Part shown: in pieces, positions 1 through 41,629 of the stretch | Layout: each line of letters starts with the position of its first letter | Position numbering within the stretch: position 1 is the first letter of the stretch | Origin: Candidatus Brachybacterium merdavium | GTDB taxonomy: Bacteria > Actinomycetota > Actinomycetes > Actinomycetales > Dermabacteraceae | Direction of reading: 5' to 3' | NCBI GenBank assembly: GCA_019118275.1 | Contig: DWZH01000128.1 | Span: 1-41,629 of the forward strand | Length of the DNA stretch: 41,629 nucleotides | Translations under genes and position numbers: made by a program | The notes under the pieces: model-generated | What the model was told of the DNA's origin: nothing | Database searches by the model: none | Seen by the model: only the letters and a program-made list of their open reading frames with translations

Positions 1-2792
1 AGGGTGTTGGCGTTGGCGATGTCCAGCCCGGTCTCGACGATCGTGGTGCACACCAGCACGTCGAAGTCCCGCTCCCAGAAGTCGATGATGACCCTCTCCA
101 GCTGGGCCTCGTTCATCTTGCCGTGGGCGACCTGCACTCGCGCGTCGGGCACCAGCTCACGCAGGTGGGCGGCCACCCGGTCGATGTCCTCGACCCGGTT
201 GTGGATGTAGAACACCTGCCCCTCGCGCAGCAGCTCGCGGCGGATCGCGGCGGTGATCTGTTTGTCCTCCTGGGCTCCGACATAGGTCAGCACCGGGTGG
301 CGCTCCTCGGGAGGGGTGGACAGGATCGACATCTCCCGGATGCCGGTGACGGCCATCTCCAGGGTGCGCGGGATCGGGGTCGCGGACATGGCCAGCACGT
401 CCACGTCGGTGCGCAGGGCCTTGAGGGTCTCCTTGTGCTCGACGCCGAAGCGCTGCTCCTCGTCGATGATCAGCAGTCCCAGGTCCTTGAAGCGCACATT
501 GCCGGTGAGCAGACGGTGGGTGCCGATGACCACGTCGACGCTGCCGTCACGCAGGCCCTCGATGGTCCGCTCGGAGTCGGCCGGGGACTGGAAGCGCGAC
601 AGGCCCCGCACGGTCACCGGGAAGCCGGTGTACCGCTCGGTGAACGTCTCCAGATGCTGCTGCGCGAGCAGCGTGGTCGGTGCGATCAGGGCCACCTGCT
701 TGCCGTCCTGGACCGCCTTGAACGCCGCGCGCACGGCGACCTCGGTCTTGCCGTAGCCGACGTCGCCCAGGATCAGCCGGTCCATGGGGACCGTCTTCTC
801 CATATCTGCCTTGACGTCGTCGATGGTGGACATCTGGTCCGGGGTCTCGACGAATTCGAAGGAGTCCTCGAGCTCGCGCTGCCACGGGGTGTCGGGCCCG
901 AAGGCGTGCCCGGGTGCGGTCTGGCGGGCGGAGTACAGGCGCACCAGCTCGTCGGCGATCTCGCGGATGGCCTTGCGCGCCTTGGACTTGGTCTTGGCCC
1001 AGTCGCTGCCACCCATCCGGTTGACGGAGGGCTCTTCGCCCCCGACGTACTTGGTGACCTGGTCGAGCTGGTCGCTGGGCACGTACAGGCGATCGCCCGG
1101 CTGGCCCTTCTTCGACGGGGCGTACTCGATGACCAGGTACTCGCGGGTGGTGCGCTTGGCGCCGGTGCCTACGGTGCGGCTGGTCATCTCCACGAAGCGG
1201 CCCACCCCGTGGTGGGCGTGGACGACGTGGTCGCCGGGCCGCAGCTGCAGGGGGTCGACGACGTTGCGGCGACGGGACGGGATCCTCCGCTCCTCGCTGC
1301 GGCGGGCCCCGGACTTGCCGGTCAGGTCCCGCTCGCTGACGAGGACCAGCTTGGCGTCCTCGTCGATCAGGCCCTCGGCGAAGGGGCCGACGGTGACCAC
1401 GGCCTCGCCGGGAGCGACCGGGTCCTCGAGCTGCGGCGCGTAGACGGCCGGCAGCCCCTCGGCGCGCAGATTCTCGGTGGCGTGGCGGGCACCGCCCGGT
1501 CCCACCATGGTGGCGATGATGGACCAGCCGTCCTTGCGGCGCTGTTCGAGGTCCTTCGCGGCGTCACCGGGGCGACCCGAGTAGCCGGGGTGGGTGGTGG
1601 ACCTCGCGGTGACGTCGACATCGGTGTCCAGGCCGAAGCCGGACAGGGTGACCCAGGGGCGGCCGCCGGCGCGCGCGTGGCCCTTGGCCTCCGACAGCGG
1701 CACGAAGCTGGCGGCCCCGACGTCGATGGGCAGTCCCCCGCCGGCGGCGGCGCTGGACCAGGCGGCCGCGAGGAACTCATCGGTGGTGGCCACCAGCTCC
1801 TCGGCGCGGGCACGGACCTTCTCCGGGTCCAGGATCAGGAACCGGCTGCCGGCCGGGAGCACATCGGCGACCTGCTCCATCTCCTCCACCAGGACGGGGC
1901 TGAGGGATTCCATGCCCTCGGCGGCGGTGCCGTCAGCGATGCGCAGCAGCAGATCGCGCACCCCGGGCAGCTCCTCGGCCATCGCCCGGGCCCGCTCCCG
2001 CACCTGGGGGGTCAGCAGGATCTCCCGGCAGGGCGGGGCGTCCAGGCCACCCTCGACCGCTTCCAGGGAGCGCTGGTCGGCCACCGAGAAGTAGCTGACT
2101 TCGTCGATCTCGTCACCGAACAGGTCCACGCGCACCGGGTGCGGCTCGGTGGGCGGGAAGACGTCCAGGATCCCACCCCGGACCGCGAACTCACCGCGCC
2201 TCTCGACCATGTCCACGCGGGCATAGGCGGCATCGACGAGGTCGCGCACCAGGTCGTCGAGCGGGTAGTCGTCGCCGACGGCGGCGCGCACGGGCCGCAG
2301 GTCCCCGAGCCCGGTGGCGATCGGCTGCAGCAGGGAGCGCACCGGCATCAGCAGCACGTGCACCGGCTGTTCGGTGTCCGGATGGGCGATGCGGCGCAGG
2401 GTGGACAGGCGCCGGGCGACCGTATCGGCTCGCGGGGACAGCCGCTCATGGGGCAGGGTCTCCCAGGCGGGCAGCTCGGCGAGATGGTCGGTGCCGACGG
2501 TGGCCGACAGCACGGCCCGCACGTCCTCGGCGGCGCGGGTGGTGGGGGTGATGACCACCAGCGGGGACTCGGCGGTGGCCTGGCGGGCGAGATCGGCGAC
2601 GGCGAGGGGGAACAGGGCGGTGGGGGCGACGACGCTGCCTCCCTCACCGGTCTCCGCCCCCTCGTCCATCAGGGTACGGACGGCGGTGAGGTCGCCGGCG
2701 GAGGCGAACTGGTCGAGCAGCGCCGCCAGGGGCGCCGTGGTCTGCGGGGTCTCGGCCGTGGGGTCGGCGGTGCGTGCGGAGATGGTGCTCAT
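1..2792 (-). CDS. mfd: Transcription-repair coupling factor Mfd (3' end outside window)
   Basis: Mfd is a DNA translocase that removes RNA polymerase stalled at lesions and recruits UvrA. The gene starts at ATG 2792 and about 930 codons lie in the window; the C-terminal end runs off the left edge. The UvrB-like N-terminal part comes first, then a CarD/RID-like RNA polymerase interaction segment around residues 500-600 ([10 protein letters not shown]). The helicase motor follows, with Walker [12 protein letters not shown] near residue 675, [11 protein letters not shown] near residue 775 and [12 protein letters not shown] after it. The last visible motif is [15 protein letters not shown]. The start codon overlaps the pth stop in an ATGA, so translation is probably coupled to pth. 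In M. tuberculosis mfd lies close to pth and glmU but not, as I recall, in this operon arrangement. Confidence 0.97.
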
Positions 2793-3397
2793 CGGGCCTC
2801 TTGGGAATGGTAGCGCTGCTGGGCGATGGTCAGGCCCTCCAGGATCAGGGCCTGGGTCGCGTCGGCGGCGTCGGAGATCAGCAGGTCGAGCGCTCTGCGC
2901 TCGGTGGAGTTGAAGGGCGCCAGCACGTGGTCGGCGGTGTCGCCGCGACCGGGCGGTCGGCCCACTCCGACCCGCACCCGCAGGTAGTCCTTGGTGCCCA
3001 GGGCCCTGGTGATGTCGCGCAGACCGTTGTGTCCGCCCTCGCCGCCACCGAGCTTGAGCCGCACGGTGTCGAAGGGGATGTCGACCTCGTCATGGATCAC
3101 CACGATCCGCTCCGGGGGGATGTCGTAGTACTTCGCGAGCGCCGCGACCGGTCCGCCGGAGACGTTCATGAAAGTGGTGGGCTTGGCCAGGATCATGCGC
3201 TCATCCGCGCCCGGGACCCCGATCCTGCCCTCGACGAGCACGGCCTGAGCGCGCCGGGCGGCGCCGAAGCGGGAGGAGCCCGCGATGTGGTCGGCGACCA
3301 TCTGGCCGATGTTGTGGCGAGTGGCGGCGTACCGGGGCCCGGGATTGCCCAGCCCCACGACGAGGTGGGCACCGGGGCGGCGGTCCGTCTGACTCAT
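2789..3397 (-). CDS. pth: Peptidyl-tRNA hydrolase
   Basis: This 202-residue cytosolic enzyme releases tRNA from peptidyl-tRNA that drops off the ribosome. The family core is intact: [15 protein letters not shown] with catalytic His28, the [10 protein letters not shown] segment at residues 72-81, HDEVD with the conserved Asp103, and [10 protein letters not shown]. The ATG at 3397 is preceded by GAGGAG at good spacing, which supports this start. Length is normal for the family. It lies 223 bp downstream of rplY and overlaps mfd by 4 nt. The rplY-pth pairing is a common actinobacterial arrangement that links ribosome and peptidyl-tRNA maintenance. Confidence 0.97.
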
Positions 3398-3502
3398 TGA
3401 CAGCTCCTCGACTCCTCGACGCGGCGCGGTGGGCGGCCTCTGGCGTGCTGCCGGGCGCGCCCCGGGGCCCGCTCCGGAGATCGGGCGGCCCCGGCAACGG
3501 TA

Positions 3503-3533
3503 CCGGGGCGCCGCGCACTGCGCGACGCCCCGG
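3503..3533 (-). terminator. Strong hairpin between rplY and pth
   Basis: A 14-bp stem (arms 3503-3516 and 3520-3533) closes on a 3-nt ACT loop. The single imperfect pair (C3511/A3525) becomes a G-U pair in RNA made from the minus strand, the direction in which rplY and pth are read. There is no T tract, so it may attenuate rather than fully terminate rplY transcription. Confidence 0.5.
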
Positions 3534-3620
3534 ACGGCTGGTGTGAGGAATCGAGCGCTCAGGGGCCGAGCGGCCCGCAGACGAGACCACGGGCAGACCG
3601 GCCGGCTGGGCTCAGCAGGC

Positions 3621-4241
3621 TCACTCCTCCTCGGAGGGGGCTTCCTCGGGCTCCTCGGCGCTGACGTCCTCGCCCTCGTCCTCCTCGTCCTCCGGCTCCT
3701 CCTCGATGCGCGGCACAGCCACGCTGGCGACCAGGATCTCGGGGTCGGTGACCAGCTCGGTCCCCTCCGGGAGGGTCACGTCACCGGCGAACAGCTGGTA
3801 GCCGTCCTCGGTCTCGTCGACGTCGATCTCGATCTGCTCGGGCACGTTGAGAGCGTCGACCAGGAGGGTGAGCTCCTGGAGGTCGACGAAGGCGACCGCC
3901 GGGGCGACGGGCTCGCCCTCCACGATGACCGGGATGTCGACCTCGACCTTCTCGCCCTTGCGGACGATGATCAGGTCGAGGTGGGTCAGGGTGCGCTTGA
4001 GGGGGTGGCGCTGGATGTCCTTGATCAGGGCCAGATGTTCGGTGCCGTCGGAGATCTTCAGCGACAGCAGCGCGTTGGGGTTGCGGGCGGCCAGCGCGAT
4101 GTCATGGCCGGGCAGCTCCAGGTGGACGGGGTCGTTGCCGTGCTCGTACAGGACGGCGGGGACCTTGCCCCCGGCACGGATACGGCGGGCGGCGCCCTTG
4201 CCGAACTCCTGGCGCAGTTCGACGTTCAGCTTCTCGGCCAT
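3621..4241 (-). CDS. rplY: 50S ribosomal protein L25 / general stress protein Ctc
   Basis: L25 binds 5S rRNA in the large subunit; this is the long CTC form of 206 residues with an N-terminal L25 domain and a beta-rich C-terminal TL5 domain. The start is ATG 4241 (MAEKLNVELRQEFGKGAARR), preceded by GAGGAG at 7-nt spacing. A longer reading frame extends upstream but has no family similarity. Motifs typical of the family are KVPAVLYEHG and THLDLI. The last 30 or so residues are very acidic (EEEPEDEEDEGED) and probably disordered. A leader of roughly 130 nt would separate it from the best upstream TAATCT box near 4380-4375, which leaves room for leader control, although no known motif is visible. 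Confidence 0.96.
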   Translation of the reverse strand: MAEKLNVELRQEFGKGAARRIRAGGKVPAVLYEHGNDPVHLELPGHDIALAARNPNALLSLKISDGTEHLALIKDIQRHPLKRTLTHLDLIIVRKGEKVEVDIPVIVEGEPVAPAVAFVDLQELTLLVDALNVPEQIEIDVDETEDGYQLFAGDVTLPEGTELVTDPEILVASVAVPRIEEEPEDEEDEGEDVSAEEPEEAPSEEE

Positions 4242-4653
4242 GCGATGCTCCTCGTGGTGGTGACTCGCTCGACGGTGAGCGACGCCACGGCATCCGGGGC
4301 CAGGGCCTCGCAGATCCGCACCGCGTCGATCACGGAGCAGGCGGAGCCCGCTCCCTCGCCGAAGTGACCCGCTGAGATTAGCACGTCTGACCCCTGGCGG
4401 GCACCCGGGGTGAGCGGCCTCTCCCGGAGCACGCGGCCCGGGGCCGGCGGACCGCTGCGTCCTCGTGGCCCCGGCTCCTGAGCGCGCCGCTCCCACCCGG
4501 TCCCCCCCCACGCCGGGACCTACGTCCCTGCAGGTCATGGCGATTTATTGGTGACTTTCGTCCCCGCTTCCGGAGGTGGGTGCTCTCTATTCTGGTCTTG
4601 TCAGTCGCACACGAATCGACTCCACGGGTCGACCTCCTGAAGGGACTCTCCCC
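4242..4653. other. Intergenic region between divergent rplY and DoxX-type gene
   Basis: No coding region was found in these 412 bp. They should hold the promoters of rplY (minus) and the DoxX-type gene (plus). A TATTCT box at 4588-4593 may serve the plus-strand gene, and a TAATCT box on the minus strand at 4380-4375 may serve rplY. The short inverted repeat GGGAC-CTAC-GTCCC lies just before 4530. No riboswitch was recognised. Confidence 0.5.
4588..4593 (+). promoter_or_regulatory. Possible -10 box for DoxX-type gene
   Basis: TATTCT lies 60 nt before the ATG at 4654, in an AT-richer patch. No convincing -35 is visible at 16-18 nt upstream. The mRNA would carry a leader of about 50 nt with a ribosome site. 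Confidence 0.35.
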
Positions 4654-5202
4654 ATGACCGCCACCACCCCCACCACCACCGCCGCCCCCGCCACCGGGCA
4701 GGGTGCCGGCCCCCGGGCCTGGGGCTTCACGCTGCTCGGTCTGGTCCGCATCTTCATCGGCTTCTATTTCCTGTGGGCCTTCGCCGACAAGCTGCTGGGC
4801 CTGGGGTTCTCGACACCGAAGGAGGGCGCCTGGATCAACGGTGGCTCTCCCACCACCGGCTTCCTCGGGGGATCGATCGAGGGAGGCAATCCCTTCGCCG
4901 GCATCTGGCAGTTCTTCATCGACCTGAACCCGATCACCGACATCCTGTTCATGGCGGGCCTGCTCGGCATCGGCGTCGCCTTCCTGCTGGGCATCGGCAC
5001 CCGGATCGGGGCGGTCTCCGGCTTCGCGATGTACATGCTCATGTACCTGGCCGCGTTCCCGCTGGTCACCAATCCGATCCTGGACGACCACGTGATCATC
5101 GGCGTGCTCATGCTCGCGATGGCCGGTCTCGCCGCCGGTGACCACCTGGGTCTGGGCGTACAGTGGCGGAAGCTCGTGAAGGGCAATGCCATCCTGATCT
5201 GA
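4654..5202 (+). CDS. DoxX-family integral membrane protein
   Basis: The 182-residue protein has a Thr/Pro/Ala-rich N-terminus followed by four hydrophobic segments: FTLLGLVRIFIGFYFLWAFA, DILFMAGLLGIGVAFLLGIG, VSGFAMYMLMYLAAF and HVIIGVLMLAMAGLAAG. This layout and the GxxLLLGxGTR-like turn fit the DoxX/TQO-like membrane family, whose members act in redox or sulfur chemistry at the membrane. The exact role here is not shown. ATG 4654 is preferred over the upstream in-frame GTG 4576 because AAGGGA precedes it and the upstream residues are not conserved-looking. It stands alone, divergent from rplY and convergent with prs. Confidence 0.8.
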   Translation: MTATTPTTTAAPATGQGAGPRAWGFTLLGLVRIFIGFYFLWAFADKLLGLGFSTPKEGAWINGGSPTTGFLGGSIEGGNPFAGIWQFFIDLNPITDILFMAGLLGIGVAFLLGIGTRIGAVSGFAMYMLMYLAAFPLVTNPILDDHVIIGVLMLAMAGLAAGDHLGLGVQWRKLVKGNAILI

Positions 5203-5234
5203 GCTGATCTAACCTGATCCGCGCCATCTCGTAC

Positions 5235-5275
5235 GCGGCAGGGCCCGCATCCACTCCGGATGCGGGCCCTGCCGC
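5235..5275. terminator. Bidirectional terminator between DoxX-type gene and prs
   Basis: An 18-bp perfect stem (5235-5252 and 5258-5275) with a 5-nt loop lies between the convergent gene ends at 5202 and 5299. It is the longest perfect hairpin I noticed in the window. Confidence 0.85.
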
Positions 5276-5298
5276 TGTCCTCTGCGGTAGGCCTGGAC

Positions 5299-6279
5299 TC
5301 AGACCTCACCGTCGAACAGGCTCGTGACCGAGCCGTCGTCGAAGACGGCACGGATGGCGCGGGCCAGCAGCGGAGCGATCGACAGCTGGGTGAGGCGCTC
5401 GAACTGCTTCTCCGGTGGGATCGGCAGGGTGTTGGTGCACACCACTTCGCGCACCGAGCTGGCTTTCAGACGTTCTGTGGCCGGGTCCGACAGGATCGGG
5501 TGCGTGGTGGCGATGACCACCGAGGCGGCTCCGTCGGCCAGCAGCGCATCCGAGGCCTGCACGATGGTGCCGGCGGTGTCGATCATGTCGTCGACCAGGA
5601 TGCAGGTCTTCCCGGTGACCTCGCCGATCACCCGCTTGGCGATGGCCTGGTTGGGACGATTCGGGTCGCGGGACTTGTGGATGAACGACAGGCTCACCCC
5701 GCCCAGCCGCTTGGCCCATTGCTCGGCCACCCGGATGCGGCCGGCGTCAGGGGAGACCACGGCCAGGTCCTCGTGGTCGTACTTGGCGGCGACGTAGTCC
5801 GCCAGGATCGGCAGCGCCATCAGGTGGTCGACGGGCTTGGCGAAGTACCCCTGGACCTGGGGAGCATGCAGGTCCACGGAGATCATGCGGTCGACCCCGG
5901 CCGTCTCGTACAGGTCGGCGACCAGCCGGGCGGAGATCGGCTCGCGGCCGCGATGCTTCTTGTCCTGCCGGGCATAGGGGAAGCTCGGGGCGATCGCCGT
6001 GATGCGCTTGGCCGAGGCGCGCTTGAGCGCATCGATCATGATCAGGTTCTCCATCAACCAGGTGTTGATGGGCGCGGGGTGGGACTGCAGCAGGAAGGCG
6101 TCGGTGCCGCGCACGGACTCGCCGTAGCGCACGTAGATCTCCCCATTGGCGAAGTCCCAGGCGTCCATGGGCAGCACCTCGACACCGAGCTCCTCGGAGA
6201 CCTCCTGCGCCAGCACGGGATGGGCCCGTCCGCTGGCGAGCACCAGTCGCTTCTCCCCGGTGGTGACGATTCCGCTCAT
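5299..6279 (-). CDS. prs: Ribose-phosphate pyrophosphokinase
   Basis: Prs makes 5-phosphoribosyl 1-diphosphate from ribose 5-phosphate and ATP for nucleotide, His and Trp synthesis. In actinobacteria it also feeds cell-wall arabinan precursors where these exist. The 326-residue protein has the class I features: FANGEIYVRYGESVRG, the flexible-loop region YARQDKKHRGREPISARLVADL, the metal site SVDLHAPQVQGYF and the PRPP loop ILVDDMIDTAGT. Its ATG overlaps the glmU stop by 4 nt (ATGA), so it is the second gene of a glmU-prs unit. This arrangement is conserved in actinobacteria. Confidence 0.97.
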   Translation of the reverse strand: MSGIVTTGEKRLVLASGRAHPVLAQEVSEELGVEVLPMDAWDFANGEIYVRYGESVRGTDAFLLQSHPAPINTWLMENLIMIDALKRASAKRITAIAPSFPYARQDKKHRGREPISARLVADLYETAGVDRMISVDLHAPQVQGYFAKPVDHLMALPILADYVAAKYDHEDLAVVSPDAGRIRVAEQWAKRLGGVSLSFIHKSRDPNRPNQAIAKRVIGEVTGKTCILVDDMIDTAGTIVQASDALLADGAASVVIATTHPILSDPATERLKASSVREVVCTNTLPIPPEKQFERLTQLSIAPLLARAIRAVFDDGSVTSLFDGEV

Positions 6280-7769
6280 CGCTGCTCGCGCTCCTTGTGA
6301 TCCTCGGCGGCTGGTGATGCAGATACGGCGTCTTCGGTGTCACCGTCAGGGCCGAGTGCGGCACGCGCGGCCCCCTCGGCCGCGGTCCCCGCGCGGCGTC
6401 GCAGGGTCCATCCTTCCACGTTCCGCTGGGAGACGGCGCTGACCGCCAGGGCGCCCGGCGGCACATCCTTGCGCACCACCGTCCCGGCTCCGGTCGCCGA
6501 ACCGTCACCGAGGGTCACAGGAGCCACGAGCACGCTGTCGGAGCCCACCCGAACCTGCTTGCCGACCGTGGTGCGATGCTTGTCGACCCCGTCGTAGTTC
6601 GCGAAGATCGTGGCGGCCCCGATGTTGGCGCCCTCCCCGATCTCGGCATCGCCCACGTAGCTCAGGTGGGGAACCTTTGCGTCCTCGCCGATCTGGGCGT
6701 TCTTGGTCTCCACGAAGCCGCCGATCTTGCCGCCCTTCCCGAGCACCGTGCCCGCCCGCAGATAGGAGAAAGGGCCGACGGAGGCTCCCGGCCCGATCAT
6801 CGCCAGCAGCGTCTGTGAGCGCATCACCTCGGCGCCGGCCCCCACCTCGGTGTCGCGCAGGGTGGCGTCCGGGCCGATCACCGCCTCGTCGCCGATGTCG
6901 GTCGCGCCATGCAGCTGGACCCCGGGCAGGATGGTCGCGTCCTGACCGATCGAGACGTCGGCGTCGATCCAGGTGGTGGAGGGGTCGACGATGGTGACCC
7001 CGGCGCGCATGTGACGCTCCAGGATGCGCCGGTTCATCTCGGCGCCGAGCTGCGCCAGCTGGACCCGGTCATTGACGCCCTCGACCATCATCACGTCGGA
7101 GGTGACCATCGCGCGCACCGGGCGCCCGTCGGCCCTGGCGATGGACAGCACGTCGGTGAGGTACATCTCGCCCTGCGCGTTGTCGGTCCCGAGGCGCTCC
7201 AGCGCACCGCGCAGCACCTCCAGGTCGAAGGCGTAGATGCCCGAGTTGATCTCGTCGATCCCCCGCTGGTCCTCGGTGGCGTCCTTGTGCTCCACGATGC
7301 CCTCGACCTCGGTGCCGTCGGCGCTGCGCAGGATCCGGCCGTAGCCGGTGGGATCCGGGACCCGCGCGGTCAGCACGGTGACCGCCGCGGCGGCCTCCTC
7401 GTGGCCGGCCACCAGGCGGCGCAGGGTCTGGGGGTCCAGCAACGGCACGTCACCATAGGTGACCAGGACCGTGCCGGAGGTGGCCGTGACCTCGTCGAGG
7501 CCGCACTGGACGGCGCGTCCGGTGCCGGGGATCTCGTCCTGGTCGGCGATGGCGACCTCGGGCGCGTGATCGGTCAGGTGCTGGGCGACCCGCTCGCGCT
7601 CGTGCCGCAGCACCACCACCAGCTCGGAGGGGCTGGTCCCCTCGGCGGCGGTGACCGCATGCACCAGCAGCGACCGGCCGCCGATGGAGTGGAGGACCTT
7701 GGGGGTGCGGGACTTCATGCGTGTCCCGGCGCCGGCGGCCAGAACGATGACGGCGGCAGGTGATTCCAC
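6276..7769 (-). CDS. glmU: Bifunctional UDP-GlcNAc pyrophosphorylase / glucosamine-1-phosphate acetyltransferase
   Basis: GlmU makes UDP-GlcNAc for peptidoglycan in two steps. The N-terminal uridylyltransferase domain carries LAAGAGTRMKSRTPKVLH near residues 9-26 and the metal-site TYGDVPLL. The C-terminal left-handed beta-helix acetyltransferase carries hexapeptide repeats, YLRAGTVLGKGGKIGGFVETK and ANYDGVDKHRT. Start choice: GTG 7769, giving (M)ESPAAVIVLAAGAG, is preceded by GAGGAG at 8 nt. The open frame continues upstream to 7964 only because it reads through the tRNA-Gln gene. The product is 497 residues, normal for actinobacteria, with a disordered tail. prs follows with an ATGA overlap. 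Confidence 0.97.
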   Translation of the reverse strand: MESPAAVIVLAAGAGTRMKSRTPKVLHSIGGRSLLVHAVTAAEGTSPSELVVVLRHERERVAQHLTDHAPEVAIADQDEIPGTGRAVQCGLDEVTATSGTVLVTYGDVPLLDPQTLRRLVAGHEEAAAAVTVLTARVPDPTGYGRILRSADGTEVEGIVEHKDATEDQRGIDEINSGIYAFDLEVLRGALERLGTDNAQGEMYLTDVLSIARADGRPVRAMVTSDVMMVEGVNDRVQLAQLGAEMNRRILERHMRAGVTIVDPSTTWIDADVSIGQDATILPGVQLHGATDIGDEAVIGPDATLRDTEVGAGAEVMRSQTLLAMIGPGASVGPFSYLRAGTVLGKGGKIGGFVETKNAQIGEDAKVPHLSYVGDAEIGEGANIGAATIFANYDGVDKHRTTVGKQVRVGSDSVLVAPVTLGDGSATGAGTVVRKDVPPGALAVSAVSQRNVEGWTLRRRAGTAAEGAARAALGPDGDTEDAVSASPAAEDHKEREQR

Positions 7770-7828
7770 GTCGGCAGCTCCTCGTGGTTCGACAGTGGCG
7801 TACGGACCGGGCCGCGGTGGCGGGGTCG

Positions 7829-7900
7829 TTCCGCCATCAGGACTCGAACCTGAAACTTCAGAACCAAAATCTGAGGTGTTGCCGATTACACCATGGCGGA
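7829..7900 (-). tRNA. tRNA-Gln (anticodon TTG)
   Basis: The minus strand folds into a normal cloverleaf. The acceptor arm is TCCGCCA (from 7900) with TGGCGGA, the anticodon stem is TCAGA/TCTGA around the loop TTTTGGT (anticodon TTG, reading CAA), and the T arm contains GGTTCGAGTCC. The discriminator base is A at 7829 and CCA is not encoded. It sits immediately upstream of glmU on the same strand, as in mycobacteria. Confidence 0.96.
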
Positions 7901-8069
7901 TCCACGTCCGGCGGGCCGCCCCGATCCCCGACCTCCCGTTCAGGCGGTCGGCGGAACACGGCACCCCGGGCGCGGACCGATCCTATCGTTCACCGGCGAG
8001 GGGCAGGACCAGGTCCCGGGTGCCTGGGCGCAGCGGTGCGGGCCCGGGCGCCTGTGCGAGACTCCGGTC

Positions 8070-8717
8070 ATGGCGGTTGATGAGGCTCCCCGGGCGAGGT
8101 CCACACGCATGACCGGCCGGGAACGGCGCGAGCAGCTGGTCAGCGTGGGACGGCAGGTCTTCGCCGAGAAAGGCTACGACATGGCCAGCGTCGAGGAGAT
8201 CGCCTCCCGCGCAACGGTCTCCAAGCCGATCGTCTACGAGCACTTCGGCGGCAAGGAAGGACTGTACGCGGTGGTCGTCGACCGCGAGGTGAGCACCCTG
8301 CTGTCGGCCCTCGAGACCTCCCTGCAGGATCGGCGAGCCCATCCCCGTCTGCTGATGGAGCGGGCCGCGATGGCGTTCCTGTCCTACATCGACGAGAACG
8401 AGGACGGCTTCCGCATCCTGGTGCGCGATTCCCCCGTGTCCCCATCCGGCGGCACTTTCTCCTCGCTGCTGAGCGACGTGGCCGCCCAGGTCGAGGCGAT
8501 CCTGGCGGCGCAGCTGACGTTGCGCTCCTACTCTTCCCGCGATGCCCCGATGTATGCCCAGATGCTGGTGGGGATGGTCGCCTACACGGGGCAGTGGTGG
8601 CTGGAGACCCGCCGGCCCGCGAAGGAGGTCGTGGCCGCACGGATGGTGAACCTGTCGTGGTTCGGGCTGGGAGCCCTGGAGAAGTCGCCGCGGCTGCGCA
8701 GCGAGTCCGCATCCTGA
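8070..8717 (+). CDS. TetR-family regulator (Rv1019-like by position)
   Basis: This 215-residue regulator has an N-terminal TetR helix-turn-helix (about residues 15-60) with VEEIASRATVSKPIVYEHFGGKEGLY, and a C-terminal ligand domain ending LSWFGLGALEKSPRL. ATG 8070 (MAVDEAPRARSTRMTGRERR) is chosen over the upstream frame, which crosses the tRNA-Gln locus and lacks a promoter. There is no Shine-Dalgarno site; a weak GAGACT hexamer lies exactly 6 nt before the ATG, so a leaderless mRNA is possible. It is divergent from tRNA-Gln-glmU, the same relation as Rv1019 to glmU in M. tuberculosis. Its targets and ligand are unknown. Confidence 0.9.
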   Translation: MAVDEAPRARSTRMTGRERREQLVSVGRQVFAEKGYDMASVEEIASRATVSKPIVYEHFGGKEGLYAVVVDREVSTLLSALETSLQDRRAHPRLLMERAAMAFLSYIDENEDGFRILVRDSPVSPSGGTFSSLLSDVAAQVEAILAAQLTLRSYSSRDAPMYAQMLVGMVAYTGQWWLETRRPAKEVVAARMVNLSWFGLGALEKSPRLRSESAS

Positions 8718-8778
8718 GCACCTGAGCCAGGGGGCGTCATCGGTGCCCGCGCTGATGCCCCGACCATCGGCCGGCACC

Positions 8779-8784
8779 TAGACT
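8779..8784 (+). promoter_or_regulatory. -10 box TAGACT, leaderless start for MarR gene
   Basis: TAGACT ends 6 nt before ATG 8791, and no ribosome site is present. Transcription should begin at or next to the start codon. Confidence 0.65.
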
Positions 8785-8790
8785 TGAGCC

Positions 8791-9342
8791 ATGCATCTCA
8801 CCCCGCCCGCAGCGCAGACCCGCGAGCCCGACGCCTCCGGACGCGACGAGGTCGACCGCATCATCGAGGGCTGGGCCCGGGCCCGTGGCGACCTCGACAC
8901 CGAGCCCCTGGCGGTGTTCTCCCGCATCTTCCGCCTCGCCCGCCTGCTCGAGGCCGCCCGTCGCGAGGCCTTCTCCGGCGCCGGACTGGAGGGCTGGGAG
9001 TTCGACATGCTCTCGGCCCTCCGCCGCAGCGGTGACGATGCGCTCTCGCCCGGAGCGCTCATGCAGCAGACCCTGGTCACCAGCGGCACCATGACCACCC
9101 GGATCGACAAGCTGGTGGCGCGCTCCCTGGTCAGCAAGTCCCGCAGCCCGCACGATGGGCGGGCGGTCGAGGTGAGGCTGCGTCCCGAGGGGATCGCCCT
9201 GGTCGATGCGGCCATGGAGGCGCTGCTGACTGCCGAGCGCGACCTGCTGGAGCCGCTCGGCGAGCACGGCCGGGGCGAGCTCGCCCGCACCCTGCGCGCC
9301 CTGCTGCTGACTCTCGAGGCCGAGGACTCCGGTGGCAGCTGA
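8791..9342 (+). CDS. MarR-family transcriptional regulator
   Basis: The 183-residue protein has a winged-helix domain: a helical dimerisation stretch (VFSRIFRLARLLEAARREAF), the recognition region LSPGALMQQTLVTSGTMTTRIDKLVARSLVSK, and the wing SRSPHDGRAVEVRLRPEG with the DxR signature typical of MarR proteins. Dimer-forming helices follow at the C-terminus. The start is fixed by the -10 box 6 nt upstream. It precedes the ABC-F gene on the same strand by 144 bp, so co-transcription is possible but unproven. MarR proteins commonly sense phenolic compounds or oxidants; the ligand here is not known. Confidence 0.92.
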   Translation: MHLTPPAAQTREPDASGRDEVDRIIEGWARARGDLDTEPLAVFSRIFRLARLLEAARREAFSGAGLEGWEFDMLSALRRSGDDALSPGALMQQTLVTSGTMTTRIDKLVARSLVSKSRSPHDGRAVEVRLRPEGIALVDAAMEALLTAERDLLEPLGEHGRGELARTLRALLLTLEAEDSGGS

Positions 9343-9415
9343 GCAGGTCCCGACGCTCCGCTGAGCCCCATCCCGGCCAGGCCTGCCGCGCCTGCCGGCA
9401 CGCCGCTCCACGGAC

Positions 9416-9440
9416 CCTCTGCCCGCCACCTCTGCCCGCC
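9416..9440 (+). repeat. Tandem 12-bp repeat in pyrimidine-rich leader before ABC-F gene
   Basis: CCTCTGCCCGCC occurs twice (9416-9427 and 9429-9440), separated by one A, in a pyrimidine-rich stretch upstream of the ABC-F start. No hairpin or attenuator peptide was recognised here. Confidence 0.6.
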
Positions 9441-9486
9441 CTCCCTGCGTTGCCCCTCACCTGCTCCGACCGAAGGATCCCGCTGC

Positions 9487-11331
9487 ATGGCCCACCTGCT
9501 CGGCACCCATTCCCTGCACCTCGCGCTCCCCGACCGGGTGCTGCTCGACGATGTCACCGTCGGCATCGACGAAGGTGACCGGATCGGTGTCGTCGGCCGC
9601 AACGGGGATGGCAAGTCCACTCTGCTGAGCCTGCTGGCGCGCCGCCGCGACCCCGATGCCGGGCGCGTGACCGTGCGGGGCGGGGTCAGGGTGGGGGTGC
9701 TCGACCAGCAGGACGATGCCCGCCCGGGCACCTCCGTGCGCACTCGGGTCGTCGGCGACCGTCCCGAGTACGAGTGGGCATCGGACCCGAGGATCCGCGA
9801 TGTGCTGGCCGGGCTGCTGGGCGGGGTCGACCTGGAGGCCGACGTCTCCTCCCTCTCCGGCGGTCAGCTGCGGCGCGTCCACCTCGCCGAGCTGCTGGTC
9901 GGCGACTGGGACGTGCTGCTGCTGGACGAACCCACCAACCATCTCGATGTCGAGGGCATCTCCTGGCTGGCCGAGCACCTGCGTCGGCGGTGGACCCCGA
10001 GGGACGGCGGCCTGGTGGTCATCACCCACGACCGCTGGTTCCTCGACGCGGTGTGCACCCGCATGTGGGAGGTGCACGACGGCGTCGTCGACCCCTTCGA
10101 GGGCGGCTATGCCGCCTACGTGCTGCAGCGTGTGGAACGGGACCGCCAGGCCGCGGCGGCCGAGTCCAAGCGCCAGAACCTGATGCGCAAGGAGCTGGCG
10201 TGGCTGCGCCGGGGCGCCCCGGCCCGCACCTCCAAGCCGAAGTTCCGCATCGACGCGGCCAATGAGCTGATCGCCGGGGAACCTCCGGTGCGTGACACCG
10301 TGGAGCTGACCCAGCTGGCCACCTCGCGGCTGGGCCGGGATGTGATCGATGTCCTCGACGTGGACGCCGGCTACGACGACACCCCCGTGCTGGAGGACGT
10401 CACGCTGCACATCGGGCCCGCGGATCGCATCGGGGTGCTGGGCCCCAACGGCGCCGGAAAGTCGACCCTGCTGGCGCTGGTCACCGGCGAGCTCGAGCCG
10501 ATGGCAGGCCGCGTGAAGCGGGGCAAGACCGTCACGGTCAGGCAGGTCTCCCAGCGCCTGACCGGGCTGGCCGACCACCTGGACGCGCGGGTCAGCGACG
10601 TGGTCGGCCGCTACCGCACGAGCTATCGGGCCGGGAAGGACGAGGTCTCCCCCGGCCAGCTGCTCGAGCGTCTCGGCTTCACCGCGGCGCACCAGAAGGT
10701 TCGGGTCAAGTCGCTCTCCGGTGGTCAGCAGCGGAGGTTGGACCTGCTGCTGACCCTGCTCGAGGAGCCCAATGTGCTGGTGTTGGACGAGCCCACCAAC
10801 GACATGGACACCGACATGCTCGCGGCGATGGAGGACCTGCTGGACACCTGGCCGGGGCCCCTGATCGTGGTCTCCCACGACCGGTATCTGCTCGAGCGGG
10901 TCACCGATACCCAGTACGCGGTACTGGACGGTGCGGTGCGTCACGTGCCGGGCGGGGTGGAGCAGTACCTCCAGCTGCGCCGCGACGGGGAGGGCGCACG
11001 GGCCGCGGGCCCGTCCGGGACCGGCCGGTCAGCGGCCACCGACGGGTCCGCAGGAACCGGCCGGGGCACCTCCGCGGAGGCAGGGTCCGGTATGGGCCCG
11101 ACGCCCGTCACCGGGGCGCAGGCCCATGCCGCCCGGAAGGAACTGGCCGCCACCGAGCGGCGCATGGATCGGCTGTCTACGCAGATGGAGGCTCTCCATG
11201 AGCGCATGGCGGCCCATGACCAGGCGGACTATGTGGGCCTGCAGGAGCTCACCGAGGAGCTGCGAGGTTTGGAGGCCGAGAACGAGACCCTCGAGGAGCG
11301 GTGGCTGGAGCTGTCGGAGCTGCTGACCTGA
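9487..11331 (+). CDS. ABC-F family ATPase, Uup-like
   Basis: This 614-residue protein has two ABC domains and no membrane segments, so it is a soluble ABC-F protein that probably acts on the ribosome or on nucleic acid. Domain 1 has Walker A GRNGDGKST (37-45), signature LSGGQLRR (about 124) and Walker B LLLDEPTNHLD (about 146). Domain 2 has GPNGAGKST (about 319), LSGGQQRR (about 409) and VLDEPTNDMD (about 433). A Gly/Ser/Pro-rich linker leads to a charged coiled coil at about 545-612, the Uup-type C-terminal domain. The second D-loop reads EPTNDMD rather than the usual EPTNHLD. The start at 9487 is preceded by GAAGGA. Homologues commonly flank ispE in actinobacteria. Self-resistance cannot be excluded, but housekeeping is more likely. 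Confidence 0.93.
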   Translation: MAHLLGTHSLHLALPDRVLLDDVTVGIDEGDRIGVVGRNGDGKSTLLSLLARRRDPDAGRVTVRGGVRVGVLDQQDDARPGTSVRTRVVGDRPEYEWASDPRIRDVLAGLLGGVDLEADVSSLSGGQLRRVHLAELLVGDWDVLLLDEPTNHLDVEGISWLAEHLRRRWTPRDGGLVVITHDRWFLDAVCTRMWEVHDGVVDPFEGGYAAYVLQRVERDRQAAAAESKRQNLMRKELAWLRRGAPARTSKPKFRIDAANELIAGEPPVRDTVELTQLATSRLGRDVIDVLDVDAGYDDTPVLEDVTLHIGPADRIGVLGPNGAGKSTLLALVTGELEPMAGRVKRGKTVTVRQVSQRLTGLADHLDARVSDVVGRYRTSYRAGKDEVSPGQLLERLGFTAAHQKVRVKSLSGGQQRRLDLLLTLLEEPNVLVLDEPTNDMDTDMLAAMEDLLDTWPGPLIVVSHDRYLLERVTDTQYAVLDGAVRHVPGGVEQYLQLRRDGEGARAAGPSGTGRSAATDGSAGTGRGTSAEAGSGMGPTPVTGAQAHAARKELAATERRMDRLSTQMEALHERMAAHDQADYVGLQELTEELRGLEAENETLEERWLELSELLT

Positions 11332-11350
11332 GCATCTGGTCTCACGCCGC

Positions 11351-12787
11351 TCACTCCAGCAGCGGCGCCCGCTCGGAGTCCAGGCCGGGACGGGACTCCT
11401 CCCACTGCCCGCGGGTGAAGTCGGGGATCTCCACCGGGCCGCCGCTGTCGAGGGACGCCTCGGACAGCGGTACGGCGGCGCACCACGCGGCGGAGTCGTA
11501 CACGTCGATGTCGGGCACCAGCCCTTGCCGCATGCACTGCATGAGGCGGTAGACCAGGACGTAGTCCATCCCGCCGTGGCCGCCGTGGTCCTCCGCGGCG
11601 TCACCGATGTCCTGCCACAGCCAATGGTCGTGCTGGTCCAGGTAGGGCTGGGAGTCCTGCCACTGGTGGTCGCCGTGCTCGGGTTCGAGGTAGATCCGCG
11701 AGGGATAGTCCTCCAGCACGCCCCGCGAACCGGCGAGTGTGTTGATCCGGCTGTACGGACGCGGGGTCGAGACATCGTGGACGGCCCGGATCAGCCTGCC
11801 CTGCTCGGTGGTGATCATGCAGGTGACCCGGTCCCCGGCGACATACTCCTCGTCCCACACCTCGGCCCGGTCCGGATCGACATTGCGCTCGCGATAGTCG
11901 GCGAGGCCCCGCGCCGGTGTCGAGCTGGCCTGCAGCGTGAGCATCCGGTCGCCCCGGTTCACGTCCATCGCCGCAGCGATCGGGGCCAGGCCGTGCATCG
12001 GGTAGAAGGCCCGATTGTGCTGGGTGTGCCAGCGGCGCCGCCACTGCTCGTAGTAGTAGGTCTCGGAGAACAGCAGATCGCGCAGGTCGTGCAGGTACCC
12101 TCCGTGGCCTCCCGTGATGTCCCCGAAGAGTCCCTCATGGGCCATCTTCAGCATGGCCAGCTCCTGGCGCCCGTAGCTGCAGTTCTCCATCAGGAGGCAG
12201 TGCAGGCCCTCCTCCTCGGAGATGTCCACCAGGGACCACAGCTCGTCCAGCTCGGTGGCGATCGGCGGTTCGATGCCGACGTGCTTGCCGCCCCGCAGCG
12301 CGGCCGCCGCCTGGGGGTAGTGCTCCTCCCAGGGGGTGGCGATGTAGACGAAGTCGACGTCGTCGGCCTGCGCCAGGCGCTGGTAGTCGTCCGGACCGCG
12401 GGAGTACTCCCGCGGCCGGCGGGAGCCCTCGGCGGCCAGGCGGTCCGAGGCTTCCCGGACCCGCTCCCGGCGCACGTCGGCGATCGCGGTGATCCGCACC
12501 CCCGGGACCGCGTCGAACAGAGGCAACATCCCCATGCCGCGGTTGCCGAGGCCGATGATCCCCACCCGGACCTCGTCGTAGGGCTCGAACGGCACGCCGA
12601 TCATGCTCGACTGGGAGCTGGGCCTGGGGGCGAAGGGGCGGGCCGGCCCCACCGTCGGCGCGGGGGCCGCCGTCGCCGAGAAGGCCGATGCCAGGCCGAT
12701 GCCGGCCGCACCGGCACCGGTGAGAAGGGCGCGCCGGGAGGCGCGCCGCAGGGATGGGCTGCGGTCGTCGGAAGCGGGGTCAGTCAT
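11351..12787 (-). CDS. Tat-exported Gfo/Idh/MocA protein, glycoside hydrolase family 109-like
   Basis: The 478-residue protein begins with a twin-arginine signal (RRASRRALLTGAGAAGIGLASAF, residues 14-36; the key part is SRRALL). A Rossmann NAD site VGIIGLGNRGMG lies near residues 75-86. The catalytic-domain signature is that of GH109: IEPPIAT replaces the EKP motif of ordinary sugar dehydrogenases, followed by LLMENCSYGR (199-207) and GGYLHDLRD (229-237). GH109 enzymes use bound NAD in a redox-assisted hydrolysis, classically of alpha-N-acetylgalactosamine. The real substrate here is unknown. ATG 12787 is preceded by AGGAG. The stop lies 20 bp from the end of the convergent ABC-F gene. Inverted repeats upstream suggest regulation. 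Confidence 0.88.
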   Translation of the reverse strand: MTDPASDDRSPSLRRASRRALLTGAGAAGIGLASAFSATAAPAPTVGPARPFAPRPSSQSSMIGVPFEPYDEVRVGIIGLGNRGMGMLPLFDAVPGVRITAIADVRRERVREASDRLAAEGSRRPREYSRGPDDYQRLAQADDVDFVYIATPWEEHYPQAAAALRGGKHVGIEPPIATELDELWSLVDISEEEGLHCLLMENCSYGRQELAMLKMAHEGLFGDITGGHGGYLHDLRDLLFSETYYYEQWRRRWHTQHNRAFYPMHGLAPIAAAMDVNRGDRMLTLQASSTPARGLADYRERNVDPDRAEVWDEEYVAGDRVTCMITTEQGRLIRAVHDVSTPRPYSRINTLAGSRGVLEDYPSRIYLEPEHGDHQWQDSQPYLDQHDHWLWQDIGDAAEDHGGHGGMDYVLVYRLMQCMRQGLVPDIDVYDSAAWCAAVPLSEASLDSGGPVEIPDFTRGQWEESRPGLDSERAPLLE

Positions 12788-12804
12788 GGCGTTCCTCTCC
12801 TGGG

Positions 12805-12861
12805 GAACACTCCTCGTCGAGTGTTCGTGATCACTATCCGATCAAATCGATCACGATCGTG
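12805..12861 (-). promoter_or_regulatory. Clustered inverted repeats upstream of GH109-like gene
   Basis: Three symmetric elements lie upstream of the ATG at 12787. They are GAACACT-N8-AGTGTTC (12805-12826), the palindrome GTGATCAC (12827-12834) and the palindrome CACGATCGTG (12852-12861), with further GATC-rich half-sites between. They could be a repressor operator, as expected for an inducible exported glycosidase. The first repeat could instead fold in the mRNA just before the ribosome site. Confidence 0.5.
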
Positions 12862-12934
12862 CAACCACAGGGTGTGGGCAGGCGCCTGCTCGAGGCACCG
12901 GCGAGCGGGCGGTCCCGGCGGGCTGCTGGCGCTC

Positions 12935-13951
12935 TCAGCTCTCCTCGAGGATGCTGGCCCCCGGCGCTGAGCCGCGCGCCACGAAGCAGTCGTCGACCAG
13001 GCCGCCTGCCCGCAGAGCCGAGGCGATGGATTCGGCGTGACCCGGGTCCCGCGCGAGGGCGGCGACCGTCGGTCCGGAGCCGGAGACGATCGCGCCGAGC
13101 GCCCCGGCGCGTTCCGCGGCCTCCACCACGGGCTCGAGGCCGAGGTGGAGCGCGAAGGCCGCGGACTGCAGGTCGTTGTGCAAGGTGCTGCCGAGCAGTT
13201 CGGCGTTGCCGCTGCTGAGCGCCAGGAGCTGTCGCGCATCGATCTCCGGTCGCTGAGCGAGACGGCGTCCGACGGCGGCGGCGATCTCGTCGTGGCGCCG
13301 GTAGACGGCCGGCGTGGACAGGTGCCCTCCCGGCACGGCCAGCAGCCAGGTCCAGTCGCCATGGGTGAGCACGGTGGTCAGTTCGCCGCCGTTGCCGCGC
13401 CCCAGAGCGGTGTGGCCGAGCATGGCGAAGGGGACGTCGGCGCCCAGTCGTGCGCCCAGGGCGCGCAGCTGCTCGCCGCCCAGCTGCAGCCCCCACAGCC
13501 GGTCCAGCGCGATCAAGGTGGCGGCGGCGTCGGCCGAGCCCCCGCCCATCCCCCCGGCGATCGGGACCTGCTTGTGCACGTGCAGCGCGGCGGCGGCACG
13601 GACACCGAGTTCGGTGCGCAGCAGCTCGGCCGCCCGCAGCGCCAGGTTGCTGGCGTCGACGGGGACCTCACCGGACACTTCGGCATCGATGACCAGGGAC
13701 ATCTCCTCGGCCTGCACCGCGGTGACGGTCTCGTAGAGGTCCACGGCCTGGAACACCGTGGCCAGGCTGTGGTAGCCGCGCTCGTCGACCGCCCCGACGG
13801 CCAGCGACAGGTTCAGCTTCCCGGGAGCGCGCACCACCACCCGGCGGGGCCGCTCGGGAACAGGCTGGGAAAGGTCCCCGAGGGCGGTGAGAGGGGTGCG
13901 GGCGGATCTGCGGTCGCCGGCCGATGCCGGGCCCGGGAGCCGGGAGGTCAT
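12935..13951 (-). CDS. ispE: 4-diphosphocytidyl-2-C-methyl-D-erythritol kinase
   Basis: IspE phosphorylates CDP-methylerythritol in the MEP route to isoprenoids, which supply lipid carriers such as undecaprenyl and dolichyl-type phosphates. The 338-residue GHMP kinase has APGKLNLSLAVG near residues 43-54, the ATP loop PIAGGMGGGSADAAATL and the C-terminal IVSGSGPTVAALA. An N-terminal extension of about 35 residues before VRAPGKLN is unusually long and polar; a later start is possible, but the ATGA overlap with the rsmA stop favours ATG 13951. It is the third gene of tatD-rsmA-ispE. Confidence 0.96.
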   Translation of the reverse strand: MTSRLPGPASAGDRRSARTPLTALGDLSQPVPERPRRVVVRAPGKLNLSLAVGAVDERGYHSLATVFQAVDLYETVTAVQAEEMSLVIDAEVSGEVPVDASNLALRAAELLRTELGVRAAAALHVHKQVPIAGGMGGGSADAAATLIALDRLWGLQLGGEQLRALGARLGADVPFAMLGHTALGRGNGGELTTVLTHGDWTWLLAVPGGHLSTPAVYRRHDEIAAAVGRRLAQRPEIDARQLLALSSGNAELLGSTLHNDLQSAAFALHLGLEPVVEAAERAGALGAIVSGSGPTVAALARDPGHAESIASALRAGGLVDDCFVARGSAPGASILEES

Positions 13952-14886
13952 CGCGGCTCCCGGCTCGGCCGCGGGGATGGTGTGGCCACGGCTGCGTCCC
14001 GTCCCGCCCCGGCGGCGGCGATCGCCCGGAACTGCTCGACCTCGAGGGTCTCTCCGCGGGCCCCGGGGTCGACCCCGGCCTCACGCAGGACGTGCTCGGC
14101 GCTCGCCGCGGAGCCGGCCCAGCCCGACAGCGCTGCGCGCAGGGTCTTGCGGCGCTGGGCGAAGGCCGCGTCGACGACGGAGAAGACCCTCTCCCGCTCC
14201 GTGGGCGTGCCCAGCGGCTGCTCATGCCGGTCCAGGCGCACCAGGGCCGAGTCGACGTTGGGCACGGGCCAGAAGATGTGCCGCGAGATCCTGCCGGCGT
14301 GGGAGAGTCGGCCGTACCAGGCGGCCTTGACGCTGGGCGCGCCATAGGTGCGTGAGCCCGGGCCCGCGGTGAGCCGGTCGACGACCTCGGACTGGACCAT
14401 CACCAGCGCGGTGGCCAGCTGCTCGAAGCGCTGCAGGGCGCTGAGCAGGATCGGGGTGGCCACGTTGTAGGGCAGATTCGCGACCAGCGCGGTCGGCTGC
14501 CCGGCGTGCGGGAGGTCGGGCAGCTCGGTGACCTGCAGGGCGTCGGCGTGGATCAGCTGGAAGCGCTCGGCCTCGACGCCGCGGGAGGCGAGGGTGGCCG
14601 GCAGCAGCTGGGCCAGGCCCCGGTCCAGTTCGATCGCGACCACGTCGGCGCCTGCCTCCAGCAGGCCCAGGGTGAGCGAGCCGAGCCCGGGCCCGACCTC
14701 CAGCACGGACTGTCCAGGCTCGATGCCCGCCCGCTGGACGATGGTGCGCACCGTGTTGGGGTCCATCACGAAGTTCTGGCCGCGCTGCTTCGAGGGGCGG
14801 ATCCCGGCTGCCTCGGCGAGTTCACGGACGTCACGGGCGCTCAGCAACATGCCGCTGCTCTGCGTCCAGGAGCACTCGGCGCTCAT
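13948..14886 (-). CDS. rsmA: 16S rRNA (adenine1518-N6/adenine1519-N6)-dimethyltransferase
   Basis: RsmA (KsgA) dimethylates two adjacent adenines in helix 45 of 16S rRNA late in 30S assembly. The 312-residue protein shows KQRGQNFVMDPN (residues 33-44), the SAM loop VLEVGPGLGSLT, the acidic motif AIELDRGL, and catalytic motif IV NLPYNVATP. The C-terminal helical domain contains FAQRRKTLRAAL. The start at 14886 makes an ATGA overlap with tatD; a second ATG at codon 13 (MLLSARDVREL) also matches the family start and could be used. In many actinobacteria rpfB sits between tatD and this gene; here it is absent. Confidence 0.96.
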   Translation of the reverse strand: MSAECSWTQSSGMLLSARDVRELAEAAGIRPSKQRGQNFVMDPNTVRTIVQRAGIEPGQSVLEVGPGLGSLTLGLLEAGADVVAIELDRGLAQLLPATLASRGVEAERFQLIHADALQVTELPDLPHAGQPTALVANLPYNVATPILLSALQRFEQLATALVMVQSEVVDRLTAGPGSRTYGAPSVKAAWYGRLSHAGRISRHIFWPVPNVDSALVRLDRHEQPLGTPTERERVFSVVDAAFAQRRKTLRAALSGWAGSAASAEHVLREAGVDPGARGETLEVEQFRAIAAAGAGRDAAVATPSPRPSREPR

Positions 14887-15881
14887 CCGCGTGCCTCGCC
14901 CGGCCAGCCGTAGACTCGTCGGGTCGTCTCCCGCACTGCGCGGCAGGCCCGCTCGAGAGTCGTTCCGGTGACCTCGGCGATGGTCTGCATGGTCACGGGG
15001 ATCAGGTACGAGGAGTTCGGGCGCCCGCGGTAGGGCACGGGGGTCAGGAAGGGTGCGTCGGTCTCGACCATCACCTGCCCCAGCCCCACCTCCGCGAGCG
15101 CGCCGCGCAGGTTCTCTGCGTTCTTGAAGGTCACGTTGCCGGCGAAGGAGAGGTGGAAGCCGCGGTCGACGCAGGCCCGCGCGAACTCGGCGTCCCCGGA
15201 GAAGCAGTGCAGGACGGTGCGCTCGGGGGCGCCGTCGGCGTCGAGGACCTCGAGGATGTCGCGGTGGGCCTCGCGGTCGTGGATCTGCAGCGGCAGCTCC
15301 AGCTCCTTGGCCAGCGCGATGTGGGCGCGGAAGGAGTCGATCTGGGCGGCGCGGGCCTGCTCGTCCCGGCGGGAGGTGCGGAACCAGTCCAGGCCCGTCT
15401 CCCCCACCACGATCATGCCCGGGCCCCGCAGCAGCTCGGAGACCTCTGCGATGGCCGCATCGAGCCCGATCATCTCGGTGCCGTCGTGCCCGCTGCCGCG
15501 GGCGTGCAGGGCCGCCTCATTGGGGTGGACCGCGACGCCGCCGCGCAGCTGCGGCGGGCAGTTCGGGGAGGCGAGCAGCTCCGCGGTCCAGCGGGTCGCC
15601 TCGAGATCGGAGCCGATCGTGATCAGTGCCTCCACGCCGACGGCCGCCGCCCTCTCGATGTGATCGCCGACGGTCAGCTGCTGGTCACCGTCGGCGAAGT
15701 CGAGGTGGCAGTGGTTGTCGATCACCGGCGAGGGCAGCGGCGGTGGCTGCGGCGGCCAGGACCGATCACGGGACCTGCCGCGTGGATCGATGTCCTCTCG
15801 GGCACGCACGGGCGCGGGGGCGGCGGGATCGGTGGCCTGCCAAGGGCCGGCACCTGACTCGTTCGGCTGCGGGGAGGGCAT
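14883..15881 (-). CDS. tatD: TatD-family metal-dependent DNase
   Basis: TatD enzymes are TIM-barrel metal-dependent hydrolases with 3'-5' exonuclease activity. The 332-residue protein carries [13 protein letters not shown] (first metal His pair), [12 protein letters not shown] (Glu), QIHDREAH (His), VLHCFSGD (His) and VETDAPFL (Asp), so the metal site is complete. A Pro-rich extension of about 50 residues precedes the barrel. The start is ATG 15881, because a TACCAT box ends 6 nt before it and nothing like a ribosome site is present; the longer frame to 16067 is not supported. It heads the tatD-rsmA-ispE operon. Confidence 0.94.
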
Positions 15882-15887
15882 GCGACC

Positions 15888-15893
15888 ATGGTA
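15888..15893 (-). promoter_or_regulatory. -10 box TACCAT, leaderless start for tatD operon
   Basis: Read on the minus strand, TACCAT ends 6 nt before ATG 15881. The upstream sequence is pyrimidine-rich with no Shine-Dalgarno site. Confidence 0.65.
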
Positions 15894-16145
15894 GGAGGAT
15901 TCGCCAGGCGTCCCGACCACGGGCTCTCGTCGGCATCCGTGGGGCCCGCCGGGGCCGACGGTGTCGCACGTCACCGGGCCGAAGGGAGCGGGAGTCGCGC
16001 CGATGTGGCAGGATGGGTCGTCGTTGCGCGTCCCTTCGCGCGCCCGAGCGCCTCGTCCAGGAAGCATCCTGATCCATGGTCCGGGTCGCTGCTCGGGGCG
16101 GACGCCATCGCTCGTTCATCCTCCGGTCCGTCAAGGAGCGTTCCC

Positions 16146-16316
16146 ATGGCAGTGCCCAAGTTCAAGATGTCCCGCGCTCGTACCCGGTCCCGTCGGGCGC
16201 AGTGGAAGGCGTCCAGCGCCGAGCTCGTGCAGGTGACCGTCCGGGGCCGGACCGCTGCGGTGCCGCGCCGTCTGGCCAAGGCCTACCAGCGTGGTCTGAT
16301 CCAGATCGACGACTGA
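16146..16316 (+). CDS. rpmF: 50S ribosomal protein L32
   Basis: The 56-residue protein ([20 protein letters not shown]) is bacterial L32. It has no cysteines, so it is the zinc-free C-minus form common in actinobacteria. The start is set by AAGGAG 7 nt before ATG 16146. It stands alone between the divergent tatD operon and the convergent rsmI gene, with a terminator after it. C-minus paralogues are sometimes induced when zinc is scarce; no Zur-like box was seen in the 264 bp upstream, so this is probably the housekeeping copy. Confidence 0.95.
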
Positions 16317-16359
16317 CACCGCGCGCGGGTCCAGCGCTCGCGCCGCGGTTGTCCTCGAC

Positions 16360-16386
16360 AGAGCCCCGACCAGGTGTCGGGGCTCT
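16360..16386. terminator. Terminator after rpmF, shared with rsmI
   Basis: The 11-bp stem AGAGCCCCGAC/GTCGGGGCTCT with a 5-nt loop is followed on the plus strand by TCTTCTGTCT. It lies between convergent gene ends. Confidence 0.85.
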
Positions 16387-16403
16387 TCTGTCTGCCCGCG
16401 GGC

Positions 16404-17249
16404 TCACGCCCGGCGCTGCTGCAGGGCGAGGTCGTAGAGCTCGCGCGAGGTCACGCCCGGTGCGTGCTGGGCGACCTGCTTGGCGGCGTCCTTGAGCCGC
16501 TCGCCCGCCGATGCGCGCGCGAGCACCTCCTCGATCAGGTCCTCCGCCCGCGCCGTGACGGGCTCGGCGCCGGCCACGACGATCACGATCTCCCCCAGCA
16601 CCTCGGTGGCCGCGGCCCAGTCCGCCAGCTCTCCCAGGCTCCCGCGCAGCACCTGCTCATGGGTCTTGGTCAGCTCGCGGGCCACGGCCGCGGACCGGTC
16701 GGACCCGAAGGCGGCGGCCATCGATGCCAGCGTCGCGGCCGTGCGCCGGGGCGACTCGAAGAAGATCATGGTGCGCTGCTCGGAGACCAGGGGCTGCAGG
16801 GTGCTCGTGCGGCGACCGTCCCGGCGCGGCGGGAACCCCTCGAAGGTGAAGCGGTCCGGCGCTATCCCGGAGGAGGCGAGCGCCGTGAGCACGGCGGAGG
16901 GGCCGGGGATCACGCTCACCTCGTAGCCGGCCGAGGTCGCCGCTCCCACCGCTCGGAAACCGGGGTCCGAGACGACGGGCATCCCCGCATCGGTCACGAT
17001 CAGCACCCGCAGCCCCGCCCCCAGGGCCTCGAGCAGCTGCCCGGTACGCTGGGCCTCGTTGTGCTCGTGGTACGAGACCACCCGCGCGGTGATCTCGACC
17101 TCGAGGTCCGCCGCGAGCCGCGTCAGCCGGCGGGTGTCCTCCGCGGCGATCAGCTCGGCCGAGCCCAGCGCCCGCATCAGGCGCACCGAGGCATCCAGCG
17201 GATTGCCGATCGGAGTGGCGGCGAGGGTCAGGACTCCGGGCTGCAGCAT
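16404..17249 (-). CDS. rsmI: 16S rRNA (cytidine1402-2'-O)-methyltransferase
   Basis: RsmI methylates C1402 of 16S rRNA using SAM. The 281-residue protein carries LAATPIGNPLDAS at the N-terminus, AAEDTRR, IVTDAGMPVVSDPG and VIPGPSAVLTALASSG, then the FEGFPPR and FFESPRR motifs, all in family order. An ATG at 17258 would add three residues, but a TAGCAT box overlaps that codon and ends 7 nt before ATG 17249, so 17249 is the better start for a leaderless mRNA. It is divergent from pmt, as Rv1003 is from Rv1002c. Confidence 0.94.
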   Translation of the reverse strand: MLQPGVLTLAATPIGNPLDASVRLMRALGSAELIAAEDTRRLTRLAADLEVEITARVVSYHEHNEAQRTGQLLEALGAGLRVLIVTDAGMPVVSDPGFRAVGAATSAGYEVSVIPGPSAVLTALASSGIAPDRFTFEGFPPRRDGRRTSTLQPLVSEQRTMIFFESPRRTAATLASMAAAFGSDRSAAVARELTKTHEQVLRGSLGELADWAAATEVLGEIVIVVAGAEPVTARAEDLIEEVLARASAGERLKDAAKQVAQHAPGVTSRELYDLALQQRRA

Positions 17250-17255
17250 GCTCGC

Positions 17256-17328
17256 CATGCTAGGTCAGCGGCCCTCGCCACCCGGCCCTCGCGCCTGGCG
17301 GGCCGAGCCGTGGCGATGACCTAGCATG
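17256..17328. promoter_or_regulatory. Symmetric divergent promoters of rsmI and pmt
   Basis: A perfect 12-bp inverted repeat, CATGCTAGGTCA (17256-17267) and TGACCTAGCATG (17317-17328), bounds this interval. Each arm contains a TAGCAT -10 box facing outward: minus-strand 17262-17257 for rsmI and plus-strand 17322-17327 for pmt. The start codons lie 7 and 6 nt beyond them. No good -35 boxes are visible. Confidence 0.65.
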
Positions 17329-17333
17329 ACCGA

Positions 17334-18935
17334 GTGCAGACGGGGCGGGAAGCGCGACATCGCGCCGACATCGACGAGGAGCCCGATGCCCTGCTGGCCT
17401 CGTACCGGCGCCGCCTGAAGACCTTCGACCTGCCCTCCTCCCGTCTCGCCTGGGCCGGGGCACTGGCGGTGTTCGCCCTGGCGCTGGTGCTGCGCCTGTG
17501 GGGCCTGGGCGGGGTCACCGAGCTCATCTTCGATGAGACCTACTACGTCAAGGACGGATACACGCTCACCCAGGAGGGCGTGGAGATGTCCTGGCCCGAT
17601 GAGCACGATCGCGTCTTCGAGGCCGGGGACGTGGACACCTACGAGGACAGCGGCTCCTACGTGGTCCATCCGAGCCTGGGCAAGTGGGTGATCGGGGCGG
17701 GCATGACGCTGCTGGGTGCCGACAGCCCCTGGGGCTGGCGGATCTCGGTCGCCGTGCTGGGCTCGCTGAGCGTGCTGATGCTGGCTCGCATCGGGCGGCG
17801 TCTGCTGCGCTCGACCATGGCGGGGCTGATCGCCGGTCTGCTGCTGGCGATCGACGGGATGCATCTGGTGCACTCACGCACCAGCCTGCTGGACCTGCCG
17901 CTGACGTTCTTCGCCCTGGCCGGTTTCGGGGCGCTGCTGATCGATCGTGATCGCTTCCGCGAGCGTCTCGCGCTGGAGACCGCGCGCCTGCAGACCGCGG
18001 CCCGGCCCCCCGCTCCGCTCGGTGTCTCGGGAGGGTGGCGTCCCTGGCGGCTGCTGGCGGGGCTGCTGCTGGGGATGGCCTGCTCGGTGAAGTGGTCGGG
18101 GCTGTACTTCCTGGCGGTGTTCGGGATCATGACGGTGCTGTGGGACTGGTGGGCGCGCCGCACCATCGCCCAGCCCCGGTGGTTCGCGGCCGGCCTGGTC
18201 CGCGACGCGATCCCCGCCTTCTTCGCGATGGTGGGCACGGCCCTGGTCACCTATCTCGCGTCCTGGGCGGGCTGGTTCGCCTCGGACAAGGGCTACCTCC
18301 GGCACTGGCTGGAGCACGAGCACGGAAGCACCGGGAGCGGACTGCTGGACGCCCTGGCCTCCCTGTGGCACTACCACGTCCAGGCCTATACCTTCCACAT
18401 CGGCCTGGACTCCGAGCATCCCTATCAGGCCCACCCGCTCGGCTGGCCCCTGATGCTGCGGCCGACGAACTTCTACTACCGCTCCTACGAGTACGGGGAG
18501 CACGGCTGTGAGGTGGCCCGCTGCGCCTCCCACATCCTGTCGGTCGGCAACCCCGTGATCTGGTGGCTGGGGGCGCTGGCGGTGATCGCCACCCTGGTGA
18601 TCGCGATCCTCTGGCGCGACGGTCGGGCCTGGGGCGCGTTGGCGGGCATCGCGGGCGGCTACCTGCCCTGGCTGATGTACTCGGACCGCACCATCTTCAC
18701 CTTCTACGCGGTGGCCTTCGAGCCCTGGATGCTCCTGTGCCTGGCCTTCGTGCTCGGCCTGGTGATCGGACCGCCAGATGCCGAGCCGGACCGGCGCCTG
18801 GCGGGCGGGCTGTTCACGGCCTCGCTGCTGACGCTGATCGTGCTGGTCTCGGCGTTCCTCTGGCCGATCTGGAGCGCGCAGGTGATCGATGTCGAGCAGT
18901 GGCACTGGCGGATGTGGTTGCCGTCCTGGACCTGA
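17334..18935 (+). CDS. pmt: Polyprenyl-phosphate-mannose--protein mannosyltransferase
   Basis: Pmt is a GT39 membrane enzyme that transfers mannose from polyprenyl-phosphate-mannose to Ser/Thr of proteins as they are exported by Sec. The 533-residue protein has about 11 hydrophobic segments. The catalytic acidic pair is in LIFDETYYVKDGY (Asp67-Glu68) in the first outer loop, followed by YVVHPSLGKWVIG. Further family motifs are GMHLVHSRTSLLDLPLTFFA, CSVKWSGLYFL and HPYQAHPLGWPLMLRP. The start is GTG 17334, set by TAGCAT ending 6 nt upstream. Its presence predicts O-mannosylated secreted proteins; the Tat-exported proteins in this window are not typical substrates. Confidence 0.95.
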   Translation: MQTGREARHRADIDEEPDALLASYRRRLKTFDLPSSRLAWAGALAVFALALVLRLWGLGGVTELIFDETYYVKDGYTLTQEGVEMSWPDEHDRVFEAGDVDTYEDSGSYVVHPSLGKWVIGAGMTLLGADSPWGWRISVAVLGSLSVLMLARIGRRLLRSTMAGLIAGLLLAIDGMHLVHSRTSLLDLPLTFFALAGFGALLIDRDRFRERLALETARLQTAARPPAPLGVSGGWRPWRLLAGLLLGMACSVKWSGLYFLAVFGIMTVLWDWWARRTIAQPRWFAAGLVRDAIPAFFAMVGTALVTYLASWAGWFASDKGYLRHWLEHEHGSTGSGLLDALASLWHYHVQAYTFHIGLDSEHPYQAHPLGWPLMLRPTNFYYRSYEYGEHGCEVARCASHILSVGNPVIWWLGALAVIATLVIAILWRDGRAWGALAGIAGGYLPWLMYSDRTIFTFYAVAFEPWMLLCLAFVLGLVIGPPDAEPDRRLAGGLFTASLLTLIVLVSAFLWPIWSAQVIDVEQWHWRMWLPSWT

Positions 18936-19000
18936 TGGTCCTCCGCGTTGCCGCCCCCTGAGCCCTCGTGCTCTCGCGCTCCGGCGCTGCTGTGTGCGGC

Positions 19001-19006
19001 TACGAT
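19001..19006 (+). promoter_or_regulatory. -10 box TACGAT, leaderless start for malQ
   Basis: TACGAT ends 6 nt before ATG 19013. No ribosome site is present. Confidence 0.65.
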
Positions 19007-19012
19007 TGCGCC

Positions 19013-21133
19013 ATGGCAATGGACTCCTCGGCCCTGCGAGAACTCGCCCGCGACCTCGGGGTCGGCACCGACTACTGGGGCTGGGACGGAAACCGCCGGG
19101 ACGTCGACGACGACACCCTGCGCGCGGTCCTGGCGGGACTGGGCACGCCGGTATCCGGTGACGAGGACATCGCGGCGGTCCGTGCCCGGCGAGAGCGCTC
19201 CCGGTGGGAGGAGACCCTGCCACCGGTCACCGTGCTGCGCCAGGACCGCGAGTCCAGCGTCCCCGTGCATGTCGATCACGGCGAGGCGGTCACGGCCACG
19301 CTGGAGCTGGAGGACGGTGGGGGCCGCGAACTCGCGCAGATCGAGGACTTCACACCTCCCTTCGAGCTCGACGGCCGCCTGCGCGGTCGGGCCCGCTTCG
19401 AGCTGCCGGCCGACCTGCCCCTGGGCTGGCACCGCATCGTCGCCGAGACCGGTGGTCACCGCCACGAGGCCGACGTGGTCGTCACCCCCGCCCGGGTGAC
19501 CGTCCACGAGGGCCTGGGGGCTCGGCGCGCCTTCGGGTTGCAGGCCCAGCTGTACTCGGTGCGATCGCCACGCTCCTGGGGCATCGGCGACCTGGCGGAC
19601 ATGCGCGATCTGGCCGCGATCTCCGGTGCCCGGCACGGAGCCGACTTCCTGCTGGTCAATCCTCTGCACGCCTCGTACCCGACCTCACCGATCGAGCCCT
19701 CCCCTTATCTGCCGACCACCCGACGCTTCATCAGCGCGCTGTACCTGCGCATCGAGGACGTGCCCGAGCACCGTCAGCTGCCCGACCATGCGCGGCAGCG
19801 GATCGCACTGCTGAAGAAGGACGTCGAGGGCTGGAACTCCCGGGTGGACCGGCTCGAGCGGGAAGCGGTGCTCGACGCCAAGATGGACGCCCTCGAGGAG
19901 CTGTTCGCGGTACCCCGCACACCTGCCCGGCAGGCACTCCTGGACGCCTACCGCGAGCGCGAGGGACAGGGCCTGGAAGATTTCGCGACCTGGTCGGCGA
20001 TCGCCGAGCAGGTGCGCGGGGCGCAGGATGACCTGCTCGAGGACCTCGACCCGGCCGTCGTCGAGCAGGCACGCACGGAGCTGGCCGAGCGCATCGAGTT
20101 CCACGCCTGGGTGCAGTGGCTGCTGGACGAGCAGCTGTCTGCCGCCCAGGCCGCGGCCCGTGACGCGGGCATGCGGATCGGGATCATGCACGACCTGGCC
20201 GTCGGCGTGGAGCAGGTCGGGGCCGATGCCTGGCGACTGCAGGAGGTGCTCGCCGAGGGCGTCACCGTCGGTGCCCCAGCCGACCAGTACAACCAGCAGG
20301 GCCAGAACTGGCACCAGCCGCCCTGGCATCCCCAGGCGCTGCGTGATGCCTCCTACAAGCCGTGGCGGGACATGCTGCGCTCACTGATGCGCCACGGCGG
20401 GGCGCTGCGCATCGACCACGTGCTGGGACTGTTCCGGCTGTGGTGGATCCCCGAGGGCAACGAGGCGGCCGACGGCACCTATGTCTTCTACGATCACGAG
20501 GCGATGATCGGGGTGCTGGCCCTGGAGGCCGAGCGCTCCGGGACCCTGGTGGTCGGCGAAGACCTGGGCACCTTCGAGCCCTGGGTGCGCGAGTACCTGT
20601 CCGGCCGCGGGATCCTGGGCACCTCGATCCTGTGGTTCGAGTACGACGAGCAGGGTCGTCCGCTCCGTCCCGAGAGCTACCGCTCGCTGTGCATGGCCTC
20701 GGTCAATACCCACGACCTGCCGCCGACGGCCGGCTATCTGGCCGGGGACCACGTGACCCTGCGCCATCAGCTGGGTCTGCTGGAGCGTCCGCTCGCCGAA
20801 GAACACGAGGCCGATGCCGCCGGACGCGAGGAGGTCCTGGACCTGCTGCGCACCGAGGGCCTGCTCACCGAGGATGCGGACATCGAGCAGACCGTGATCG
20901 CGCTCCACCGGCACCTGGCCCGCACGCCCTCGCTGCTGCTGGGGGTCTCCCTGGTGGACTGCGTGGGCGAACGGCGGATCCAGAACCAGCCGGGCACCGA
21001 CGAGGAGTACGCGAACTGGCGGATCCCCCTCGCCGATGCCGAGCTGGTCACGGTGAGCATCGACGACATCGCCACCGATGAGCGTACCGCGCGCCTGCTG
21101 GCGGCGGTGCGTGAGGGCATCAGCCGGCGGTGA
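19013..21133 (+). CDS. malQ: 4-alpha-glucanotransferase
   Basis: This GH77 amylomaltase moves alpha-1,4-glucan segments between maltodextrins. The 706-residue protein has the roughly 150-residue N-terminal beta domain seen in actinobacterial MalQ, then the barrel with AQLYSVRSPRSWGIGDLADM. The catalytic residues are all present: nucleophile Asp468 in LRIDHVLGLFR, acid/base Glu516 in VVGEDLG, and Asp568 in VNTHDLPPTAGY. The start is ATG 19013, 6 nt after TACGAT; a second ATG lies two codons later. Its last 14 bp overlap the 3' end of the convergent luxS gene. No glycogen or maltose uptake genes lie nearby. Confidence 0.95.
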   Translation: MAMDSSALRELARDLGVGTDYWGWDGNRRDVDDDTLRAVLAGLGTPVSGDEDIAAVRARRERSRWEETLPPVTVLRQDRESSVPVHVDHGEAVTATLELEDGGGRELAQIEDFTPPFELDGRLRGRARFELPADLPLGWHRIVAETGGHRHEADVVVTPARVTVHEGLGARRAFGLQAQLYSVRSPRSWGIGDLADMRDLAAISGARHGADFLLVNPLHASYPTSPIEPSPYLPTTRRFISALYLRIEDVPEHRQLPDHARQRIALLKKDVEGWNSRVDRLEREAVLDAKMDALEELFAVPRTPARQALLDAYREREGQGLEDFATWSAIAEQVRGAQDDLLEDLDPAVVEQARTELAERIEFHAWVQWLLDEQLSAAQAAARDAGMRIGIMHDLAVGVEQVGADAWRLQEVLAEGVTVGAPADQYNQQGQNWHQPPWHPQALRDASYKPWRDMLRSLMRHGGALRIDHVLGLFRLWWIPEGNEAADGTYVFYDHEAMIGVLALEAERSGTLVVGEDLGTFEPWVREYLSGRGILGTSILWFEYDEQGRPLRPESYRSLCMASVNTHDLPPTAGYLAGDHVTLRHQLGLLERPLAEEHEADAAGREEVLDLLRTEGLLTEDADIEQTVIALHRHLARTPSLLLGVSLVDCVGERRIQNQPGTDEEYANWRIPLADAELVTVSIDDIATDERTARLLAAVREGISRR

Positions 21134-21599
21134 CCTGGCTCCACTGCGAGCGGGCGTCGAGGAAGGCGCGGGCGGCGGTCTTCGCGCCCTCGAGAGTGTG
21201 ATGGGCTCCCCATCCGCACTGGATCTCGTTGGCGGCCGGCACCTCCTCGGCCGCGAGCAGGTCGCGCAGGGTCGCTTCCAGCACCGGTGCGAAGCCGTCC
21301 ACGCCGTGGTCACCGACCAACAGCACGTAGAAACCGGTGCGGCAGCCCATCGGGGACACGTCCAGCACGTCGCCGGAGTGGTTGCGCATGTGCTCGGCCA
21401 TCATGTGCTCGAGGGAGTGGACCGCCTCGGAGTCCAGGTGCTCGGTGTTGGGCTGGGTGAAGCGCACGTCGAACTTGGTGAGCACGTCCCCGCCGGGGAG
21501 CTCCTGGCGGTCGGCGATGCGCAGGTAGGGCGCGGCGACGGTGCGGTGGTCGAGGTTGAAGCTCTCGACGTTCATCTGGGGCGTGGGCTGATCGGTCAC
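21120..21599 (-). CDS. luxS: S-ribosylhomocysteine lyase
   Basis: LuxS splits S-ribosylhomocysteine into homocysteine and DPD, the precursor of the AI-2 signal, in the activated methyl cycle. The 159-residue protein has the metal ligands His61 and His65 in HSLEH and Cys128 in CGWGAHHTL, the catalytic Cys86 in SPMGCRTGFY, and Glu64. The start is GTG 21599, preceded by AAGGAGA at 7 nt. It lies 45 bp downstream of the LysR-effector-domain gene on the same strand. No pfs/mtn or metabolism partner is adjacent. Its stop is inside the 3' end of malQ. Confidence 0.97.
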   Translation of the reverse strand: MTDQPTPQMNVESFNLDHRTVAAPYLRIADRQELPGGDVLTKFDVRFTQPNTEHLDSEAVHSLEHMMAEHMRNHSGDVLDVSPMGCRTGFYVLLVGDHGVDGFAPVLEATLRDLLAAEEVPAANEIQCGWGAHHTLEGAKTAARAFLDARSQWSQVTAG

Positions 21600-21644
21600 G
21601 GGATGTCTCCTTCGGGTGGACTGGTCGGGTGGTCGGGTCGGGGT

Positions 21645-22190
21645 TCAGCGGCTGGAGCGGGGGGTGCGGCCACGCACGGCGCCGACGAACTCCTGACGCA
21701 GCTCGTCGTCGTCGGCGCGCGGCCAGGCCAGGGCGATGCGGGTGGGTGCGGCGTCGGTCGAGGGCCGGTGCACGGCATCCTTGCGGTGGTGCAGACGGGC
21801 CAGTGACAGGGGCATCCGGGTGTAGCCGACGCCGGTGGCGACGATCGCCACCCGGTCCCGGGCGTCATCGGGATGTTCCGCCTGGATCTCGGTCTCGCCC
21901 TCGAGGTCGTCGGCGCTGATCTCCTCGAGCAGGCTGAGCACGTTCTCGTGGCCCACCACGACGGCGGCGCGCTCCTCCCACAGCGGGACCAGGTGCAGGT
22001 CCTCGGCCTCCAGCGGCAGGCGCACGAAGCACATGTCCACCTCGCCCTCGGCGAGCGCGGTCTGCTGCGCGGACAGCGGCACCGGGACCAGCTCGAGGTA
22101 GGCGGACCGGCGGGCGGCCTTCCAGCGCTGCAGGAAGCGGTCGGGCTCGACGCCCGGCACGAAGCCGACGCGCAGGGTGGAGGTGTGCAT
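21645..22190 (-). CDS. Stand-alone LysR-type effector-binding domain protein
   Basis: This 181-residue protein starts directly at the effector domain (TLRVGFVPGVEPDRFLQRW) and has no DNA-binding helix-turn-helix. Recognisable features of the periplasmic-binding-like fold are GEVDMCFVRLPLEAEDLHLVPLWEE and VAIVATGVGYTRMPLSLARL. It ends in a basic tail. Similar short proteins are known in actinobacteria, but their role is unclear; ligand sensing through protein contact is an inference. The start is fixed by a TAGGCT box ending 6 nt before ATG 22190. It precedes luxS by 45 bp, so the two may share an mRNA. Confidence 0.82.
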   Translation of the reverse strand: MHTSTLRVGFVPGVEPDRFLQRWKAARRSAYLELVPVPLSAQQTALAEGEVDMCFVRLPLEAEDLHLVPLWEERAAVVVGHENVLSLLEEISADDLEGETEIQAEHPDDARDRVAIVATGVGYTRMPLSLARLHHRKDAVHRPSTDAAPTRIALAWPRADDDELRQEFVGAVRGRTPRSSR

Positions 22191-22196
22191 GGTCCC

Positions 22197-22202
22197 AGCC
22201 TA
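22197..22202 (-). promoter_or_regulatory. -10 box TAGGCT, leaderless start; contains upstream stop codon
   Basis: TAGGCT on the minus strand ends 6 nt before ATG 22190. Its first three bases are the TAG stop codon of the upstream hydrolase gene, so promoter and stop are superimposed. Confidence 0.6.
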
Positions 22203-22949
22203 CGGCCCGAGCCCCTCCTCCCGGCCTCCCCGGTCCCGTTCCGCCCGGGCCAGCACGCGCAGCAGGTCGGCGTTGAACCGGTGGGGGCGGTTGAGGTTGA
22301 CCATGTGGTTGCCGTACGGGAGCACCTCCAGCCGCCCCCGCGGGGCGGCCGCGCTGAACTCGATCTCCTGCATGCGCAGCTGGTCGTAACGACCGTGCAG
22401 GAACGTCACCGGCACCCGGATCTGGCGGAGATCGTCGAGCAGGTCGAGGGAGGCGAGCGCCTCCATGGTCGGGCGCACCACCGAGGCGTCGGCGCGCCCG
22501 CCCCGCAGGTAGGCGCGGGCCCCCTCCGGGCCCAGGATCCAGGTGAGCAGGGGGCCTCTGCCCTCCGCGCTGATCCCGGGCAGGTGGTCGGTCAGTTCGA
22601 TCATCCTCCCGTACAGGCGGGCGGAGGCGCGGCCGGGCTGGACCGCTCCGCCGCACACGGTCAGCGAGCCCAGGTGGTCGATGCCGCGGGCGGCGGCATG
22701 GATGGCGAGCATGCCGCCGAGCGAGGAGCCGATCAGATGCACCCGCTGCGGTGCCGCTTCGCGGACCGCGGCGGCGATCGCCTCGATCGCCGTGTCGAGC
22801 TCGAAGGGCTCCGCGCGCCGGGTCCCGTGCCCGGGCAGGTCGATGGCATGGCTCGTATGCCCCGCGGCGCGCAGGGACGGCAGCTGCCTGTCCCACTGCG
22901 TGGCCGAGGTGCGGGTGCCGTGGACGAGGACCACGGGCCAGGCGTTCAC
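22200..22949 (-). CDS. Alpha/beta-fold hydrolase
   Basis: The 249-residue protein is a typical alpha/beta hydrolase: PVVLVHGTRTS forms the oxyanion loop, DLPGHG follows strand 4, GSSLGG holds nucleophile Ser76, FLHGRYDQ holds the acid Asp, and YGNHMVNLNRPHRFN supplies the His. Substrate is not evident; carboxylesterase-like or C-C hydrolase activity are both possible. The start GTG 22949 gives (M)NAWPVVLVHG and forms a GTGA overlap with the stop of a 38-codon ORF. Upstream in-frame codons to 23087 look non-conserved. Its TAG stop is part of the next gene's -10 box. Confidence 0.88.
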   Translation of the reverse strand: MNAWPVVLVHGTRTSATQWDRQLPSLRAAGHTSHAIDLPGHGTRRAEPFELDTAIEAIAAAVREAAPQRVHLIGSSLGGMLAIHAAARGIDHLGSLTVCGGAVQPGRASARLYGRMIELTDHLPGISAEGRGPLLTWILGPEGARAYLRGGRADASVVRPTMEALASLDLLDDLRQIRVPVTFLHGRYDQLRMQEIEFSAAAPRGRLEVLPYGNHMVNLNRPHRFNADLLRVLARAERDRGGREEGLGP

Positions 22950-23062
22950 AGCGCCGCCTCCGGGTCGGCACGGCGGCGCAGCACCGTCGCCACGCTCCGC
23001 AGGCGCGAGAGGCTGGTGCCCGTGGCCCGCGCCGCATGGGTCGGCACGATGGATGTGGTCAT
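22946..23062 (-). CDS. Small 38-residue protein coupled to hydrolase
   Basis: The ORF runs from ATG 23062 to a TGA that overlaps the hydrolase GTG in a GTGA. A GAGAGGA ribosome site lies 6 nt before the ATG. The peptide (MTTSIVPTHAARATGTSLSR at its start, then an Arg-rich middle RLRSVATVLRRR) is basic and Ala/Thr/Arg-rich, with no recognised domain, membrane segment or runs of one codon typical of attenuators. A good ribosome site plus coupling make it more than a chance ORF. It could be a real small protein, or a leader that delivers ribosomes to the hydrolase gene. Confidence 0.5.
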   Translation of the reverse strand: MTTSIVPTHAARATGTSLSRLRSVATVLRRRADPEAAL

Positions 23063-23257
23063 CGAGGTCCTCTCCCGAGCACGGCACTGGCGCTGGTCAC
23101 TGAGGACGACGGTACCCGGACGACGGGCGGCGTCACACCCGAATGCGGGCGGATACCGGATCACCCCTCGCGGCGGGGCACGTGCAGGAACCTGCTGCAG
23201 GGCCCTCAATGCCTCGTCGGGCCGAGCGGAGCATCCGATCCTCGCAGTTCGTATCGC

Positions 23258-23263
23258 TAGCCT
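23258..23263 (+). promoter_or_regulatory. -10 box TAGCCT, leaderless start
   Basis: TAGCCT ends 6 nt before ATG 23270. It supports the otherwise unrecognised 112-residue ORF as a real gene. The 207 bp between 23063 and 23269 hold divergent promoters and nothing else that I could recognise. Confidence 0.6.
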
Positions 23264-23269
23264 GACCTC

Positions 23270-23608
23270 ATGCCGAGCTACCGCATGCATGTCCCGATCG
23301 GAACGCTGCACCGGGGTGCTTCCCCCGCCGATGTCATGGACCAGGCGGAGCTGGCACTCGGCACCCTGCACGCCGTGGAGAAGAAGGACGTGGAGGCTCC
23401 CGTGGTCGATGGTCGGCGGGTGGGCCGGGTGGCGCTGCGCTTCGCGGTCGAGCCGAGCACCCGCGGCGCCGAGGACGCTGCGGCGCGGCAGGCCCTGGGC
23501 GTCGTCATCGATCATCTCGAGGGGACCACCGCGACGGTCGGCCCGAGCAGCGCTGTCGTGCTCACGCGCGGGGTGGGTGGGCGGTTCCGGAGGATTCCGC
23601 TTCGCTGA
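23270..23608 (+). CDS. Hypothetical protein, 112 residues
   Basis: I do not recognise this family. The protein starts MPSYRMHVPIGTLHRGASPADVM and has no signal peptide, membrane segment or cysteines. It looks like a compact alpha/beta protein: a first strand YRMHVPIGTL, a helix (PADVMDQAELALGTLHAVEKKDV), a strand VGRVALRFAVEP, a helix (AARQALGVVIDHLE) and a basic end GGRFRRIPLR. The leaderless promoter 6 nt before ATG 23270 and normal high-GC codon use support expression. It is divergent from the small-ORF/hydrolase unit and followed by a membrane protein gene on the same strand after 149 bp. Confidence 0.7.
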   Translation: MPSYRMHVPIGTLHRGASPADVMDQAELALGTLHAVEKKDVEAPVVDGRRVGRVALRFAVEPSTRGAEDAAARQALGVVIDHLEGTTATVGPSSAVVLTRGVGGRFRRIPLR

Positions 23609-23720
23609 GCTCCTGCGGGCCGGGAATGGGCAGCGAAGGCTGTCGCCGCTGCCCGCCGGATGCGGACGCCTCGACGTCATGTGCCTGGGCGCTGCCGTCG
23701 AGACGGCGCCGCCCTTTATG

Positions 23721-23732
23721 ACTATGAATAGT
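23721..23732 (+). promoter_or_regulatory. AT-rich inverted repeat upstream of CPVC membrane protein
   Basis: ACTAT-GA-ATAGT is a perfect 12-bp palindrome inside the only strongly AT-rich patch of this region (23715-23738), 26 nt before ATG 23758. A promoter with an overlapping operator is likely here, though -35 and -10 cannot be assigned with confidence. Confidence 0.45.
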
Positions 23733-23757
23733 AGTAATCGTGAGGCATGGTGGGGCC

Positions 23758-24354
23758 ATGACTCGACTCACGTCCTGGCGACAGCGGCGGCGCACCTCGC
23801 TCTCCCTCGCAGTGGTCGCGCTGCGATCCTGGGGCCCGCGGCAGTTCGCCGCAGCGATCATCGCTGCGGCCGTGGTCGCTGCGATCATCGGGATCGCCAC
23901 GGTGCTGATCCCCAACCCGGTGTTCGCACGCGACATCCCGCCGGTGTGGTGGGATTACCCGGTCTGGCTGCTCAGCTCCGCGATGATGGGAATGCTGATC
24001 GCCACGTACGTCCGCCCGCTCCAGGATCCGGGCGCCTCCCGTGACTCCGCCCGGTCCGGCACCGACTCAGTGACGACCGAGGGGGCGGTGGACCGGTCCG
24101 AGAAGGGCGGTGCCCGCGCCGGCGGCGCCGCCGGCGTCCTCGCCTGGTTCGCCGTGGGGTGCCCGGTGTGCAACAAGATCGCACTGCTGGCACTCGGATA
24201 CACCGGCGCCCTGACCTGGTTCGCTCCCTTTCAGCCGGTCCTGGCGGTCACCGCCCTGATCCTGGCCACGTTCGCCCTGGTGTGGCGGCTGAAGGGGCAG
24301 CTCGCCTGCCCGCTGCCCGCCCCGGCGGGCAGCGCGGAGCCGATCTCCCGCTGA
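23758..24354 (+). CDS. Membrane protein with CPVCNK motif
   Basis: The 198-residue protein has a basic N-terminus, then about four hydrophobic segments: AAAIIAAAVVAAIIGIATVLI, WLLSSAMMGMLIATYV, AGVLAWFAVGCPVCNKIALLALGYTGAL and FQPVLAVTALILATFALVW. A hydrophilic, charged loop of about 35 residues sits between the second and third. The CPVC pair lies in or at the edge of the third membrane segment, as in metal-passing proteins such as MerT, or thiol-disulfide membrane proteins; homology to either is not established. ATG 23758 is chosen; an in-frame GTG at 23740 would add six residues. Function unknown. Confidence 0.75.
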   Translation: MTRLTSWRQRRRTSLSLAVVALRSWGPRQFAAAIIAAAVVAAIIGIATVLIPNPVFARDIPPVWWDYPVWLLSSAMMGMLIATYVRPLQDPGASRDSARSGTDSVTTEGAVDRSEKGGARAGGAAGVLAWFAVGCPVCNKIALLALGYTGALTWFAPFQPVLAVTALILATFALVWRLKGQLACPLPAPAGSAEPISR

Positions 24355-24380
24355 CAGACGCGCATGCACGTCATGTCGAA

Positions 24381-24421
24381 GGCTGCGCCCGATGCAGCAT
24401 CAGGCACCCGATGGCGCAGCC
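24381..24421. terminator. Probable bidirectional terminator between convergent genes
   Basis: A 9-bp perfect stem GGCTGCGCC/GGCGCAGCC (24381-24389 and 24413-24421) encloses a 23-nt loop that itself contains the small repeat GATGC-A-GCATC. It lies between gene ends 24354 and 24451. There is no T tract. Confidence 0.4.
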
Positions 24422-24450
24422 CGGCGGACGGGACGGTCACCACCTTCGCT

Positions 24451-25203
24451 TCAGCGATTCAGCTGCAGTCGCGAGCAGGCCACAACGGTCAGAGCGGCGA
24501 ACAGCAGTCCGGTCATCACGGACAGCGACAGCTGCGCGGCGGAGACCTCGGCTCCCCCGGTCATCGCCCAGAGTGCAGGTGCCGCGAAGGGGATCCATGG
24601 GCCCGCTCCCGTCAGGGCGCCGACCTGCGCCACCACCAGCAGTCCGACCGTGGCCCCGACCCCGGCCAGCAAGGAGCGGCCCAGCGTCGCGGCCCATGCG
24701 GCCGGTGTCGCGAGCAGGGCCGACGACAGGACCAGGAGGACCTGCCGGCAGAGCGCCACCCACGCTTCGTCGTCCGGGGCTCCGTACCCCAGCATCACCC
24801 CCAGAGCCAGCACCGCCGCCCCCAGGGAGAGACTGACCACCATCGCCCAGAGGCCGAGGACGAGCAGTTTCGCCGCCGCGATCCGCCCGAGCCCGACCGG
24901 CAGGGCGAACAGGGCGGATATCGTCCCGTCCCCGAACTCGCGTGCCATGAGCCAGCTCGCGAGGACGCCGGCGCCGAGCAGCCCGCCCGCAGAGATGATC
25001 TGAGTAGCCGCCAAGAGCAGCCCATCCCAGGTCGCGGTGCCCGCCGGGCCCACCTGTGCGACGAGCTCCTCCTGGCCGGCGCGCACTCCTGCGGTGATCC
25101 CGGCCAGCAGGGACACCGTGCCGAGGACGAGCGTCAGCGAGGTGACCGTCCCGACGAGGGAGCGCACCAGCTTCTGCATCTCGACCCGCAGCGCGGCCCT
25201 CAC
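24451..25203 (-). CDS. ABC-2 type transporter permease
   Basis: The 250-residue protein has about six hydrophobic segments, beginning with VTSLTLVLGTVSLLAGITAGV and ending with LSVMTGLLFAALTVVACS. The conserved cytosolic stretch REFGDGTISALFALPVGLGRIAAAKLL is typical of ABC-2 permeases of bacteriocin-immunity and lipid or drug export systems. The start is GTG 25203, which forms a GTGA overlap with the ATPase gene upstream, so the two are translated together. With the TetR and ATPase it forms a three-gene exporter operon. Substrate unknown. Confidence 0.85.
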   Translation of the reverse strand: MRAALRVEMQKLVRSLVGTVTSLTLVLGTVSLLAGITAGVRAGQEELVAQVGPAGTATWDGLLLAATQIISAGGLLGAGVLASWLMAREFGDGTISALFALPVGLGRIAAAKLLVLGLWAMVVSLSLGAAVLALGVMLGYGAPDDEAWVALCRQVLLVLSSALLATPAAWAATLGRSLLAGVGATVGLLVVAQVGALTGAGPWIPFAAPALWAMTGGAEVSAAQLSLSVMTGLLFAALTVVACSRLQLNR

Positions 25204-25925
25204 TCGACACCCCTGCCCGTCGCGATCGACTCGGCCTCGTCCCGCCGCACGACCTCGAAGAACGCGCGCTCGAGGTCGGCATCATCGGGAGCGATGCCGC
25301 CGATCAGCCGCCCCCCGTGCAGCACCACGATGCGATCGGCGATCCGGGCCACCTCCTCCAGGTGGTGACTGCTGACCAGGACCGCAGCCCCCTCGGCCCC
25401 TCGACGCACGAGCGCCTGCCGCAGCGTCACCACAGCAGCGAGGTCCAGGGAGCTGCCGGGCTCATCCAGCACCACGAGGTCCGGCGCGTGCTGCAGAGCC
25501 GCAGCCAGCCCCACGCGCTGGCGGTTGCCGAGGGACAGATGCCGCAGACGCCGGGACGACAGCGCCTGCAGCTCCCACCGCTCCAGCGCCGAGTCGACGC
25601 AGCGGTCCGGATCCGCACGATGCAGCAGCGCGGCGATACGGAGATTCTGGCGAGCTGTGAGCTCGGGATACGCCAGGGGCGAATCGACCAGGTGCCCGAC
25701 CCGAGACCACTGCTGTCGCGGCATGCTGACCAGCGGCCGGCCCAGAACGCTCACCCGGCCCGACTGCGGTCGGAGCATCCCCAACAGCAGGCGCAGCAGC
25801 GTGGTCTTGCCGGCTCCATTCAGCCCCACCAGGGCAACGATCTCACCCGCCCCCACCGAGAGGCTCACCTCGCGAATGCCATCTCCGCCACGGTGGAGGT
25901 AGGTGACCCGGTCGAGGCTCAGCAT
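25200..25925 (-). CDS. ABC transporter ATP-binding protein
   Basis: This 241-residue ATPase energises the permease encoded next. It carries Walker A GLNGAGKTT, signature LSLGNRQRVGLAAAL (a variant of LSGGQ), Walker B LVVLDEPGSSLD and the switch His in LVSSHHLEEV. The short C-terminus after IVVLHGGRLIGG fits the exporter subfamily that pairs with ABC-2 permeases. ATG 25925 (MLSLDRVTYLHRGGDGIREV) matches the domain start; the frame continues upstream without similarity. It overlaps the TetR stop by 7 nt and the permease start by 4 nt. Confidence 0.92.
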   Translation of the reverse strand: MLSLDRVTYLHRGGDGIREVSLSVGAGEIVALVGLNGAGKTTLLRLLLGMLRPQSGRVSVLGRPLVSMPRQQWSRVGHLVDSPLAYPELTARQNLRIAALLHRADPDRCVDSALERWELQALSSRRLRHLSLGNRQRVGLAAALQHAPDLVVLDEPGSSLDLAAVVTLRQALVRRGAEGAAVLVSSHHLEEVARIADRIVVLHGGRLIGGIAPDDADLERAFFEVVRRDEAESIATGRGVE

Positions 25926-26473
25926 GCCTGCGGCCCGCCCAGCACGCGAAGAGCGCCGCGCACGGCGGCATCCGGATCGCCTGACGGATCGCCCGCCCAA
26001 CGCAGCAGCGCCCGGCTGAGCCCGGCGATCACGGCGGCTGCGGCGACGTGCGCATCGGGCTCCGCCGCGCCGCGGTCGATCAGCGCGTCGGCGAGCGCCT
26101 CCGTGGTCCTGGCGCTGTTCCTCTCGATCGCTCCCTGCAGGGTCGGGGTCGCGACGACGATGCTCAGCACCGTGCGGAGCCTTTCGACCTCGGCGCTGTC
26201 GATCTCGCGCCACGATTCATCGATGCCGCCGGCGAGGGCGCGCAATGGCGGTTCTCCTGGCGGCCGGCCCCGCACGGCCTCGGCCATGAGGGGATCGAAG
26301 GGATCGTCCAGCAGCAGCGCGTCCTTGGCGGGGAAGTGGCGAAACAGCGTCATCTCGCTGACTCCCGCGTGCTCGGCGATCCGGGCAGTCGAGGTCGCGT
26401 CATAGCCGTGGGTGAGGAAGAGCTCCAGCGCGGCGTTGCGCAGGGCGGTATGCGTGCGTTCCCAGCGTGACAC
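25919..26473 (-). CDS. TetR-family repressor of the first ABC module
   Basis: This 184-residue regulator has the helix-turn-helix TARIAEHAGVSEMTLFRHFPAKDALL at its N-terminus, followed by a helical ligand domain. The longest frame starts at GTG 26491, but that codon lies inside the operator and upstream of the predicted transcription start. A TAACAT box ends 7 nt before GTG 26473, with TTGACG 16 bp further upstream, so 26473 is the likely leaderless start. A 15-bp palindrome overlaps the -10 box, which predicts autorepression. It heads the operon with the ATPase and permease, and so should respond to the exported compound. Confidence 0.88.
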   Translation of the reverse strand: MSRWERTHTALRNAALELFLTHGYDATSTARIAEHAGVSEMTLFRHFPAKDALLLDDPFDPLMAEAVRGRPPGEPPLRALAGGIDESWREIDSAEVERLRTVLSIVVATPTLQGAIERNSARTTEALADALIDRGAAEPDAHVAAAAVIAGLSRALLRWAGDPSGDPDAAVRGALRVLGGPQAC

Positions 26474-26480
26474 ACCCCTG

Positions 26481-26508
26481 ATGTTAGTCACTAACAGTCA
26501 GGCGTCAA
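26481..26508 (-). promoter_or_regulatory. TetR-module promoter with overlapping operator
   Basis: On the minus strand, TTGACG (26508-26503), a 16-bp spacer and TAACAT (26486-26481) form a good promoter. The perfect 15-bp palindrome TGTTAGTGACTAACA (26496-26482) covers the spacer and most of the -10 box. Repressor bound there would block RNA polymerase. Confidence 0.8.
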
Positions 26509-26553
26509 TCCTCTGCTCGCGAGCCGCCCCCGGGGGGGCGCGGCGTGAGCGAC

Positions 26554-27183
26554 TCAGCCCTCGGCCCGCTCCTCGGCAGCTGCCCGACAAGGGTCGATCA
26601 GCCTCTGCATCCCGGCCTGGAACACTGCGGGATCCGGCAGGACACCTCCGGCCAGCAGGATCAGGCCGGCACCCTGATCCAGTGCGGCCAGCAGTTTGCC
26701 GACCTCGTCGGCAGGCAATGACTCGCCATCGGCCCGGACCCTGTGGGCGAGCTCGCTGTAGCGGTCGAGGACTGAGGTGAGGCGCTCCTGCAGTTGCGGG
26801 GCGAGCTTCTCATCACGGGCCGCACTGGCGATGAACTCCAGCGTCGCCAGCGCGAAACCATGTGTCGCCTCCAGCGAGTACCCCTCCTGCTCCGCCAGAT
26901 CCCGCCCGGTCGAGGCGGGGCGCGTCGGCTGCTCGAACGGGTCCCCCAGACCCGCTCCGGCAAGCTCCAGGTTCTGATCCATGACGGCCAGGAACAAGGC
27001 GGGCTTCCCGTCGAAGTTCGAGTACACGGCGCCCTTGGAGAACCCGGCCTCGCGGGCGATCCGCTCCAGGCTCGCCGCGTGATACCCGCCCTCGGCGAAC
27101 ACCGCACGGGCCGCGAAGATCAGGGCCTCGCGCGTCTGTCGCTGCCGGTCCCGGCGGGAGATGGGGTCGGGAAGCTGTGCCAT
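26554..27183 (-). CDS. TetR-family regulator of the second ABC module
   Basis: The 209-residue protein has an N-terminal helix-turn-helix LERIAREAGFSKGAVYSNFDGKPALF and an all-helical C-terminal domain. The start is ATG 27183 (MAQLPDPISRRDRQRQTR), 6 nt after TATCCT; the frame extends to 27249 but would place the start inside the divergent operator region. It is divergent from an ABC ATPase/permease pair, and the 92-bp gap carries paired GTAT-N4-ATAC palindromes, so it probably represses that pair. Similar regulators control multidrug or antibiotic exporters. Confidence 0.88.
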   Translation of the reverse strand: MAQLPDPISRRDRQRQTREALIFAARAVFAEGGYHAASLERIAREAGFSKGAVYSNFDGKPALFLAVMDQNLELAGAGLGDPFEQPTRPASTGRDLAEQEGYSLEATHGFALATLEFIASAARDEKLAPQLQERLTSVLDRYSELAHRVRADGESLPADEVGKLLAALDQGAGLILLAGGVLPDPAVFQAGMQRLIDPCRAAAEERAEG

Positions 27184-27189
27184 GTCTCC

Positions 27190-27267
27190 AGGATAGAGCC
27201 GTTCGAGCTCTTGACGTACCACCAGTATCCAAATACCGTCAGTATTCACATACCATCAGAATCTGAG
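27190..27267. promoter_or_regulatory. Operator array and divergent promoters of second TetR/ABC module
   Basis: Three 17-bp direct repeats follow one another: TACCACCAGTATCCAAA (27217-27233), TACCGTCAGTATTCACA (27234-27250) and TACCATCAGAATCTGAG (27251-27267). Their junctions create two palindromes of the form GTAT-N4-ATAC (27225-27236 and 27242-27253), 17 bp apart. TTGACG at 27211-27216 lies just before the first repeat and may be the -35 of the plus-strand promoter. TATCCT on the minus strand (27195-27190) serves the TetR gene. Confidence 0.75.
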
Positions 27268-27275
27268 GAGCTGGC

Positions 27276-28277
27276 ATGGACGCCGACGTTCTGCACATCA
27301 CCGGACTCACCCGCCGCTACCGCCAGGTCGTGGCCAACGACGGGATCTCACTTCGCGTCCGTCCCGGGGAGGTGGTGGGCCTGCTGGGCCACAACGGCGC
27401 CGGCAAGACCACGCTCGTATCCCAGGTCGTCGGGCTGCTGAAGCCCGATGCGGGCCACATCGCGGTCGGCCGCGTCGACGCCGTCCGGCATCCGGCGGCG
27501 GCCCGCCGGCACGTGGCCCTCCAGCCACAGGCGCAGGCCCCGATCGACGGGCTCACCCCGCGCTCGGCCATCGAGATCGCCGCCCGGTTACGGGGACTCT
27601 CCTCCCGGGACGCCCGCGCCGCCGCCCGCGACCTGGCCGAGGAGCTCGACATCGGCCCCTGGCTGGATCAGCGGGCCCTGCCCGAAGGAGGTGGTCTGTC
27701 CGGCGGGATCCGACGACTGACGGGATTCGCCATGGCGGTGGCCGCCCCCATTCCGCTGCTCATCCTGGACGAGCCCACCAATGACATCGACGCCTCCCGC
27801 CGCCGCCTGCTCTGGGATGCGGTGCGCCGCCGCGGGGATCTCGGCATCGGCGTCCTGCTGGTCACCCACAACGTCGCCGAGGCCGAGCGGATCGTCGACG
27901 AGCTCGTGATCCTTGATCGGGGCCGGGTCATCGCCGACGGTTCGCCGGCGCGACTGCGCGGAACCCAGGACAGCGATCTGCGGCTGGAGCTGCAGCTGCG
28001 GGCCGACCGCGCGGACCCCTCCGAGGAGGATCTGGAGCTACCGGTGCTGCGCCGGGTGCGGACCGGACGGCGCACGCTGCTCACCGTCTCGGCGAACGAG
28101 GCCGCGACAGCTGTCGCCTGGGCCACCGGTCAGCGCGCCGAGGGTCGGATCGACGGCTTCTCGCTGGCCCCTGCGACGCTCGAGGACGCCTACCTGGCTT
28201 TCACCACGCACACCGACTCAGCGTCGGGCGCCGGCATCGCGACTGCACCGACCAGCGAGGAGACCACCCATGTCTGA
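27276..28277 (+). CDS. ABC transporter ATP-binding protein, DrrA-like
   Basis: The 333-residue ATPase has Walker A GHNGAGKTT (about residues 38-46), a Q-loop at LQPQAQAPIDG, signature LSGGIRRL, Walker B LLILDEPTNDID and switch His in VTHNVAEAERI. A C-terminal extension of about 110 residues after GSPARLRG resembles the DrrA type of drug and polyketide exporters. GAGGAG precedes ATG 27276, so unlike its repressor this gene has a leader with a ribosome site. It overlaps the permease gene by 8 nt. Confidence 0.92.
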   Translation: MDADVLHITGLTRRYRQVVANDGISLRVRPGEVVGLLGHNGAGKTTLVSQVVGLLKPDAGHIAVGRVDAVRHPAAARRHVALQPQAQAPIDGLTPRSAIEIAARLRGLSSRDARAAARDLAEELDIGPWLDQRALPEGGGLSGGIRRLTGFAMAVAAPIPLLILDEPTNDIDASRRRLLWDAVRRRGDLGIGVLLVTHNVAEAERIVDELVILDRGRVIADGSPARLRGTQDSDLRLELQLRADRADPSEEDLELPVLRRVRTGRRTLLTVSANEAATAVAWATGQRAEGRIDGFSLAPATLEDAYLAFTTHTDSASGAGIATAPTSEETTHV

Positions 28278-29073
28278 GTCGTCCCTGGCCCCGACCCCCT
28301 CGACCTCGGTCGCCGAGCCCGTGGCACCGATCCAGGTGAGCCTCTGGACGAGCTTCCGGTCGTTGCTGCGCTGGTCGCTCGCGATGACCGGGGCGATGCT
28401 GCCGCTCATCATCGTCGTCCAGGCCATGCTGGCCGCCGGGATCGTGATCGGGTTCGGCTTCCTGATCCCGGACATCACCACGGACAGCGCGCTCTTCCTG
28501 TCGTCCGGCGCGCCGACGATCCTGCTGCTGACCGTCGGTCTGGTCATCGTTCCGCAGGGCGTCGCGCGCGGCCGGGCCTCCGGCGCGCTGGACTACCAGC
28601 GGTCCCTGCCGGTGGCCCGGCCGCTGCTGCTGCTGGTCGACCTGGTGGTATGGGCTCTGATCGCTCTGCCGGGGGTGGCCATCGGGCTCCTCGTGGCGTG
28701 GCTGCACTACGACCTGACGTTCTCCTTCGACTGGCCCGTGCTCATCCTCTCCTCGGTGCTGGTGACGACCATGGCCACGGCTGTGGGATACGCGATCGCG
28801 GTGACGCTGCCGGCGATGCTGGCCCAACTGGCTTCCCAGGTGCTGGTGTTCTTCGTCCTGCTGTTCTCGCCGATCACCTTTCCCGCGGACCAGCTGCCGG
28901 ACTGGTTCCAGAGCCTGCACGCCCTCCTGCCCGTCCAGCCCGCCGCCGATCTCATGCGGGCCGGGATCGCCTCCGGCACCTTCTCGGCCGACGGGCGTGA
29001 CCTGCTGGTCCTGACGATCTGGACCCTGGTCGGCCTGCTGGTCACCACCCGGGCCCTGGTACGGCGGAGATGA
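28270..29073 (+). CDS. ABC-2 type transporter permease, DrrB-like
   Basis: This 267-residue protein has a polar N-terminus of about 45 residues and then six hydrophobic segments, from LAMTGAMLPLIIVVQAMLAAG to LVLTIWTLVGLLVTTRAL. The family-typical stretches VPQGVARGRASGALDYQRSLPVARPLLL and LFSPITFPADQLPDWFQSLHALLPVQPAADLMR identify an ABC-2 exporter permease. ATG 28270 lies within the last codons of the ATPase gene, so translation is coupled. Substrate unknown; drug or lipid-like molecules are typical for this class. Confidence 0.9.
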   Translation: MSESSLAPTPSTSVAEPVAPIQVSLWTSFRSLLRWSLAMTGAMLPLIIVVQAMLAAGIVIGFGFLIPDITTDSALFLSSGAPTILLLTVGLVIVPQGVARGRASGALDYQRSLPVARPLLLLVDLVVWALIALPGVAIGLLVAWLHYDLTFSFDWPVLILSSVLVTTMATAVGYAIAVTLPAMLAQLASQVLVFFVLLFSPITFPADQLPDWFQSLHALLPVQPAADLMRAGIASGTFSADGRDLLVLTIWTLVGLLVTTRALVRRR

Positions 29074-29087
29074 AGGCTCGAAAGAAT

Positions 29088-29130
29088 TACCGAGTGACCC
29101 TTCGGTAGGTGATGGCCCTGCCACTAGCGT
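29088..29130 (+). promoter_or_regulatory. Probable promoter and operator of DUF4185 gene
   Basis: The inverted repeat TACCGA-N8-TCGGTA (29088-29093 and 29102-29107) lies upstream of a TAGCGT -10 candidate at 29125-29130. The right arm of the repeat falls exactly 17 bp before the -10, in the -35 position, so a bound regulator could block transcription. Confidence 0.5.
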
Positions 29131-29192
29131 CGGGCGTTCGGCCTCATGACGAGCACGCCATGCACCACATCGACGCGAAAAGGAGCACGACG

Positions 29193-30413
29193 ATGACTCG
29201 CCCGACCACTCACCGTGACCGCACCGATCTTCACCCCACCCGTCGCACCGTCCTCTCCGGCGGCGCTGCCGCCGCCGGTCTCGCCGCGGTGGGCAGCGCG
29301 GGGACTGCGCCCGCCCACGCCCAGGAGCCTCCGCCTCGCGCGGTGCCCCCGGGCGCCCAGGCCGAAGGCAGCGTGCCCGGAAGCACCGTGACTCGCATGG
29401 GCAATGTGACCGGCCCCGGTGTGACCACGAAGTTCGACCTCGAACGCACGGATATCGGCATCCCGGTGACCACTCCGTCCGGCCGCACGTACGTAGTCTT
29501 CGGCGACAGCTTCTCGGGGTGGGACAACACCGAGGCCTGGCGCTCCCCCACCGCGCTGCATGCCGAGCCGGACCAGGACCCGTCCCGGCTCCTGGAATGG
29601 TCCGGTCCCGTCGGCGGGGAACGCGCCGTCCAGCTCCTACCGCCGTATCGAGGCGACGACTCCGAGGTCACCTCCAAGCTGCCCAGCGACGTGCTCACCG
29701 TGGGCGAGAGCATGTATCTGCAGGTATGGGCCATCAACGGCTTCCCCAACCTCGTCCGCACCGAGCTGTGGAAGTCGACGGACAAGGGCGCCACCTGGAG
29801 CGACACCGGCGTCACCTGGGACCGACAATTCGCCGGCGGCAACTTCTGGCTGTGGTCATGGGACCTGCACGAGGACGGGTACGCCTACATCTACTCCTCG
29901 CAGTACCGCGATGGGTACACCCCGGAGGGGCAGGGCGGCTCCGACCTGTTCCTGTGGCGGGTCCCCCACGACCGGATCGAGGACAAGAGCGCCTACGAAT
30001 CCTGGGGCTGGGCCGAGGAGTCCGGATGGCAGTGGGGACAGCCGATCTCACCCATCCTCGTCTCCCCGCGCCGGGACAACGGCGTGAAGTACGGCTTCGG
30101 GGAGATGGCGCTGCGCAAGCTCGGTGACAAATGGATGTACACCTCGGTGATCGGGGGCACGCTGAAGGCGTACCTCCTCGACAACCCATGGGACGACCTG
30201 TACGCCATCGAGCCCGTGACGCTGCTCGAGAGCGGATCCCCGGAGAGCGCCACCGTCGTGTCCAGCATGTACCTGGGCGGCATCGTGCCCGGGGCGACCC
30301 CCGAGGACTTCACCTTGCTGGTGAGCCAGTGGGTGAAGGACGGTGACGAGGAGGACGGTCCGCACGGCTGGCCGTACTGGGTCGAGCAGTTCCGCTTCCA
30401 GGACTTCTTCTGA
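29193..30413 (+). CDS. Tat-exported DUF4185-domain protein
   Basis: The 406-residue protein begins with a twin-arginine signal (TRRTVLSGGAAAAGLAAVGS, then an AHAQ cleavage-like site near residue 44). The mature part fits DUF4185, a predicted beta-propeller family: YVVFGDSFSGWDNTEAWRSP, ELWKSTDKGATWSDTGV, FWLWSWDLHEDGYAYIYSSQYRDG and the late FGEMALRKLGDKWMYTS repeat. Related proteins are thought to act on or bind extracellular glycans, but no activity is established. ATG 29193 is preceded by AAAAGGAG at 7 nt; the frame open from 29109 is leader sequence. It stands alone after the DrrAB-like pair, with its own operator-like repeat and a strong terminator. Confidence 0.85.
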   Translation: MTRPTTHRDRTDLHPTRRTVLSGGAAAAGLAAVGSAGTAPAHAQEPPPRAVPPGAQAEGSVPGSTVTRMGNVTGPGVTTKFDLERTDIGIPVTTPSGRTYVVFGDSFSGWDNTEAWRSPTALHAEPDQDPSRLLEWSGPVGGERAVQLLPPYRGDDSEVTSKLPSDVLTVGESMYLQVWAINGFPNLVRTELWKSTDKGATWSDTGVTWDRQFAGGNFWLWSWDLHEDGYAYIYSSQYRDGYTPEGQGGSDLFLWRVPHDRIEDKSAYESWGWAEESGWQWGQPISPILVSPRRDNGVKYGFGEMALRKLGDKWMYTSVIGGTLKAYLLDNPWDDLYAIEPVTLLESGSPESATVVSSMYLGGIVPGATPEDFTLLVSQWVKDGDEEDGPHGWPYWVEQFRFQDFF

Positions 30414-30425
30414 CCCCGGTCATGA

Positions 30426-30459
30426 GAACCCCCTGGTCAGCTTTCTGGCCAGGGGGTTC
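30426..30459. terminator. Bidirectional terminator for DUF4185 gene and tRNA-Ala
   Basis: The 11-bp stem GAACCCCCTGG/CCAGGGGGTTC has a 12-nt loop. It lies 12 bp after the DUF4185 stop and 5 bp beyond the 3' end of the oppositely oriented tRNA-Ala. Confidence 0.85.
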
Positions 30460-30464
30460 GTGGG

Positions 30465-30537
30465 TGGAGCTAGGGGGATTCGAACCCCCGACCTTCTCAT
30501 TGCGAACGAGACGCGCTACCAACTGCGCCATAGCCCC
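30465..30537 (-). tRNA. tRNA-Ala (anticodon CGC)
   Basis: The minus strand gives acceptor arm GGGGCTA/TAGCTCC with the G3-U70 pair that identifies alanine tRNAs. The D arm contains GCGCAGTTGGTAGCGC, the anticodon loop is TTCGCAA (anticodon CGC, reading GCG), and the T arm contains GGGTTCGAATCCC. The discriminator is A at 30465 and CCA is not encoded. Confidence 0.97.
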
Positions 30538-30540
30538 AGT

Positions 30541-30566
30541 GTCGTCATGACGACCCGGACAGGTTA
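30541..30566 (-). promoter_or_regulatory. tRNA-Ala promoter region with palindrome
   Basis: A TAACCT -10 candidate (30566-30561 on the minus strand) lies 23 nt before the mature tRNA 5' end. Between them is the perfect palindrome GTCGTCATGACGAC (30541-30554), which would form the pre-tRNA 5' leader or an operator at the transcription start. Confidence 0.45.
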
Positions 30567-30629
30567 GCACCGCCGCCGGCACGGCGAGGCACTGACCGGG
30601 CCGTCTTGACGAGGATCACAGGGCTGCGC

Positions 30630-31520
30630 TCACCGGTCGGCATCGCGGGCCTCCTGGAGATCATCGAACAGCTCGTCGAGCAGTTCGAGCCGCTCGGGGC
30701 CGCTGCAGGCGACGTAGGCGGGTTGCAGGAAGGCGGGCAGGGACGCATCGCCGTCCCGGCCGGGCCAGGTGCGCACGGATCCGCCGGCGCGCTGAAGGAT
30801 GTGAAAGCCTGCCGCGATGTCCCAGGAGTTGATGGTGGTCAGAGCGGTGGCGTCCGCCCAGCCGGCGGCCACGTAGGCCAGCTCCAGGGCCGCCGAGCCG
30901 AGGTGGCGCACCGCGGAGAACGCGGTATGCATCTGCCGGTTCATGCGCCCGGAGAGCTCCGGGAACTGCTTGCTCATGCGATGGCCTGCGGCTCCGGACA
31001 GGATCAGCGCATCGGCCGGGGCGCGGGTGCAGCGGGGCTCGATCGGGGTGCCGTTGTGCAGGGCGGGCCCGTCGGCCGCGGCGAAGACGCTGCCCAGGAT
31101 CGGAGCGTCGATCACCCCGGCCACCAGCTCGTCATCGACGGCGACGCCGATGGAGATGCAGAACAGCGGCAGCCCGGCCGCGAAATTGCTGGTGCCGTCG
31201 ATGGGGTCGACGTAGAAGCTGACCACGGGTCCGTCGGAGCCGACGGAGGGGCCCTCTGCGGGACGCTCGCCACCCTCTTCGCCGACGATGCGGCAGGTGG
31301 GCAGCAGGCGGCGCAGCTCGGAGACGATGATCTCCTCGCTCTTGCGATCGTGCTCGGTGACGATGTCATGGCTGGAGGTCTTGTACTCGCGGGCCAGGTG
31401 ATCGCGGTCCAGGGCGCGCAGGTAGTCGGCGGCACGGTCGGCGGACGCCAGAGCGATATCGAGCAGTTCGGCCGGGGTGGGGACAGGGTTGGAGGAGGGA
31501 CGTGCAGTGGTGGTGGTCAT
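30630..31520 (-). CDS. Inositol monophosphatase-family phosphatase (HisN/SuhB-like)
   Basis: The 296-residue enzyme has the metal-dependent phosphatase motifs in order: GEEGGE, DPIDGTSNFAAGLPLF, and SWDIAAGFHILQRAGG. Members of this family in actinobacteria act on inositol phosphate, histidinol phosphate (HisN) or other sugar phosphates, and the sequence alone does not choose between them. No histidine or inositol genes are adjacent. The start ATG 31520 is 7 nt after a TATCCT box with no ribosome site. It lies downstream of the oxidase gene on the same strand with its own promoter. Confidence 0.9.
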   Translation of the reverse strand: MTTTTARPSSNPVPTPAELLDIALASADRAADYLRALDRDHLAREYKTSSHDIVTEHDRKSEEIIVSELRRLLPTCRIVGEEGGERPAEGPSVGSDGPVVSFYVDPIDGTSNFAAGLPLFCISIGVAVDDELVAGVIDAPILGSVFAAADGPALHNGTPIEPRCTRAPADALILSGAAGHRMSKQFPELSGRMNRQMHTAFSAVRHLGSAALELAYVAAGWADATALTTINSWDIAAGFHILQRAGGSVRTWPGRDGDASLPAFLQPAYVACSGPERLELLDELFDDLQEARDADR

Positions 31521-31527
31521 CGCAGCC

Positions 31528-31533
31528 AGGATA
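31528..31533 (-). promoter_or_regulatory. -10 box TATCCT, leaderless start
   Basis: On the minus strand, TATCCT ends 7 nt before ATG 31520 of the monophosphatase gene. Confidence 0.6.
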
Positions 31534-31568
31534 GGCCGCGGCGCTGCCCGCCGGGCGGCTCCAGTCGC

Positions 31569-32891
31569 CTAGCGGACTCCCAGCAGGTGCCTGAGGTACG
31601 GCGTCATCAGCATCCCGTGCGGATCAGCTTCCGCGCGCACGGCCAGGAAGTCGTCCAGGCGAGGGTAGAGCTCGCGCAGCTCCCCCGCGGCGAGCCAGTG
31701 CTGCTTGCCCCAGTGCGGGCGGGCCGCGAAGGGCCGCAGGATCCGCTGGATCATCAGCAGGTACGGGCCGGCGTCCTCGCGGTGGTACCGGTGGGCGGCG
31801 ATGTAGACGCTCTCGCGCTCGAAGGCGGTGGACAGCCACACGTCGTCAGCTGCCACGCGGCGGATCTCCAGGGGGAAGGTCACCGCGACGTCCTCCTGCT
31901 CGAGATGGGCGCACAGCGCGCTGAAGGCCTGCTCGAAGTGCTCGGCCGGGATCGCCCATTCGGATTCGTGGAAGCGGACCCTGCGGGGAGCGGTGAACAC
32001 CTTCGGGGAGTCGTCGATCACCCGCGGACCGGCGAACAGGCGGGAGGCGAGCTCGGCGGTGGGCCGGCTGAGCGGTGGCACCAGGGCGGCACCGCGGCAC
32101 AGCAGGTCGAAGGCGCCGTTGCCGAGCACCTCGGTCTGCAGCAGCTCGATCCCGCGGTGGGGGCGTCGGCGCGGGGTGTCCAGCGGCAGCCGGCGGGCGC
32201 TGCGCACGGTGGCGCGGCGGGTGCGGGGGAACCAGAAGAACTCGTGGTGGTCGATGGCCGAGGCGTCGGCCAGGAAGGAGGTGACGGTCTGCTCGAGGTC
32301 CTGGGTGGATTCGGTGAGCTCGAGGCGGTAGGCGGGCACGCACTGCAGCGTGACCTCGCAGATCACACCGATGGCGCCCAGGCCCAGCTGCGCGGCGGCG
32401 AACAGCTCGGGTTCGCTGTGCGGGCAGGCGTCGACGATGCTGCCATCGGGCAGGGCGATCCGCAGGGCGGCCACCATGCCCGCGAATCCGGTGAAGGCGG
32501 CACCGGTGCCGTGGGTGCCGGTCTGGATGGCGCCGGCGATCGACTGCTGGTCGATGTCGCCCATCACGGCGAGCGCGAGGCCGTGCGGGGCGAGCAGCGG
32601 GCCGATCTCCCACAGCCGGGTGCCGCCACGCAGGGTCACCAGGCCGGTGTCCGCGTCGGCCCGCACCAGGCCGGTGTACGCGTCCAGGGTCAGCAGGATC
32701 CCGTCGGTGGCGACCAGGGCGGAGAAGGAGTGGCCCGCTCCGACCACGCGCAGCCCGCAGCCTGCGGCTCGGGCGGCGGCCAGGGCGTCGAGCACCTGGG
32801 CCTCGGTGGCGGGTGCCAGGACCTCGCGGGGGGTGAAACGGCTGGAGCCGCTCCAGTTGCGGCGGACGGCAGTGGCAGGCACGGGCGTCAC
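31569..32891 (-). CDS. FAD-dependent D-arabinono-1,4-lactone oxidase-like protein
   Basis: The 440-residue flavoenzyme has an N-terminal PCMH-type FAD domain with VVGAGHSFSALV (His of the kind that can bind FAD covalently), GDIDQQSIAGAIQTGTHGTG and LGAIGVICEVTL. The C-terminal ALO domain contains the HWGKQHW signature (HWxK motif of aldonolactone oxidases) and a final PYLRHLLG. It should oxidise a sugar lactone or alcohol using oxygen or another acceptor. The start is GTG 32891 in a GTGA overlap with the aldolase-like gene, so the two are co-translated; this pairing occurs in other actinobacteria as far as I recall. Confidence 0.9.
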   Translation of the reverse strand: MTPVPATAVRRNWSGSSRFTPREVLAPATEAQVLDALAAARAAGCGLRVVGAGHSFSALVATDGILLTLDAYTGLVRADADTGLVTLRGGTRLWEIGPLLAPHGLALAVMGDIDQQSIAGAIQTGTHGTGAAFTGFAGMVAALRIALPDGSIVDACPHSEPELFAAAQLGLGAIGVICEVTLQCVPAYRLELTESTQDLEQTVTSFLADASAIDHHEFFWFPRTRRATVRSARRLPLDTPRRRPHRGIELLQTEVLGNGAFDLLCRGAALVPPLSRPTAELASRLFAGPRVIDDSPKVFTAPRRVRFHESEWAIPAEHFEQAFSALCAHLEQEDVAVTFPLEIRRVAADDVWLSTAFERESVYIAAHRYHREDAGPYLLMIQRILRPFAARPHWGKQHWLAAGELRELYPRLDDFLAVRAEADPHGMLMTPYLRHLLGVR

Positions 32892-34108
32892 AGGAACAGC
32901 CGTCCCTCGCCGCGGTAGGTGGGGGCGGCAGCCACCACCTCGCCACCCGAGAGCAGCTGGTAGTCCAGGGCGTGCTCGGCGGGCTCGCCCGCCTTGGCGT
33001 GGCGCAGCCAGACGGTGTCCCCCACCCGCAGCCGCTCGGCCGGCTCGCCGATCACCGGGGTCTGCACTTCACCGGCCGCCTCCTGGGGCGCGAAGCGCAG
33101 GCCCGGGGGATGGTGGATGGTGGGCAGCCGGTCCGCCCCGGGGACACCGCTGGCGACCCAGCCGCCGCCCAGCAGGGTGGCGACGCCGCGGGCCGGTCTG
33201 CGGACCACCGACAGCCCCAGCAGCAGAGCGGGCCGCGGGCAGAAACCGTGGTAGCCGTCGAAGAGTCCCGGCCCGATCAGTCCGGAGCCGGCGGCGATCT
33301 CGGTGACCGCGTCCTCGGTGCGGGTGGTCTCGATCGAGCCGGTACCGCCGCCGTTGACGAAGGCCAGATCGGCGATCTGGCGCACGGCGGCGACGGTCGC
33401 GGCGCGACGCTCGGCGATCTCGCGGGCCGAGAGCGCCTTCATCACCCGCACGGCGGCTCCGTAGGGCGTGCGGGCGGCGTCCGTGACCCCGGCGATCTGT
33501 CCTTCATAGGCCATCAGCCCGACCAGGGACAGACCGGGGCGGTCCTGCACCTCACGGGCGAGGTCGAGCACCTGGTGGGGGCGGCGCAGCGGGGAGCGCA
33601 GGGCGCCCATCCGCACCCCCGGCAGCGGGGAGTAGGCGGCGTCGAGCTCGATCGCCACGCGGATCCTCCGCCGCGGGCTGAGCACCGGGGCACCGGAGGG
33701 GGCCCGGGCGGCATCGAGGATCAGATCCAGCTGGGCGGTCTCGTCGACCATCACCGTGATCGCCTCCCGTGCCTGCTCGTCCGTGGCCAGGCGGGACAGG
33801 GCGGAGCGGTCGGCCGTGGGATAGGCGACGACGACATCGGTGGCGCCGTGCTCGACCAGCCACAGCGCCTCCGGCAGGGTGTAGGCCAGCACGCCGCGGA
33901 ACCCGGGGCGGGTGAGGACGTGGTCGATCAGCCGGCGCACCCGCAGGGATTTCGAGGCCACCCGGATCGGGGTGCCCTGGGCGCGGCGGGCGAGATCGGC
34001 GGCGTTGGCGTCGAAGGCGTCCAGGTCCAGCACGGCCACGGGCCGCTGCGAGATGCCGGCGCGCTCGAGGGCCCTGTCGAGCCGTCCTGCCTGCACGCGA
34101 GTGTCCAT
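32888..34108 (-). CDS. PLP-dependent amino acid deaminase/aldolase, alanine racemase N-terminal fold
   Basis: The 406-residue protein resembles fold-type III PLP enzymes annotated as amino acid deaminase/aldolase or D-threonine aldolase-like. The PLP Lys is in TPIRVASKSLRVRRLI, and later motifs are GLMAYEGQIAGV, FVNGGGTGSIETT and AGSGLIGPGLFDGYHGF. The C-terminal beta domain carries IGEPAERLRVGDTVWLRHAKAGEPAEHALDY; its HAKAGE is typical of the D-threonine aldolase-like metal site region. The start ATG 34108 follows the GlpR-like stop by one base, so re-initiation is likely. It overlaps the oxidase gene by 4 nt. Confidence 0.9.
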   Translation of the reverse strand: MDTRVQAGRLDRALERAGISQRPVAVLDLDAFDANAADLARRAQGTPIRVASKSLRVRRLIDHVLTRPGFRGVLAYTLPEALWLVEHGATDVVVAYPTADRSALSRLATDEQAREAITVMVDETAQLDLILDAARAPSGAPVLSPRRRIRVAIELDAAYSPLPGVRMGALRSPLRRPHQVLDLAREVQDRPGLSLVGLMAYEGQIAGVTDAARTPYGAAVRVMKALSAREIAERRAATVAAVRQIADLAFVNGGGTGSIETTRTEDAVTEIAAGSGLIGPGLFDGYHGFCPRPALLLGLSVVRRPARGVATLLGGGWVASGVPGADRLPTIHHPPGLRFAPQEAAGEVQTPVIGEPAERLRVGDTVWLRHAKAGEPAEHALDYQLLSGGEVVAAAPTYRGEGRLFL

Positions 34109-34109
34109 C

Positions 34110-34982
34110 TCAGGCGCGGCGGCGAGCCAGTACTTCGTCGAGGTGCAGATCCGCGGCGGGCGCGAAGTCCTCGTCGACCGCTTCGAGCTCCTCGACGCCT
34201 TCGACCTCGAGCGGGACGGCGGCCAGGCCCACGCTCTCCCGGTGCGCGGCGTGCCGGGTGGCGAGGTCATCGACCTCACCGCGCAGGGTGTAGGCCGGGC
34301 GGGGCACCGGGCGAGGGGTCCACTCGCCGGGGGCGGCGACGTGGCGGGTGGCGCGCTCGGCGGTCTCCTCGAGAGGGGCGCGCTCGACCGGGGCTGAGAG
34401 CGGGGCGGTGATCTCGGCCCGCACGGGCGCTTCGTCGAGGGCGTAGGAGCGCTTCTCGCTCTCGCGCTCACGCTGGTCCTGGCGAGCGAGCGCGGCGGTG
34501 CGGCTGCGGGCTCGGCGCTCGAGCTCGGCACGGCGCAGCCCCACCAGGTAGATCCCCAGGCCCGCGGCCGAGAGCCCGGCCACCCACCACGGGACGGCGG
34601 CCGCGACGGCCAGCACCGTCAGGATGATCGTCCCCACCGCCAGGGCGCTCAGCACGACGGTCAGCAGGCGCCGGGAGCGGGCCCGCTCCTCGAAGGGGTC
34701 GATCCGGGACCCGGGGTCGGTGTGGAACCTGGGACGGGAGGTGGGATCGGCGGGGCGCAGGAGCAGGCGGTCCTGGGACATGGAGGCACTCGCTTCACGG
34801 GTGGGGCGGCGGGAATGGACGACGGCGGACAGGTCACGAGCCGCGGGGGAGATCTCGGTGCGCTCAGCGGCGCGAGCGCGCCCCATCACGTCACGTCGGC
34901 TGGCGGTGCGCGGAAGGGCATAGGCCACCCACAGCAGCAGCAGGAGGGCGAACAGCACGGCCCCGAGGTTGAAGGATTCCAC
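34110..34982 (-). CDS. GlpR-like (Rv0996-like) membrane protein
   Basis: The 290-residue protein has one N-terminal membrane segment (LGAVLFALLLLLWVAYALP), a cytosolic stretch of about 80 residues rich in Arg and Ser, and two adjacent membrane segments (LLTVVLSALAVGTIILTVLA and VPWWVAGLSAAGLGIYLVGL). A long charged cytosolic tail follows, with GEWTPRPVPRPAYTLRGEV. Topology, the WTPxPxPxPxY tail motif and the position beside rimJ match Rv0996. Its Corynebacterium counterpart GlpR is the membrane receptor of the gephyrin-like protein Glp in cell division. The start GTG 34982 is 6 nt after TACTCT; an adjacent GTG lies at 34985. No glp/moeA gene is next to it. Confidence 0.72.
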   Translation of the reverse strand: MESFNLGAVLFALLLLLWVAYALPRTASRRDVMGRARAAERTEISPAARDLSAVVHSRRPTREASASMSQDRLLLRPADPTSRPRFHTDPGSRIDPFEERARSRRLLTVVLSALAVGTIILTVLAVAAAVPWWVAGLSAAGLGIYLVGLRRAELERRARSRTAALARQDQRERESEKRSYALDEAPVRAEITAPLSAPVERAPLEETAERATRHVAAPGEWTPRPVPRPAYTLRGEVDDLATRHAAHRESVGLAAVPLEVEGVEELEAVDEDFAPAADLHLDEVLARRRA

Positions 34983-34988
34983 CACCTC

Positions 34989-34994
34989 AGAGTA
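34989..34994 (-). promoter_or_regulatory. -10 box TACTCT, leaderless start for GlpR-like gene
   Basis: On the minus strand, TACTCT ends 6 nt before GTG 34982. It gives the GlpR-like, aldolase and oxidase genes a promoter separate from rimJ. Confidence 0.55.
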
Positions 34995-35018
34995 ATGACA
35001 GCCCTGTGATTTACCTGG

Positions 35019-35669
35019 TCACGCCGTGGGCGTGTCGGCGTCGAACTCAGGTGATCCGGGGAGCCGGGCGGTCTCGGACCGCAGTCTGGCCAGCACCCCG
35101 CGGCCGGACTCGTCGGTCCGGACCTCCTCGGCGGTCAGGGCGAACACCAGGTGGTCGCGCCACCCGCCATCGACGTGGATGGCCGAGCGTCGCATCCCCT
35201 CGGCCCGCAGGTGCAGCTTCTCCACCACCCGCAGACTGGATGTGTTCTCCGGGCGCACCGTGACCTCGATGCGGTGCAGGCCGAGCTCGGCGAAGAGGTG
35301 ATCGATCACCAGTGCGGCCGCTCGGGGCACCAGTCCCCTGCCGGCCATCCGGCGGTCGATCCAGTAGCCGATCACCGCCGATCGCAGCGCTCCGTACTGG
35401 ATCGGGCCGGCCGTGATCTGCCCGGCCAGCCGTCCGTCCACCGTGATCACCAGGGGAAGCTGCAGCCCTTGCCGGGCCTGGCTCTCGTTCCAGCGCCGCA
35501 CCGTCGAGAACGGCGGCGGCGTGCCGCGGAGGGGGTCGCTCGCATCCCAGGGGCGCAGCCAGTCGCGATTGCGGGCCCGCAGGGCCTCGAACTCGCGGCG
35601 GTCGCGGCGCCGCAAGGGCCGCAGCACGAGCTCCGAGTCGCGCAGGGTGAGCGGCCAGACATGAACCAT
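35019..35669 (-). CDS. rimJ: GNAT N-acetyltransferase, RimJ-like
   Basis: The 216-residue protein is a RimJ/RimL-type GNAT acetyltransferase. Its features are LRPLRRRDRREFEALRARNRDWLRPWDASDP at the N-terminus, IGYWIDRRMAGRGLVPRAAALVIDHLF with the acetyl-CoA loop (MAGRGL), and RIEVTVRPENTSSLRVVEKLHLRAEGMRR. RimJ acetylates protein N-termini, ribosomal S5 in E. coli; the target in actinobacteria is not settled. The start ATG 35669 is 6 nt after TACGAT. It lies 33 bp upstream of the GlpR-like gene, as Rv0995 precedes Rv0996, and is divergent from the cyclo-ligase gene. Confidence 0.9.
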   Translation of the reverse strand: MVHVWPLTLRDSELVLRPLRRRDRREFEALRARNRDWLRPWDASDPLRGTPPPFSTVRRWNESQARQGLQLPLVITVDGRLAGQITAGPIQYGALRSAVIGYWIDRRMAGRGLVPRAAALVIDHLFAELGLHRIEVTVRPENTSSLRVVEKLHLRAEGMRRSAIHVDGGWRDHLVFALTAEEVRTDESGRGVLARLRSETARLPGSPEFDADTPTA

Positions 35670-35675
35670 CGCGTC

Positions 35676-35681
35676 ATCGTA
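35676..35681 (-). promoter_or_regulatory. -10 box TACGAT, leaderless start for rimJ
   Basis: On the minus strand, TACGAT ends 6 nt before ATG 35669. The same hexamer and spacing occur before malQ. Confidence 0.65.
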
Positions 35682-35737
35682 GACGCGTCGCGGTCCGCGG
35701 GCGACACGCGCGGGCCCGCTTGTGGGACCGTGGGGCC

Positions 35738-36385
35738 ATGGATTCCGAGGCGCTGAGGGCTCACAAGAAGACTCTGCGCACCGAGCTGCGGGCGCGCCGC
35801 GCTCAGCGCTACGGCGGGGAGCAGGGGGCGCGCCGGCGGGAGCTGGAGGCCGTTCGCCTGCTCGAGCACGGCAGGCCGCTGTTGGGCGAGATCTTCGGCC
35901 GGGCGGCCGCGGACGGCTCCGGGGACGGGCCCGTGGTGGCGGCCTACCACCCCACCGGCACGGAGGCCGACCCGCGGATGCTGGTGCGGGAACTGGTCGA
36001 TCGCGGCGCCCGGATGATCTTCCCGGCCGCCGCCGGGCCCGAGCTGGACTGGATCCTGTGGGACGGACGCTCGGAGTTCATCGAGTCCCCCGGTCGCGGC
36101 TTCGGCAGGGAGCCGCGGGGGTCGCGGCTGGGTGCCGCGGCGATCGCGCAGGCCGCCCTGGTGCTCGCCCCAGCCGTGGCGATCGATCGCAGCGGCACAC
36201 GGATCGGGCACGGTGCGGGCTACTACGACCGGGCCCTGACCCTTCTGCCGCCGGCTGCGAAGGTGGTCGGGGTGATCCATCCCGAGGAGCTGCTGGCGGC
36301 GGGGGCACTGCCCCGCGGCCCGCTCGACGTGCCCGTCTCGCGAGTGCTGACGGCCGACGGTCTGGTCACTTTGGAGGTGTCCTGA
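35738..36385 (+). CDS. 5-formyltetrahydrofolate cyclo-ligase
   Basis: The enzyme uses ATP to convert 5-formyl-THF to 5,10-methenyl-THF, recycling a folate side product. The 215-residue protein has the basic N-terminal helix HKKTLRTELRARRAQR, the substrate stretch VVAAYHPTGTEADPRML, and the nucleotide loop RIGHGAGYYDRAL. It has no ribosome site; a weak GACCGT lies 6 nt before ATG 35738, and an in-frame GTG lies at 35720. Its order with the FmdB and SAF genes matches Rv0992c-Rv0991c-Rv0990c. In mycobacteria galU lies divergently next to it; here rimJ does. Confidence 0.93.
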   Translation: MDSEALRAHKKTLRTELRARRAQRYGGEQGARRRELEAVRLLEHGRPLLGEIFGRAAADGSGDGPVVAAYHPTGTEADPRMLVRELVDRGARMIFPAAAGPELDWILWDGRSEFIESPGRGFGREPRGSRLGAAAIAQAALVLAPAVAIDRSGTRIGHGAGYYDRALTLLPPAAKVVGVIHPEELLAAGALPRGPLDVPVSRVLTADGLVTLEVS

Positions 36386-36409
36386 AGGACGCAGGGGCCC
36401 GAACCGTCG

Positions 36410-36415
36410 TAGAAT
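36410..36415 (+). promoter_or_regulatory. -10 candidate for FmdB gene
   Basis: TAGAAT lies 53 nt before GTG 36469, which allows a leader of about 45 nt with GGAGG. The -35 is unclear. Confidence 0.45.
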
Positions 36416-36468
36416 CGGCCCCGGCCGCACGAGGCGGCCCCTGTCCTGCTGATCCCGGAGGATTCCGC

Positions 36469-36807
36469 GTGCCCACCTACGTCTACGCCTGCAAGAGCTG
36501 CGAACACCGATTCGAGCAGTACCAGAGCTTCAGCGAGGACTCGCTGGTGACCTGTCCCGAATGCGCGCAGGACGCGCTGCGCAAGGTCTTCGACTCGGTC
36601 GGCATCGTCTTCAAGGGCCCCGGCTTCTACTCCACCGACTCCGCGACCACCGGCAGCTCCACACCGTCGGGATCGAGCAGCTCGGAGTCCTCGGGGGAGT
36701 CGGATGCGTCCGCGGACTCCGGGGCGGCTTCCGCTGACTCGGGCTCCTCCGCGGAGGCCGCCGCCAGCGGCTCCTCGAGCGCGCCGGCCGCCGCAGCGGC
36801 CTCCTGA
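36469..36807 (+). CDS. FmdB-type zinc-ribbon protein, Ruc-like redox chaperone candidate
   Basis: The 112-residue protein has an N-terminal zinc ribbon with Cys8-Cys11 (YACKSCEHRF) and Cys29-Cys32 (VTCPECAQ), followed by KVFDSVGIVFKGPGFYSTDS. The last 55 residues are Ser/Ala/Gly/Glu-rich and disordered. In M. tuberculosis the protein of this position and layout (Rv0991c, Ruc) is a chaperone for unfolded proteins that is switched on by oxidation of the zinc-bound cysteines; the same role here is an inference. The start GTG 36469 has GGAGG at 7 nt. It follows the cyclo-ligase gene by 83 bp. Confidence 0.88.
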   Translation: MPTYVYACKSCEHRFEQYQSFSEDSLVTCPECAQDALRKVFDSVGIVFKGPGFYSTDSATTGSSTPSGSSSSESSGESDASADSGAASADSGSSAEAAASGSSSAPAAAAAS

Positions 36808-36813
36808 CCCGTG

Positions 36814-36837
36814 GAGGCCGGGCCCGGTCCCGGCCTC
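36814..36837 (+). terminator. Terminator after FmdB gene
   Basis: The 9-bp stem GAGGCCGGG/CCCGGCCTC with a 6-nt loop begins 7 nt after the stop codon and is followed by TCCTCCCC. The T content is low. Confidence 0.6.
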
Positions 36838-36893
36838 TCCTCCCCATCCGGTCTGCGTCCACCACGATCGTCGAACGGCGGTGGGCAGGGCCG

Positions 36894-36910
36894 GTGACCC
36901 GTAGCGTCAC
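36894..36910 (+). promoter_or_regulatory. SAF gene promoter with overlapping inverted repeat
   Basis: A TAGCGT -10 box (36902-36907) ends 6 nt before ATG 36914. It is embedded in GTGAC-N7-GTCAC (36894-36898 and 36906-36910), so a regulator binding the repeat would cover the -10. Confidence 0.55.
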
Positions 36911-36913
36911 GGC

Positions 36914-37561
36914 ATGCTCACCCGGATCCGTTCCCAGCTGCCGCTGTGGCGCCGTGCCCTGCGCCGCCGGCGCCGCACCTTGGCGCTGCTGACGGGCGCA
37001 CTGCTGGTCGCGGCCCTGCTCCCCTCCGCCCTGCCCGCATTGGTGCCTGCCGCAGCGGCCTCCACGACGGTGGTGGTCGCCGCCGCCGAGCTGCCGATCG
37101 GTACCGAGCTGGAGGCCGAGCATCTTCGGACCGTCCGCGTCGCCGAGAGCCTCGCCCCGCCTCGCGCGGTGGATGGTCCTGAGCAGCTCACGGGTCGGCG
37201 CACCATGACGAAGGTGCCGGAAGGGGTGCCGGTGGTGCCGGGGATGCTCGAGGGGGAGGCCGCCGCAGTGGTACCCGAGGGGTCGTCGATGATGGCGATC
37301 AGCGCTCCCGCCGTGCTGGCCCCGCATCTCGTCCCCGGGACCGCGGTCGAGATCCTGTCCTCCACCCCGGAGGCGGGCAGCACCCGCCACATTCGCGCCC
37401 GGGTGGTCGAGGTGGCGCCCCGTGAGCCGGGGGCCGGGTCCGGTCTGGCGGGGCCCACGGCCGGCGAGACGGTGGTGCTCGTGTCCGTCGACCCCTCTGG
37501 CGCGCGTGAGCTGGCGCACGCGACGCATGAAGGGTGGGTGCAGATCACCATCGTCGGCTGA
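36914..37561 (+). CDS. SAF-domain (CpaB/flagellar-chaperone-like) membrane-anchored protein
   Basis: The 215-residue protein has a very basic N-terminus (RRALRRRRRT), one membrane segment (LALLTGALLVAALLPSALPALV), and then an extracytoplasmic SAF domain beginning TTVVVAAAELPIGTELEAEHLRTV and containing LTGRRTMTKVPEGVPV. A second beta-rich part (VEILSSTPEAGSTRHIRARVVEV) is like the RcpC/CpaB type. CpaB proteins serve Tad pilus assembly, but no tad genes are near, and this position matches the conserved hypothetical Rv0990c. Function is unproven. The start is set by the leaderless promoter 6 nt upstream. Confidence 0.82.
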   Translation: MLTRIRSQLPLWRRALRRRRRTLALLTGALLVAALLPSALPALVPAAAASTTVVVAAAELPIGTELEAEHLRTVRVAESLAPPRAVDGPEQLTGRRTMTKVPEGVPVVPGMLEGEAAAVVPEGSSMMAISAPAVLAPHLVPGTAVEILSSTPEAGSTRHIRARVVEVAPREPGAGSGLAGPTAGETVVLVSVDPSGARELAHATHEGWVQITIVG

Positions 37562-37625
37562 TGTCTGCGGAGCCCGCCCGCCGTCCCCGCATCCGTACGG
37601 CTCCCGCTCCCCCATGACGATGGGA

Positions 37626-37631
37626 TACCGT
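37626..37631 (+). promoter_or_regulatory. -10 box TACCGT, leaderless GTG start for mutY
   Basis: TACCGT ends 6 nt before GTG 37638. ATG codons upstream (37614 and 37620) lie before this box and lack a ribosome site. Confidence 0.6.
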
Positions 37632-37637
37632 CCTCGG

Positions 37638-38537
37638 GTGTCCCAGTCCTTCTCCGCCGTCTCCGAGGCGACGCTCAGCGACGACGCCATCGACTCGGTG
37701 ATCAGCTGGTTCGCCGGAAACGGCCGCGACCTGCCCTGGCGCCACGACGTCCCACCCTGGGCGATCCTGGTCTCCGAGGTGATGCTCCAGCAGACCCCGG
37801 TGGTGCGGGTGCTCCCCCGCTGGACGGAGTGGATGCGGCGCTGGCCGACGCCGGCCGACCTCGCCGCAGCGCCCACCGCGGAGGTGCTGCGCCTGTGGGA
37901 TCGGCTCGGCTATCCGCGCCGTGCCCTGCGCCTGCAGGAATGCGCCCGGGCGATCGTGCGGGACCACGGGGGCGAGGTCCCCCGCGATTCACAGCAACTG
38001 CTGGCCCTGCCCGGCATCGGCGAGTACACCGCGGCGGCCGTGACCGCCTTCGCCCACCATGAGCGCGCCGTCGTGGTCGACACCAACATCCGCCGCGTCC
38101 TGGCGCGGGCGGTGCACGGGCAGGAGCTGCCCGCCCCGTCCATCTCCGCGGCGGAACGGGCCGCGGCCGCCCGGGTCCTGCCCCCGGAGCGGGAGCGCTC
38201 GGTGGCCTGGAACCAGTCGGTGATGGAGCTCGGTGCCCTGGTGTGCACGGCCCGCGGCCCGCGCTGCGACCGCTGCCCGCTGGCCGCCCGATGCGCCTGG
38301 GTCACCGCCGGGCGACCGGAGGGCGCGGCGCGGTCCCGGCGGCGCCAGCCGTTCGAGGGCACCGACCGGCAGATGCGGGGGATGATCATGGCCCGGCTGC
38401 GCCGGGACGGGCACGCGACGCTGACCGAGCTGCTCGAGCTGGACCCCGGGGATCCGCAGCGGGTGCGGCGCTGCACCGCCTCCCTGGCGGCCGACGGGCT
38501 CGCTCGCCGTGAGGGCGAGGTCCTTCAGCTGCCCTGA
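37638..38537 (+). CDS. mutY: A/G-specific adenine glycosylase
   Basis: MutY removes adenine mispaired with 8-oxoguanine. The 299-residue protein has WFAGNGRDLPWRHDVPPWAILVSEVMLQQTPV with the catalytic Glu in SEVMLQQT, the helix-hairpin-helix LLALPGIGEYTAAAV, the catalytic Asp in VVDTNIRRVL, and a complete iron-sulfur ligand set C-x6-C-x2-C-x5-C in VCTARGPRCDRCPLAARCAW. The C-terminal NUDIX-like domain of E. coli MutY is absent; a short winged-helix-like end (GHATLTELLELDPGDPQRVRR) replaces it, as is usual in actinobacteria. Start GTG 37638 is set by the promoter. Its last 13 bp overlap the convergent ArgA-like gene. Confidence 0.94.
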   Translation: MSQSFSAVSEATLSDDAIDSVISWFAGNGRDLPWRHDVPPWAILVSEVMLQQTPVVRVLPRWTEWMRRWPTPADLAAAPTAEVLRLWDRLGYPRRALRLQECARAIVRDHGGEVPRDSQQLLALPGIGEYTAAAVTAFAHHERAVVVDTNIRRVLARAVHGQELPAPSISAAERAAAARVLPPERERSVAWNQSVMELGALVCTARGPRCDRCPLAARCAWVTAGRPEGAARSRRRQPFEGTDRQMRGMIMARLRRDGHATLTELLELDPGDPQRVRRCTASLAADGLARREGEVLQLP

Positions 38538-39055
38538 GCCGAGGTGTCCTCGGCGTCGAGCTGGATGATCATGCGGGTGTTGCCCAGGGTGTTCGGTTTG
38601 ACGCGGGCCAGGTCGAGGAACTCCGCAACGCCCTCATCGGCCGAGCGCAGCAGCTGGTTGTACACCTCGGCATCGACCACATCCTGGTCCATCACGCTGA
38701 AGCCGTGCCGCGAGAAGAAGTCGACCTCGAAGGTCAGGCAGAACACGCGCCGCAGGCCCAGCTGGGCAGCCCGCGCCAGCAGCGCGGTCAGCATGCGGTG
38801 GCCGATCCCGGTCCCCCGCTGGTCCGGATGCACCGCCAGGGTGCGTACCTCGGCGAGGTCCTCCCACATCACGTGCAGCGCCCCGCAGCCGACGATCTCG
38901 TCGCTGGCGTCGACGGCGACCAGGAACTCCTGAACGGCCTCGTAGTAGGCGACCAGGTCCTTGCCCAGCAGGATGCCCTCATGGGTCATCGGCTCGACGA
39001 GGCGGTTGATGGCTCGCACATCGGCGGGACGGGCCGGGCGGACGGTGATGCTCAC
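38525..39055 (-). CDS. Amino-acid N-acetyltransferase, ArgA-like GNAT
   Basis: The 176-residue GNAT enzyme matches the short single-domain N-acetylglutamate synthase type: VRPARPADVRAINRLVEPMTHEGILLGKDL, GCGALHVMWEDLAEVRTLAVHPDQRGTGIGHRML with the acetyl-CoA loop QRGTGIG, and VFCLTFEVDFFSRHGF. It would start arginine synthesis by acetylating glutamate. The GTG 39055 start makes a GTGA overlap with the dedA stop, an unexpected partner. The stop lies within the 3' end of mutY. No other arginine genes are nearby. Confidence 0.9.
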   Translation of the reverse strand: MSITVRPARPADVRAINRLVEPMTHEGILLGKDLVAYYEAVQEFLVAVDASDEIVGCGALHVMWEDLAEVRTLAVHPDQRGTGIGHRMLTALLARAAQLGLRRVFCLTFEVDFFSRHGFSVMDQDVVDAEVYNQLLRSADEGVAEFLDLARVKPNTLGNTRMIIQLDAEDTSAQGS

Positions 39056-39900
39056 AGGTGGGGCTCCTGGTTCGGGCCGAGGGACGTGGTCTGCGACGCG
39101 GCCATCACGCGCTCGCTGATCGGCACGCTGCCCTCGCCGGGCTCGGTTCCGTTGTCGGTGCCACGGGTGTGGTCGTGGTGGCCGTCCGGGCCCGTCTGCG
39201 TCTCCTCAGCTGTCCCGGGCTCCCGCTCGGAGGCGGCGTCGGCCTCACGTCGCTCCGCACGTCGGTCCAGCATGCGGTGCACCGCGGTGATCGCGCGCTC
39301 GACCACCAGGGCGAGCACCAGGGCCGTCACCAGGGCGACAGTGATGCCCAGCAGGTGGTGGTCGGTGAACCAGGCGCCGGCGACCGCGCCGATCAGGCAG
39401 GAGTAGACGGCCCACACGAAGGTCGATACCAGCGAGCGGGGCCAGAACTGCTTGTGCGGGTAGTGGACGGCACCCGCCACCAGGTTCACCGCGGTGCGGC
39501 CGAAGGGGATGTAGCGGGCCGTCATCAGGAACAGCAGTGCGCGGCGCTGCAGGCCGCGGTCGGCCGCATCCACGGCGCGGCGTCCCTTGCCCTCGCGCAG
39601 GAAGCGGAACCGGTGCCAGCCGACCTGGCGGCCGATCCAGTAGCCCATGTTGTCCCCGGTCCAGGCCCCGATCCATGCGGCCAGGCCGAGCAGGATGATC
39701 GAGGGGGATCCGGAGGTCGACCACAGAGAGGCCAGTGTGACGATGGTGGACTCGCTGGGCACGGACGGGAAGAAGCCGTCGAACGCGGCGAAGAGGTACA
39801 CCACCAGGTGCACCCACCACGCATCGGCCAAGGACAGGACCCATCCCTCGGCCATCTCGGTCAGGGACAGCAACCAGTCCACAGTGCCGCCCACGGGCAC
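39052..39900 (-). CDS. DedA-family membrane protein
   Basis: The 282-residue protein belongs to the DedA/VTT family of membrane proteins linked to lipid-carrier recycling and membrane potential. Core features are LFAAFDGFFPSVPSESTIVTLASL (acidic re-entrant loop), GAWTGDNMGYWIGRQVG and MTARYIPFGRTAVNLVAGAVHYP with the conserved Arg and Pro, followed by two more membrane segments. The last 70 residues are polar and rich in Asp, Glu, Thr and His, probably a cytosolic tail. The GTG 39900 start is close behind GGAGG; a GTG two codons later has better spacing and may be used. It is co-translated with the ArgA-like gene. Confidence 0.9.
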   Translation of the reverse strand: MPVGGTVDWLLSLTEMAEGWVLSLADAWWVHLVVYLFAAFDGFFPSVPSESTIVTLASLWSTSGSPSIILLGLAAWIGAWTGDNMGYWIGRQVGWHRFRFLREGKGRRAVDAADRGLQRRALLFLMTARYIPFGRTAVNLVAGAVHYPHKQFWPRSLVSTFVWAVYSCLIGAVAGAWFTDHHLLGITVALVTALVLALVVERAITAVHRMLDRRAERREADAASEREPGTAEETQTGPDGHHDHTRGTDNGTEPGEGSVPISERVMAASQTTSLGPNQEPHL

Positions 39901-39988
39901 TCTCCCTCCGGTCTGCGGGACGTCTCGGATCCGGCCTGGGCGCCGGGGACGTACAGATGAGTACCGATGTTACGCCTGTCATCCGACA

Positions 39989-40021
39989 GAGCCGGCCCCA
40001 CCGCATCGGTGGAGCCGGCTC
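39989..40021 (-). terminator. Terminator after clpC
   Basis: A 15-bp stem (39989-40003 and 40007-40021) with a CAT loop begins 7 bp past the clpC stop. Its only mismatch on the plus strand (C/A) is a G-U pair in minus-strand RNA, consistent with selection on the clpC transcript. Confidence 0.8.
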
Positions 40022-40028
40022 CGCTGGA

Positions 40029-41629
40029 TCAGTTGGCGCTGGCGTCGGCGTTGTCCGACTCCGGCGTGGGGGTCTTGTCGGGCAGCGTCATCTCCTCGGC
40101 GCGGGCCTGGGTCATCGATTCCAGGTCGACGATGTCGCTGATCTCCTCGACGACGCCGTCGCTGCCGCGACGGCTGAAGGTCAGCTTCCCGAGCAGGCCC
40201 TCGCCCTCGGCGTCCACGATGATCGTGTCGCCGACGTGGACCTGACCGAACAGGATCTTCTCCGACAGGGTGTCCTCGATGTCGCGCTGGATGGTGCGAC
40301 GCAGCGGCCGGGCACCGAGCACGGGATCGTATCCCTTCTCGGCCAGCAGCTCCTTGGCCCCGTGGGTGAGCTCGATCGTCATCTCCTTCTCGGTCAGCCG
40401 GGTCTCGAGCTTGGCGATCATCAGATCGACGATCTTGACGATCTCGTCCTGCGACAGCTGCGGGAACACGACCGTGTCGTCGACACGGTTGAGGAACTCG
40501 GGCTTGAAGTGCTGCTTGAGCTCCTCGTGGACCTTGGACTTCATCCGGTCGTAGTCGGTGTTCAGATCGCCGCCGGCGGTGAAGCCCATGGACACGCCCT
40601 TGGCGATGTCCCGGGTGCCGAGGTTGGTGGTCATGATGATCACCGTGTTCTTGAAGTCGACCACGCGGCCCTGGGAGTCGGTGAGGCGGCCGTCCTCCAG
40701 GATCTGCAGCAGCGAGTTGAAGATGTCGATGTGGGCCTTCTCGACCTCATCGAACAGCACCACGCTGAAGGGCTTGCGCCGCACCTTCTCGGTGAGCTGG
40801 CCGCCCTCGTCGTACCCGACGTAGCCGGGCGGCGAGCCGAACAGCCGCGAGGCGGTGTGCTTCTCGCCGAACTCGGACATGTCCAGCTGGATCAGGGCTT
40901 CCTCGTCGCCGAAGAGGAACTCCGCGAGCGCCTTGGCGAGCTCGGTCTTGCCGACCCCGGTGGGGCCGGCGAAGATGAACGAGCCGCCGGGCCGCTTGGG
41001 ATCCTTCAGGCCGGCGCGGGTGCGCCGGATCGCCTGGGACAGGGCCTTGATGGCCTCGTCCTGGCCGATGACGCGCTTGTGCAGCTCGTCCTCCATGTTC
41101 AGCAGGCGTGCCGACTCCTCCTCGGTCAGCTTCACGATCGGGATGCCGGTCGATGCGGCCAGCACCTCGGCGATGACCTCTTCGTTGACCGTGCTGACCA
41201 CGTCGGACTCGCCGTGGCGCCAGGCCTTCTCCTTCTCGTCCCGTTCGGCCTTCAGCTGCTGCTCCTGGTCACGCAGCGAGGCCGCCAGCTCGAAGTCCTG
41301 GCCGTCGATGGCCTCTTCCTTCTTCTTGCGGGTCTCCTCGATGCGGGTGTCGAACTCCTTGAGCTCTGGCGGGGCGGTGAGACGGCGGATCCGCAGTCGA
41401 GCCCCGGCCTCGTCGATCAGGTCGATCGCCTTGTCCGGCAGGAAGCGGTCGTTGACGTACCGGTCGCCGAGGTTCGCCGCGGCCACCAGGGCGCTGTCGG
41501 TGATCGTCACCTTGTGATGCGCCTCGTAGCGGTCGCGCAGACCCTTGAGGATCTCCACGGTGTGGGCGACCGAGGGCTCATCGACCTGGATCGGCTGGAA
41601 GCGGCGCTCGAGGGCGGCGTCCTTCTCGA
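40029..41629 (-). CDS. clpC: ATP-dependent Clp protease ATP-binding subunit ClpC (N-terminus outside window)
   Basis: ClpC is the AAA+ unfoldase that feeds proteins to ClpP. About 533 C-terminal residues are in the window; the N-domain and first Walker A lie beyond the right edge. Visible parts begin EKDAALERRFQPIQVDEPSV, then the UVR-type middle segment DFELAASLRDQEQQLK. The second AAA+ module has Walker A GPTGVGKTELAKAL, Walker B VVLFDEVEKAH, pore loop GSPPGYVGYDEGG, sensor 1 VIIMTTNLGTRD and sensor 2 GARPLRRTIQRDIEDTL. The middle segment separates it from ClpA, and the length after sensor 2 fits ClpC1 of actinobacteria. A terminator follows the stop. Confidence 0.97.
   Translation of the reverse strand, partial: EKDAALERRFQPIQVDEPSVAHTVEILKGLRDRYEAHHKVTITDSALVAAANLGDRYVNDRFLPDKAIDLIDEAGARLRIRRLTAPPELKEFDTRIEETRKKKEEAIDGQDFELAASLRDQEQQLKAERDEKEKAWRHGESDVVSTVNEEVIAEVLAASTGIPIVKLTEEESARLLNMEDELHKRVIGQDEAIKALSQAIRRTRAGLKDPKRPGGSFIFAGPTGVGKTELAKALAEFLFGDEEALIQLDMSEFGEKHTASRLFGSPPGYVGYDEGGQLTEKVRRKPFSVVLFDEVEKAHIDIFNSLLQILEDGRLTDSQGRVVDFKNTVIIMTTNLGTRDIAKGVSMGFTAGGDLNTDYDRMKSKVHEELKQHFKPEFLNRVDDTVVFPQLSQDEIVKIVDLMIAKLETRLTEKEMTIELTHGAKELLAEKGYDPVLGARPLRRTIQRDIEDTLSEKILFGQVHVGDTIIVDAEGEGLLGKLTFSRRGSDGVVEEISDIVDLESMTQARAEEMTLPDKTPTPESDNADASAN

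What the first reader, a model, noticed from the sequence alone, without database searches (positions are those of the whole stretch)
8779..37640. At least 14 genes show TANNNT placed 6-7 nt before the start codon, predicting leaderless mRNAs
The boxes and starts are: TAGACT/8791, TACCAT/15881, TAGCAT/17249, TAGCAT/17334, TACGAT/19013, TAGGCT/22190, TAGCCT/23270, TAACAT/26473, TATCCT/27183, TATCCT/31520, TACTCT/34982, TACGAT/35669, TAGCGT/36914 and TACCGT/37638. Eleven have exactly 6 nt between box and start, three have 7; four starts are GTG. None has a convincing Shine-Dalgarno site. If A and T are each about 15% of bases, three fixed matches at a given offset would be expected roughly 0.3% of the time, so the pattern is far from chance. 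Leaderless mRNAs are known in actinobacteria; the density here is what stands out. Two weaker cases (GAGACT/8070 and GACCGT/35738) share the spacing.
Basis: partly seen in the sequence, partly recalled or inferred. Interest (0 to 1): 0.75.

Follow-up and report, generated by a model that had tools for sequence, protein, structure and literature searches.

The report
Ordinary leaderless-gene promoters in Brachybacterium
Many genes in this bacterium carry a promoter box so close to the start codon that the messenger RNA should begin with the start codon itself; this looks real but is a known habit of actinobacteria, although this stretch has more such genes than average.

Summary
All 14 boxes are present at the stated places, strands and spacings (11 at 6 nt, 3 at 7 nt, four GTG). 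In a 1.24-Mb sample of the same genome (34%, window included), TANNNT peaks sharply at spacer 6-7, mostly in genes that are not operon-internal. For 13 of the 14 genes the box and spacing are kept in 116 of 116 gene-relative pairs examined. The 14th, 37638, is kept in 1 of 10. The leaderless reading is well supported as a prediction: spacers 6-7, C enriched at -1, Shine-Dalgarno motifs rare even after allowing for the space the box takes. No RNA 5' ends were available, so it is not shown.

It is not new in kind. Zheng et al. 2011 (PMC3160421) described TANNNT about 12 bp upstream of starts as the mark of leaderless genes, around 20% of actinobacterial genes. The rest of my sample has 124 of 963 called genes (13%); the window, 13 of 39, is a local high (nominal p about 0.001), noticed after the fact.

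One refinement: the two "weaker" cases (8070, 35738) have an extended -10 (TGN before GANNNT), and TGN-VANNNT is itself enriched at spacer 6-7.

The parts
8779..8784 (+). TAGACT -10 box, 6 nt before ATG 8791 (MarR-family regulator, 8791-9342)
   Evidence: kept in 9 of 9 relatives; Pfam MarR
15888..15893 (-). TACCAT -10 box, 6 nt before ATG 15881 (TatD DNase, 14883-15881)
   Evidence: 10 of 10; Pfam TatD_DNase; the first gene call chose 15881, the second 15725
17257..17262 (-). TAGCAT -10 box, 7 nt before ATG 17249 (RsmI-like methyltransferase, 16404-17249)
   Evidence: 9 of 9; at the aligned start in 13 of 14 Brachybacterium-like loci, 135 nt upstream in frame in the 14th; Pfam TP_methylase
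17322..17327 (+). TAGCAT -10 box, 6 nt before GTG 17334 (protein O-mannosyltransferase, 17334-18935), divergent from RsmI
   Evidence: 10 of 10; Pfam PMT
19001..19006 (+). TACGAT -10 box, 6 nt before ATG 19013 (4-alpha-glucanotransferase MalQ, 19013-21133)
   Evidence: 10 of 10; my caller preferred 18968 or 18992, relatives support 19013
22197..22202 (-). TAGGCT -10 box, 6 nt before ATG 22190 (LysR substrate-binding-domain protein, 21645-22190)
   Evidence: 9 of 9; starts about 10 nt downstream of a co-directional called gene
23258..23263 (+). TAGCCT -10 box, 6 nt before ATG 23270 (112-aa ORF, 23270-23608)
   Evidence: 5 of 5; no Pfam or NCBIfam match at E 0.001
26481..26486 (-). TAACAT -10 box, 7 nt before GTG 26473 (TetR-family regulator, 25919-26473); overlaps a GTTAGTCACTAAC palindrome
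   Evidence: 7 of 7 homologues 37-55% identical, the best 7 of 11 loci fetched
27190..27195 (-). TATCCT -10 box, 6 nt before ATG 27183 (TetR-family regulator, 26554-27183), divergent from an ABC transporter gene
   Evidence: 7 of 7 relatives 54-80% identical, the best 7 of 11 loci fetched
31528..31533 (-). TATCCT -10 box, 7 nt before ATG 31520 (inositol monophosphatase family, 30630-31520)
   Evidence: 10 of 10; Pfam
34989..34994 (-). TACTCT -10 box, 6 nt before GTG 34982 (protein with weak similarity to divisome protein SepX/GlpR, 34110-34982)
   Evidence: 10 of 10; NCBIfam match below cut-off; my caller chose 34985
35676..35681 (-). TACGAT -10 box, 6 nt before ATG 35669 (GNAT acetyltransferase, 35019-35669)
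   Evidence: 10 of 10; Pfam
36902..36907 (+). TAGCGT -10 box, 6 nt before ATG 36914 (SAF-domain, CpaB-like protein, 36914-37561)
   Evidence: 7 of 7, 10 of 10 with looser limits for three rows; Pfam SAF, CpaB below cut-off
37626..37631 (+). TACCGT box, 6 nt before GTG 37638 (MutY-like glycosylase, 37638-38537); least supported of the 14
   Evidence: kept in only 1 of 10 relatives
8053..8063 (+).
   Evidence: place; by eye TGTGN-(G/C)ANNNT with 6-nt spacing in 9 of 9 relatives
35721..35731 (+).
   Evidence: place; by eye TGN-(G/C)ANNNT at 6 or 7 nt in 9 of 10 relatives, the tenth (G012) not resolved

Best explanation
The boxes are sigma-70-type -10 promoter elements (TANNNT, no detectable -35) placed so that RNA polymerase starts transcription on the first base of the start codon. 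The mRNAs are therefore leaderless: they begin with AUG or GUG, lack a Shine-Dalgarno site, and are presumably translated by ribosomes that engage the 5' start codon directly. Shown by sequence: the boxes, their fixed spacing, enrichment outside operons, rarity of Shine-Dalgarno motifs and conservation in the genus. Inferred: the 5' end position, the sigma factor and the mode of translation. In the sample outside the window about 13% of called genes have such a box, in line with actinobacteria generally.
For: Boxes confirmed. Spacer peak in 712 non-operon genes: 82 at 6 and 44 at 7, against 1 to 7 at each other spacer. Called-start counts at 6-7: 92 of 1,002, against 1 to 5 at six control spacer pairs. 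Outside the window 10 of 281 operon-internal against 70 of 288 divergent genes. Conserved in 116 of 116 gene-relative pairs for 13 genes; ten control genes of the window gave 0 of 65, eight of them having any relative. C at -1; SD motifs 4 of 136, below the 85 to 116 of 850 expected from geometry. Enriched in all 24 genus genomes searched, ratio to the reversed control 2.3 to 8.1. Literature: TANNNT about 12 bp upstream marks leaderless genes, around 20% in Actinobacteria (PMC3160421); in M. tuberculosis TANNNT, no -35 motif, and 26% of genes with a primary TSS leaderless (PMC3898074).
Against: No RNA or ribosome data. A TSS 1 to 3 nt off the start codon cannot be excluded by sequence. 37638 is not kept in 9 of 10 relatives. 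22190 lies about 10 nt behind a co-directional called gene. The share of ATG starts is not higher than in SD-led genes (105 of 136 against 332 of 453, p = 0.37). Much of the raw SD contrast (4 of 136 against 453 of 850) comes from the box taking up the space. Outside the genus rsmI boxes spread over spacers 5 to 10. Genes may have further promoters.
Confidence: 0.92

Rival explanations
1. The boxes are -10 elements, but the true 5' ends lie a few bases upstream of or inside the codon, giving very short leaders or slightly internal starts rather than exact leaderless mRNAs.
For: Spacer 7 makes up 44 of 126 non-operon hits, so the discriminator length is not fixed; M. tuberculosis leaderless genes were defined as within 5 bp of the start (PMC3898074). 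Outside the genus rsmI boxes also occur at spacers 5 and 8 to 10.
Against: In this genome spacers 5 and 8 are at background (1 and 3 hits). C at -1 and purine at +1 fit an exact start.
Confidence: 0.06
2. Chance matches: AT-rich hexamers found by flexible reading of about 40 genes, with start codons chosen to fit.
Against: Control spacers give 1 to 5 per 1,002 genes; a caller blind to upstream motifs picks 11 of the 14 starts itself; 116 of 116 pairs conserved for 13 genes.
Confidence: 0.01
3. The window is a special leaderless hot spot with a common function, not just an ordinary sample of the genome.
For: 13 of 39 called genes against 124 of 963 elsewhere (Fisher p = 0.0011). The maximum over 150 overlapping windows of equal size on six other contigs was 9.
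Against: The stretch was noticed because of its density; counts elsewhere run from 0 to 9 per window. The encoded domains are of unrelated kinds (methyltransferase, mannosyltransferase, glucanotransferase, regulators, glycosylase). Eleven of the genes keep their boxes at the corresponding place in relatives, so any cluster is largely inherited gene order.
Confidence: 0.05

Closest known systems
TA-led (leaderless) genes of Actinobacteria, Zheng et al. 2011 (PMC3160421; passages and section 7 seen)
   Same: TANNNT with little information in the middle three positions, first T about 12 bp upstream of the start; read as leaderless; around 20% of genes; high-GC actinobacteria
   Different: No difference in kind found. 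The main text holds no word beginning with Brachybacterium (it is absent from the hits); I did not see its genome list
Leaderless transcriptome of Mycobacterium tuberculosis and M. smegmatis (PMC3898074, PMC4633059; abstracts and passages seen)
   Same: TANNNT -10, no -35 consensus, C at -1, purine at +1, ATG or GTG at the 5' end
   Different: There 5' ends and translation were measured; here they are predicted. The passages discuss TGN before TANNNT; here TGN goes mainly with VANNNT boxes
Extended -10 promoters (TGN upstream of the -10; recalled, and mentioned in PMC3898074)
   Same: TG one base before the hexamer, here with a weak hexamer as at 8070 and 35738
   Different: Here the element is placed for a leaderless start and goes with a non-T first base of the hexamer

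Membership tests
Actinobacterial TANNNT leaderless genes | TANNNT with first T 12-13 bp before the start codon | tested here: met
   14 of 14
Actinobacterial TANNNT leaderless genes | Signal enriched at this offset genome-wide beyond chance | tested here: met
   34% of the genome sampled; whole-genome pattern 249 against 91 reversed
Actinobacterial TANNNT leaderless genes | No Shine-Dalgarno site | tested here: met
   4 of 136 TANNNT genes have GGAG, GAGG or AGGA at -16 to -5; 116 or 85 of 850 expected from geometry with an imposed box at spacer 6 or 7
Actinobacterial TANNNT leaderless genes | Found at promoter-bearing genes, rarely inside operons | tested here: met
   Outside the window 10 of 281 operon-internal against 70 of 288 divergent; within the window one of 9 operon-class genes (22190) has it
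Actinobacterial TANNNT leaderless genes | Box and spacing conserved between species | tested here: met
   116 of 116 pairs for 13 genes; not met for 37638, 1 of 10
Actinobacterial TANNNT leaderless genes | mRNA 5' end on the start codon | not testable with these tools
   No RNA data; C at -1 is indirect
Actinobacterial TANNNT leaderless genes | Translation starts at the 5' RTG | not testable with these tools
   No ribosome profiling or N-terminal peptides
Extended -10 promoter (8070 and 35738) | TG one base upstream of the -10 hexamer | tested here: met
   TGC-GAGACT and TGG-GACCGT; TGN-VANNNT 29 hits at spacer 6-7 in 712 genes, about 3.5 expected from other spacers (worked out by hand)

The most novel reading that the evidence does not exclude
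In Brachybacterium, and perhaps other actinobacteria, leaderless promoters come in two exchangeable forms: plain TANNNT, and TGN plus a hexamer whose first base need not be T (TGN-VANNNT), both fixed 6-7 nt before the start codon. Surveys that look only for TANNNT would then miss roughly a fifth as many leaderless genes again. Some rsmI orthologues in other families may use the extended form.
Probability: 0.5. Interest if true: 0.3.

Novelty: new member of a known kind. Interest (0 to 1): 0.2.

Why it matters
It supports from sequence that the leaderless habit is strong in Brachybacterium, for which the two paper searches I ran showed no relevant report. It points to start codons that a plain gene caller can misplace (19013, 34982, 15881). 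The two-form -10 refinement, if right, would help start prediction and counts of leaderless genes. It does not change the general picture of actinobacterial translation.

Tried and rejected
Chance and start-codon picking were tested with shifted spacers and rejected. A -35 element was looked for in 79 aligned boxes: no informative column, and best matches of at least 4 of 6 to TTGACA were 11 against about 5.3 in shuffles, too weak to claim. ATG preference was looked for and is not seen against SD-led genes (105 of 136 against 332 of 453). The Shine-Dalgarno contrast first looked larger than it is; a box-imposing control showed that much of it is geometry. A shared special operator for the rsmI/PMT pair (both TAGCAT) was considered; TAGCAT is 2 of 79 boxes in the first sample, but without binding data I leave it. 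A window-specific function was considered and given little weight. Strict TGTGN-GANNNT had 1 hit in the 1.24-Mb sample; over 38 genus genomes TGTGNGANNNTN6ATG gives 142 against 19 reversed, but many of the 142 are orthologues of the two window genes and so not independent. The phylum sample (149 genomes) was read but not tallied; ratios there run from about 0.5 to above 8.

Limits and dropped rows. The gene caller is home-made and misses genes (nothing was called at 1-2788). Its second round moved the TatD start to 15725, so that gene is not among the 13 counted in the window. Twelve genes near a stretch end were dropped; the margin was 30 bases. In one search hits beginning beyond query residue 55 or within 100 bases of a stretch end were left out, and three SAF rows had a wider search range. 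For each TetR gene I used the best 7 of 11 non-own loci. The middle of the printout was cut; SAF, GNAT and MutY rows were seen. In one search one rsmI fragment (L123) was dropped; one locus counted there (L069) has its box 135 nt upstream of the aligned start.
Full report
What is there. The window is contig C106 of a 3.66-Mb draft genome in 137 contigs. Its RsmI-like protein is closest (79% identity) to that of Brachybacterium massiliense, and the next hits are mostly Brachybacterium, so I take it as Brachybacterium or a very near relative; no record named the organism. All 14 boxes and starts of the finding are present as written: 11 with 6 nt, 3 with 7 nt (17249, 26473, 31520), four GTG.

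Is it more than chance? A home-made gene caller that ignores upstream sequence was trained on 61 sequences, 883 kb with the window. It chose 11 of the 14 starts itself; the others were 19013 (it chose 18968), 34982 (it chose 34985) and 23270 (not called). On a larger sample, 58 sequences and 1.24 Mb with 1,002 called genes, called starts have TANNNT at spacer 6-7 in 92 cases, against 1 to 5 at six other spacer pairs. Allowing near-equal alternative starts raises this to 137, against 3 to 11 at the controls. In the 712 genes not operon-internal the counts are 82 at spacer 6 and 44 at spacer 7, against 1 to 7 at each other spacer from 0 to 25. By class, outside the window: divergent 70 of 288, co-directional with more than 30 nt gap 40 of 328, operon-internal 10 of 281, edge 4 of 66. 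Over the whole genome TANNNT-N6-ATG occurs 249 times, its reversed control 91 times. In the 24 genus genomes (own included) the ratio to the control is 2.3 to 8.1, in 14 genomes of other families of the order 1.1 to 5.0.

Conservation. Stretches syntenic with the window were fetched from ten genus relatives, and further homologues for the two TetR genes from whole-genome searches (best 7 of 11 loci used for each). For 13 of the 14 genes every pair examined, 116 of 116, has an in-frame start near the aligned position with TANNNT at 6 or 7 nt (99 at 6, 17 at 7). In the same sequences other spacers from 0 to 20 gave 19 hits in all. An earlier, stricter run gave 99 of 99 for 11 genes, and ten control genes of the window gave 0 of 65. 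Around several boxes the sequence has mostly diverged, for example upstream of rsmI, so the box itself appears to be under selection. The MutY-like gene at 37638 is the exception, 1 of 10. In several relatives the upstream neighbourhood differs, so I count it as unsupported rather than false.

Beyond the genus, rsmI keeps the habit unevenly. Of 14 Brachybacterium-like loci, 13 have TANNNT at 6-7 nt at the aligned start and the 14th (L069) has it 135 nt upstream in frame. Of 55 other actinobacterial loci, 17 have it at 6-7 nt; eight control spacer pairs gave 0 to 6, and spacers 5 and 8 gave 5 each, so the spacing is looser there. Of 10 loci of other phyla, 1 has it. A further 5 of the 55, including two labelled Streptomyces, have a TGN-VANNNT box at 6-7 nt; other single spacers gave 0 to 2, so this is weak evidence.

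How it most likely works. A hexamer ending 6 nt before the start codon puts the canonical +1 on the first base of that codon (established sigma-70 numbering, recalled). C stands at -1 in 98 of 136 TANNNT genes, against 237 of 453 SD-led and 191 of 401 other genes. Shine-Dalgarno-like motifs at -16 to -5 are found in 4 of the 136 and in 453 of 850 other genes. Part of this is geometry: imposing a box on the 850 leaves 116 (spacer 6) or 85 (spacer 7), so about 10 to 14% would be expected and 3% is seen. ATG is not commoner than in SD-led genes (105 of 136 against 332 of 453). No -35 signal was seen. So the polymerase should start at the A or G of the start codon and the ribosome should take the 5' RTG directly. 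[quoted passage not shown] The 5' ends and the translation here are inferred.

The two weaker cases. GAGACT/8070 and GACCGT/35738 both have TG one base upstream of the hexamer, TGTGC-GAGACT and TGTGG-GACCGT. By eye, TGTGN-(G/C)ANNNT stands 6 nt before the 8070 start in 9 of 9 relatives (8 with GA, 1 with CA), and TGN-(G/C)ANNNT stands 6 or 7 nt before the 35738 start in 9 of 10, the tenth not resolved. In the sample, TGN followed by GANNNT, CANNNT or AANNNT has 14, 11 and 4 hits at spacer 6-7 in non-operon genes, while other spacers predict about 3.5 in all; TGN-TANNNT has only 5. Over 38 genus genomes TGTGNGANNNTN6ATG gives 142 matches against 19 reversed, many of them orthologues of these two genes. 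An extended -10 that makes up for a non-T first base is the natural reading. On these counts it adds roughly a fifth to the TANNNT leaderless genes.

Density. The window has 13 of 39 called genes, the rest of the sample 124 of 963 (Fisher p = 0.0011). In 150 overlapping windows of the same length on six other contigs the counts were 0 to 9. So it is a local high, but it was picked for being one, and the background is uneven.

What is known. Zheng et al. 2011 found TANNNT about 12 bp upstream of starts in bacteria, read it as the -10 box of leaderless genes, and reported such genes in 86 of 89 actinobacterial genomes at around 20% (PMC3160421; passages, section 7). Cortes et al. 2013 reported TANNNT, no -35 motif, C at -1 and 26% leaderless among genes with a primary TSS in M. 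tuberculosis (PMC3898074; passages). [quoted passage not shown] passages). A search for Brachybacterium with leaderless gave one paper, on cheese-board microbiota, seen in the listing only. A wider search found 368 papers, of which I saw the first 10 and none was on this. This library lacks most subscription journals. I therefore call the finding a correct prediction of a known kind in a genus where I saw no report. My confidence was lowered slightly (0.93 to 0.92) and the odds of the two-form reading from 0.55 to 0.5 after the geometry control and the recount of the rsmI loci.

Noticed in passing
window 26481-26495: The TAACAT box of the TetR gene at 26473 overlaps the palindrome GTTAGTCACTAAC, a likely operator; several homologues show TTAGT/ACTAA-type repeats near the same place, suggesting autorepression by covering the -10. 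Inference only.
   Followed up: partly
window 27184-27275: Between the TetR gene (27183, -) and the ABC transporter gene (27276, +) lie two GTATNNNNATAC repeats (27225-27236, 27242-27253) and, for the + gene, a TTGACG-N17-TACCGT promoter-like pair with a GAGGAG site before its start, so the regulator looks leaderless and its presumed target leadered.
   Followed up: partly
window 34995-35018: Between the GNAT stop codon and the box of the SepX/GlpR-like gene at 34982, a non-coding block reading roughly CCNGGNNAATCACANNNNTGTCAT (minus strand) is kept with few changes in the ten relatives seen, which suggests a transcription-factor site.
   Followed up: no
window 17250-17333: The divergent rsmI and PMT starts, 84 nt apart, carry the same CTAGCATG around their boxes, also in most Brachybacterium loci shown; possible common regulation.
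   Followed up: no
window 23270-23608: A 112-aa ORF with no Pfam or NCBIfam match is kept with its leaderless box in 5 of 5 relatives where it was found, of ten looked at; probably a real small gene of unknown function.
   Followed up: partly
window 24451-29073: Two regulator-plus-ABC-transporter groups with lowish coding scores; of four genes tested (25919, 26554, 27276, 28270) only one had any hit in the ten relatives' stretches, at 36% identity; perhaps an acquired insert.
   Followed up: no
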